Source of the DNA: an uncultured Eubacteriales bacterium
Lineage (GTDB): Bacteria; Bacillota; Clostridia; Christensenellales; Aristaeellaceae
Assembly (NCBI GenBank): GCA_902765305.1
Contig: CACWZI010000039.1
Coordinates: 1-40,140 of the forward strand
Length of the DNA: 40,140 bases
Direction of reading: 5' to 3'
The notes beneath the pieces are model-generated. The model was given only the letters and a program-made list of their open reading frames with translations. It was not told the origin of the DNA and did not search any database. Each line of letters begins with the position of its first letter. Position 1 is the first letter of the stretch. Below are positions 1-40,140 of the stretch, piece by piece. The position numbers and the translations under genes were made by a program.

Positions 1-348
1 TGGCCGATGCTCTATGACTTCGTCCGGCTCCCGGTCGATCTTCATGCCGCTCCCCTTGTGCCCCGGTTGACCGCCTGCCGACTTGCCGCTCTTGGTTCTC
101 AGGCTCTTGGGTGCTGGCTTGTTCAGACGCTCGCTCGACGGTGGCTTTGAACTGTTCCCACTGTTCTTCTTGTGGGTCAGTTCTTCGATTCGCGTCGTTA
201 GTGCTGCAATCTGCGCATCCTTCGCCGCGATGATCTCTTGTAGTTCTGTGAGTTGCTCGGTCTGTTGCTGGAGTTGCACACTCTGATATTGGAGCTGTTC
301 GGTCAGTTCTTTCATCTGCTGTAGCAGCTGATTGAACATCTTTTCCAT
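1..348 (-). CDS. IS66-family transposase (TnpC), N-terminal part
   Basis: This is the first 116 codons of a transposase that runs off the left edge of the window. The start ATG at 346-348 follows a GGAGGTG ribosome site. The product opens with a glutamine-rich coiled coil (about residues 1-50, heptads of Leu and Ile). It continues with the hallmark of IS66 TnpC proteins: an NSSKPPSS box near residue 60, then a KSGK..GGQPGHKGSG stretch and a PDEVIEHRP end that leads into the zinc-finger region. The DDE catalytic core lies outside the window. No tnpA or tnpB precedes it, because only about 107 bases separate the start from the probable element end, so this looks like the transposase-only branch of IS66. 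Whether the element is intact cannot be judged here. Confidence 0.9.
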   Translation of the reverse strand, partial: MEKMFNQLLQQMKELTEQLQYQSVQLQQQTEQLTELQEIIAAKDAQIAALTTRIEELTHKKNSGNSSKPPSSERLNKPAPKSLRTKSGKSAGGQPGHKGSGMKIDREPDEVIEHRP

Positions 349-455
349 GCCGAACACCTCCTCATAGCTCTTCTTGCTATGGTTTATTATTCGACATGAC
401 TACGTAATTTCCTTTTGGAATTTTACGTTAATTCGTGGAGGGACTGAACAGTTAC
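1..455 (-). mobile_element. IS66-type insertion sequence, one end
   Basis: The element includes the partial transposase and its upstream end. Read on the minus strand, the sequence ending at 455 begins GTAACTGTTCAGTCC, which resembles IS66 termini that open with GTAA. The other terminus and the target duplication are outside the window, so the exact boundary is an inference. Confidence 0.6.
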
Positions 456-461
456 CTTGGA

Positions 462-587
462 ATAAAATAGAGACAGATCAACAATCTGATCTGTCTCTTT
501 CCGAGTGCCCGGTCAAAGGCTCTCCTTACAGTGAAGGACCCTCCTTTTAAGGATTTGCTTGACCGATCAAAGTCAAGCCCTTCAGTA
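462..587 (-). ncRNA. Candidate structured small RNA or orphan leader
   Basis: A consensus promoter just upstream (594-622) and a strong intrinsic terminator (469-498) bracket about 125 bases with no convincing ORF. Read on the minus strand, the interval can fold into successive hairpins. One is a perfect 7-bp stem (557-563 with 572-578); another is a TCCTT/AAGGA stem near 522-537; a further short palindrome lies near 543-554; then comes the terminator. I do not recognise a known riboswitch or RNA family. It is either a free small RNA or the leader of a gene that the neighbouring IS66 copy has displaced. Confidence 0.5.
469..498 (-). terminator. Intrinsic terminator, 12-bp stem
   Basis: A perfect 12-bp inverted repeat (469-480 with 487-498) has a 6-base loop and, on the minus strand, is followed by ATTTTATT. 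It ends the putative small RNA and any read-through from the MazF-like gene. It also has a short T run on the plus side. Confidence 0.8.
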
Positions 588-593
588 GTAAGT

Positions 594-622
594 ATTATAT
601 GACAGATCGGGTTAAATGTCAA
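594..622 (-). promoter_or_regulatory. Sigma-A promoter, TTGACA-17-TATAAT
   Basis: The -35 hexamer TTGACA (617-622) and the -10 hexamer TATAAT (594-599) are both perfect, with 17 bases between them. It lies just behind the stop codon of the MazF-like gene and faces the structured interval 462-587. Confidence 0.85.
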
Positions 623-633
623 CTGCTTTTTTC

Positions 634-1257
634 TTACAGTTTCAACGCCTCAACAATGATTTCCCCAATTCCCTCAGTTGTCCCATGATCTGAAATACTT
701 TGAATCTTCATCAAAGCATCCCTCAATGCTTTGACTTTAATATCCTTATCATCGCCTCTTTTTATTGCCTTATCCAGCTTCTCCGTCTGATCTTTATAAT
801 ACGAATAGATGTCAAATACGCTGGCAATCCTCTCGTCCAATAACAAAATATCCTGTTTGGGCAGTTTCGCAATCATAGATTTCAGTCTCGCCTTGCTGAC
901 CGTTCTGAGATTTGCAAGATCAACATATCCTTCGAGATTCACAGATCCATTGGGGCCGTGCTGAGTAGTGATCGGGACAAGCAAAGGATTAACAACGCTA
1001 CGATTACCGGCATGAGTTATAGGCGCAACAATCGCAGTTCGCAGTTTTACTGTCCCTGCATTATTCTGTATAACAACACACGGATGAGTGCCACGTATCT
1101 CCGAACCAAGGTTATAGCCAAACTCACACCAATATACTTCACCACGACGCACAGAACATAACGGTTGTCCTTGCAGTTTCTTAGCTTTAATTGAAAGCTT
1201 CTTGTTCAGCCAGTCTAATTCAGCTTGTGTCTCTTTGAGATCAAGAATACTCGGCAT
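634..1257 (-). CDS. PemK/MazF-family toxin-like protein
   Basis: The 207-residue product carries a MazF/PemK endoribonuclease fold in its middle. RRGEVYWCEFGYNLGSEIRGTHPCVVIQNN is the family signature (about residues 36-65), and the LLVPITT and DLANLRTVSKARL stretches fit the later strands. Family members usually cleave mRNA. The protein is longer than a typical MazF (about 110 residues), with an N-terminal helical extension of about 35 residues and an 80-residue charged helical tail. The ATG at 1257 is preferred over upstream in-frame starts because GGAGG precedes it at normal spacing. No antitoxin is recognisable next to it; the small upstream ORF is the only candidate. Codon use is AT-rich compared with the genes beyond 3.3 kb. 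Confidence is high for the fold and lower for toxin function. Confidence 0.8.
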   Translation of the reverse strand: MPSILDLKETQAELDWLNKKLSIKAKKLQGQPLCSVRRGEVYWCEFGYNLGSEIRGTHPCVVIQNNAGTVKLRTAIVAPITHAGNRSVVNPLLVPITTQHGPNGSVNLEGYVDLANLRTVSKARLKSMIAKLPKQDILLLDERIASVFDIYSYYKDQTEKLDKAIKRGDDKDIKVKALRDALMKIQSISDHGTTEGIGEIIVEALKL

Positions 1258-1333
1258 TACTCTAAACCTCCACTCTTTTGTATATATGGAAAGTTGGACA
1301 TTCGTAACTGCTCCGGGAAACCGGGGCGGGTTT

Positions 1334-1552
1334 TTATTGTCTAAGATACCATGCCGGCCTACCTGACGTGCTTCGGCTGCCCTTCTCCGCAAAGCCGATA
1401 TTGTAGCCCTTGTTTTTCAGATCTTCGGCAATGCTCTCCGAGAAGAAATAGAGCCCACCGCCCTTGTGCGTCATGTCTATGTACTCGGCTCCCTCGTCCA
1501 TCAGATGCTTGACAATGGCGTCATGCACCAGCTTATCACTTCTGGCAATCAT
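1334..1552 (-). CDS. Small hypothetical protein, possibly a remnant
   Basis: A 72-residue product is read from an ATG at 1552 that has GAGG eight bases upstream. An in-frame GTG at 1588 is possible but has a poor ribosome site. The sequence is polar and helical at first, then has a THKGGGLYFFSESIAEDL stretch and a Ser/Thr/Gly-rich end. I do not recognise a family. It lies 76 bases upstream of the MazF-like gene and could be an unusual antitoxin or a fragment of a larger lost gene. The short length and lack of a recognised domain keep confidence modest. Confidence 0.45.
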   Translation of the reverse strand: MIARSDKLVHDAIVKHLMDEGAEYIDMTHKGGGLYFFSESIAEDLKNKGYNIGFAEKGSRSTSGRPAWYLRQ

Positions 1553-1603
1553 CTTCTGTGCCTCTTTCTGTTTGATAGCAAATAACACTCCAGGCTGATT
1601 TAT

Positions 1604-2203
1604 TTATATTATATCATCAGGTAATTTAATGAACTGTACTGTCATGTATAGTGTTTCGTGTATCAGTTCATAGTAGTAATTAACAGTTCTACCATTAGCA
1701 GCCATGTATTTTTTTCCTTCTGTGCCATCATCATATAGAGCTGTAATATTGTCTGCGTATAAGTTAATCATAGAATCCATGATATCTTGGGCGTATTGCA
1801 ACGATCTATGCTTATCGCTCTCAGATATGTAGGTCTTATTATACAGTTGCCCCTCTATTACAGCCGCAACAGCTATTTGTTTTAGCATAGCACTTTGATT
1901 ATTATATTCCATGCGGACAGAAATCTTACACAGATTATGATTAGACATATCTGAGATAATTCGCACATTATCTGCTTCTGTAATCAAGTATTTATCCGCT
2001 ACCTCCTTTATTTCGGATGAATAATGCCAACCAGCTTCTGGAAAACCCGTTGAAAGAAAAGTGCACATGCCTGATAGAGAATAACGGAAATCTGATACAT
2101 CAACGATGATATCCGATTCGGAACTCTCTGCCAAGCAAAAGGTTGAAATCAAAACTGATACAAGGAAAACTATGGCTAATAATCTCTTCATAGCATATTT
2201 CAT
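1604..2203 (-). CDS. Secreted protein of unknown function
   Basis: The 199-residue product begins with a clear Sec signal peptide: basic start, hydrophobic core (about residues 8-22), and a cleavage-like site after CLAES. The mature part is acidic and shows no recognised domain or repeat. It starts 6 bases after the stop of the XRE regulator gene, so the two are probably co-transcribed and translationally coupled. An alternative start four codons later is possible. Base composition is markedly AT-rich, like its neighbours, which suggests acquisition with the rest of the 0.6-2.7 kb segment. Function is unknown. Confidence 0.7.
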   Translation of the reverse strand: MKYAMKRLLAIVFLVSVLISTFCLAESSESDIIVDVSDFRYSLSGMCTFLSTGFPEAGWHYSSEIKEVADKYLITEADNVRIISDMSNHNLCKISVRMEYNNQSAMLKQIAVAAVIEGQLYNKTYISESDKHRSLQYAQDIMDSMINLYADNITALYDDGTEGKKYMAANGRTVNYYYELIHETLYMTVQFIKLPDDII

Positions 2204-2209
2204 CCTTTC

Positions 2210-2575
2210 CTATGCTCCATTAACCATTTCAGCCGGGTCGTCTTTTTTATATTTGCCTGATCGAACGAGATCATCTGCGTAATCAATCAGTTTTTCTTGA
2301 CCTTCAACGTTTAGTTGACGAATGAGTGAAAGTATATTGCGTTCATTCTTCGGCGGTACAATGGTTTCCCTCTCTCCTATTTCATCCTGATAGAGATAAT
2401 TCGCATCGCATTGAAGAATATCGAATATCTTATACATAATACTCGCTTTGGGAGAATTTGCATCTGTTTCGTAATTACCAATAGCGCCTTTGGAAACACC
2501 GAGGCGAGTAGCCAGTTCGATCTGAGTTATCCCTAACTCTTCCCGGCGCTCTTTAATTCTCGATCCTATGCTCAA
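2210..2575 (-). CDS. XRE-family transcriptional regulator
   Basis: A 121-residue DNA-binding protein. An N-terminal helix-turn-helix (about residues 3-58, with ITQIELATRLGVSKGAIGNYE as the recognition core) is followed by a short linker and a C-terminal helical region (LIRQLNVEGQEKLIDYADDLV). The latter is typical of small phage- or island-type repressors. I place the start at the TTG at 2573-2575 because GGAGG sits eight bases upstream; upstream in-frame ATG codons would place that ribosome site inside the gene. It overlaps the end of a 39-codon signal-peptide ORF in another frame and precedes the secreted-protein gene. A likely target is its own promoter at 2700-2729. Confidence 0.85.
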   Translation of the reverse strand: MSIGSRIKERREELGITQIELATRLGVSKGAIGNYETDANSPKASIMYKIFDILQCDANYLYQDEIGERETIVPPKNERNILSLIRQLNVEGQEKLIDYADDLVRSGKYKKDDPAEMVNGA

Positions 2576-2672
2576 AATCCACACCTCCATGCTCATCATT
2601 CTCCGCCCAAGCCGGGACGTATAAGCTCAGCAGCATCAGAAGTGCCGAAATCAGACCCAAACAACGCCTCAT
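2553..2672 (-). CDS. 39-residue signal-peptide mini-ORF
   Basis: A short ORF with a strong AGGAGG ribosome site eight bases before its ATG (2670-2672). The first 23 residues form a textbook signal peptide (two Arg, Leu-rich core, AWA cleavage site). Only about 16 acidic residues follow before the stop. The last 23 bases overlap the start of the XRE gene in a different frame. It is either the stump of a secreted protein gene truncated by a rearrangement, a small secreted peptide, or a leader whose translation couples to the regulator. It is the first ORF after the promoter at 2700-2729. Confidence 0.5.
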   Translation of the reverse strand: MRRCLGLISALLMLLSLYVPAWAENDEHGGVDFEHRIEN

Positions 2673-2699
2673 ACTAATCCCTCCTGATATCTTATTGAT

Positions 2700-2729
2700 A
2701 TTATAAACCTTTTCAGACATGACTGTCAA
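2700..2729 (-). promoter_or_regulatory. Promoter, TTGACA-18-TATAAT
   Basis: Perfect hexamers (-35 at 2724-2729, -10 at 2700-2705) with an 18-base spacer. It drives the mini-ORF, the XRE regulator and the secreted-protein gene. A short imperfect repeat (gacatgactgtca) around the -35 could be an operator. Confidence 0.8.
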
Positions 2730-2783
2730 TGAAATCAGCCCTTAATGATCTTTGAGGGCTTTTGGTATAGTTCTTACAAAGCT

Positions 2784-2814
2784 TTAGGGCACTTCGTTAC
2801 ACGAAGTGCCCTAA
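2784..2814 (-). terminator. Hairpin ending the tRNA operon
   Basis: A perfect 14-bp inverted repeat (2784-2797 with 2801-2814) starts seven bases beyond the 3' end of tRNA-Lys. The T tract on the minus side is weak (AGCTTTG), so it may be a processing or RNA-stability element as much as a terminator. Confidence 0.65.
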
Positions 2815-2821
2815 TTCTTCC

Positions 2822-2897
2822 TGGTACACCATCAGGGGCTCGAACCCTGGACACCCTGATTAAGAGTCAGGTGCTCTACCAACTGAGCTAATGGTGC
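2822..2897 (-). tRNA. tRNA-Lys(CTT)
   Basis: A 76-base cloverleaf with encoded CCA. The anticodon loop is CTCTTAA with anticodon CTT. The acceptor stem GCACCAT pairs with ATGGTGT with one G-U. It is the last gene of a five-tRNA transcript. Confidence 0.95.
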
Positions 2898-2900
2898 ATA

Positions 2901-2976
2901 TGGAGCGGTAGACGAGACTCGGACTCGCGACCTCCACCTTGGCAAGGTGGCGCTCTACCAACTGAGCTACTACCGC
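2901..2976 (-). tRNA. tRNA-Gly(GCC), copy 1
   Basis: A 76-base cloverleaf with encoded CCA and anticodon GCC in the loop TTGCCAA. It appears identical to the second tRNA-Gly(GCC) at 3084-3159, so this is a recent duplication or a gene-converted pair. Confidence 0.95.
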
Positions 2977-2991
2977 ATGCTAAACGGTGAG

Positions 2992-3065
2992 TGGAGCGGG
3001 TGATGGGAATCGAACCCACGTAGCCAGCTTGGAAGGCTGGAACTCTACCATTGAGTTACACCCGC
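2992..3065 (-). tRNA. tRNA-Gly(TCC)
   Basis: A 74-base cloverleaf with encoded CCA and anticodon TCC in the loop CTTCCAA. It lies between the two identical tRNA-Gly(GCC) copies. Confidence 0.95.
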
Positions 3066-3083
3066 ACGCTTCAATGGAAAGGC

Positions 3084-3159
3084 TGGAGCGGTAGACGAGA
3101 CTCGGACTCGCGACCTCCACCTTGGCAAGGTGGCGCTCTACCAACTGAGCTACTACCGC
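3084..3159 (-). tRNA. tRNA-Gly(GCC), copy 2
   Basis: Same sequence as the gene at 2901-2976, with anticodon GCC and encoded CCA. The repeated pair accounts for the only long direct repeat in this part of the window. Confidence 0.95.
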
Positions 3160-3171
3160 ATACCGATCAGG

Positions 3172-3253
3172 TGCGGGCGAAGGGACTTGAACCCATACGC
3201 CGTGTGGCACCAGAACCTAAATCTGGCGCGTCTGCCAATTCCGCCACGCCCGC
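3172..3253 (-). tRNA. tRNA-Leu(TAG)
   Basis: An 82-base class II tRNA with a long variable arm and anticodon TAG in the loop TTTAGGT. Unlike its neighbours it lacks an encoded CCA (the bases after the discriminator A read CCT), so CCA must be added after transcription. It is the first gene of the tRNA transcript, downstream of the promoter at 3317-3345. Confidence 0.93.
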
Positions 3254-3316
3254 AAGTCGGGGATGAACGCGCTGCCCGGATGACCGGGAAAGCAGCCGCG
3301 ACAGCCAACGGATGAT

Positions 3317-3345
3317 ATTATAGCGTCTGTGACATGATTTGTCAA
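3317..3345 (-). promoter_or_regulatory. Consensus promoter of the tRNA operon
   Basis: TTGACA (3340-3345), a 17-base spacer and TATAAT (3317-3322) are all consensus. The TGA stop codon of the upstream phospholipase-like gene (3342-3344) lies inside the -35 hexamer. The -10 is about 60 bases before tRNA-Leu, leaving a short 5' leader for RNase P removal. Confidence 0.92.
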
Positions 3346-3962
3346 GACCCCATTTTCATTAATTTCTGGTATGTTTCCTCGATCAGGGGGATGCTCTCGT
3401 CAATGAAGGCGTTGACATAGGCCTCGTCGATGAATTGAACCGGGGCGTGGCGGAGACATTCGCCCCGGTAGGCCTCCACCAGGTCCTTGCGCCACTGGTT
3501 GAACATATAGCCCTCCAGCATCGGATGGTCCTGCGGGGTTTTCGCATTTTCCAGAAGGGTAAGGATTTGCCGCAGGCGTGGGCGCGTGTCGTACAGCATA
3601 AAGTCCGTGACGAAGGTATCGTTGTAGTAGATGTCCGTATTCAGAAGGCCGTCCGGGCGCAGTATCCCCGGCAGCTTCTCCTTGTAGCGGGGCACCCACT
3701 GGCCGTCCGTGAGCACGTGCACGCCATACCCGATGTCAAAGGGTTCGGCATGATCCCGCCAATAGCGGATCACGTCGTCCGGATGGGGCGAAACCCAGTT
3801 GTTCAGGTGAACCTCGTTTTTATGGGATTTGTCGCTGCCGTCGCGTATGTGGATGGCGTCCGGTGAAATGGCCCCGTAATAGAATTCAGGGCTTTTCGCG
3901 TATTCGGGATGTTCGCGGGCCCAGAGGTCCGCAACCGCCAGGTGCACCATCGTCAATGCCAT
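3342..3962 (-). CDS. Zinc-dependent phospholipase C-like hydrolase
   Basis: The 206-residue protein matches the zinc-dependent phospholipase C/S1-P1-like fold used by many clostridial hydrolases annotated with this domain. It has a helical core with spaced His and Asp residues: MVHLAVADLW and YYGAISPDAIH at the start, HKNEVHLNNW and GYGVHVLTDGQW in the middle. The candidate zinc ligands are His7, Asp34, His37, the two His in the HKNEVH box and the His/Asp of GYGVHVLTD. There is no signal peptide, so it is probably cytosolic. Its substrate is unknown. The ATG at 3962 is chosen because GGAGAGG precedes it; a longer in-frame start exists. It diverges from metK and its stop overlaps the tRNA promoter. 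Confidence 0.75.
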   Translation of the reverse strand: MALTMVHLAVADLWAREHPEYAKSPEFYYGAISPDAIHIRDGSDKSHKNEVHLNNWVSPHPDDVIRYWRDHAEPFDIGYGVHVLTDGQWVPRYKEKLPGILRPDGLLNTDIYYNDTFVTDFMLYDTRPRLRQILTLLENAKTPQDHPMLEGYMFNQWRKDLVEAYRGECLRHAPVQFIDEAYVNAFIDESIPLIEETYQKLMKMGS

Positions 3963-4051
3963 GTTCCTCTCCCCTTCCGCTGCCGATGGTTCTATTTTAT
4001 CAATACCGGCGGATTTTGTCAAATCGTCGTATCTTCTCCGCTTTATAAGAC

Positions 4052-4080
4052 TTGACTCTTAATATGCCAATCGCTATAAT
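4052..4080 (+). promoter_or_regulatory. metK promoter, TTGACT-17-TATAAT
   Basis: -35 TTGACT at 4052-4057 and a perfect -10 TATAAT at 4075-4080. The predicted transcript start is near 4087, about 15 bases before the SAM riboswitch. No other gene lies in the 3963-4284 gap; it is filled by this promoter and the riboswitch. Confidence 0.9.
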
Positions 4081-4101
4081 AGCATTGACAACAGAAAAAG
4101 C

Positions 4102-4253
4102 CTTATCCAGAGTGGCGGAGGGACAGGCCCGATGATGCCCGGCAACCGGCAGGCGGCAGCGCGTGCGAGGTGCCAATTCCTGCGGCTGGTCATACAGCCG
4201 AAAGATGAGGCGAGATTGAACCCCTTCAACTCGCCGACAGGGCGGGTTTTTTG
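4102..4253 (+). promoter_or_regulatory. SAM-I (S-box) riboswitch
   Basis: The aptamer core is unmistakable: CTTATCCAGAGTGGCGGAGGG, then GGCCCGATGATGCCCGGCAACC, GGTGCCAATTCC and a closing AAAGATGAGG. The P1 stem pairs CTTATC (from 4102) with GATGAG (to about 4209). The expression platform follows: GGCGAG (4209-4214) can pair with CTCGCC (4230-4235) as an antiterminator, which competes with the terminator at 4229-4252. SAM binding should therefore favour termination and switch metK off. Confidence 0.97.
4229..4252 (+). terminator. Riboswitch-controlled terminator
   Basis: A 7-bp GC-rich stem (4229-4235 with 4241-4247) is followed by a run of six T. It is mutually exclusive with the antiterminator pairing described for the SAM-I riboswitch. 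Confidence 0.9.
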
Positions 4254-4284
4254 TTGATCTTTCCATGCAAAAGGAGAATGAGAC

Positions 4285-5433
4285 ATGAGGCATTTCTTCA
4301 CTTCTGAATCGGTCACCGAGGGACATCCCGACAAGGTATGCGACCAGATCTCCGACGCCGTACTGGACGCCATACTGGCCCAGGACCCGGACGCCCACGT
4401 GGCCTGCGAATGCGCCGCCACTACGGGCATGGTCCTGGTGATGGGCGAGATCAGCACCACGGCCTATGTGCCCATCGACCAGATCGCCCGGGACAAGATC
4501 GTGGAAATCGGCTATGACCGGGCCAAGTACGGCTTTGACGGCCGTTCCTGCGCGGTGCTGGTCAGCGTGGACGAGCAGTCCCCCGACATCGCCCAGGGCG
4601 TGGTGCGTGAGAACGCCGACCAGGGCGCCGGCGACCAGGGCATGATGTTCGGCTACGCCTGTGACGAGACCGGGGAATACATGCCCCTGGCCATCTCCCT
4701 GGCCCACAAGCTGACCCGGCGACTTGCCGAACTGCGCAAGAACGGCACGCTGACCTACCTCCGCCCCGACGGCAAGGCCCAGGTGACCGTCGAATACGAC
4801 GACGACAGGGCCCTGCGCGTGGATGCCGTGGTGATTTCCACCCAGCACGCGCCCGACGTCTTACAGGAACAGATTCGCCAGGACATGATCGAAAAGGTGA
4901 TCAAGCCCGTGGTGCCCGCCGGTCTCATCGACGGGGACACCAAATACTTCATCAATCCCACCGGCCGCTTCGTCATCGGCGGGCCCCAGGGCGATTCCGG
5001 CCTGACGGGCCGCAAGATCATCGTGGACACCTACGGCGGCTACGCCCATCACGGCGGCGGCGCGTTCTCCGGCAAGGACCCCAGCAAGGTGGACCGCAGC
5101 GCCGCTTATGCCATGCGCCACGTCGCCAAGAACCTGGTCGCCGCCGGCCTGGCCCGCAGGTGCGAGGTGGGCGTGGCCTACGCCATCGGCGTGGCAAAGC
5201 CCGTTTCTGTGTTCGTGGACAGCTACGGCACCGGCGCGACGAGCGACGACAGGCTCGCACAGATCGTCGAGAAGGAATTCGACCTGCGCCCCGCGTCCAT
5301 CATCCGCGATTTGGATTTGAAGCGGCCCATCTACGCACAGACGGCCAGCTACGGCCACTTTGGCCGGGACGACCTGGACCTGCCCTGGGAGAAGCTGGAC
5401 AAGGTAGAGGCGCTGAGGAAGTACGTCAAGTAA
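4285..5433 (+). CDS. metK: S-adenosylmethionine synthetase
   Basis: This enzyme makes SAM from methionine and ATP in the cytosol. The 382-residue product starts with [21 protein letters not shown], the family signature with the ATP/methionine-binding His and Asp. It contains the [14 protein letters not shown]-binding hexapeptide region (about residues 116-126) and the [19 protein letters not shown] phosphate-binding loop (about residues 255-273). Length is normal (380-400). AAGGAG precedes the ATG. It is a single-gene transcript between the SAM-I riboswitch and the terminator at 5445-5493. SAM supply ties it to metA downstream and to the methyl chemistry of the window. Confidence 0.98.
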
Positions 5434-5444
5434 CAGAATAATCA

Positions 5445-5493
5445 ATCGCCGCCCCTGGAATAACCCGTTATTCCGGGGGGCGGCGATTTTTTT
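5445..5493 (+). terminator. metK terminator
   Basis: A long GC-rich hairpin (ATCGCCGCCCC paired with GGGGCGGCGAT, with an inner GGAATAAC/GTTATTCC stem) is followed by seven T. Confidence 0.95.
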
Positions 5494-5501
5494 GTCCAAA
5501 G

Positions 5502-5714
5502 CGGCCTCCGCGCCTGACCTGGTCTTTGACCCCACACTCGCCTGCTGGCTGGTTCGCTCCTAAGGACTCTGCCTCCCCACTACTGCAGCTCTCGGTTTTG
5601 TACCGGCAGGACTTACTTCTAAGCCGCACCGTGCTCACCGGGATTTTCCCGGCTTACGTGGATCGCTTCGCCTGCGACTGGCATCGACTTTCAACCACAG
5701 ACACGCGGAAGCCG
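5502..5714 (-). ncRNA. ~213-nt structured RNA, possibly raiA motif
   Basis: This is an independent RNA gene with no ORF of its own. A consensus promoter (5720-5748) points at it. Its two ends (5704-5714 and 5502-5512) can form an 11-bp closing stem that needs only one G-U pair. Inside lie a CCGGGA-AAA-TCCCGG hairpin, a TAAGCC/GGCTTA stem around it, a TGCC/GGCA stem later on, and a GGTC-AAA-GACC hairpin near the 3' end. Size, free-standing organisation and intricate folding fit the raiA-motif RNA of Firmicutes, but I cannot confirm the conserved positions from memory. No strong T tract follows, so the 3' end is set by the closing stem. No raiA or comFC gene is adjacent. Confidence is high for an RNA gene and low for the family. 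Confidence 0.7.
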
Positions 5715-5719
5715 AGTTC

Positions 5720-5748
5720 ATTATATCGGCTTTGGCGACCTGCGTCAA
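5720..5748 (-). promoter_or_regulatory. Promoter of the structured RNA, TTGACG-17-TATAAT
   Basis: -35 TTGACG at 5743-5748 and a perfect -10 TATAAT at 5720-5725. The TGA stop of metA (5745-5747) lies within the -35, the same arrangement as at the tRNA operon. Confidence 0.85.
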
Positions 5749-6665
5749 GCCTGGATTTCATTAAGGTCGTAGGGGGTATTCTGGTAGACGAAGTAATTGA
5801 GCCAGTTGGAATACAGCAGATTGGCGTGGGCGCGCCAGCTCATCCTCGGCGGCTGGGTATCGTCGTCGCCTGGATAGTAATTCTTCGGAACCTCGATGGG
5901 CAGGCCGGCGTTCTTGTCCCGCAGGTACTCCTTTTCCAGCGTGTCGGCATCGTACTCGGAGTGGCCCGTGATGAAGACCTGGCGGCCCTGGTCGGTGGCC
6001 ATGGCGTAGATGCCCGCCTCCTCGGAGGAGGCCAGGATCTTCAGCGCGCCCACGGCCTCCACGTCCCTGCGCAGGATCGTGGTATGGCGGGAATGGGGCA
6101 CCATGAACACGTCGTCAAAGCCCCTGAAGAGTATGCTGCTCTTGCGCTCCACGCGATGGGGAAACACGCCGAACAGCTTCTTTTCCAGCGGCAGCTTGGG
6201 GATGCCGTAGTGGTAGTACAGCCCCGCCTGGGCGCCCCAGCAGATGTGGAAGGTGCTGTGGACGTGGCTCTTGCTCCATGCCATGATCTGGCACAGCTCA
6301 TCCCAGTAATCCACCTGCTCAAAGGCCAGGTGTTCCACAGGCGCGCCGGTGATCACCATGCCGTCGTACTTGTTGTCCCGCACCTGGTCAAAGGTCTTGT
6401 AAAAGGCCAGCATGTGGTTCTGGGACACGTTTTTGGATTCATGGGACTTGACCTGCAGCAGCTCCAGCTCCACCTGGAGGGGCGTGTTGCCCAGCACGCG
6501 GGCCAGTTGCGTCTCGGTGGCCACCTTCGTGGGCATCAGGTTCAGCAGCAAGATGTGCAGCGGACGGATGTCCTGGCTGATGGCCCTGGACTCGGTGATG
6601 ACAAATATGTTTTCGCCCTCCAGCACGCTGGTGGCGGGCAGGCTGTTAGGAATCTTGATGGGCAC
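5745..6665 (-). CDS. metA: Homoserine O-acetyltransferase, MetA type
   Basis: This enzyme acylates homoserine, the committed step of methionine synthesis. With the GTG start at 6663-6665 (AGGAGG eight bases upstream) the 306-residue product begins [11 protein letters not shown] and keeps E. coli MetA numbering. The nucleophile Cys142 is in FHICWGAQA, and His235 and Glu237 are in ITGHSEYD. At position 111, which sets acyl-CoA choice, it has Glu (GAPVE) where the E. coli succinyltransferase has Gly, so acetyl-CoA is the expected donor. This is knowledge of the family applied to a visible residue. It has its own promoter (6712-6739) and no SAM riboswitch, although metK has one. Its stop codon overlaps the promoter of the downstream RNA gene. 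Confidence 0.95.
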
Positions 6666-6711
6666 GGGTGCCACCTCCTGTCGCTTGTGAAAGCCACACT
6701 TTCAAAGTATC

Positions 6712-6739
6712 ATTTTACGCCATATGCCGCAAATGTCAA
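6712..6739 (-). promoter_or_regulatory. metA promoter, TTGACA-16-TAAAAT
   Basis: -35 TTGACA at 6734-6739 and -10 TAAAAT at 6712-6717. A small TGAAAG/CTTTCA hairpin follows in the leader before the metA ribosome site. Confidence 0.75.
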
Positions 6740-6754
6740 ACGCTTCACGATGAT

Positions 6755-8173
6755 TTAACCGCCGATCAGCCGCTGGCACGCCCGCGCCAGCTCGTCCAGC
6801 GTGCCGCAGGGCACCATGCTGCAGTGCTGGCGCAGCCGGGTGACGCCCTTCAGGTATGGCCACTTGGCTTCCGGGATGGGGTTCATCCAGATCACGCTCC
6901 CCGCGGCCTTGGCCGCGCGCATCAGGCTGGACTCCGCCCGCTCCAGGCTCACCGACTTGGCGTCGCTGAGCACCAGCAGCACGGTGTTCGGCGTCAGCAC
7001 CGGCGGGGCCGTCGCCAACACCGCGTCCAGGGCCCGGCCTACGTTGGTACCCCTGCCCCACACCCCCGAGGTGCGCACATAGCTGTTGAACAGGTCCATG
7101 TTCTGCAGTGCGAAGGGGTTGACCCGCTGGACCTGCTCCGAAAACAGGAATATTTCGGAGTGATCGGAGATTTCGGACAGCGATTTGATGAAGCGTATCG
7201 CGAATTCGGAAAACTGGAGCATCGAGCCGGACACGTCAAACAGCATGACGATGCGCTTCTTTCGACTGTGGTGGGGCCTGTAGCGCAGCCTGCACAGCGC
7301 CCCGCCGGTGGAGAGGCCGGCGCGGATCGTGCGCCGGAAGTCCAGCGCCTGAGAACGCCCGGCCTGTTTGCGCCTGGCGACGATCTCACCGTTGATGCGG
7401 CGGGTGACCTGGTCGATCAGCTGGTGGGCCTTAGGAATATCCGATTCCCTGAAGCCCGAAATGTCCCGGAACATCAGGTCAGCGTCGCTGTCCGCCTGCA
7501 TGGCGCCCTCGGCGGCGTCCTCCAGCAGCATCTGCTGCTCCATCAGGCTCTTCATGAACACGGAGCGTATGAAGCCCTCGTAGAGCTTCGGCGCGTGCTT
7601 CATCTTCTCTGAAAACCTGTCCACCACGTCCTTCAGGTGATCCCGCTCGCTCTGGGGCATGCGGGCGTAGACGTCCCTCAGGTCCTGACGCAGGTCGATG
7701 GGCCTTCCCTGCACGCTGAGGCGCTCCTCGAGCTCCCGCTGCCGGGCCTCATATTCCTGCTGGGCCTGGGCCATGGCCGCCTGGTTCGCCTGGAATGCCT
7801 CGGCGGAGACGAAGTACAGGTCAAAGCAGCGGTCAAACACCTGCTGCTCCCGCTTCGATCCCGTGAGCATCGCCTTCAGCGCCGCCCGGACAGCGTCGCG
7901 ATCTTCAAAACCGACCAGAGCCAAAGCCTTCAGCGCGTCCTCGGTTTCGTGGATGCCCACGGCGAGCCCCTGCGCACGCAGGAAATGGGCGAAGCCCGAC
8001 ACCTTTCCGACCGGTGTCGGTTTAAGATGGACATGTGGTTGATCACCGTGGCAGTGATGATGGCAATGGCCGCCGCAGCCGCATTCCATACCATAGTCTG
8101 TTTCCGAACATTCACAGCCCTCGCCGCAATCACACGGCGTCTGGTTATACAAGGCTTCTGATGAACTCGTCAT
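6755..8173 (-). CDS. CoxE-like VWA protein with Cys/His-rich N-terminus
   Basis: The 472-residue protein ends in a von Willebrand A domain of the CoxE class. It has a MIDAS motif DVSGS at about 313-317, with the later conserved Thr in RGTN and Asp in LSDAKS. The middle (about 55-290) is helical and charged, as in CoxE/YeiN-like partners of MoxR ATPases. The striking part is residues 14-49, which hold 8 Cys (14, 16, 20, 22, 31, 33, 37, 41) and 7 His (36, 38-40, 42, 47, 49), a probable metal-binding tail. The gene overlaps the moxR gene by 29 bases, so the two are co-translated. CoxD/CoxE-type pairs mature metal enzymes, and here the pair lies beside the Ni-CODH genes. The ATG at 8173 is preferred to a TTG two codons upstream on spacing. 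Confidence 0.88.
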   Translation of the reverse strand: MTSSSEALYNQTPCDCGEGCECSETDYGMECGCGGHCHHHCHGDQPHVHLKPTPVGKVSGFAHFLRAQGLAVGIHETEDALKALALVGFEDRDAVRAALKAMLTGSKREQQVFDRCFDLYFVSAEAFQANQAAMAQAQQEYEARQRELEERLSVQGRPIDLRQDLRDVYARMPQSERDHLKDVVDRFSEKMKHAPKLYEGFIRSVFMKSLMEQQMLLEDAAEGAMQADSDADLMFRDISGFRESDIPKAHQLIDQVTRRINGEIVARRKQAGRSQALDFRRTIRAGLSTGGALCRLRYRPHHSRKKRIVMLFDVSGSMLQFSEFAIRFIKSLSEISDHSEIFLFSEQVQRVNPFALQNMDLFNSYVRTSGVWGRGTNVGRALDAVLATAPPVLTPNTVLLVLSDAKSVSLERAESSLMRAAKAAGSVIWMNPIPEAKWPYLKGVTRLRQHCSMVPCGTLDELARACQRLIGG

Positions 8174-9011
8174 CGGCAAGCATCTCCCGGATGTCGTCGT
8201 TGTTCTTCAGGGCAAAGCCTATGGTCTGTTCGCAGCTCTCATCGTCCAGCTCGTCCACGCCAAGGGCCATCAGCGCGCTGGCCCAGTCCAGCGATTCGGC
8301 CACCGAGGGCTTTTTGGTCACCTTTTCGCTCTGCCTGAGAAAGGCCACCGCCCGGGCCACCTGGGCCGCGAGGGTCTCGCCCAGGCCGGGCAGCTTCGAG
8401 GTCAGTATGGCGATTTCCTTCTCAATGCCCGGATATTCCAGATAGAGGTAGGCGCAGCGCCTGCGCAGCGCTTCCGACAGCGGTCGGGTATGGTTGCTGG
8501 TCAGCACGATGAAGGGCATGCTCCGGGCATGCACGGTGCCGTATTCCGGAATGGTGACCTGCATCTCGCTGAGCAGCTCCAGCAGGAAGGCCTCGAACTC
8601 GGCGTCCGCCTTGTCGATCTCGTCGATCAGCAGCACCACCGGATCCTGACTGCGTATGGATTTGAGCAGAGGGCGCTCCAGCAGGTAATCCTCGCTGAAC
8701 AGGTCCTTCATGGACTGGCGCTGACCGTCCTGGCCGCCCATCTGTATGGCCAACAGCTGCTTCTGGTAGTTCCATTCGTACAGGGCCTTGGATTCGTCCA
8801 GGCCCTCGTAGCATTGCAGGCGCACCAGTTCCCGCCCAAATGCCCTGGAAGCGGCCTTGGCCACCTCCGTCTTGCCGACGCCCGCCGCGCCTTCGATCAG
8901 CAACGGCCGGTTCAGCCTGGCCGCGACGTACAGCGTGGTCACCAGGGCGTCGTCGGCAATATAGCTTTCATCGTTGAGCTTTTCCTTCAGTTGTTTCAGC
9001 GCTTCGCGCAC
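8145..9011 (-). CDS. MoxR-family AAA+ ATPase (CoxD-like)
   Basis: The 288-residue AAA+ ATPase has a Walker A GAAGVGKT at 41-48, Walker B LLIDEID at 127-133, sensor-1 LTSNHTR near 170 and an Arg-rich finger EALRRRC just after. Its EYGTVHARSMPFIVLTSN stretch is the usual MoxR/CoxD layout. MoxR proteins act as chaperones with a VWA partner, here the overlapping downstream gene. CoxD is known to help assemble the CuMo site of aerobic CO dehydrogenase. The start is GTG at 9011, with AAGGG nine bases upstream and no in-frame ATG nearby. It has its own promoter (9060-9089), separated from the ferredoxin gene by a long hairpin. Confidence 0.93.
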   Translation of the reverse strand: MREALKQLKEKLNDESYIADDALVTTLYVAARLNRPLLIEGAAGVGKTEVAKAASRAFGRELVRLQCYEGLDESKALYEWNYQKQLLAIQMGGQDGQRQSMKDLFSEDYLLERPLLKSIRSQDPVVLLIDEIDKADAEFEAFLLELLSEMQVTIPEYGTVHARSMPFIVLTSNHTRPLSEALRRRCAYLYLEYPGIEKEIAILTSKLPGLGETLAAQVARAVAFLRQSEKVTKKPSVAESLDWASALMALGVDELDDESCEQTIGFALKNNDDIREMLADDEFIRSLV

Positions 9012-9059
9012 ATTGGCACAACCCTTCTGTCTGATATTGCATCGTTGATCGCGTTTGCT

Positions 9060-9089
9060 ATTATATCAAAAAAACTGGGAAGTGCGCAA
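9060..9089 (-). promoter_or_regulatory. Promoter of the moxR/VWA operon
   Basis: TTGCGC (9084-9089), an 18-base spacer and TATAAT (9060-9065). The -10 is perfect and the -35 is weak. Confidence 0.6.
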
Positions 9090-9101
9090 CCGAATTCACC
9101 A

Positions 9102-9158
9102 AAGTATAAAGAACAGGGCATTTTCGCCATTCAGCGAGAATGCCCTGTTCTTTATACT
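9102..9158. repeat. Long inverted repeat between ferredoxin and moxR genes
   Basis: The arms at 9102-9127 and 9134-9159 form a roughly 26-bp stem with a single G-U. A stretch of nine T follows on the plus strand. It lies 10 bases beyond the ferredoxin stop. It would be a strong terminator for plus-strand transcription, but no plus-strand gene precedes it; on the minus strand the stem is followed only by TGGTG. It may be a bidirectional terminator or a small mobile palindrome. Confidence 0.8.
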
Positions 9159-9167
9159 TATTTTTTT

Positions 9168-9548
9168 TTACTTTTCCACCACGCTCAGCAGCTCCATCGG
9201 GCAGGCCTTGGCACAAATGCCGCAGGCGATGCACTTGGTGGCCACGTCGCCCATCGTCATCACCTGCATGGGACACGCCTTGACGCACTCGCCGCAACCT
9301 ACGCACAGCTTCTTGTTGATCATGTAGACGCCGGTCTTGGGATTCTGGCTGATCGCGCCATGGGTGCAGGTGCGCATGCACTTGCCGCACTGTATGCAGG
9401 TCTTGACCTTTGCCTCGCCCTTGTTGTCCACGATCTGGATGCAGCTCTTGGCCGGATCAAACACCTTGTAAAAGGCCTCGGAGCAGGCCCGTACGCAGCT
9501 CAGGCACGCCATGCACCTGATATCTTTATTGGCAACCAGTTTCTTCAT
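9168..9548 (-). CDS. Polyferredoxin with four [4Fe-4S] motifs, CooF-like
   Basis: A 126-residue electron carrier. Four CxxCxxCxxxC motifs sit at Cys 12-15-18-22, 51-54-57-61, 82-85-88-92 and 106-109-112-116. The last two motifs are followed by Pro, as in classical bacterial ferredoxins; the first two lack it, as in CooF/HycB-type subunits. It has no signal peptide, so it is cytosolic. Its divergent position from cooS suggests it passes electrons to or from the CO dehydrogenase. GGAGG precedes the ATG by nine bases. It is a single-gene transcript from the promoter at 9582-9611. I leave the symbol empty because CooF is only inferred from architecture and context. Confidence 0.88.
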   Translation of the reverse strand: MKKLVANKDIRCMACLSCVRACSEAFYKVFDPAKSCIQIVDNKGEAKVKTCIQCGKCMRTCTHGAISQNPKTGVYMINKKLCVGCGECVKACPMQVMTMGDVATKCIACGICAKACPMELLSVVEK

Positions 9549-9581
9549 TTGTTTATCCCTCCATACTCATGTATGCGTCAT

Positions 9582-9611
9582 ATTATAAACCATAAATGGC
9601 AGTTATGTAAA
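9582..9611 (-). promoter_or_regulatory. Ferredoxin gene promoter with inverted repeat at the -35
   Basis: TTTACA (9606-9611), an 18-base spacer and TATAAT (9582-9587). An inverted repeat GTTAT-N6-ATAAC at 9602-9617 covers the -35 and could be a regulator site. Confidence 0.65.
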
Positions 9612-9745
9612 TATAACAAATATTAGTGCTATATAACCCCGACAGATTTCGGCATTAACTGCCCTGTAATGTATATTTCATTTCCGTATCATAAAAATTA
9701 AATCAAAGATTCGCTGCAAATATGCCTCCGGGGGGGATATTTTCG

Positions 9746-9774
9746 TTGACTTTGTAACGCCAATTTGATAAAAT
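9746..9774 (+). promoter_or_regulatory. cooS-cooC-acsB promoter, TTGACT-17-TAAAAT
   Basis: -35 TTGACT at 9746-9751, -10 TAAAAT at 9769-9774. The inferred start point near 9781 leaves a leader of about 180 bases before cooS. Confidence 0.8.
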
Positions 9775-9775
9775 G

Positions 9776-9796
9776 ATACCAACCATGGTATGGTAT
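9776..9796 (+). promoter_or_regulatory. Candidate operator at the cooS transcription start
   Basis: The half-sites ATACCA (9776-9781) and TGGTAT (9791-9796) are exact inverted copies nine bases apart, and they lie immediately after the -10. A repressor bound here would block initiation. The regulator is not identified. Confidence 0.5.
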
Positions 9797-9959
9797 GCAA
9801 AGCTGTTGATTGCAGTCTGGCCTGAAAGGTTTGTATCCTCAATATAGCGATTGTCGATGCGAACATCTCGATGGCCGCCGGGACCGTAGTCGATCCCATC
9901 GGCACGGCCTTGCACCGCACCTGTTATGCTACAACTACAATGTTTGGGAGGAAATCACA
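9797..9959 (+). other. Long leader of the cooS operon
   Basis: About 160 untranslated bases. They contain complementary blocks, for example CGATGG near 9869 with CCATCG near 9896, and GGCCG with CGGCC around 9873 and 9900, so a folded leader is likely. I do not recognise a riboswitch core and see no terminator with a T run. It ends with the GGGAGG ribosome site of cooS. Confidence 0.4.
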
Positions 9960-11858
9960 TTGAGCGAGATCACCAACACCTTCATCACTCTCGAAGAGAT
10001 GGAAGCTGCGACCAATCGCCTGCTCGAAACCGCGGCGGCGGTAGGCGCCGACACCTGGCAGCAGCGCGTCAAGAACCAGACCCCGCACTGTAAGTTCGGC
10101 GAAGAGGGCATCTGCTGTCGCATCTGCACCATGGGCCCCTGCCGCATCACCCCCAAGGCTCCCCGCGGCATCTGCGGCTGCGACCGCGACGGCATCGTCG
10201 GTCGCAACTACCTGCGCTTTACCGCCGGCGGCGCCGCGACCCACTCCGACCACGGCCGCAACATCGCCCATGTGCTGTACCTGTCCAAGGACGGCGGCGA
10301 TTACCAGGTCAAGGACCCCGAGAAGCTGATCCGCATCGCCAAGGAATGGGACATCGAGACCGAGGGGCGCGACATCTACGACCTGGCCCATGAGGTCGCC
10401 GAGACCGGCCTGATGGAGTACGGCAAGCCCTTCGGCATCCAGCGCTTCCTGAAGCGCGCCCCCGAGGTGCGCCAAAAGGTCTGGCACGACGCCGGCATCG
10501 AGCCCCGCGCCATCGACCGCGAGGTTTCCCAGTCCATGCACATGACCCATATGGGCTGCTCCTCCCTGCCCGAGGCCCTGGTCCGCCAGTCCCTGCGTGC
10601 CGGCATGTCCGACGGCTGGGGCGGCTCCATGATGGGCACCGAGTTCTCCGACGTGCTGTTCGGCACCCCCAAGCCCGTGGACACCAACGCCAACCTGGGC
10701 GTCATGGAAGAGGACATGGTCAACATCATCGTCCACGGCCACGATCCGTCGCTGTCTGAGATGATCGTGTTCTACGCCCAGGATCCCGAGATGGTGGCCC
10801 TGGCCAAGGAAATGGGCGCGAAGGGCATCAACGTGGCCGGCGTCTGCTGCACCGCCAACGAGGTCGCCATGCGCCACGGCATCCCCATGGCCGGCAACTT
10901 CCTGCAGCAGGAGAACGTGGTGCTGACCGGCGCCTGCGAAGCCATCGTCGTGGACGTGCAGTGCATCTTCCCCGCCCTCGGCCCCCTGTCCAAGTGCTTC
11001 CACACCAAGTTCGTGACCACCTCCCCCATCGCCCAGATGCCCGATTCCGACTACATCGAGTTCAATGAGGCGACTGCCGGTGAGAACGCGAAGAAGATCG
11101 TGGAGATGGCCGTGCGCAACTTCAAGAACCGCAAGCCCGAGCTGGTTCACATTCCCCAGCTGAAGACCAACGCCACCGTCGGCTACTCCGTCGAGGCCAT
11201 CAAGAAGTGCCTGGACGGCGTCACCAACAGCCACGTGGACGAGGTCAACACCATGATCCCTCTGATCCAGTGCGTTAAGTCCGGCGTGCTGCGCGGCGCC
11301 GTGGCCCTGGTCGGCTGCAACAACCCCCGCGTACGCCACGACTACGCCCACATCGAGCTGATGAAGAAGATGATCGCCAACGACATCATCGTCATCGTGT
11401 CCGGCTGCTCCGCCCAGGCTGCCGCCAAGGCCGGCCTGCTGAGCAAGGAGGCCAAGAACCTGTGCGGCGAGGGCCTCAAGCGCGTCTGCGAGCTGGTGGA
11501 CATCCCGCCGATTCTGCACATGGGCTCCTGCGTGGACATCTCCCGCATGATGATCCTGGCCGCCGACATCGCCAAGGACTGGGGTATCGACATCTGCGAC
11601 GTGCCCGTCGTGGGCTGCGCGCCTGAGTACATGTCCGAGAAGGCCGTGTCCATCGGCAACTACGTCGTGGCCACCGGCATCGACACCTTCCTGGGCGTCA
11701 ACCCCTACACCAAGGGCGGCCCCGCCATCGAGGGCCTGCTGCAGGGCAGCATCAAGGATTGGGTCGGCGCGAACTTCACCGTCGAGCTGGACATCGAAAA
11801 GATGGGCGACGACATGATCGAGCGCATCGAAGAAAAGCGCGTCGCGCTGGGCATTTAA
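9960..11858 (+). CDS. cooS: Anaerobic Ni-Fe carbon monoxide dehydrogenase
   Basis: CooS/AcsA interconverts CO2 and CO and feeds CO to acetyl-CoA synthase. The product is 632 residues, the usual length. The TTG start at 9960 has GGAGG eight bases upstream; longer readings lack a ribosome site. The D- and B-cluster cysteines are C44 and C52, then C53, C56, C61 and C72 or C74. All six C-cluster ligand motifs are visible in order: VHGHDPS (His), GVCCTANE, VDVQCIF, VGCNNPR, VSGCSAQ and MGSCVDIS. It heads the cooS-cooC-acsB operon. It lacks the long N-terminal extension of archaeal CdhA. It is cytosolic and likely served by the divergent polyferredoxin. Confidence 0.97.
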   Translation: MSEITNTFITLEEMEAATNRLLETAAAVGADTWQQRVKNQTPHCKFGEEGICCRICTMGPCRITPKAPRGICGCDRDGIVGRNYLRFTAGGAATHSDHGRNIAHVLYLSKDGGDYQVKDPEKLIRIAKEWDIETEGRDIYDLAHEVAETGLMEYGKPFGIQRFLKRAPEVRQKVWHDAGIEPRAIDREVSQSMHMTHMGCSSLPEALVRQSLRAGMSDGWGGSMMGTEFSDVLFGTPKPVDTNANLGVMEEDMVNIIVHGHDPSLSEMIVFYAQDPEMVALAKEMGAKGINVAGVCCTANEVAMRHGIPMAGNFLQQENVVLTGACEAIVVDVQCIFPALGPLSKCFHTKFVTTSPIAQMPDSDYIEFNEATAGENAKKIVEMAVRNFKNRKPELVHIPQLKTNATVGYSVEAIKKCLDGVTNSHVDEVNTMIPLIQCVKSGVLRGAVALVGCNNPRVRHDYAHIELMKKMIANDIIVIVSGCSAQAAAKAGLLSKEAKNLCGEGLKRVCELVDIPPILHMGSCVDISRMMILAADIAKDWGIDICDVPVVGCAPEYMSEKAVSIGNYVVATGIDTFLGVNPYTKGGPAIEGLLQGSIKDWVGANFTVELDIEKMGDDMIERIEEKRVALGI

Positions 11859-11944
11859 GTATGAATTTGGAATTGGGAACGGGGAATTGGGAATGATTTG
11901 AGCCTTTCCCCCTTCCCTATGACATCGAAAGGATTCAGTATACT
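11859..11944 (+). repeat. GGAATTGGGAA short tandem repeats between cooS and cooC
   Basis: The spacer holds repeated GGAATTGGGAA-like words (about 11869-11894) followed by a complementary pyrimidine run (CCTTTCCCCCTTCCC). It could fold into a loose G-A/T-C stem. No promoter is seen, so cooC is read from cooS; the spacer may tune its expression. Confidence 0.45.
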
Positions 11945-12718
11945 ATGAAGGTTGCAATCACCGGAAAGGGCGGCGTCGGAAAGACCACCCTGTCCTCCAT
12001 ACTGGCAAGGCTTTACGCCGACGAGGGCCGCACGGTCCTGGCCGCGGACGTCGACCCGGACGCGAACCTGGGCCTGGCGCTGGGCTTTACCGAGGAGGAG
12101 GTCAATTCCATCACCCCCATCTCCAAGATGCGCAAGCTGGTTGAGGAGCGCACCGGCGCGAACAGCCTGAACAAGTTCTTCAAGCTGAATCCCCAGGTCA
12201 GCGACATCCCCGACACCTATGCCCGCGAGATCAATGGCGTCAAGCTGCTGGTGATGGGCACGGTGGAAACCGGCGGCTCCGGCTGCGTATGTCCCGAGCA
12301 CGTGATGCTCAAGGCCATACTCTCCAGCCTGATCTTCCGCAAGGACGACGTGGTCATCATGGACATGGAGGCCGGCCTGGAGCACCTGGGCCGCGGCACC
12401 GCCAGCATGATGGACCAATTCATCGTCGTGATCGAGCCCGGCGCCCGCAGCATACAGACCTACGCCAAGGTCAAGCAGCTGGCCGCCGACCTGGGCATCA
12501 CCCGGGTGCGCGTGGTGGCCAACAAGGTGCGAAATGCGGACGACGAGGCCTTCCTGAAGGCCCGCATCCCCGAGGACGCCCTGCTGGGCTTCATCCACTA
12601 CGACGCGGACGTGATCGACGCCGACCGGCGCGGCATGTCGCCCTACGATACAAGCGCACGCACCGTCGATGAGATTCGTGCCATCAAGGCGCGCATCGAC
12701 AGCGAGAAGGAAGCCTGA
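11945..12718 (+). CDS. cooC: CODH nickel-insertion ATPase
   Basis: CooC/AcsF is a MinD-like P-loop ATPase that delivers nickel to the CODH C-cluster or the ACS A-cluster. The 257-residue product has the deviant Walker A GKGGVGKT at 7-14 with the signature Lys8, and AADVDPDANL as switch I. The metal-binding CxC motif is at C114 and C116 (GSGCVCPEH), which bridges the dimer in known CooC. VIMDMEAGLEHLGRGT forms the Walker B/switch II region. Its position between cooS and acsB means it could serve either enzyme. An AAAGGATT ribosome site precedes the ATG. Confidence 0.95.
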   Translation: MKVAITGKGGVGKTTLSSILARLYADEGRTVLAADVDPDANLGLALGFTEEEVNSITPISKMRKLVEERTGANSLNKFFKLNPQVSDIPDTYAREINGVKLLVMGTVETGGSGCVCPEHVMLKAILSSLIFRKDDVVIMDMEAGLEHLGRGTASMMDQFIVVIEPGARSIQTYAKVKQLAADLGITRVRVVANKVRNADDEAFLKARIPEDALLGFIHYDADVIDADRRGMSPYDTSARTVDEIRAIKARIDSEKEA

Positions 12719-12789
12719 TTCGCTGCCGTGCGCATTTCTCCATGACGGCACAAATCACAGAATCAATCATGAAAGGAATGTAGAGATAG

Positions 12790-14925
12790 ATGGGACTGTT
12801 TCAAACCGTATTCCGTGGCTCCGATGAAATGTACTTCAAGGCGGAGGAAGAGCTGAACAAGGTCATCGCCGAGCTGGGCGAGGACGCCCCCATGACGATG
12901 CCCGACACCGCCTATTTCCTGGCCTGCATCTACGCCTACCTGGGCCAGAAGGTCACCACCCTGGGCGAGCTGAAGACCGCGCTGGCCTCCATCCGCGCGA
13001 TGATGACCCGGGACAACCGCACCAAGAGCATCTTCGATTCCGGCGTGGCCACCGCCATGGCGGCCGAGGTAATCGAGGCGACCAAGTACGCCCGCACCCC
13101 CACCCCCTATGAGGGCACCCAGTACCACGGCCACTTCTCCGACGCCGAGGTGCGCGAGCTGGGCGTTCCGCTGGTCACCCGCGACATCCCCGGCTTCGTG
13201 GTCATGATCGGTCCCGCCCCTTCCGTCGAGGAAGCGGTGGACATGGTCAAGGGCTACCAGAGCCGCGGCATCTTCGTGTTCATGATCGGCGGCATCATCG
13301 ATCAGGTGCACAGCGCCGGCGTGAACACCGGCTTCGGCGTCCGCTGCGTGCCCGTCGGCCCCGACATCTGGTCCGTCGGCCACGTCATCAGCCTGGTTAC
13401 CCGCGCCACCATGATCTTCGGCGCCACCGAGCCCGGCGACGCCCAGGCGTTCCACGACTACACCATGGCCCGCATCTTTGCTTTCGTCAACGCCTACGCG
13501 CCCGTGGACGACATCGTCGTGGCCTGCGGCGCCGGCGCCATCAAGATGGGCTTCCCGGTCATCACCAACGACGACCACGATCCCACCTGGCCCGTGCCGA
13601 AGAGCCTGATCGTCTACAAGGACACCAAGGACTGGATCGAGACCTCCCTGGAGGCCCGCGACATCAAGATCAAGATCACCAACATCGACATCCCCGTGGC
13701 CTTCTCCTCCGCCTACGAGGGCGAGATCATCCGCAAGAAGGACATGCGCATCGAGATGGACGGCTCCCGCGTGGACTGCGTCGAGCTGGTGCAGACCAAG
13801 GAGCCCCACGAGATCGAGGACCATCGCATCACCCTGGAAGGCCCCGACTTCGACCAGTTTGAGGTCGGTGAGAAGATCCCGATCGCCTACATCGTGGACG
13901 TCTGCGGCAAGAGCATGCAGACCGACTTCGAGGGCGTGTTCGAGCGCAAGTTCCACAGCTTCCTGAACTGCATCGAGGGCGTCATGCACACCGGCCAGCG
14001 CGACATGATCCGCATCCGCGTGTCCAACGCCTCCTTCGACGCCGGCTTCCGCGCCCGCCACATCGGCGAGGTGCTGTACGCCAAGATCAAGAGCGAGTAC
14101 GACACCGTCGTGGACAAGTGCCAGGTGCGCATCTACACCGATCCCGAGAAGGTCAAGGAGCTGCGCGCCGAGGCCAACCACACCTTCGACCAGCGCGACG
14201 AGCGCCTGAAGACCATGACCGACGAGAGCGTGGATGTGTTCTACACCTGCATCCTGTGCCAGGCCTTCTCCCCCTCTCACGTCTGCATCGTCACCCCCGA
14301 GCGCCTGGGCCTGTGCGGCGCCGTGTCTTGGCTGGATGCCAAGGCCACCAATGAGCTGGACCCCAACGGCCCCTGCCAGATCGTGCCCAAGAGCCGCATG
14401 ATCGACGAGCGCACCGGCCGCTATGAGGACGTCAACGAGGCCGTCAACAAGTACAGCCACGGCGCGCTGGAGCAGGTCACCCTGTACTCCATCATGGAAG
14501 ACCCGATGACCTCCTGCGGCTGCTTCGAGTGCATCTGCGGCATCGAGCCCCTGTCCAACGGCGTGGTCATCGTCAACCGCGAGCACGTGGGCATGACCCC
14601 CATGGGCATGAGCTTCAGCGAGCTGGCCTCCATGACCGGCGGCGGCGTGCAGACCCCGGGCTTCATGGGCCACGGCAAGCACTTCATCGCCTCCAAGAAG
14701 TTCATCAAGGCCGAGGGCGGCCTGGCCCGCATCGTCTGGCTGCCGAAAGCCCTGAAAGAGCAGATCGCCGAGCGCCTGGACGAGTCCGCCAAGGAGCTCT
14801 ACGGCATCGACAACTTCTCCAGCATGATCGCTGACGAGACCGTCTGCACCGAGGACCCCGAGGAGCTGCTCAACTACCTGACCGAGGTGGGCCATCCCGT
14901 GCTGGGCATGGAGCCTCTGATGTAG
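12790..14925 (+). CDS. acsB: Acetyl-CoA synthase, catalytic subunit
   Basis: AcsB condenses CO, a methyl group from the corrinoid protein and CoA into acetyl-CoA. The 711-residue product keeps all A-cluster ligands. Cys 487, 490, 499 and 509 match the [4Fe-4S] ligands of the Moorella enzyme (506, 509, 518, 528), and Cys 576 and 578 form the CGC motif for the distal nickel (595, 597). The offset of 19 is constant. The first ~310 residues are the CODH-binding domain with the CO channel, so bacterial rather than archaeal architecture is present. It is the last gene of the operon, ending at the terminator 14966-15003. acsC, acsD and acsE do not follow, which is unusual for acetogens. Confidence 0.97.
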   Translation: MGLFQTVFRGSDEMYFKAEEELNKVIAELGEDAPMTMPDTAYFLACIYAYLGQKVTTLGELKTALASIRAMMTRDNRTKSIFDSGVATAMAAEVIEATKYARTPTPYEGTQYHGHFSDAEVRELGVPLVTRDIPGFVVMIGPAPSVEEAVDMVKGYQSRGIFVFMIGGIIDQVHSAGVNTGFGVRCVPVGPDIWSVGHVISLVTRATMIFGATEPGDAQAFHDYTMARIFAFVNAYAPVDDIVVACGAGAIKMGFPVITNDDHDPTWPVPKSLIVYKDTKDWIETSLEARDIKIKITNIDIPVAFSSAYEGEIIRKKDMRIEMDGSRVDCVELVQTKEPHEIEDHRITLEGPDFDQFEVGEKIPIAYIVDVCGKSMQTDFEGVFERKFHSFLNCIEGVMHTGQRDMIRIRVSNASFDAGFRARHIGEVLYAKIKSEYDTVVDKCQVRIYTDPEKVKELRAEANHTFDQRDERLKTMTDESVDVFYTCILCQAFSPSHVCIVTPERLGLCGAVSWLDAKATNELDPNGPCQIVPKSRMIDERTGRYEDVNEAVNKYSHGALEQVTLYSIMEDPMTSCGCFECICGIEPLSNGVVIVNREHVGMTPMGMSFSELASMTGGGVQTPGFMGHGKHFIASKKFIKAEGGLARIVWLPKALKEQIAERLDESAKELYGIDNFSSMIADETVCTEDPEELLNYLTEVGHPVLGMEPLM

Positions 14926-14965
14926 TCGGCAAGGCCGACAGCTATTTGCTGCCGCGCATATGCAT

Positions 14966-15003
14966 CCCACCCGTTCCGACAAATTTGGGACGGGTGGGTG
15001 TTT
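14966..15003 (+). terminator. Terminator after acsB
   Basis: A 12-bp stem with CCCACCCGTTCC paired to GGGACGGGTGGG and a 9-base loop is followed by TGTTTCGTTTCTTTT. The remaining 15004-15140 holds a small GTCTGC/GCAGAC hairpin and no credible gene. Confidence 0.85.
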
Positions 15004-15140
15004 CGTTTCTTTTACTTTCATCATTTTACAGGGGGGATTTGATCTTATGCATAAGTCATCGTCTGCGAAGCAGACTGAGGGGCACCCTCTGCGCTGTAAC
15101 CGCGCTTCGTCCGCAATCATTGACAGCAACAGCAGGTTGC

Positions 15141-15169
15141 TTGTGTTTCAGGTATCTCTATAGTAGAAT
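15141..15169 (+). promoter_or_regulatory. Probable promoter for the XRE/zinc-ribbon gene
   Basis: TTGTGT (15141-15146), a 17-base spacer and TAGAAT (15164-15169). Both hexamers deviate from consensus, so this is a weak call. Confidence 0.45.
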
Positions 15170-15205
15170 GGCATCAGATATCATCAATACGAGGAGGTAC
15201 TTGTC

Positions 15206-15970
15206 ATGAACACACAGGAAGTGATTTACAGACTCAGAACGAACATGGGTCTTTCCCAGGACGAGCTGGCCGAGAAGGTCTTTGTCACACGGCAGGCGGT
15301 GTCCCGCTGGGAAAACGGCGACACCGTGCCCAATACGGAGACTCTGAAGCTGCTTTCCCGGCTCTTCAACGTCTCCATCAATACCCTGCTCGGCTCCCCG
15401 CAGAAGCTGATCTGCCAGTGCTGCGGCATGCCGCTGGACGACACCATCATCGGCAGGGACAGGGACGGAACGCCCAACGAGCACTACTGCCAGTGGTGCT
15501 ATGCCGACGGCACCTACACCTACAGCGACATGGACGACTTGATCGACGTCTGTGTGAGAAACATGGTCAGTGAGGGCTTCACCGAAGAACAGGCGCGCGC
15601 CCATCTGAAGCAGACGCTGCCCACGCTGGATTACTGGAAGCGTTACGAAGAGCTGAGCGATGGCGGCCAGTTTGAGGCCTTCAAGCAACAGCTGATTGAA
15701 GAGATCAACGCGCTTCACATCGAAGGCCTGCCCAGGGTCGATAAGCTGAACGCCCTGGTCGGCAGCTTTGTCAATCTGGAATACCCCCTTCCCAGCGGTA
15801 TGAAGGCAAAATTCCTGAACGACCAGACGACCTATCTGGGCAATCAGCTGGAATCCGAATTTGGCGGCGAACGGTGCTTCGGCGTGCTGGCCTGCATGGA
15901 TTTCATACTGATCTGCACCTACGAGAAGGACGGCGTCAATCCGGAGCTGGTGATGTACAAAAAGAGATGA
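15206..15970 (+). CDS. XRE regulator with zinc-ribbon domain
   Basis: The 254-residue protein has an N-terminal helix-turn-helix (residues 1-65; LSQDELAEKVFVTRQAVSRWENG is the core). A zinc ribbon follows at about 70-100, with CQCCGMPL and YCQWCYADG supplying four Cys, as in the putative zinc ribbon domain found after such regulators. The C-terminal ~110 residues end in a small alpha/beta region I do not recognise. GAGGAGG precedes the ATG. It lies just after the CODH/ACS operon and before a methyltransferase on the same strand. A role in sensing metal or redox state is possible but not shown. Confidence 0.88.
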   Translation: MNTQEVIYRLRTNMGLSQDELAEKVFVTRQAVSRWENGDTVPNTETLKLLSRLFNVSINTLLGSPQKLICQCCGMPLDDTIIGRDRDGTPNEHYCQWCYADGTYTYSDMDDLIDVCVRNMVSEGFTEEQARAHLKQTLPTLDYWKRYEELSDGGQFEAFKQQLIEEINALHIEGLPRVDKLNALVGSFVNLEYPLPSGMKAKFLNDQTTYLGNQLESEFGGERCFGVLACMDFILICTYEKDGVNPELVMYKKR

Positions 15971-16011
15971 CCCACCCTTGAGCGAATAGTTTTCAGATGG
16001 GGATGGTTGAG

Positions 16012-16758
16012 ATGTCAAGGCAAAACATCTATGATAACGACCTGTTTTTTGACCGCTTCCGAAGCAGCAGGAACAGCGAAGTCAATTTCAACGATTGCAT
16101 AGAAACGCCAATACTGTTTTCGATGCTCCCGGACCTCCATGGAAAAACGATTCTCGACATCGGCTGCGGTATGGGACAGCATGCAAAGCAGTATTCAGAC
16201 ATGGGCGCAAAAGCCATTTTGGCCATCGACATCTCCGAAAAGATGCTCACTTATGCCAGAGAATACAACAGCGCTGATCATATCGTCTATCAGCGCATGG
16301 CCATGGAGGATATCAGGGCTATCGGACAACAGTTCGATTTGGTGACGAGCTCCCTTGCATTTGATTACATAGAGGATTTCGGCGGTTTGATGTCGAGTAT
16401 ATACCTGCTTATGGCGGACGACGCGAAGCTGGTTTTCAGCATGTCCCATCCCATGGTGACGGCTTGGGATGGCTCCTGTGACCGCTATACCCGCACAGAA
16501 TCCGGGGAACGCCTGCATGCCAATGTCGTCAATTACTGTGTGGAAGGGCGAAGAGTGGTTCATTGGGTCGTCGACGGATATGAGTGTTACCACAGAACGC
16601 TGGCAACGCTCATCAACGATATGATCAAGGCTGGGTTCAACATCGAGGAATGCCAGGAATCCCACATCTCGGATGATATGAGGAAGCAATATCCCGACCT
16701 GTTCGGCGGCACGATTCACCGCCCGGAATTCATCTTCTTCAGGTGTGGGAAGCGCTGA
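16012..16758 (+). CDS. Class I SAM-dependent methyltransferase
   Basis: A 248-residue Rossmann-fold methyltransferase. Motif I is ILDIGCGMGQHAKQY (about residues 46-60), with the acidic residue of motif II in ILAIDIS and motif III near DLVTSSLAFDYIED. The substrate is not evident; the C-terminal part (MVTAWDGSCDRYTR to the end) resembles small-molecule methyltransferases. The ATG at 16012 is chosen because of the GGGGATGG just upstream; starts at 15997 or 16003 are possible. It follows the XRE/zinc-ribbon gene by about 40 bases and is probably in one transcript with it. It has no evident link to the THF pathway. Confidence 0.85.
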   Translation: MSRQNIYDNDLFFDRFRSSRNSEVNFNDCIETPILFSMLPDLHGKTILDIGCGMGQHAKQYSDMGAKAILAIDISEKMLTYAREYNSADHIVYQRMAMEDIRAIGQQFDLVTSSLAFDYIEDFGGLMSSIYLLMADDAKLVFSMSHPMVTAWDGSCDRYTRTESGERLHANVVNYCVEGRRVVHWVVDGYECYHRTLATLINDMIKAGFNIEECQESHISDDMRKQYPDLFGGTIHRPEFIFFRCGKR

Positions 16759-16803
16759 TATGCGGCAGTAATCAGAGACAATCCGTTTGATCGAGGTGTT
16801 ATA

Positions 16804-17349
16804 ATGGACAAGAAAGCCCTGCGCCGGGAGATCGGCGCGAAGAAGCGCGCGCTGAGCGCGGCGGAGATCGAATCGAGAAGCGCAATTTTGGCGGAAAAGC
16901 TGTTCTCAACCGCCCAATACCGCGATTGCAAATCCCTCTACGCCTACCTCTCCTTCAACCAGGAGGTGCGCACGAACCCCATCATCCAGCGGGCATGGGC
17001 CGACGGGAAGCGGGTGGCGGTGCCGAAGGTCGTCGGGAATGAGATGGTGTTCATCTGGATCGACAGCTTTGAGGGCCTGGCTCCCCAGGGCGCATTCCAC
17101 ATCATGGAGCCCATTGAAGACGGTCCCGTCGCCGGCGACGAAACCGCACTGATCCTGATGCCCGGGCTGGCCTTCGACCCCCAGGGCCACCGGGTGGGCT
17201 ACGGCGGCGGCTACTATGACCGCTACCTCGCCGCCCAACCCCACCACCCCACCGTGGCGCTGTGTTACGACTTCCAGCTGTACGACCACTTGGACGTGGA
17301 CGATTACGACGTGCCGGTGGATTTCATCATCACAGACAAAGAAAAATGA
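16804..17349 (+). CDS. 5-formyltetrahydrofolate cyclo-ligase
   Basis: MTHFS converts 5-formyl-THF to 5,10-methenyl-THF with ATP and so recovers folate for the C1 pathway. The 181-residue product has the basic N-terminal KALRREIGAKKRAL, the YLSFNQEVRT strand and the strongly conserved LMPGLAFDPQGHRVGYGGGYYDRYL substrate/ATP loop (about residues 118-142). Length is normal. GAGGTG precedes the ATG. It sits next to the fhs-fchA-folD cluster but on the opposite strand. Its stop codon lies inside the convergent terminator at 17331-17384. Confidence 0.95.
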   Translation: MDKKALRREIGAKKRALSAAEIESRSAILAEKLFSTAQYRDCKSLYAYLSFNQEVRTNPIIQRAWADGKRVAVPKVVGNEMVFIWIDSFEGLAPQGAFHIMEPIEDGPVAGDETALILMPGLAFDPQGHRVGYGGGYYDRYLAAQPHHPTVALCYDFQLYDHLDVDDYDVPVDFIITDKEK

Positions 17350-17384
17350 GGCAACCGAAGTTGCCCCATTTTTCTTTGTCTGTG
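17331..17384. terminator. Bidirectional terminator between convergent genes
   Basis: A perfect 18-bp outer stem (17331-17348 with 17367-17384) is followed by one mismatch, a 6-bp inner stem and a CGAA tetraloop. Its A-rich and T-rich arms provide a T tract in both directions. The stop codon of the 5-formyl-THF cyclo-ligase lies within it, and the DUF1576 gene ends at 17385. Confidence 0.93.
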
Positions 17385-18704
17385 CTAAGCCTGCCCTCTT
17401 CTCTGCTGCTTGCGCTTGAAGTAGTGCTCCAGTATCGGCACATACAGGAAGCACACGATGCCCGCGGTGAAGCCGCCGTTGTACAGGTTAAAGCCGCCAT
17501 GAATGGCGGGAACGCTGGTGACCAGGCAGTAGTGCAGTATGCCAGCGACAATGCCGGCGATGATGCCATATTCGCCACTGATTGGCGCGAGGCCGCTGGC
17601 AAAGCACAGGCCCACGACGATCGCCTGTGCGTTGACGGCGAAGGCCGTGATGCCCGCCTTGTTCAGCAGACCCATGATCACATAGCCGATCATGATCGGG
17701 AATACGTTCAGCGGCGTCGCGCCGTTGCAGCAGCAGCACAGCATACAGAACACAGCGCCCATCGTGGCGCCGGTGAAGGTCGCGCCGATCAGGTTGTAGT
17801 ACAGCATGATGAACAAGCCGTAGACGCCGATGTTCATCACACAGGAGCCGCCGCTGTACTTCGCGGTGAAGTCGGACTTGTAGCCCGAATCCACGATCAG
17901 CTTCGTGTAATCCCCCAGCCCGCCGTTCAGGACCAGGCCGAATATGACGCACAGCCCGAACAGCGCGCAGCAGAAGACGTTCACGTACATCCGGTTCCCC
18001 TCGCCCAGCGTTGCCGTGATGGCGGGCGCTTCGACGCCGGGAATCTTGTAGAGCACCGCGAAGATCAGGAAGCACAGGAAGCCCGCGGCGGGTCCAGCGT
18101 TGTACAGGTCATAGCCCTTGTGGAAGCCCGGGGAATGGGCACACAGCGCGGGCATGGTGCAGCCCACCACCACGCCGATCATCAGCGCCAGCACGACGCC
18201 CAGCAGCGTCAGGTGGGGCTCCTCCCCCATCACCGGGTAGTAGAACAGCACCTGGGTGATGATGGGTGCGACCGCCGTGGCAAACATGAAGAAGTTCAAG
18301 AACTTGCCAAGGGGCTGGCGCTTGATCAGCGCGTAGACCACCACGCCCAGCATCAGCGGGATGATGTTCAGTATACTCATGCCGTAGGAGCAGAAGCCCA
18401 GCGTCAGGAAGAACGCGAGCACCGTGCCACCGTTGACCTTCGCCTCGGGCAGGAACATCAGCGCGCAACAAACCGCGCCCACCAGAAAGTAGTTCAGCAT
18501 CGAGCCCGATATGCTGCCGATCTCCGGTTTGAAGTAGTCCTTGGTCAGCTGTGCCGGCATCAGGCAGATGCGGCGCAAGCCGGGCAGCATTTCCTTTACA
18601 TCCGGCGCGAAGAAGGCCCCGATCAGGAAGGCCAGCGTAAACGCGCACATCACTGCCCGAAGCAGCTTGCCGTTGTCGATGACGCGCCTCGTCTTGGTGC
18701 TCAT
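17385..18704 (-). CDS. DUF1576-family polytopic membrane protein
   Basis: The 439-residue protein has about ten to twelve hydrophobic segments. It matches DUF1576, a clostridial family of unknown function. Two halves repeat the same motifs: LNIIPLMLG (about 112-120) followed by GFHKGYDLYNAGPAAGF (193-209), and LNVFPIMIG (second half) followed by IHGGFNLYNGGFTAGI (401-416). Such an internal duplication with a conserved polar LYN-G motif in a membrane stretch is typical of channels and transporters, so a small-solute transporter is a reasonable inference. GGGGGAG precedes the ATG. It lies downstream of folD behind a hairpin and has no clear promoter, so it may receive read-through from the C1 operon. 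Confidence 0.85.
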   Translation of the reverse strand: MSTKTRRVIDNGKLLRAVMCAFTLAFLIGAFFAPDVKEMLPGLRRICLMPAQLTKDYFKPEIGSISGSMLNYFLVGAVCCALMFLPEAKVNGGTVLAFFLTLGFCSYGMSILNIIPLMLGVVVYALIKRQPLGKFLNFFMFATAVAPIITQVLFYYPVMGEEPHLTLLGVVLALMIGVVVGCTMPALCAHSPGFHKGYDLYNAGPAAGFLCFLIFAVLYKIPGVEAPAITATLGEGNRMYVNVFCCALFGLCVIFGLVLNGGLGDYTKLIVDSGYKSDFTAKYSGGSCVMNIGVYGLFIMLYYNLIGATFTGATMGAVFCMLCCCCNGATPLNVFPIMIGYVIMGLLNKAGITAFAVNAQAIVVGLCFASGLAPISGEYGIIAGIVAGILHYCLVTSVPAIHGGFNLYNGGFTAGIVCFLYVPILEHYFKRKQQRRGQA

Positions 18705-18726
18705 ATGTACTCCCCCTCATGATTAT

Positions 18727-18763
18727 AACATCCGCCCGTCAACGCTCTTGATGGGCGGATGTT
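18727..18763 (-). terminator. Hairpin between folD and the DUF1576 gene
   Basis: A 16-bp stem with one mismatch (AACATCCGCCC paired with GGGCGGATGTT at its base), 13 bases after the folD stop. On the minus strand only ATAATC follows, so termination is probably incomplete. Confidence 0.7.
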
Positions 18764-18776
18764 CATTATTGTTGGT

Positions 18777-19664
18777 TTACTTCGCCGCCTGGCGCTCCGC
18801 GGCCTCGACCACATGGCCGATCAGCACGCTGGTGGTGACGCTTCCGACGCCGCCGGGCACCGGGGTGATGGCCTCGACGATGGGCTCGACCTCCTCGAAC
18901 ACCGCGTCGCCGGCGATGGCGCCCTTGCCGCCCTTGCTATTGACCTTCTCGGGGTCCCAGTTGATGGACACGTCGATCACGATCTGGCCGGGCTTGACGT
19001 AATCCTTTGTCAGGCTCTTCAGCACACCGGCGCTGGACACCAGTATGTCGGCCTGGCGAGCTTCGGCGGGCACGTCCACGGTGCGAGTGTGGCACACGGT
19101 GACGGTGGCGTTCTTGCCCATCAGCATCATCGCGGCGGGCTTGCCCACCACCAGGCTTCGGCCGATGACCACGGCCTTCTTGCCCTTGCAGTCGATGCCG
19201 TAGTAGTCCAGTATCTCCATGCAGGCCTGGGGGGTGCAGGGCGGGAAGCCCAGGTCCTTGCGGCCTTCGAACACGCCTGCGTTGGACAGGTCGGTCATGC
19301 AGTCCACGTCCTTGGCCGGATCGAGAGCGTTGCAGATCTCGTCCTGGTCAGCCTTCAGGTGCTTCGGCAGGGGCCGGAACATCAGCACGCCGTGGATGGA
19401 GGGATCGGCGTTGATGGCCTTGATCTGGTCGATCAGCGCTTCCTTGGTCACGTCCTCGGGCAGCAGGAACTTCTGTACCTCCACGCCGATCAGCTCAGCG
19501 CGGGCCGTCGCGCCCTTCTCATAGGACAGGTCGGAGGGGTTTTCGCCGCAGCGGATGATGCCCAGCTTCGGCGCGATGCCCTTGGCCTTCAGCTCGGCCA
19601 CCTTCGCCTGGAGCTTTGCGTTCAGCGCGGCGGTGACCTCTTTGCCCAGTAAGAGTTTAGCCAT
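18777..19664 (-). CDS. folD: Methylene-THF dehydrogenase (FolD family)
   Basis: FolD reduces methenyl-THF to methylene-THF (and often also acts as cyclohydrolase). The 295-residue product shows VIGRSLVVGKPAAMML (NADP loop, about 167-182) and TPVPGGVGSVTTSVL near the end. It belongs to the SYERGA/FRPLP subfamily. Tyr48 is kept, but the catalytic lysine of E. coli FolD (Lys56) aligns with Ala52, and the Lys usual six residues after the Tyr in this subfamily is Ala54. The E. coli Gln98 position is Phe (MFRPLP). Cyclohydrolase activity is therefore probably lost, and FchA, encoded just upstream, would supply it. It is the last core gene of fhs-fchA-folD. GGAGG precedes the ATG. Confidence 0.95.
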   Translation of the reverse strand: MAKLLLGKEVTAALNAKLQAKVAELKAKGIAPKLGIIRCGENPSDLSYEKGATARAELIGVEVQKFLLPEDVTKEALIDQIKAINADPSIHGVLMFRPLPKHLKADQDEICNALDPAKDVDCMTDLSNAGVFEGRKDLGFPPCTPQACMEILDYYGIDCKGKKAVVIGRSLVVGKPAAMMLMGKNATVTVCHTRTVDVPAEARQADILVSSAGVLKSLTKDYVKPGQIVIDVSINWDPEKVNSKGGKGAIAGDAVFEEVEPIVEAITPVPGGVGSVTTSVLIGHVVEAAERQAAK

Positions 19665-19750
19665 AATATGTTATCCTCCGTTTGAGGGCACAGGGAGCAG
19701 GGAACAGGAATGGCGATTCATGCTCCTGGCCCTCCCCTTTCCCGGTATTC

Positions 19751-20374
19751 TTAGAAGAAGTTTTTCCGCACGCCCTCGAAGATCTCGTCGGCCATGGTGC
19801 AGTACTTGTCCAGCATGCCGATGGCCTTGGCGTTCATCTGCTCGGCGACTTCGCGGTTTTTCAGGGACTTTGTGTTGATGAATACGTTCAGGGACGCGCT
19901 CTGCAACGCCGCCTTGCAGCACACCGCGCCGCAGCCAGCGTCGGAAACGGCCAGCCGGGAACCCTTCGCCGCGAACACCGCGATGGCGTCGATGGCCTCG
20001 CAGCACAGCTCCATGATCTTCATCGGCACCGCGCAGGCCACGATGGTGGCCTCCTCCAGCACCTTGTCCCGGTTCGGATCGTCCTTGGGGATGCCATAGG
20101 CCTTCGCCAGCGGCTCGAAGCCCTCCGCGTCTGCGGGCACCTGGTCCAGCAGTTCCTTCTGAAGTCCGTCGCACTTGTGCTTCAGGGCGATGATTTCGTC
20201 CTCCACGGCGGCATACTTCTTTTTGCCGACGGTCAGGGAGCCCACCATGTTACCCAGGGCCGTACCGATGGCGCCCACCAGCGCCGCCGCGCCGCCGCCG
20301 CCCGGAACCGGAGCGTTGGAGGCCAGCACCTCCACGAATTCGCGGCAGGTGTTTTGGGTGAAATCCTTTGCCAT
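19751..20374 (-). CDS. fchA: Methenyl-THF cyclohydrolase
   Basis: FchA converts formyl-THF to methenyl-THF in the methyl branch of the Wood-Ljungdahl pathway. The 207-residue product belongs to the formiminotransferase-cyclodeaminase fold. It is helical, with the characteristic APVPGGGGAAALVGAIGTALGNMV glycine/alanine loop at about 21-44 that binds the folate, and the conserved DAGCGAVCCKAAL near residues 144-156. Length is normal. AAAGGAG precedes the ATG. It sits between fhs and folD in the same transcript, preceded by a 12-bp hairpin (20398-20425) that may lower its expression relative to fhs. Confidence 0.94.
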   Translation of the reverse strand: MAKDFTQNTCREFVEVLASNAPVPGGGGAAALVGAIGTALGNMVGSLTVGKKKYAAVEDEIIALKHKCDGLQKELLDQVPADAEGFEPLAKAYGIPKDDPNRDKVLEEATIVACAVPMKIMELCCEAIDAIAVFAAKGSRLAVSDAGCGAVCCKAALQSASLNVFINTKSLKNREVAEQMNAKAIGMLDKYCTMADEIFEGVRKNFF

Positions 20375-20397
20375 AACAGTTTACTCCTTTACTGGAA

Positions 20398-20425
20398 ATA
20401 TGGGTGACATCGCTGTCACCCATAT
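20398..20425 (-). terminator. Perfect 12-bp hairpin between fhs and fchA
   Basis: ATATGGGTGACA pairs exactly with TGTCACCCATAT around a four-base loop. On the minus strand it is followed by TTCC, too short a T run for a strong terminator. It is likely an attenuator or an mRNA-processing or stability element. Confidence 0.65.
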
Positions 20426-20446
20426 CCCTATCGGTTTATCGATTGA

Positions 20447-22240
20447 TTAGAACAGGCCGCTGACCTTGCCGGTCTCGGTGTCCACATCCACGCGGCGATA
20501 GGCCGGGTCGGAGGCAGTGCCGGGCATCATGGAGATGGTGCCGGCCATCGGGCAAAGGAACTTCGCTCCGCCGTACTCCAGGATGTCGCGGATGGGCAGA
20601 CGCCAGCCCTTCGGCACGCCCTTCAGGGTCGGGTCGTGGGACAGGGACAGGTGGGTCTTGACCATCATGGTGCAGTAATCGGCGTACTTCGGATCGCTCT
20701 CGAAGCGCTTGGCCTTCTCGATGGCCAAGGGCGCCCAATCGACGCCGTCCGCGCCGTAGACCTCCTTGGCGATGCGCTCGACGCGCTCGCGCAGGGGCAT
20801 CTCGAGGTCGTACAGGAACTTGATCTCGGGCTTCTGCTCGCAGGCCTCGACGACGACCTCAGCCAGCTCCCTGGCGCCCTCGCCGCCATAGCGCCAGTGG
20901 TTGGACTGGGCGCAGCGCACGCCGCGCTCGGCGCACAGGCGCTTGATCAGGGCGATCTCGTTGTCGGTGTCGGTGTAGAACTGGTTGATGCACACCACGG
21001 GCACGATGCCGGACTTCAGCACGGTGTTCACGTGATGGAACAGGTTCTCGCAGCCCTTCTCCACCAGCTCCAGGTTCTCCTCGGTGTACTCCACGGGCAG
21101 GGGACGGCCGGGGGAAACCTTGGGCCCGCCGCCATGCATCTTCAGGGCGCGAACGGTGGCCACGATGACAGAGACGTTCGGGGTCAGGCCGGACAGGCGG
21201 GTCTTGACGTTCCAGAACTTCTCGAAGCCGATATCGGCGGCAAAGCCGGACTCGGTGACGTGGTAGTCGAACAGCTTCAGGGCCAGGCGGTCGGCGATGA
21301 CGGAGCTCTGGCCGATGGCGATGTTCGCGAAGGGGCCGGCATGGATCAGCACGGGCTGATGCTCGACGGTGTAGCACATGGTGGGATTGATGGTGTTGCG
21401 CATCCATGCGGTCATGGCGCCGGCAACCTCCAGGTCCTCACAGGTCACGGGCTCGCCGCTACGGCTGTAGGCCACGACGATCTTGCCGATGCGCTCGCGC
21501 AGGTCCTTCAGGTCCTTGGCGACGGCCAGTATGGCCATCAGCTCGGAACCGACGGCGATGCCGAACTTGCTCTCCATCAGGTAGCCGTCCTTGTTGCCGC
21601 CGACGCCGATGATGATGTTGCGCAGGCCCTGGGCGCAGAAGTCCAGCACCCAGCCCATCTCGACGCGCTTGGGGTCGATGTCCAGGCGACGGCCCATGTT
21701 GTGCTTGGCCATCTCTTCGTCGGTGTAGTTGCGCTCGTGCTGCATGCGGGCGTTCAGCGCCACCATGGCCAGGTTGTGGGCGTTCATGATGTCGTTGATG
21801 TCACCGGTCAGGCCCAGGGAGAACTCGGTCATGGGCATCAGCAGGGCGTTGCCGCCGCCGGCCGCAGTGCCCTTGACGTTCATGGTGGGGCCGCCGGAGG
21901 GCTGGCGCAGCGCGCCGCCGACGTTCTTGCCGATCTTCGCGAGGCCCTCGATCAGGCCCAGGGAGACGGTGGATTTGCCCTCGCCCAGGGGGGTGGGGGT
22001 GATGGCGGTGACCTCGATGAACTTGCCGTCGGGCTTGTCCTTCAGGCGGTTCATGATCTTGATGAAGTCAAGCTTCGGGGTCTTGCCGTAGGGAATGATC
22101 TCCTCGGGCAGCAGGCCGAGCTTCTCCCGGAAATAATCCACCGGGGGCAGCTTCTTTTCGGCATTTTCAGCGATCTGCCAGTCTTTGTAGACCGTAGGAT
22201 CAAGCATGTCGGTCTTCTCGAAGATGGTGGGATCAAGCAT
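20447..22240 (-). CDS. fhs: Formate-tetrahydrofolate ligase
   Basis: Fhs activates formate with ATP to 10-formyl-THF, the entry step of the methyl branch. The 597-residue product is slightly longer than usual (about 555-560) because of its N-terminus. Visible motifs: the phosphate loop [11 protein letters not shown] (about 65-75), [20 protein letters not shown], the [11 protein letters not shown] stretch and [11 protein letters not shown] near the end. The ATG at 22240 follows AAGGAGG. The first 20 codons contain a repeat: [11 protein letters not shown] is followed by [10 protein letters not shown], with GACATGCTTGATCC nearly copied at the DNA level, so the second ATG may be the older start. 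It heads the fhs-fchA-folD operon from the promoter at 22276-22304. Confidence 0.97.
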
Positions 22241-22275
22241 GGTCAGTTTTCCTCCTTCAATTGAATCGCTCAAAT

Positions 22276-22304
22276 AGTATACCACGATTATTCAAAGCAG
22301 TCAA
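22276..22304 (-). promoter_or_regulatory. fhs-fchA-folD promoter, TTGACT-17-TATACT
   Basis: -35 TTGACT at 22299-22304, -10 TATACT at 22276-22281, optimal spacing. It is divergent from the trigger-factor-like gene promoter 60 bases away. Confidence 0.85.
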
Positions 22305-22362
22305 TAAATAGCAGTTTAATTATTACGGCATTCGACCGATTTTGACGGAAAGTGGACGACGA

Positions 22363-22391
22363 TTGACAGCAAAGCAGGGATATGATACATT
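22363..22391 (+). promoter_or_regulatory. Promoter of the trigger-factor-like gene
   Basis: TTGACA (22363-22368), a 17-base spacer and TACATT (22386-22391), about 35 bases before the start codon. Confidence 0.7.
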
Positions 22392-22425
22392 ATTTATATC
22401 ATTTGAATTGGGAGTGTTTTCAATC

Positions 22426-23379
22426 ATGCTGAATTACAAGGGTTTAAAGGGTACCTGTGAGCGCCTGATCGTCTCCGAGGCGCAGGTCGACCGGCAGGTG
22501 GACGCTCTTCTGGAGCAGCACGCCAAAATCATCCCCGTCACAGGGCGCGCCAGCGAGCCCGGCGACGAGCTGGTGCTGGACTATGCGGGCTTCTGCGACG
22601 GCGTGCAGTTTGAGGGCGGCACCGCCCAAAACCAATCCCTGGTGCTGGGCAGCGGCGCCTTCATCCCGGGCTTCGAGGAGCAGCTCTTGGGGACCCGCCC
22701 CGGCGACGCGGTGGACGTGCATGTCACCTTCCCCACCCCTTACCATTCCGAGGAACTGGCCGGCAAGGCGGCCGTGTTCAAGTGCACCGTCAGGGAAATA
22801 CGCCAGCGGGAAAAGTACGCCCCCGACGACGCCTTTGCCCGTGAGGTGGGCGGCTTTGACAGCTTCAGCGCGATGCGCGAGGCGCTCCGGCAGGGCATGC
22901 AGGCCTATGCCGACCGACAGGCCGACGCGGACCTGAAGATGCGATTGCTGGACGAGCTGGTCGACAGCTACGACGGCGACGTCGATGAAGCCCAGGTCGA
23001 GGCTGGGCTGGAAGCAGAGATGCAGTCCCTGCGCGCTCAGCTCGCCCGGCAGGGCCTGACGCTGGAGGCCTACTGCCGATTTACCGACAAAACCGAGGAC
23101 CAGCTGAGGGCGGATCGCCTGCCGGACGCCAGGAAGCGGGTTATCCGTCAGCAGATCCTGCTCGATATCATCGACGCAGAGGGCATCGAGGCCGGCGAAG
23201 ACGACGTGGCCGAGGAGATCCAAAGGCTTTGCCGGCAGAACAACATGACCCCTGAACAGCTTTCCGCCCGCCTGGACGAGGCCTCCCAGCGGGCCATCGT
23301 GCAGAACGTGCTGGCGGACAAGGCATTGGAGCGGCTGAAGACATACGCGGATATCGAGACCGTAGAGAAGCAACAATGA
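22426..23379 (+). CDS. Trigger-factor-like FKBP chaperone lacking the ribosome-binding domain
   Basis: The 317-residue protein has an FKBP-type prolyl isomerase domain at about 42-130 (GDELVLDYAGF, LGSGAFIPGFEEQLLG, PGDAVDVHVTFPTPY are the FKBP strands). A helical C-terminal arm domain of the trigger-factor type follows (residues 140-310). The ~110-residue N-terminal ribosome-docking domain with its GFRxGxxP loop is missing, as the protein begins only about 40 residues before the FKBP part. It is cytosolic. It is likely a second, ribosome-independent folding factor. GGAG lies 12 bases before the ATG, and an in-frame start further upstream has no ribosome site. It is a single-gene transcript ending at 23388-23428. 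Confidence 0.88.
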   Translation: MLNYKGLKGTCERLIVSEAQVDRQVDALLEQHAKIIPVTGRASEPGDELVLDYAGFCDGVQFEGGTAQNQSLVLGSGAFIPGFEEQLLGTRPGDAVDVHVTFPTPYHSEELAGKAAVFKCTVREIRQREKYAPDDAFAREVGGFDSFSAMREALRQGMQAYADRQADADLKMRLLDELVDSYDGDVDEAQVEAGLEAEMQSLRAQLARQGLTLEAYCRFTDKTEDQLRADRLPDARKRVIRQQILLDIIDAEGIEAGEDDVAEEIQRLCRQNNMTPEQLSARLDEASQRAIVQNVLADKALERLKTYADIETVEKQQ

Positions 23380-23387
23380 TACGCTGT

Positions 23388-23428
23388 AAACATCGAGGCT
23401 GCGCCATTTAAGCGCAGCCTCGATGTTT
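23388..23428. terminator. Terminator between convergent genes
   Basis: A 17-bp stem (AAACATCGAGGCTGCGC paired with its complement) with a 7-base loop lies between the trigger-factor-like gene and the LysR gene. AT-rich ends serve both directions. Confidence 0.85.
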
Positions 23429-23437
23429 ATGGGCCCT

Positions 23438-24352
23438 TTATTCCATCGGATCCTCCCCGCCGTTTGCCGGGATGGTCTCCAGTACGAAATCCCTGAAGGC
23501 CGCCTGCTCCGGCGAAAGGTACCGCTTCTTGTGGACAAAGTACAGGTGATAAGGCATCGTTCCCTCAATCGGAAAGGAGAGGAGCTTGCCCTCGGCCACA
23601 GCCTCGCGCACGGCCACCTCTGAGATCACCGAAATGCCAACGCCAGCGGCGACCAAGCGCATGATGGTCTCGGTGTCGTCCACCCCGGCCACCACGTCCA
23701 GCTTCACATCAGGGATGTTGAGCTTCGACCAGCGCAAAAATTCCTGTTGAAGGGTCGAAGTGCTGCTTCGGGTGATCAACCGCTCCTCGCCAAACAGCGC
23801 ATAGGGAAAGATCCCGCTGCCCAACTGCCTGAATCGGGGCAGATTCGGCGTAATAACCATCAGGTTGGCCATGTTGCAATGCTTCACGGCGTAATCGGAA
23901 TTCATCAGCTTCATCGTGCAGAAGGCAAACTCCGCCGATTCGGATTGCAAGCGGTTCAGCATCTCGGAATGGGCGCAGGTAATGAAATTAAAGCTGACGT
24001 CTGGATAGCGCTTGTTGAACTGTATGATGCGATCCGTCAGGTAGTAGCGCACGATGTAGGGCGTGGCGATGATGTTGATGGTCCGGACATCCTGGTTGGC
24101 ACGGCTGAGCGCAAATATGCTGTCGCGGTTCAGCTTCAGCATTTGCCTGGCATAGTTGTAGAAGGTCCGCCCGGCTACACTCAGTTCCATGCTGCGTGTG
24201 GTGCGGTTCAAGAGCCGCGTGCCCAGCTCTGATTCCAGGTTGCGAATGTGAACCGTCACCATCGACTGGGAAAGCTGAAGGCGCTCGGCAGCATTGGAAA
24301 AGCTGCCTTCGTCCACTGCGGCCACAAAGGATTCAAGCTGTTTAAAGTCCAT
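23438..24352 (-). CDS. LysR-family transcriptional regulator
   Basis: The 304-residue protein has an N-terminal winged helix-turn-helix (residues 1-60; GSFSNAAERLQLSQSMVTVHIRNLE) and a two-lobed effector-binding domain (about 88-295; VAAGVGISVISEVAV marks the late conserved strand). The ATG at 24352 is chosen because GGAG sits nine bases upstream. It has a perfect promoter with a 15-base palindrome at the start point, which suggests autoregulation. It lies just downstream of the 13-gene surface operon but is separated from it by a terminator. Its effector is unknown. Confidence 0.93.
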   Translation of the reverse strand: MDFKQLESFVAAVDEGSFSNAAERLQLSQSMVTVHIRNLESELGTRLLNRTTRSMELSVAGRTFYNYARQMLKLNRDSIFALSRANQDVRTINIIATPYIVRYYLTDRIIQFNKRYPDVSFNFITCAHSEMLNRLQSESAEFAFCTMKLMNSDYAVKHCNMANLMVITPNLPRFRQLGSGIFPYALFGEERLITRSSTSTLQQEFLRWSKLNIPDVKLDVVAGVDDTETIMRLVAAGVGISVISEVAVREAVAEGKLLSFPIEGTMPYHLYFVHKKRYLSPEQAAFRDFVLETIPANGGEDPME

Positions 24353-24376
24353 TGCGCTTTTCTCCATTGTATATCA

Positions 24377-24418
24377 ATGAATTCAATTCATTATAAATGA
24401 TTCTTCATAAATTGTCAA
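24377..24418 (-). promoter_or_regulatory. LysR gene promoter with overlapping palindrome
   Basis: TTGACA (24413-24418), a 17-base spacer and TATAAT (24390-24395) are all consensus. A perfect 15-base palindrome ATGAATTGAATTCAT (24377-24391) covers the end of the -10 and the start point, a likely operator. Confidence 0.85.
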
Positions 24419-24422
24419 ACGA

Positions 24423-24446
24423 AAAGGCGACAAAACCGTCGCCTTT
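24423..24446 (-). terminator. Terminator of the 13-gene operon
   Basis: A perfect 9-bp stem (24423-24431 with 24438-24446) with a 6-base loop follows the DUF3786 stop by six bases. TTCGTTTGAC continues on the minus strand. Confidence 0.85.
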
Positions 24447-24451
24447 ATTGA

Positions 24452-25075
24452 TCACATCCGCCGCTTCAGATCGGAAATCAGTATATCCCCCACCACGGTC
24501 CGGTCCTCCGCGGAGAAGGCCTTGGGAAAATTGTCCGAAAACAGTATCTGGCTGTTGGGCGGAAATTCATCGTCTCCCTCCCAGACGATCAGGCGAACGT
24601 CGTATCCGGGCATGATCTCCAGTTGGAAGGACGCGTCCCCCTTGTCCAGCGGGATCGCGGGCAGCTGGGCCGCCGCGGCCCTGAAGGCATCCAGCCGCGT
24701 GCCGAAGGTGAAGGCCGCCCGGTTCAGGCAGCGGCCCGTGAAGGGCTTTAGGTAGACCTCCCCCCACGGCATCTCCCGGTAGGGCAAAAAGGCGCCCGTC
24801 CCCACCGACCGCCGGCCCTCGAGCAGGTATCGAATCAGCAGCATCTGCGCCGGCAGGTTGTAAAGCGCAAAGCCATCCGCCGCGGCGCTTTTGATGGAAA
24901 ACTTTGGCCAGGTGATCTGGTAGTCCACGTACAGAAGGCGCATCGTGAACACCTGCGCGTCGGGATCGTATTTTACCCCGCAGCGCTCCGCCGCCTCGAC
25001 GGGGTCCAGTTTTTCAAACAGGCCGGTATAGTGCTCAAAGGGCACGAGCTCTTTGTGGTTTTCAACATTTGGCAT
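24452..25075 (-). CDS. DUF3786 protein
   Basis: The 207-residue protein resembles DUF3786, a family of unknown function that I associate with anaerobes carrying the acetyl-CoA pathway. Notable stretches are FALYNLPAQMLLIRYLLEG, GTGAFLPYREMPWGEVYLKPF, and a C-terminal YDVRLIVWEGDDEFPPNSQILFSDNFPKAFSAED that looks like a compact alpha/beta core. There is no signal peptide or Cys cluster. The ATG at 25075 follows GGGAGGG; the longer open frame upstream overlaps the previous gene. It is the last gene of the surface cluster, yet its family link points to C1 metabolism, which makes its position odd. Confidence 0.75.
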   Translation of the reverse strand: MPNVENHKELVPFEHYTGLFEKLDPVEAAERCGVKYDPDAQVFTMRLLYVDYQITWPKFSIKSAAADGFALYNLPAQMLLIRYLLEGRRSVGTGAFLPYREMPWGEVYLKPFTGRCLNRAAFTFGTRLDAFRAAAAQLPAIPLDKGDASFQLEIMPGYDVRLIVWEGDDEFPPNSQILFSDNFPKAFSAEDRTVVGDILISDLKRRM

Positions 25076-25110
25076 GATGCAACCCTCCCTGAAATAACGG
25101 ATCGCGATCG

Positions 25111-25725
25111 TCACGGCCACCAGCGCTCCAGGATCTCCGGCAGCTCCGTACCGTTCGTCCAGGCGCTTTGCATGGCCGCGTAGGAATCCACGTTTCCGAT
25201 GATATTGGCCTTTCGCGTGTTTCTCAGCTTTGGCAGGCCGTCGGCAGGCCCATCCGTTATGACGATGCAGTCGTTGCAATCATACAGGAAATCTCGGCTG
25301 ATCCTTTGAACAGTGGCGGGTATAAAGACGAACTGCAGCTCCGGGCAATCGTTGATCGAACCGTTGCCGAGGACAGTCACGCCATCGCCAAGGCGAACGG
25401 TGCGCAATATCGGGTATCCGCTTATGACATCATAGCCGATCTCGCTGATGCCATCGCCGATGATGATGTCCGTCACCGTCTCGACCGTCATGCTCTCGCC
25501 TTCAATGAGGGCGCGCATATCCGACCCGTACAGCTTGCCCTCGCCGCCGATGTAGATCGCGCCATCCCCCAGGCGCTCGATTGACAGGTTCTCGTTTCCC
25601 CGGGAATAGGCCACATCGGCAGTCCAGCGTATGATATTCCGACCGTCAACGCACATGTACAGCAGTAAACCGAAGACCAGCGCCAGGGCGGCGAGAAACA
25701 CGCGCTTTCCGCCATCGTTCATCAT
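25111..25725 (-). CDS. Membrane-anchored leucine-rich-repeat protein (copy B)
   Basis: A 204-residue protein with one N-terminal membrane segment (about residues 7-24, KRVFLAALALVFGLLLYM). The rest is predicted outside and contains about three BspA-type (LRR_5) repeats: DIIIGDGISEIGYDVI, TVRLGDGVTVLGNGSI and FVFIPATVQRISRDFL. It ends in EILERWWP. The protein at 28135-28749 has the same length, anchor, repeats and VLARWWP end, so the two are paralogues from a cassette duplication. Its start overlaps the DUF4956 stop by one base (TGATG), so translation is coupled. It probably acts in protein contacts at the cell surface. Confidence 0.85.
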   Translation of the reverse strand: MMNDGGKRVFLAALALVFGLLLYMCVDGRNIIRWTADVAYSRGNENLSIERLGDGAIYIGGEGKLYGSDMRALIEGESMTVETVTDIIIGDGISEIGYDVISGYPILRTVRLGDGVTVLGNGSINDCPELQFVFIPATVQRISRDFLYDCNDCIVITDGPADGLPKLRNTRKANIIGNVDSYAAMQSAWTNGTELPEILERWWP

Positions 25726-26399
25726 CAGTCGATCGTCCCCTCCTGCACCAGCAGCGATACGTCGCTGAACACGCCCGTCTGCCGCAGCTCCCGGATCAGG
25801 CCCGCGCTGTCCTTCACCTTGCGCACCTCGATGATCAGGTTCACCGCGTCGTTGTGCACGCTCTCGGTGCGCACGTTGTACCACCTGGCGTACTTCTTCA
25901 CGATGTCCATCGTCTGCTTCTCGTCATAGGGATAGCTGCCGTCCAGCACCAGTATGCGGTTGCGCGCCACCCCGGGCACCTCGTCCGACAGCAGTATCGC
26001 GATGCCGAGGATCAGCGCCAGCGGCAGGGCGATGAAGTACAGCCCCGCCCCGCAGATGATGCCCGTGGCGATGGACCAGAACAGGAACACCAGGTCAAGC
26101 GGATTTTTGATGGCCGTTCTGAAGCGCACGATGGAAAGCGCGCCTACCATGCCCAGAGACACCACCACGCTGGCCTGGATCGTCAGGATCACCGACACGG
26201 TGATCACCGACAGCGCCACCAGGGACACCGCGAATTCCTTGGAAAAGAAGTACTTCCTCGATTTGAAGTAGTACACCGCGCAGATCACCAGCGCAATCGC
26301 CAGGCACACCAGCATCGCCAGCACCGCATAGCGGAACGTGATCTCCGTATTGGCGTAGGATGTAAGAAAGCCCTTCTTGAAGATGTCCTTGAAGCTCAT
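25725..26399 (-). CDS. DUF4956 membrane protein
   Basis: The 224-residue protein has four to five membrane segments in its first 140 residues and a soluble C-terminal alpha/beta domain (YDEKQTMDIVKKYARWYNVRTESV onward). SLGMVGALSIVRFRTAIKNPLDLVFLFWSIATGIICG is the conserved DUF4956 core (about 81-117). In other bacteria this family is commonly encoded next to VTC-type polyphosphate polymerase-like genes and CotH proteins, as here. It overlaps the CotH-2 stop by four bases (ATGA) and the LRR start by one, so all three are co-translated. Function is unknown; a role with the VTC protein in making or moving a phosphate-containing polymer is an inference. Confidence 0.88.
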   Translation of the reverse strand: MSFKDIFKKGFLTSYANTEITFRYAVLAMLVCLAIALVICAVYYFKSRKYFFSKEFAVSLVALSVITVSVILTIQASVVVSLGMVGALSIVRFRTAIKNPLDLVFLFWSIATGIICGAGLYFIALPLALILGIAILLSDEVPGVARNRILVLDGSYPYDEKQTMDIVKKYARWYNVRTESVHNDAVNLIIEVRKVKDSAGLIRELRQTGVFSDVSLLVQEGTID

Positions 26400-28087
26400 G
26401 AATCTTTACCTCCATACGTATTGATGATATATGTCTGACGCAGGCGGAAGAATTCCCTGACCTGTTCGCAGCCTGCATAAAACAGCTTGTCCATGTCGTA
26501 CTTTCCGTAAAAGCGCTGATACTTCTTTTCGATGGCAGCCGCCATATCGGATTCGTAGGCGTCTACAAAGGCGTCCGTGCGTTCAGGCGCGAAGGTCTCC
26601 TCTGCCAGCTGCACCAGCTTTTCGGTGAACCGTCTGTAAAAATCGTCGTTCTGCATCAGGCTGGCGAACAGCGCGTCCAGGTTGCAGGCGCGCCGTGCCG
26701 TATCCACCTTGGCATTCTCAACGCGCGAGGTGTGGTCCAGGTCAAACAGCATCCAGCGCCACCGTCCGTCGGAAAAGACGTCGCTCGCCTTGCGCCGGCT
26801 TCGCCAAAGGGCAATATTGTTGGTGGGCCAGTCGGTGCTGGCGATATAGACCTCGAAGGCGTAGTAGTCGATACACGATTGCAGATCGATCAGCTCACCG
26901 GCACGGGCATAGGCCTCCGGGGAACGCATATCGCTGTCCGCGATATACGCAACCATGTCCTCGTAGAGCTTCAGGTCCTCGTCTTCCCCGATCTCAATGT
27001 TTCCCACCTTGACCGATATGATATTGTCCCTTCTTACGCCATATTCCTGGTTCAGGTAATCGGCCTTAAATCGCGTGCAGAGCCAATAGACGCCCCAGTA
27101 TTCCCCGTCCAGAAAGAGCACGCACGGGCAGTATTCCGGGTTGGCCACATCCGCGTCGGTGATCATCTCATGGAGCATGTAATCCCTGAGCATCAGATCG
27201 TTGGCGCCATTGTACAGGTTCAGGCGGTTCAGCCTGTATGCCTTGCCGAACAGGCCGCCTGTTTCAAAGGCTTCGCAGCCGTATTGTTTGCGGGCGTAGA
27301 TGTTCAGATTCTTCGGCATCTGATAGCGGGTCGCCCTGCCCTGGATCCGAATGCCGCAGGGGCCGGAAAAGACTGCGTTGCCCCCGGCGTCAAAGCAGTG
27401 AACGACCGCTTCGCGCTCCCACTCCCTGCCCCGCTGCTTGTAATTGGCCGGCCAGGAGAATACGCCAGCCTCGCCCTCATACTGGACGACGCCGTCCTTC
27501 AGCGATTCCTTGAATCGATCACCGAGCACATAGATGCCCTTCTCGTCATCAAACAGATTCGAAGGATCCGTGACGATGGACATGACGTTCATGCCGGCAT
27601 AGCCGGACCTTTCCCCATAGCCCACGAAATAGACTGCCGTGGACACCGGGCTGCAATGGCCGGAGGCGTCGACGCTCACGGCCCGCACCACGGTCGCCTT
27701 GTCCACGGGCTTTTTGGGCACCCGGTATTTCAGGTACTGCTTGACGCCGTTTTGCTCCAGCAGCGCCTTGTCGTAGAACACCGAAGTTTCGGTGATGGCG
27801 CTGTACACGTTTTCCTTGGGGCTGGCGTCCTCTATGAGGATCGGCCCGGTATAGGGCGTCGACCGGGCGTCGGGGTCGCTGCTGTCCAGCGTATAGTAGA
27901 TCGGGTTCCCGTCACCTGTCAGCTCCAGCCGGAAGGCGTCGTCGTAAAAGCCGGAGGGCCGTGAGAAGGCAACCTCAGTAAGCATGCCCTGTTCATCGCC
28001 CCGGTTCAGGGCGAATGCCAGCATGCCCGCCAGGGCCGCAATGCCCAGGCAGCAGCTCGCCAAAGTCTTCCACTGAAGTCTCAACAT
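26396..28087 (-). CDS. CotH-like kinase, membrane anchored (copy B)
   Basis: The 563-residue protein has an N-terminal signal anchor (about 8-26). A chitobiase-like beta-sandwich follows (about 40-155; SGFYDDAFRLEL and IYYTLDSSDPDARSTPYTGPILIED are its hallmark), then a CotH kinase domain (about 165-560). Kinase motifs visible are CGIRIQGRATRYQMPKN (nucleotide-binding Arg/Lys region, 244-260), the catalytic loop TDWPTNN (418-424) and the metal-binding FDLD (448-451). CotH kinases phosphorylate secreted proteins such as spore coat proteins. It shares length, domain order and motifs with the protein at 29495-31186. GGGAGG precedes the ATG. Its extracytoplasmic substrate is unknown. Confidence 0.9.
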   Translation of the reverse strand: MLRLQWKTLASCCLGIAALAGMLAFALNRGDEQGMLTEVAFSRPSGFYDDAFRLELTGDGNPIYYTLDSSDPDARSTPYTGPILIEDASPKENVYSAITETSVFYDKALLEQNGVKQYLKYRVPKKPVDKATVVRAVSVDASGHCSPVSTAVYFVGYGERSGYAGMNVMSIVTDPSNLFDDEKGIYVLGDRFKESLKDGVVQYEGEAGVFSWPANYKQRGREWEREAVVHCFDAGGNAVFSGPCGIRIQGRATRYQMPKNLNIYARKQYGCEAFETGGLFGKAYRLNRLNLYNGANDLMLRDYMLHEMITDADVANPEYCPCVLFLDGEYWGVYWLCTRFKADYLNQEYGVRRDNIISVKVGNIEIGEDEDLKLYEDMVAYIADSDMRSPEAYARAGELIDLQSCIDYYAFEVYIASTDWPTNNIALWRSRRKASDVFSDGRWRWMLFDLDHTSRVENAKVDTARRACNLDALFASLMQNDDFYRRFTEKLVQLAEETFAPERTDAFVDAYESDMAAAIEKKYQRFYGKYDMDKLFYAGCEQVREFFRLRQTYIINTYGGKDS

Positions 28088-28134
28088 TGGCGCCTCCCGT
28101 CCCGTATTTCTGTCATCCGATCAACCAATCACAG

Positions 28135-28749
28135 TCATGGCCACCAGCGCGCCAGCACGTCCGGCAGGGCGGCATCGGCGTCCATCGCCGAGCGCAGTCC
28201 CTCAAAGGAATCCACCTCGGCGATAATGCTTTCCGGCTCCACGTTTTCCAGGGGTGGCAGGTCTTCGGACCGGGCGTCGGTCACCACGCGGCACTGCTCG
28301 CACGCGTGCAGAAAGCCCGCCCCGATCTCCCTGGCTGCTGAGGGCAAATACAGCCACTTCAGGGACGCGCAATAATTCAGCGCCCCCGGCGCGACCCGGA
28401 CCACGCTGCTGCCCAGCTTCAGCGTCTCCAGGGTTTTTATGTGATAAAAGGCCTTATAACCGATTTCCGCAATGCCGTCCCCCACGATGACATCCCTGAC
28501 TTCAGCGGTATGGATGCCTGCCATCTTCAGCATCGCCTTCAGGTCGTTGGCATACAGCTTGCCCTCCCCGTCGATGCGGATGACGCCATCCTCCTCCAGG
28601 CTCAGCGAGAGCGCCATGTTCTTCCTGGGATATTCCCGCTCAACGGCCATCTCGCCATCGACGGACCGACTGGCAAGCAGGGCAAAAAGCAGCGCAAAGC
28701 ATGCCACCAGAAGCGCGAGAAAAACCCGCTTTGCCCCGTTGCTCCTCAT
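28135..28749 (-). CDS. Membrane-anchored leucine-rich-repeat protein (copy A)
   Basis: A 204-residue paralogue of the protein at 25111-25725. It has one N-terminal membrane anchor (GAKRVFLALLVACFALLFALL), an acidic linker, then BspA-type repeats: DVIVGDGIAEIGYKAF, TLKLGSSVVRVAPGAL and WLYLPSAAREIGAGFL. It ends in VLARWWP. It follows the VTC-like gene by 27 bases and precedes CotH copy B by 47. The domain set suggests an outward-facing adaptor for the kinase or polymer enzymes encoded alongside. The AGGAAGGG ribosome site lies rather far (about 14 bases) from the ATG. Confidence 0.85.
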   Translation of the reverse strand: MRSNGAKRVFLALLVACFALLFALLASRSVDGEMAVEREYPRKNMALSLSLEEDGVIRIDGEGKLYANDLKAMLKMAGIHTAEVRDVIVGDGIAEIGYKAFYHIKTLETLKLGSSVVRVAPGALNYCASLKWLYLPSAAREIGAGFLHACEQCRVVTDARSEDLPPLENVEPESIIAEVDSFEGLRSAMDADAALPDVLARWWP

Positions 28750-28776
28750 TCAGCCGACTGTCCCTTCCTGTAGATT

Positions 28777-29529
28777 TCACCCAAGCGCATTGATCTTTCC
28801 CCCAATGGCCCTGCAGCCCAGATAGAATTTCGAGAAGGTGGTCTGACGCATGTGGCCGTTGTCGATCAACTGGTAGATCACATCCGGAAGGAAGTCGTCG
28901 TACTTGACCTCCAGTACGTGATAGCCTGTGGGCAGCACCGCAATTCTGGACGTCCTGGCTTCAAAGATGTCCCGGACCCGGTAAGAAGCAGAGATATACC
29001 GGTCGAAGGTGATCCTGACGTTGCCTGCTGGATAGATGTAGGGCTTGCGAACATATTCCCCCAGCATCACCGGACGCAGTCCCGCGGTTTCCCGCTGCAC
29101 GATCCACTCGTCGAGCAGCGGATGCTGCCCGAGGCAGTCCGATATGGATTCGCCCGCCAGCATCCTCATGCATGTCTCCCGGTCGATCAGGCAGTTCCGC
29201 TTTCCCGTCATGCCGTGGCTCTTGATCTTCTTTTCCAACGAGATGCGCGCATCGGACAAGTTGTAGGCGCGGATGCGGAACTTTTCCCTGGGATCCACGC
29301 CATCCTCGTTTTCAAAGAAGCGGCTTCTCTGGTAGTCGTCAAAATAGACGCTGCGTATCAGGTATTCGCCGTTCTTGTCGGCATGGGGATCGGGCTTCAT
29401 CACCGCTTTGAGCTTCTGCTCGATGATCCGCAGCTCCAGGTCGCTGCAGATGTACTTGAGCTCGTGTCGGTACTTGTCCGCGGCCAGCACCGTCTTATCG
29501 CTTTTTCCTGCCGTAATTTTCAATGACAT
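28777..29529 (-). CDS. VTC-domain protein, polyphosphate polymerase-like
   Basis: The 250-residue protein is a VTC domain, the tunnel fold that in yeast Vtc4 makes polyphosphate from ATP. Conserved elements run in order: YRHELKYICS (basic residue lining the tunnel), LIRSVYFDDY, FRIRAYN, ISLEKKIKSHG, VRITFDRYIS, VLEVKYDDFLP (catalytic Glu) and SKFYLGC. There is no membrane segment, so it acts in the cytosol, perhaps docked to the DUF4956 membrane protein. The start codon overlaps the CotH-1 gene by 35 bases; the ATG at 29529 has GAGG seven bases upstream. The product may be polyphosphate or another nucleotide-derived modification; this is inferred. Confidence 0.9.
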   Translation of the reverse strand: MSLKITAGKSDKTVLAADKYRHELKYICSDLELRIIEQKLKAVMKPDPHADKNGEYLIRSVYFDDYQRSRFFENEDGVDPREKFRIRAYNLSDARISLEKKIKSHGMTGKRNCLIDRETCMRMLAGESISDCLGQHPLLDEWIVQRETAGLRPVMLGEYVRKPYIYPAGNVRITFDRYISASYRVRDIFEARTSRIAVLPTGYHVLEVKYDDFLPDVIYQLIDNGHMRQTTFSKFYLGCRAIGGKINALG

Positions 29530-31186
29530 AATCATACCTCAACCGGAAAAAGTCCTTGATCTTCTCACAGGCTTCCACAAAGTCCTCTTCCGTCCTGCCA
29601 TTCATGAATCGGATGTATTCGTTGCCCATAACATGGCGCATACGCCCTTCGTATTCGTCCACAAAAGCGTTTACCCGCTCTGGGTAGAAATTGTTCCTTG
29701 CAAGCTCGACCATTTTCTCTTTGAGTGCCTTCCTGAAGGTCCCGTTGTCGTAAAGGCTCGCCAGGATTGGATCCCGCTTGGTGGTGCGATTGATGAAATC
29801 GTTGTCCGCACGCGCAGTGTCCATGGACAGGTTGACGTCAAACAGCGCCCATCGCCACTTTCCGTCCGCGTCCGGTTGGTCCGAACCATTGCGAACGCGC
29901 CACAGGGAACGATTGTTACCCGGCCAGTCCGTGTTGCAGATGTACAGCTCTATCGCATAATAATCGATCCAGCTTTCCATATCGACGATCTCGCACACAC
30001 GGGCATAGTTCGCCTCATCGCTCAAATCGTTGTCTGCAATCGTGTACAGCATATCCTTGTAGGCCTTGAAATCCGAATCGTCGCCAACCTCGATGTGATC
30101 GACCTTGGTCACGATCACGTCCTCGAAGCCATACTTGCCGGCGAAGTAATCCTCCTTGAACCGGGGGGTCAACCAGTAGACGCCCCAGTATTCACCGTCC
30201 AGGAAGAGCGCATAGGGCTCGTATTCCCGCGTCAGCACATCGCAATCCGCCACAAGGGTATTGACCAGCAAATCGTGAATCTTCGTCTCCACGCCCTGGC
30301 CCCCCGCGTTCAGGTTCAGGCTGTGCAGCTGCCAATCCTCGCCAAACAGGGGCAGCGCCGGTATGGATTCGCTGCCATAGCGCTTCCGTGCGTAGATATT
30401 CAGGCTCTTGGGCAGCATGTACCGGCTGGCGCCCCCCTGTATGCGTATACCGAAATCGCCGGACAGCGTCAGGTTTCGTTCGGTATCGAAAAAACAGATG
30501 TGCGCCTCCCGCTCCCATTGGCTGCCCTTGTTCTTGTAATTGCCCGCCCAGTTGCCAAAGTTTGCAATCGCCGGCGGCACGCCCGCGCCTTCCACGAGGG
30601 TATCGTCGAAGGTCTTGCCCAGGACGTAGATGCCCTTGTCGAAATCGAACAGGTTGTCGGGGTTTGTGGTGATGGCGACGATGTTCATGCCGTCATAGGC
30701 TTCCTTTTTGCCAAAGCCGACAAAGTAGATGCCATTGACGACGTCGCTGCGGTTTCCGAAAGCGTCAATACAGACGGCTCGAACGACCGAAGCCTTGTCC
30801 ACGGGCTGTTTCGGCGTCGTAAAACCGTACTTGGGCTCGCGACCGGCGACTTCCAGTATGTCCGACCTTAATTCAATGCAGACATCCTCGATCATACTGT
30901 AGACATTCGGATTGCTGCTGGCATCTTCGATCAATATGGGCCCGGTGTACAGCAGGGAATGTTCGTCCGGCTCGGTGGAATCCAGCGTATAGCGAATCTC
31001 CCCCCTGTCACAGACCATCTCCAGATAAAACGAGTCGTCGTAGAAGCCGGATTCCATGGAAAGCCTCACCGGAGTAACGCCCTCGCCGTTGTCGCCTTCG
31101 CCCTGACCCGGTCCCAAAACCAACAGGGCCACAAGCAATGCCACGCCCACCAGGCATAAGGCCAAGCCTCTGCATCTATGATTCAA
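29495..31186 (-). CDS. CotH-like kinase, membrane anchored (copy A)
   Basis: A 563-residue paralogue of the protein at 26396-28087 with the same order: signal anchor (about 8-24), chitobiase-like sandwich (SGFYDDSFYLEM, IRYTLDSTEPDEHSLLYTGPILIED) and CotH kinase domain. It has FGIRIQGGASRYMLPKS (246-261) and the catalytic loop TDWPGNN (419-425). The metal motif is FDVN (449-452) where copy B has FDLD, so the second Asp is Asn; the first Asp is kept. The start is TTG at 31186 with GGAGG nine bases upstream. It lies 34 bases after the synthase-like fusion gene. The two copies may have different substrates. Confidence 0.9.
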   Translation of the reverse strand: MNHRCRGLALCLVGVALLVALLVLGPGQGEGDNGEGVTPVRLSMESGFYDDSFYLEMVCDRGEIRYTLDSTEPDEHSLLYTGPILIEDASSNPNVYSMIEDVCIELRSDILEVAGREPKYGFTTPKQPVDKASVVRAVCIDAFGNRSDVVNGIYFVGFGKKEAYDGMNIVAITTNPDNLFDFDKGIYVLGKTFDDTLVEGAGVPPAIANFGNWAGNYKNKGSQWEREAHICFFDTERNLTLSGDFGIRIQGGASRYMLPKSLNIYARKRYGSESIPALPLFGEDWQLHSLNLNAGGQGVETKIHDLLVNTLVADCDVLTREYEPYALFLDGEYWGVYWLTPRFKEDYFAGKYGFEDVIVTKVDHIEVGDDSDFKAYKDMLYTIADNDLSDEANYARVCEIVDMESWIDYYAIELYICNTDWPGNNRSLWRVRNGSDQPDADGKWRWALFDVNLSMDTARADNDFINRTTKRDPILASLYDNGTFRKALKEKMVELARNNFYPERVNAFVDEYEGRMRHVMGNEYIRFMNGRTEEDFVEACEKIKDFFRLRYDYVIENYGRKKR

Positions 31187-31220
31187 TCCGCAGAACCTCC
31201 ACTTTCAAGCGGTCATTTCC

Positions 31221-34073
31221 TCAGGGATCAGCGGATAACCCGGTCTTCACTGATCCTCCCGGTGCGAACAGCGCCGGTTCCAGTCGCGTGCCCTCGCCGT
31301 TGAGGTTGTATTCCATGCAAAAATAATCGCTGACCGTGTGCGCCAGTGGCGCGTCCTCATCCACGTAATGCAGAAGGCCCCCGCGGTCATAAAAGGCGAT
31401 TCGTCGGGATTCCTCGACCGTTTCCGAACCGACGTTGGTGTATACCGCGATATCCCGGTTCATATCGAGGATGTACCTGTAATACCAGGAAAGTGGCACC
31501 CCGGCAGCGCGCAGCATGGCGGGCATCAGGCAGCACAGATCCATGCTCTCCGTCCGGGGAAGGACCTCGTCCTCCAGATCCAGGGGATAGTTTGCCCAGA
31601 TGTAGAAGGGCGTCTGCTTGCCCTTGCGCTCGGCCAGCGCCCGGTCCTGCCATTTGCACAGGTCTTCCAGCGCGGGCAGGAAGCTGGGTGAATGATCCCC
31701 CACCATGCATACGACGACCCGCCTGCCCGTCTGTTCATACAGCTGGGTATAATACTGCTGCATGTACTCGATCATCGCGTCCGTATACGTCAGGCAGGAC
31801 AGGTATTCGTTGATCTTGTCCACCAGCGACTGGTCCGCCGTGGCGGGATGGCTATGAACCAACGCCTGCTCAGGGCTGTTGACGGTCCAGTCTCCATGGT
31901 TTTGCATGGTAGCAAGGAAGGCGAAGCGCGGGCTGTCCTGCGGCATGTCATCCATGAAGCGAATCAGGTTTTTCAGTGCCGACGTGTCCGTGATCTCGTG
32001 ATCCTTATTGCGATCGGCATAATACTCCAGATCCGTAAAATCCTGTATAAAGTAGCTCCGGTCGATGCCCATCTGCGACCAGCTCATGCCCCGGTGATAG
32101 TTCTGGGATTCATGGGGATGGGCGGCGACGGTGGAATAGCCGAGCTGCTTCAGGTACCGCGGCAGGGTGACCGTGTCGGCAAAGTTCAGGCGGTTGAAGG
32201 GGGCGTAGGCGTTGATCAGCGTCATGGAATTGCCCGTCAGCATCTCGTACTCCGTGCCGTTGGTGCCTCCGCCGGTGAGTGGGACCTCCGCATAGCCCTT
32301 GATCGCGTTGTCCAACGCCCGGTAGTGCTTCAGATAATCGACGTCCGCGCCGGTATCGATGTATCGGTCGAGATCGTACCAGGTCTCGTTGAGGATCATC
32401 ACGATGTCCGGATAAGCATCGCTGCCCGCCGGGACAGTGTCCCTATCCTGACTGCGCGCCGCTTCGGCGAGTTCGGCAATGCGCTCATCCGAATAGCCGT
32501 CGGGCTTATACACCGAAAACTCCATATTGGCCAGCGTCGATTCCACCGTACCGGACAGGTACCCGATCTTCGCGTAAAGGCTGCCCCAGCTCCAGATGTT
32601 GTCCTGCCGTTCGATGATCGGGACCGCCGAAAAGTAGCTGAAATACAGGCTGACCACCGCCGCCAGCAGGCATGCCAGCCGATTGACCAGGCGCTGTCTG
32701 CGGGTATACAAATCGCGCAGGGGCCTTGCGCACAGCCAGGCCAGTATGCAGCAGGCCGCGGCAGCCGCCTCCAGCAGCAATATGCGCCCCGCAATGGCGT
32801 CCACAGACAGGTCGTAGCTGCTGATCACTCCCGTGACGGTGCCCACATTGTGGATGTCCTCCACCGTCAGCAGCGCCCCGTGGTACTTCATCGTGTAGTG
32901 GTTGGCGATGGCCAGCAGCGTCATCAGCACGGTCACCGTCAGTCCTGCCGGCAGCCAATGCCCGATCAAAGCGCGGAGTACCAGTATCAGGCAAAATATC
33001 GCCAGCACATTGACCATCGCCCTGATCGGCCACTGCTGTGCGGCGAGGTAGGAAAACTGGGCGTAGGCGTCCATGGACGTCTCCAGTTCCAGTCGCAACA
33101 GGAAGGGCACGGCCAGTGTGAGCAAAATCGCGGGAATGCTGCGCCAGCTGCGGCGAAGCGCCGCCTCCAGACGGCGGTAGCCCCAGTCCAGAGCGTAGAG
33201 CAGCAGGCCCGTCATCAGAAGGAAGCTCAGGTAACTCCAGAAGGCGCTGCCCGTGCCGGCGTATACCGACGCGGCCACGTGGTAATAGTACATCGCCACG
33301 TAGAACTGCGCCATCCAATAAGTCGTCCATTTGCGACCGATGAACCTGAACGGCCTGGAAAGGGTGGCAATCGTCCCGTTGTCTGGCAGGCCATCGGACA
33401 GCCGCCCGAAGCGCTGCTTCACGGCGCCCTCGCCCTGGAACAGCAAAAAACCCAGCATATAGGCCAACGGTCCCAGGACCGCGGCGATCCGGTACACCCG
33501 CGCGTTGTACATAAAGGGCAGCACCTTCAGGTACAGAAAAGCCTGAAAAGCGATTCCCCCGGCGAGCACCGACAGTGCCAACCCCGTCCCCTTCTTCCGC
33601 TTTGCGATCGGGAACAGCGCCGCGCAAAAGGCACAAATGGCGATCGATGAAATCAGCCAGGTGCCCTCGTGGATGTTGTTGGACAGGGCAAGTATCGCCC
33701 TGCTGACATTCAGGAAGCCCAGGTTCCTGAACATCGGGCAATAGATCGGAGATTCCGATATCTCGCAGAAAAACAGGCCTCCGATCAGCACCAGTGGCGC
33801 GCAGACCTTCCAATAGGATACATAGTATTCCAGCGCTCGTTTGACCGGCGAAGCCGGCGCTTTATCCCCCGTATCCGCCGCCTGCATGCCTTCAATGAAG
33901 TAAAGCAGCGTCATGCTGATCAGGAATGCCGGCGCGGAGGTCAAAAACCCCCCTGGAATTGCAGTCAGCCACTGCGTCGGCAGACGGGTGGGGTCGCCAA
34001 ACATGATGAACCACAGTATCGCAAGGCAGGCAAAGCCCTGTAAGGCGTTTACAAGGTTCCTTCTCTTCGGCAA
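31221..34073 (-). CDS. Acyltransferase-3-like / LTA synthase-like sulfatase fusion
   Basis: A 950-residue protein in three parts. Residues 1-340 hold about ten membrane segments with the look of an acyltransferase-3 (OafA-type) domain. Residues 345-480 are a second membrane block. Residues 553-900 are an extracytoplasmic LTA-synthase-type phosphotransferase: Glu563 in ILNETWYD and Thr604 in GGGTNGTEYEMLTG correspond to the metal Glu and catalytic Thr, AHPHESQNYHRG follows, and CMVGDHSPSF carries the late metal Asp/His. LtaS enzymes polymerise glycerol phosphate from lipids. Fusion to an acyl-transferring membrane part is unusual. The start is TTG at 34073 with GGAGG eight bases upstream. It lies between the SGNH and CotH genes. 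Confidence 0.88.
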   Translation of the reverse strand: MPKRRNLVNALQGFACLAILWFIMFGDPTRLPTQWLTAIPGGFLTSAPAFLISMTLLYFIEGMQAADTGDKAPASPVKRALEYYVSYWKVCAPLVLIGGLFFCEISESPIYCPMFRNLGFLNVSRAILALSNNIHEGTWLISSIAICAFCAALFPIAKRKKGTGLALSVLAGGIAFQAFLYLKVLPFMYNARVYRIAAVLGPLAYMLGFLLFQGEGAVKQRFGRLSDGLPDNGTIATLSRPFRFIGRKWTTYWMAQFYVAMYYYHVAASVYAGTGSAFWSYLSFLLMTGLLLYALDWGYRRLEAALRRSWRSIPAILLTLAVPFLLRLELETSMDAYAQFSYLAAQQWPIRAMVNVLAIFCLILVLRALIGHWLPAGLTVTVLMTLLAIANHYTMKYHGALLTVEDIHNVGTVTGVISSYDLSVDAIAGRILLLEAAAAACCILAWLCARPLRDLYTRRQRLVNRLACLLAAVVSLYFSYFSAVPIIERQDNIWSWGSLYAKIGYLSGTVESTLANMEFSVYKPDGYSDERIAELAEAARSQDRDTVPAGSDAYPDIVMILNETWYDLDRYIDTGADVDYLKHYRALDNAIKGYAEVPLTGGGTNGTEYEMLTGNSMTLINAYAPFNRLNFADTVTLPRYLKQLGYSTVAAHPHESQNYHRGMSWSQMGIDRSYFIQDFTDLEYYADRNKDHEITDTSALKNLIRFMDDMPQDSPRFAFLATMQNHGDWTVNSPEQALVHSHPATADQSLVDKINEYLSCLTYTDAMIEYMQQYYTQLYEQTGRRVVVCMVGDHSPSFLPALEDLCKWQDRALAERKGKQTPFYIWANYPLDLEDEVLPRTESMDLCCLMPAMLRAAGVPLSWYYRYILDMNRDIAVYTNVGSETVEESRRIAFYDRGGLLHYVDEDAPLAHTVSDYFCMEYNLNGEGTRLEPALFAPGGSVKTGLSADP

Positions 34074-34130
34074 AGCGATAAACCTCCGTAGAAATAACAG
34101 TGAATCAGGCCCTATTCAGCGCCGAATGCC

Positions 34131-35765
34131 TCAGATGCCCTTCATCTGGCCGTGGACGTATTCGATGATTTTCAGGCGCATGTCTTCCTTGTATTCCGTA
34201 TTCTGTTGTGCCGTCACTGCTTTGGACGCGGTATTGAAGCAGACGCTGTCGACGATGCAGCCCAGTTTGTTGTCATAAACCACGAAATGTACGCCCTGGC
34301 CCGGGGAATCGTAGCGTTTTCCATCGATGACGATCGAACCTGCAGACCTGGATTTGGTCTTCTTGCTGCTCAATTTGCAATTCAGCCCGTTCTCAAGGTC
34401 AACCTTGATTGAACAGGCATTTTTGCCATTGCGCTCTTCAATGATCCGGCCCTGGCTCGAAACGCTCACATAAGCCGCGTTCTTCTTTTCCCTCAGGTCG
34501 AACTTTGTTCCAGTGGTTTCCTCAAACGCCTGTTGGGCCTCGTCGCTCCAATACTTACCCAGGCCGTTTGACACGATGGTGAAGAGCACATAATCGCCCT
34601 CCCGCACGCGCTCGAGATACTTCACAAGATCGTACTCCAATTCGAGGTTCAGGTATTCCATCTCCTCGGCAAACACCTGGCTTTGATACGACCACTGCCT
34701 GTCCCACGTTTCATTGTGTTCTGAAGACAGGCCGAACTCCTCCTGGAGCCACTTCAGCACCCTGGCGGTGATCTTCTTCGTGCCGCGGTAATTGACATGC
34801 TCACCGCTGTCGCTGGAATCCCTGAACCAGTCCAGGCCGATGTCCTCGTAACACATATCGAAGAACTTCACGCCCATCTTCTCCGCCAGCGCTTCGGTCA
34901 TCTCGTGCTTGTTGAAGCTCCAATAGCCCCTGTGCTCGGTCGTCGTGCAGACAGGCACCTTCATAAAGACCAGCTGTGCACCGTGTTCACGGCACAACTG
35001 CTGCATATTCAACAGGTAAGGTTCGTTGGCCGCAATGCTGTCCGTGAGCTTTTCCTTCCGGTCGTCGTCACTGGCATAGTCATCGTTCGGATCGAGCATG
35101 GCCTTGACGATTTTGTAGTTCTCCTTTTCCACGGGCACAGTGTCAAAGGTTGCCACGTATCCTTTGCGCTGGTAGAGATCCTTCAGGTACATCTCCACAT
35201 TATCCCGCTGGGTCAGTCGGTAGTTTGTGTGATACCTGAGCAGGGAGATAACAGAGCTCAGGATGTATTTCCAATCGTTCTCCCTGTCCTGCAGCTTCGC
35301 GATCTCGGTCATCAGCGTCCATTTTTCCCGAATTCTGCTCCAGGGAAGGCTGTTGACCATTTCCTCGTACTTGGCGGCGCTCTGCATCTCCTTTTCGGTA
35401 TAGAAGAAGCCGCTGGCATCGACCACCACCAGCTTGGGGGATTGGTCGTGCAGAATGGCACTGAGCAGGTGGTACGCCACAGGGATGCGCTGGTTGGTGC
35501 TCGCCAGGTTGTAGGCGCGAACGCCGGCGATGTCGTACATCGTCATCGGGGAAATCGAGCAAAAGGTCTGGCTCGTGCCGAAAAAGACGGCGTCAATACT
35601 GCCCTTTGGCTCGTTGAAGGCGCTTCTTATGCTCTTGAGGGAGCGCCGGTTGTGCTCCGGCCAGTCGAAATCCGGCGTGACCACCTCCTGGACCCATGCC
35701 AGTGTGGCAAACAGCAGCATAAAGAATACGATGGCGCCCGCCGCTCTCTTGATTTTTATACTCAT
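34131..35765 (-). CDS. SGNH-type (DltD/AlgJ-like) protein with C-terminal ILEI-like domain
   Basis: A 544-residue membrane-anchored protein. One N-terminal segment (about 8-24) is followed by an SGNH-like domain with VFFGTSQTFCSISP (nucleophile Ser65) and a DSGEHVNYRG block near residue 325 that supplies the Asp and His. Such proteins partner MBOAT transferases (DltD with DltB, AlgX/J with AlgI) and move acyl groups onto surface polymers. The C-terminal ~150 residues (from EGDYVLFTIVSNGLGKYW) resemble the interleukin-like EMT inducer (ILEI/FAM3) domain, whose bacterial role is unknown. It follows the MBOAT gene by 36 bases. Confidence 0.85.
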   Translation of the reverse strand: MSIKIKRAAGAIVFFMLLFATLAWVQEVVTPDFDWPEHNRRSLKSIRSAFNEPKGSIDAVFFGTSQTFCSISPMTMYDIAGVRAYNLASTNQRIPVAYHLLSAILHDQSPKLVVVDASGFFYTEKEMQSAAKYEEMVNSLPWSRIREKWTLMTEIAKLQDRENDWKYILSSVISLLRYHTNYRLTQRDNVEMYLKDLYQRKGYVATFDTVPVEKENYKIVKAMLDPNDDYASDDDRKEKLTDSIAANEPYLLNMQQLCREHGAQLVFMKVPVCTTTEHRGYWSFNKHEMTEALAEKMGVKFFDMCYEDIGLDWFRDSSDSGEHVNYRGTKKITARVLKWLQEEFGLSSEHNETWDRQWSYQSQVFAEEMEYLNLELEYDLVKYLERVREGDYVLFTIVSNGLGKYWSDEAQQAFEETTGTKFDLREKKNAAYVSVSSQGRIIEERNGKNACSIKVDLENGLNCKLSSKKTKSRSAGSIVIDGKRYDSPGQGVHFVVYDNKLGCIVDSVCFNTASKAVTAQQNTEYKEDMRLKIIEYVHGQMKGI

Positions 35766-35801
35766 TATTGATGAATCAACCTCCAGCAGACCGTTTAAAA
35801 A

Positions 35802-37382
35802 TCAGAAGCCGGCATAGACAAATCCGGTCAGGTCGAGATTTATGCCGTAGACGCCGAACAACACCACAGCCACGACTGCCCCAATGACAAGGCCCCATCT
35901 GAACAGGAGGTTCTGCCTTTCGATCGTCTCGCGAATGTGTACGCCCTTTTCCTGCAATATGCTGACTGTCAGCAGTACAAGCACCGCCACAAAAAGCACA
36001 AACAGCTCCCAGGCGTCCAAGCCCAGCTTGAAGATGGTGCCATCCGTCAGAGCCCACCAGTTGTGGGTTGTAAATATGCTTCTGAAAATACGCCCCGCTT
36101 CGGACAATCCCTTTGCCTTGAATATGATGCGTCCGCCCATGATCAGCGCCAGCGTGCGAACGCGCTGCCATAGCCGCCAGCTGAAGCAGTCCGTTCGAAT
36201 CCTGAATCTGTCGATGATCCACTGGAATACGGGCTCAAGCTGCATGCCCAGCACGATCAATATGCCCTGGTACATGCCAAAGACGACAAACTGTGCCCCT
36301 GCCCCGTGCCATATGCCGTTGAGCAGCCACACCAGCACCATGGCCAGATAGGTGGGAATCATCTTCCCGATGCCAGGGCCGAAGAGTTTGCGGCAGTGCT
36401 TGCTCAGCACCTGGGAGGCCCTGGATATGGACAGCGGATAGAATACATAATCCCTGAACCAGGTACCCAGAGTGATGTGCCATCTGCGCCAGTACTCCGC
36501 AATGCTCCTGGAAAAATAGGGCCGCTCAAAATTGAGAGGCATGGTTATGCCCAGGATTTCAGCGGTGCCGCTGATGATGTCCATGCCGCCGGAGAAGTCA
36601 GCATAGATCTGTATGGTATAGGCCAGCGCGCCAATGATGAAGATCACGCCCTGGTATTTCGCCGAATACCCAAAAACCTTATCGGATACGCTGACCACCC
36701 TGTCAGCGATCACGAGCTTTTTGAAGAAGCCCCAGAGCATGCGCTGCATGCCGAACTTCACCCTTCGATAGTCGAAATCATGGGGCTCATAGAGCTGGTG
36801 CGCCGTTTCCCTGTAGCGACAAATCGGCCCCTGAAGGATCTGTGGAAAAAAGCACAGCCACAGCAGCAGCTTAAAATAATTGGTTTGAACCTCGCACTTG
36901 CCCCTGGTGAGGTCGATCACATAGCTGATCGCCTGAAGGGTATAAAAGGATATACCCAAGGGCAACGCCATGTGAACAAAGCTCAGGTCAGCAGAAAAGC
37001 AACGGTTGAGCGTTTCTATAAATACGTCTGCAAACTTGAATGTGACCCAAATCGCGATATTGACCGCAGCAACCAGCGCGGCATAGCACCGCTTGTCACG
37101 CTCGTTCTTTTTTTTCAGTGCCCGTTTGCTGTTTTTATCGAGTTCACCACCGGCTTCAAGCTGCCCGAGATAACGCTTCTGGCGACGATCGATCAACAGG
37201 CCGCCGACGTATATGCTCAATGAGGTCAGAAGCAGCCAAACAATCATCCTCCTGCCGCAATACAGGTAGATGACAAGGCTGGCTCCCAGCAGTATTCCCC
37301 AGCGTATGCGGCGCGGCGCGATGAAATATACCAGCGCCACAGCGACCACAAACGCCAGGTAAAACAGAGAAACGATATTCAT
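35802..37382 (-). CDS. MBOAT-family O-acyltransferase (DltB/AlgI-like)
   Basis: The 526-residue polytopic protein belongs to the MBOAT family, which moves acyl groups across the membrane to surface polymers. About 11 membrane segments are visible. Family blocks are LPLGISFYTLQAISYVID, FFPQILQGPICRY, YADFSGGMDII and FERPYFSRSIAEYWRRWHITLGTWFRDYVFYPL. The catalytic His is in LLNGIWHGAGAQF. The adjacent carrier protein and AMP ligase are what DltB uses. AAGAGGG precedes the ATG. Context favours D-alanylation or acetylation of an extracellular polymer; the acyl group is unproven. Confidence 0.93.
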   Translation of the reverse strand: MNIVSLFYLAFVVAVALVYFIAPRRIRWGILLGASLVIYLYCGRRMIVWLLLTSLSIYVGGLLIDRRQKRYLGQLEAGGELDKNSKRALKKKNERDKRCYAALVAAVNIAIWVTFKFADVFIETLNRCFSADLSFVHMALPLGISFYTLQAISYVIDLTRGKCEVQTNYFKLLLWLCFFPQILQGPICRYRETAHQLYEPHDFDYRRVKFGMQRMLWGFFKKLVIADRVVSVSDKVFGYSAKYQGVIFIIGALAYTIQIYADFSGGMDIISGTAEILGITMPLNFERPYFSRSIAEYWRRWHITLGTWFRDYVFYPLSISRASQVLSKHCRKLFGPGIGKMIPTYLAMVLVWLLNGIWHGAGAQFVVFGMYQGILIVLGMQLEPVFQWIIDRFRIRTDCFSWRLWQRVRTLALIMGGRIIFKAKGLSEAGRIFRSIFTTHNWWALTDGTIFKLGLDAWELFVLFVAVLVLLTVSILQEKGVHIRETIERQNLLFRWGLVIGAVVAVVLFGVYGINLDLTGFVYAGF

Positions 37383-37403
37383 GGATAATGCCCTCTTGTT
37401 CCG

Positions 37404-37631
37404 TTACTCGTTGCGCAGCTTTTCGATCAGCTCCAGCATCGCTTCAACGGTATTGAAGTTATCCGGTTCGAGGTCGTCCACATCGATTTCGATATCGTAA
37501 TGCTCATTCAGCTCATTGACGATGGAAATGATATCAAAAGAATCCAGTATGCCATCGTCGATCAGCTTCTTTTCATTGACAAAATCCACCTTGGGGCAGA
37601 TACCCTTAAGAATGCTCAACAGCTCGTCCAT
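37404..37631 (-). CDS. Acyl/D-alanyl carrier protein
   Basis: A 75-residue carrier protein. The phosphopantetheine site is Ser31 in DDGILDSFDIISIV, where DSFD replaces the usual DSL and resembles DltC and related carriers. The rest is the expected acidic four-helix bundle. The ATG at 37631 is chosen because GGGAGGAG precedes it. It lies 21 bases before the MBOAT gene and downstream of the AMP ligase, the expected loading enzyme. The 122 bases upstream of it contain no gene and no clear promoter. Confidence 0.93.
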   Translation of the reverse strand: MDELLSILKGICPKVDFVNEKKLIDDGILDSFDIISIVNELNEHYDIEIDVDDLEPDNFNTVEAMLELIEKLRNE

Positions 37632-37753
37632 GTTCTCTCCTCCCATCCTGTTGGGGTTTGGCCTTGGCTCCACCGGTCATGGTGTGCGCCGGCCCGTCAT
37701 AAGATGAAGACAATATCCACAAATATCTTTTGTTCAAGCGTCGCCTGCGTCTT

Positions 37754-38404
37754 CTATTCCGTCGCAAGCAGCGCGTCAACAGCTTCTTCGGTCAGGTCAG
37801 ATGAGAGCAGCGGCCAGTATTCAAGGATCTTCTCCCGCTCCCAGTCCCACCACTTCAGGCGCAGCAGCTTCTCGATGACCGACGCTTCAAAGCGGTAGCG
37901 CATGACCCTGGCCGGCACGCCCGCGACGATGGCATAGGGTGGAACGCTTTTTGTCACCACAGCGCCGCTGCCGATGACAGCGCCGTCGCCGATCACCAGA
38001 CCGCTCTTGCGGGGAATCAGCGCGCCGACGCCGATCCAGACGTCGTTACCGACGCGGACGATTTCCTCGTCCTGGTGCATGGAGAGCTTGCCCCCCAGCT
38101 TATTGAGCAAGCGATAGGAAGGCATCATCGACGCCGCGCGATAGTTGTGTTCGTTGCCGCCGATTTCCACCTTCCGGGCAATGCAGCAGTATTTTCCGAT
38201 CTCAGCCCACATGATGCCCACGTCCGCGCCAGTATAGGTCATGTCCCCGATGACGGCACTTCGGATCAGGTTGCGCTTCTCAATGTCCACATAGCTGCCG
38301 ATGGTGGAATTCAAAACAACGCAGTCGTGGTCGATGGTGGAGCGCTTGCCCAGGGTCGTATTTTTGACGACGGCGTCATCGGCAACGGATTTGATCAATG
38401 CCAT
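37754..38404 (-). CDS. Hexapeptide-repeat (left-handed beta-helix) acetyltransferase
   Basis: The 216-residue protein shows the isoleucine-patch repeats of the XAT/CatB class. Turns such as TLGKRSTIDHDCVVLNSTIGSYVDI, AVIGDMTYTG and VRVGNDVWIGVGALIP build the helix. GDGAVIGSGAVVTKSVPPYAIVAGVPARVMRYRF is the acetyl-CoA/C-terminal signature, and the catalytic His is probably in GNEHNYR. It is cytosolic. The substrate is likely a sugar or small molecule that becomes part of the surface polymer precursor. It follows the AMP ligase by 23 bases. Confidence 0.9.
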   Translation of the reverse strand: MALIKSVADDAVVKNTTLGKRSTIDHDCVVLNSTIGSYVDIEKRNLIRSAVIGDMTYTGADVGIMWAEIGKYCCIARKVEIGGNEHNYRAASMMPSYRLLNKLGGKLSMHQDEEIVRVGNDVWIGVGALIPRKSGLVIGDGAVIGSGAVVTKSVPPYAIVAGVPARVMRYRFEASVIEKLLRLKWWDWEREKILEYWPLLSSDLTEEAVDALLATE

Positions 38405-38427
38405 ATCTGTACCCTTGTTCTTTCCGA

Positions 38428-39828
38428 TTACAGTGGCGGAAGCTGACTGTAAAGCACCTTCTGGGAAGTATTCCTCGGTATGGCGGGAATGGTCCCCGCC
38501 TTCTGCAGCTTGCGATTGATGTCCATCTCATTGAACACATATTCCACCGCTTCCTCTTCGATCGCCGGATCCGTCACGTAGATCCACAGCTCGTCATCCT
38601 TGCCGCCGCAGGCGATATCGCCGGTGTCAAAGTGCTGCTTCAGCAGGCGTTCCACGTCGTCCAGGTTGATGCGCTTGCCCAGTATCTTCAAAAAGCGTTT
38701 TTTCCTGCCAACGATGTAATAGAAGCCGTCCGCATCCCGCCTGGCCATGTCGCCCGTCACCAGGCGGCCCTTGTTTTCATCCGGTTTGCTCAGGTCAGCG
38801 CCCGTCAACGCATAGCCCAGGGTGACATTGGGGCCATAGTACACCATCTCGCCCACCTGGTCCGGCCCGTCGATGACCTCGCCGTCCGCGCCGATCAGCT
38901 CGAACCTTCCGCCCGGTATCGGAATGCCCATGCTTCCCTGCTTCTCAAGGGAGCGCTCAGGCGGCAGATAGCCCATGCGGGCGGTCGCTTCAGAGGCGCC
39001 GTACATGATCACAAACCGCTTGCCGCATTCCATGGCCCAGGTGGCCAGCTTTTTGTGCAGCTCCGGTGACAGCTTGCCGCCGGCCTGGGTCATCGTCTTC
39101 AGCGACGGCATATCCCGCTTGAGTATGCGCAGCTTGTCAATGGCCTCATAGGTGAAGGGCACACCCGCAAAGGAGGTGACGCCCTCGCTGTTCACCAGGT
39201 CCCAAAACTTCTTTGCGTAAGGATTGAGGTTCGTCAGCACCAGCGTCGCACCGGCATAGATGTGGGTATTGAGGACGGACAGGCCGTAGACGTAATTCAT
39301 CGGCAGGGACGTAATTGCCCGTTCTGCCGGCGTAATGCCCAGGTACTCTATGATGGCTTCGGTATTCGAACGCAGGTTTTCATAGCTCTGGCGCACCAGC
39401 TTGGGACTGCCCGTGGAACCCGAGGTTGAAATCAGCAGGCAAAGCGCGTCGTTCATGGCATAAGGCGCGTCCACCGCCATGGACGAAAGCGTATAACCCT
39501 CCAGCTCAAGGGCGTTACTACAATCGGGCAGCTTCTCTCCCGCGTCCGAAGGCGCCCAGATCCACGCAGGGCGGTAGGCCTCGATCAGCTGGCCGAGCAA
39601 ATCACGGCTGATCCTGGCATCCAGCAGCAACGGAACATGGCCGTATTCAGTAAGCGCGAGGTAGCCCGCGACAGATGCCACAGTGTTGGTGCAAAGGCAG
39701 AATACCAGCGACCTGCCGACCAGCGGCGCGACGATCCTGCGACACAGAGCCTCCAGCTCTGCGTATGTGACCTTGCGATCCCCTTCTATGAGCGCAACGT
39801 TCTGTTCCTTGTTGCCCAGATTCCACAC
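38428..39828 (-). CDS. AMP-forming acyl ligase (DltA-like)
   Basis: An adenylating enzyme of the ANL family, 466 residues from the GTG at 39828. That GTG has GGGGAGG eight bases upstream; an ATG at 39867 would add 13 residues but has a poor ribosome site. Motifs run in order: ISTSGSTGSPK (phosphate loop, about 137-147), LPMNYVYGLSVLNTHI, IMYGASEATARM (A5), GRLVTGDMARRD (A7), GRKKRFLKILGKRI (hinge) and the catalytic Lys in SQKVLYSQ. It should activate an amino or acyl acid and load the carrier protein encoded two genes on. It is the first gene of the 13-gene operon. Confidence 0.92.
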   Translation of the reverse strand: MWNLGNKEQNVALIEGDRKVTYAELEALCRRIVAPLVGRSLVFCLCTNTVASVAGYLALTEYGHVPLLLDARISRDLLGQLIEAYRPAWIWAPSDAGEKLPDCSNALELEGYTLSSMAVDAPYAMNDALCLLISTSGSTGSPKLVRQSYENLRSNTEAIIEYLGITPAERAITSLPMNYVYGLSVLNTHIYAGATLVLTNLNPYAKKFWDLVNSEGVTSFAGVPFTYEAIDKLRILKRDMPSLKTMTQAGGKLSPELHKKLATWAMECGKRFVIMYGASEATARMGYLPPERSLEKQGSMGIPIPGGRFELIGADGEVIDGPDQVGEMVYYGPNVTLGYALTGADLSKPDENKGRLVTGDMARRDADGFYYIVGRKKRFLKILGKRINLDDVERLLKQHFDTGDIACGGKDDELWIYVTDPAIEEEAVEYVFNEMDINRKLQKAGTIPAIPRNTSQKVLYSQLPPL

Positions 39829-39914
39829 AACCAAATCCTCCCCTTGTTTTGCATGCAGGCCAACCATGCACCGGCGCTCACCTGAGCTTCATAAGTACAA
39901 AATTATTCAATGTT

Positions 39915-39923
39915 ATTTTATCA
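39915..39923 (-). promoter_or_regulatory. Extended -10 promoter of the 13-gene operon (weak)
   Basis: TGATAAAAT on the minus strand forms an extended -10; no good -35 lies 17 bases upstream. The interval 39829-39984 contains nothing else recognisable. Confidence 0.4.
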
Positions 39924-39984
39924 TATACAGTCTTTTTCGGTAGCGGCAAACCCGTTGCAACATTGATATATTTAAGTTAATTAG

Positions 39985-40028
39985 CGAAAAATCAGCGGCC
40001 ACTCCGCTTTTTCGGAACGGCCGCTGAT
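39985..40028 (-). terminator. Terminator of the upstream partial gene
   Basis: A 10-bp stem (39991-40000 with 40019-40028) has an inner TCCG/CGGA stem and is followed on the minus strand by TTTTCGCTAATT. Confidence 0.9.
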
Positions 40029-40041
40029 CAGACTTGCCTCG

Positions 40042-40140
40042 TCAGATCTCCAGGTAGGAGTCGGCGTACAGGTTGTTGTTCTTGATGATGTCGCAGGTCT
40101 TGACGGTCTCCATCAGGCGCTGGTCGTTGGGATTCACGAT
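40042..40140 (-). CDS. C-terminus of an unrecognised protein
   Basis: The last 32 codons of a gene that enters from the right edge and stops at TGA (40042-40044). The fragment is polar and helical (VNPNDQRLMETVKTC, then KNNNLYADSYLEI). It is too short to assign. GC-rich codons and the strong downstream terminator support a real gene. Confidence 0.75.
   Translation of the reverse strand: MVNPNDQRLMETVKTCDIIKNNNLYADSYLEI

Follow-up and report, generated by a model that had tools for sequence, protein, structure and literature searches.

A cassette of 12 genes (25111–39867) in the genome of an uncultured Eubacteriales bacterium (Aristaeellaceae) combines, judged by the families of its predicted proteins, three known kinds of surface-modifying machinery: one for the transfer of acyl groups, one for the transfer of glycerol phosphate, and a set of kinases accompanied by an enzyme resembling polyphosphate polymerases. 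Our best explanation, to which we give an even chance, is that the cassette was probably gained once and tailors an existing extracytoplasmic polymer by three modifications.

Organization, boundaries and inheritance of the cassette

The window, that is, the whole stretch of DNA analyzed, comprises 40,140 nt of the forward strand of contig CACWZI010000039.1 (assembly GCA_902765305.1). ORF calls recovered 13 successive genes on the minus strand, from 39867 down to 24452, as stated in a preliminary description of the sequence; its intergenic gaps of 21–122 bases were also found, but overlaps extend from 1 to 41 bases instead of 35, varying with the choice of start codons. The proposed 13-gene operon holds as one conserved unit, but its last gene, which encodes a DUF3786 protein (24452–25075; PF12654, 6.4e-51), is an older neighbor outside the cassette and is present in 11 genomes of the genus that lack the cassette. 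Upstream, the cassette is adjoined by acsE, the gene for a methyltransferase of the Wood-Ljungdahl pathway (CODH/ACS), whose 3' end (40042–40140, minus strand) is cut by the contig end and matches the gene of genome G258 at 98% on the DNA level over 99 bases; the G258 homolog scores 467.9 bits against NF040758 (cut-off 370). In the cassette-free genome G262, acsE, DUF3786, and a LysR gene are contiguous, with DUF3786 directly adjoining acsE; relatives nearer than G262 carry different DNA at the acsE–DUF3786 site.

A promoter (TTGCCG - 18 - TATGAT, 39920–39949, minus strand) was located by motif scan at the head of the cassette, and this region is kept in all five carrier genomes with single changes only. 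The previously described terminator 3' of DUF3786 (24423–24446, minus strand) was confirmed as a hairpin (GGCGAC..GTCGCC) followed by TTTT; it was read directly in the sequence and is not listed by the motif scan. Transcription possibly reads through from the cassette into DUF3786. Between 23300 and 40140 on both strands, neither promoter-like matches (13 vs. 9.3, sd 3.2, in shuffled sequences) nor terminator-like matches (20 vs. 13.0, sd 4.2) were clearly above expectation. A sigma-70 match (12/12, 24418–24390) lies ahead of the LysR gene (23438–24367). The window has just two copies of the 10-mer TATATCAATG, one at each of the two promoters (cassette and LysR), but the LysR promoter of locus L071 does not have it; LysR as the cassette regulator is therefore a weak lead.

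The gene order from the ligase to VTC recurs in four other genomes (5/28 genomes of the genus including the window) at protein identities of 55–94% to the window, which places the run beyond chance. In each of the four other carriers, a DUF4956 gene, either complete or truncated, comes after VTC; it is legible in 4/4 loci, although the DUF4956 HMM counts only 2/4 because pieces at contig ends escape it. The order LRR2–DUF3786–LysR is kept in 5/5 carriers. CotH2 and LRR1 are legible in the window, G247, and G263, the three of the five carriers in which the full gene set was read; the contigs of G252 and G258 end before these two genes. An additional DUF4956 gene, absent from the window, lies between VTC and LRR1 in G247 and, spread over two contigs, in G263. 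The carriers cluster on the DUF3786 tree (support 94/94, one change), and the cassette was probably gained once. Across the eight genes from the ligase to VTC, dN/dS between the window and the four other genomes is ~0.04–0.32; protein changes are under constraint. Families, key residues, co-inheritance, one conserved promoter, location, and protein constraint are the established part of our explanation.

Proposed acyl transfer by a carrier-fed, shuttle-fused MBOAT

The first five genes resemble the Dlt system (DltA–D and DltX) in encoding a ligase, a carrier protein with a serine, a DltB-like MBOAT, and an anchored SGNH-like protein. However, the acyl-adenylate ligase (AMP-binding; 38428–39867; PF00501, 1.7e-43) is nearest to acyl-type enzymes, with MenE and malonyl-CoA ligase as its closest solved relatives, and its A4 region (LPMNYVYGLSV) lacks the Asp of a DltA-like relative (FDMSV) that is itself below the DltA cut-off; we take this Asp to be a mark of the DltA type. 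The DltA model TIGR01734 exceeded its cut-off in 0/14 genomes (best score 288 bits vs. 559.85). A model for amino-acid adenylation matches the ligase at 1.7e-36, which is below its cut-off but makes an amino acid a possible substrate. The second gene, a member unnamed in the preliminary description, encodes a hexapeptide (LbH) acyltransferase similar to the Vat/phosphonate family (37754–38404; PF00132, 2.3e-11; TIGR03308, 147.7 bits, under the cut-off of 201.65) and is an addition relative to Dlt. The acyl carrier protein (ACP; 37404–37643, start codon tentative; PF00550, 5e-6) matches the DltC model below cut-off (2.8e-10), and its phosphopantetheine serine (DSF) is invariant in the five carriers.

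The MBOAT acyltransferase (35802–37382; PF03062, 1.5e-12) has a DltB-like core that matches solved DltB structures (2e-23) and differs from Dlt in its C-terminus, where TM-like segments end in FVYAGF, an acyl-shuttle motif (FXYXXF) fused to the enzyme; a separate DltX-like ORF with this motif was not found in the window and loci L089–L092, where only the MBOAT ends in it. His302, His359, Tyr523, and the FVYAGF tail are invariant in the five carriers, matching the shuttle mechanism described in PMC12148441, which involves the MBOAT histidine and the tyrosine of a C-terminal FXYXXF. This arrangement, together with a separate SGNH-like protein, is shared with PatA/PatB-type pathways, but the cassette adds a ligase and an ACP, which such pathways lack according to the same source. 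A fused motif and an ACP also occur together in 8/29 other MBOAT loci of the order, so the hybrid is wider than the cassette; the serine is present in 10/10 ACP matches at the order's MBOAT loci.

The fifth gene (34131–35765) encodes a putative SGNH-type transferase that is membrane-anchored and, unlike its Dlt counterpart, has an ILEI-like C-terminal part. GDSL_2 is detected in 3/5 members (best 3.6e-5), all orthologs, the window's own copy being without a match, and ILEI in 2/5, with the window's copy below cut-off. Ser65, Asp319, and His323 are invariant in all five. The predicted model (pTM 0.53) has weak matches to GDSL, TesA, and PatB folds, and a Foldseek search with it gave no match at E <= 0.001; the SGNH assignment is made with moderate confidence. 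The "dlt logic" originally proposed thus applies to carrier-fed acylation by an MBOAT and an SGNH-like protein, but the branch is not Dlt proper, because the ligase lacks the DltA-like Asp and the MBOAT has its own FXYXXF tail.

In the proposed mechanism, the substrate that the ligase would adenylate and load onto the ACP is a carboxylic acid, probably one other than D-alanine; the hexapeptide transferase may modify this acid on the carrier, or a precursor of it. The MBOAT would pass the acyl group from the ACP to the tyrosine of its own FVYAGF tail, from which the SGNH-ILEI protein would take it to esterify the acceptor. We infer all biochemical steps, the acceptor, and a single target of the three branches.

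Proposed glycerol-phosphate transfer by a GacH-like protein

The sixth protein (31221–34073; PF00884, 2e-21) has a sulfatase fold and 11 TM-like segments. It shares with GacH, which decorates the streptococcal group A carbohydrate, a TM N-terminus and the motifs GGGT and GDH, but is distant from it (5wcx, E 4.8e-15, residues 521–830); two GacH entries are its only matches among solved structures at E up to 0.1. E563, T604, D793, H794, and both motifs are invariant in the five carriers. The earlier assignment as an LTA-synthase polymerase is not sustained, since the solved matches are to an enzyme of glycerol-phosphate decoration and the curated LtaS model gave 26.5 bits (cut-off 970). We propose that the protein transfers glycerol phosphate to a glycan, moving it from a membrane lipid to the acceptor. 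A rhamnan acceptor, as in the streptococcal system, was rejected: the RgpF-type rhamnan gene was found in 0/28 genomes of the genus, which also counts against our best explanation. A rhamnan had been suggested by locus L144, where GT2, CotH, VTC, and DUF4956 are accompanied by MBOAT and RgpF on the opposite strand.

The VTC, CotH, DUF4956 and LRR set

The remaining genes encode two kinase-family proteins, CotH1 (29495–31186; PF08757, 2.1e-34), with one N-terminal TM-like segment, and the 46% identical CotH2 (26396–28087; PF08757, 1.6e-33). The family profile matches CotH 5jd9 at 7.6e-29, and both proteins keep acidic and other residues invariant across 34 CotH proteins; by hydropathy, they look anchored outside the cell, and kinase activity is predicted from the family. 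The VTC protein (28777–29535; PF09359, 1.1e-35) has no TM-like segment, and its polyphosphate-polymerase-like tunnel domain predicts polyphosphate synthesis; the family profile matches yeast Vtc4 (3g3q) at 1.5e-12, and many basic and acidic residues are invariant in 36 sequences. When VTC, CotH2, and the SGNH-like protein were searched as single sequences, none had a match among solved structures. Two BspA-type proteins, LRR1 (28135–28749; PF13306, 8.4e-7), with an N-terminal TM-like segment, and LRR2 (25111–25725; PF13306, 7.5e-5, below cut-off), the product of the final cassette gene, complete the set together with a DUF4956 membrane protein (25725–26399; PF16316, 6.1e-16). Both LRR1, which is 44% identical to the G247 copy, and CotH2 evolve fast, which hints that what they act on may vary between genomes. 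The DUF4956 protein has four TM-like segments and a weak match to MgtC (0.0079, below cut-off); its gene is a dS outlier, and its predicted model (pTM 0.30) was left out of the fold search.

VTC, DUF4956, and the two anchored CotH proteins with their LRR partners would together transfer phosphate, either to the polymer that the other two branches modify or to proteins of the cassette. In a more specific version, which we consider quite unlikely, VTC would make polyphosphate in the cytosol, and the MgtC-like DUF4956 protein would carry it, or the energy it holds, through the membrane. Outside, with ATP in short supply, the anchored CotH proteins would draw on it to add phosphate to a surface polymer, the same one that receives acyl groups and glycerol phosphate from the cassette; this would be ATP-independent extracytoplasmic phosphorylation, widespread as a three-gene set.

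The invariant residues and Vtc4 match of VTC and the presence of a sulfatase-fold enzyme of the LTA-synthase kind would also suit a cassette that builds and decorates a phosphate-rich polymer (polyphosphate or poly-glycerolphosphate). This reading is very doubtful, considering that VTC lacks a TM-like segment and that the sulfatase-fold protein matches GacH and not LtaS. The 13 proteins have no Pfam match to a glycosyltransferase or glycan-export family, which argues against the polymer-building cluster of the preliminary description and makes tailoring more likely than building.

VTC loci in other genomes

The claim that DUF4956 and CotH are companions of VTC is borne out as a recurring set: DUF4956 adjoins VTC at 77/78 other sampled loci, and CotH is near VTC at 54/78, in a sample of better-scoring loci of which L102 and L103 were chosen for CotH. 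Whether the modules are neighbors in related genomes, a check proposed with the preliminary description, has a mixed answer: they are neighbors in the five carriers (5/28 genomes of the genus), but ligase, ACP, and GacH-like genes are beside VTC in 0/78 other loci, a count made with HMMs built from window proteins, which may miss distant ligases or MBOATs, and on many stretches that end early with their contigs; MBOAT, SGNH, and LbH occur once each. Since the VTC set is thus common without the acyl module, the cassette might be two unrelated operons adjacent by chance. This is improbable, because 5/5 carriers retain the junction between the GacH-like gene and CotH1 (34 bases apart in the window) at a dS of ~0.6–1.4 from the window, and the one promoter with demonstrated conservation lies at the cassette head, the region compared.

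The same three families are adjacent in Gram-positive Pel loci (PMC7112168, PMC12345266). In contrast to those loci, the cassette has a second CotH and LRR partners and is joined to acyl and GacH-like genes, and PelG was found in 0/9 genomes of the genus tested. Also the sampled VTC–DUF4956–CotH loci are mostly in genomes without PelG, which is in tension with a 2025 statement. In Streptococcus intermedius, Pel was still made after single deletion of SIR_1592, SIR_1593, or SIR_1594, in a larger amount by the SIR_1592 mutant and in a smaller amount by the SIR_1594 (CotH) mutant; aggregation of these two mutants was reduced in one medium (PMC12345266). That study calls SIR_1592 a membrane protein that is MgtC-like and has an ACT domain; we infer that it is the DUF4956 protein. 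The persistence of Pel in these mutants counts against our best explanation.

That these deletions shift Pel without abolishing it is consistent with VTC–DUF4956–CotH having a role in regulation or phosphate homeostasis, in association with operons for surface polymers; the cassette would then couple this module to acyl and glycerol-phosphate tailoring. The three genes stand alone in 9/19 parsed loci of a phylum sample, and two-component parts make up 5/10 scanned neighbor proteins (picked from 34), which favors such a role. We consider this role unlikely, though the likeliest alternative to our best explanation; against it are the apparent anchoring of CotH1 and CotH2 outside the cell, their family-invariant residues, and the two CotH and two LRR genes of the cassette.

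Implications

The full combination was not described in the titles and abstract openings covered by a literature search. Some of the related genomes carry the whole cassette and others lack it, a natural experiment in which surfaces can be compared to test what the common CotH–VTC–DUF4956 set does. The results indicate that this set is independent of Pel; they also indicate that acylation fed by a carrier and acylation through a fused shuttle, which have been described as separate classes, co-occur in one gene cluster.

Gene content and distribution of the cassette

The thirteen same-strand genes of the preliminary description were recovered as thirteen consecutive minus-strand genes, running from 39867 down to 24452. 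The window is one entire contig of 40,140 bases (G000:C39) from a 3.88-Mb draft genome in 177 contigs. Scans of all thirteen proteins with Pfam and of ten with NCBIfam assigned them, in order, to AMP-ligase, hexapeptide transferase (LbH), ACP, MBOAT, a protein with a weak ILEI match, a sulfatase-fold protein (GacH-like; 31221–34073), CotH (CotH1), VTC, LRR (LRR1), CotH (CotH2), DUF4956, LRR (LRR2), and DUF3786; none matched a glycosyltransferase family. The weak ILEI match is the only one of the window's SGNH-like protein, whose orthologues match GDSL. Promoter-like and terminator-like matches were near shuffled expectation. Elsewhere on the contig, five tRNA genes (Lys, Gly, Gly, Gly, Leu) cluster at 2822–3253.

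The first twelve genes (25111–39867) form a real, conserved, and lineage-restricted cassette. The GacH-like protein has matches at E ≤ 1e-30 in 18 of 308 family genomes, with 72–76% identity among the window's genome and G247, G252, G258, and G263, all of one genus (sampled with 28 genomes), and 26–29% in the remaining 13. A collection scan named the same four additional loci, from the uncultured Clostridiales isolates RUG12424, RUG14340, and RUG340 and from Clostridia bacterium RGIG5665, whose source is sheep duodenum. The gene order in these four carriers is ligase, LbH, ACP, MBOAT, SGNH-like, GacH-like, CotH1, VTC, and DUF4956, and in three of them the contig ends inside DUF4956. Near-identical copies of DUF4956, like the two in G247 (96% DNA identity), would explain these breaks. 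The second half comprises the end of DUF4956, LRR1, CotH2, DUF4956, LRR2, DUF3786, and LysR in G263. G252 and G258, in which this stretch lies at a contig edge, show only the end of DUF4956, LRR2, DUF3786, and LysR. The complete gene set is thus legible in the window, in G247, and, spread across two contigs, in G263. The parts are of known kinds, and we infer their mechanism from family, motif, and context; no description of the combination was found in the literature searched.

Simple pairwise counts, with dS near saturation, gave dN/dS of ~0.04–0.32 for the eight genes from ligase to VTC (window versus four genomes) and, in the single available pair, ~0.5 for LRR1, 0.39 for CotH2, 0.13 for DUF4956, and 0.26 for LRR2. 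Between the window's DUF4956 (25725–26399) and those of G247 (locus L092, 11424–12095 and 14419–15090), dS is 0.24–0.26, compared with 0.63–1.15 for the other genes of the pair, and it is 0.08 between the two copies within G247. Interspecies recombination, conversion among the copies, or a constraint on the DNA itself could account for the low window–G247 value.

Flanking genes and probable origin

Upstream of the cassette lies acsE: the contig end is 98% identical over 99 bases to the gene of G258, which passes the cut-off of the CODH/ACS methyltransferase model and sits behind CdhD-type and MTHFR genes. Orthologues of DUF3786 (24452–25075, minus strand) occur in 16 of the 28 genus genomes (76–100% identity), five of them carriers; LysR (23438–24367 in the window) adjoins DUF3786 in five of the 11 others. 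In cassette-free G262, acsE, DUF3786, and LysR are consecutive, with ~92 bases between the first two, whereas acsE and DUF3786 lie ~2.2–4.8 kb apart in G016, G250, and G265, and a CODH/ACS alpha/beta gene adjoins DUF3786 in G251. These neighbourhoods are compatible with two histories: the cassette may have been inserted into a junction resembling the G262 arrangement, or it may have displaced DNA found in nearer relatives.

The five carriers group together (support 94/94) in a tree built from 208 columns of the 16 DUF3786 proteins, in which several other branches are weakly supported. A single change accounts for cassette presence in 92% of bootstrap trees, and none of 500 shuffles was as low, which we read as a single gain. 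The five carriers share a conserved promoter region 5' of the ligase. The motif TATATCAATG occurs at 24370 and 39961, in the LysR and cassette promoters, and nowhere else in the window; G247 lacks the copy at the LysR promoter.

Phosphate branch

A VTC profile (36 sequences) retrieves yeast Vtc4 (1.5e-12), and a CotH profile (34 sequences) retrieves spore coat protein H (7.6e-29); D419, N424, and D449 (CotH2 numbering) are invariant among the CotH sequences compared. VTC is present in 117 of 120 family genomes. The expectation that DUF4956 often accompanies VTC and CotH was borne out at 78 non-cassette VTC loci (16+2+20+40): DUF4956 lies on the same strand within 300 bases of VTC at 77, and CotH within 4 kb at 54. 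Ligase, ACP, and GacH-like genes occur at none of the 78, and MBOAT, SGNH, and LbH at one each. The window's genome alone holds ten CotH matches in eight genes and three VTC matches, including a locus on contig C89 with a 1033-aa CotH frame. At L144 (genome G089), CotH, VTC, and DUF4956 adjoin a GT2 gene, with MBOAT and the rhamnan gene RgpF on the opposite strand; of the aligned sequences from other genera, its VTC is nearest to that of the window (45%).

The CotH–VTC–DUF4956 set has been described, in the available text, as Pel accessory genes (PMC7112168), and its three-gene synteny was reportedly not found outside Pel (PMC12345266, in text that gives no search scope). PelG scored above the cut-off in one of 14 family genomes and two of 19 phylum genomes, and only G686 has it beside a fetched VTC locus. 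In Clostridium perfringens, the consulted part of PMC2879425 places VTC and CotH genes near each other with proteins of 222–226 aa in between, which we would guess to be DUF4956.

Glycerol-phosphate and acyl branches

Two GacH sequences are the sole solved relatives of the GacH-like protein at E up to 0.1; GacH puts glycerol phosphate on GlcNAc side chains (PMC8807736, consulted in part). All five carriers have E563, T604, D793, and H794 unchanged; the putative roles of these residues are taken by analogy from the superfamily.

Among proteins of solved structure, MenE and malonyl-CoA ligases score best against the ligase, ahead of amino-acid synthetase domains. In DltA, an aspartate binds the amino group. 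Among solved structures, the MBOAT matches DltB (2e-23); its C terminus reads FVYAGF in every carrier, and no second FXYXXF-ending frame was found among ORFs of at least 20 codons in the window and the four other carrier loci (L089–L092). According to the consulted part of PMC12148441, the Dlt pathway combines a carrier protein with a separate DltX, whereas other MBOAT–SGNH pathways work without a carrier and use a motif fused with the MBOAT. The cassette shares the carrier with Dlt but bears the motif on MBOAT instead of on DltX; it shares the fused motif with the other pathways but differs from them in having a carrier.

This hybrid extends beyond the cassette and is not unique to it. Among 29 other MBOAT loci (the top scorers across 297 genomes of the order, each from a different genome), the fused motif is present at 27, an ACP lies within the fetched stretch at ten (Ser kept in all ten), and both occur at eight. 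The loci at which a fused-FXYXXF MBOAT adjoins an ACP elsewhere in the order are L229, L230, L238, L240, L242, L244, L246, and L248, and may mark a broader group of acylation systems that are both carrier-fed and shuttle-fused.
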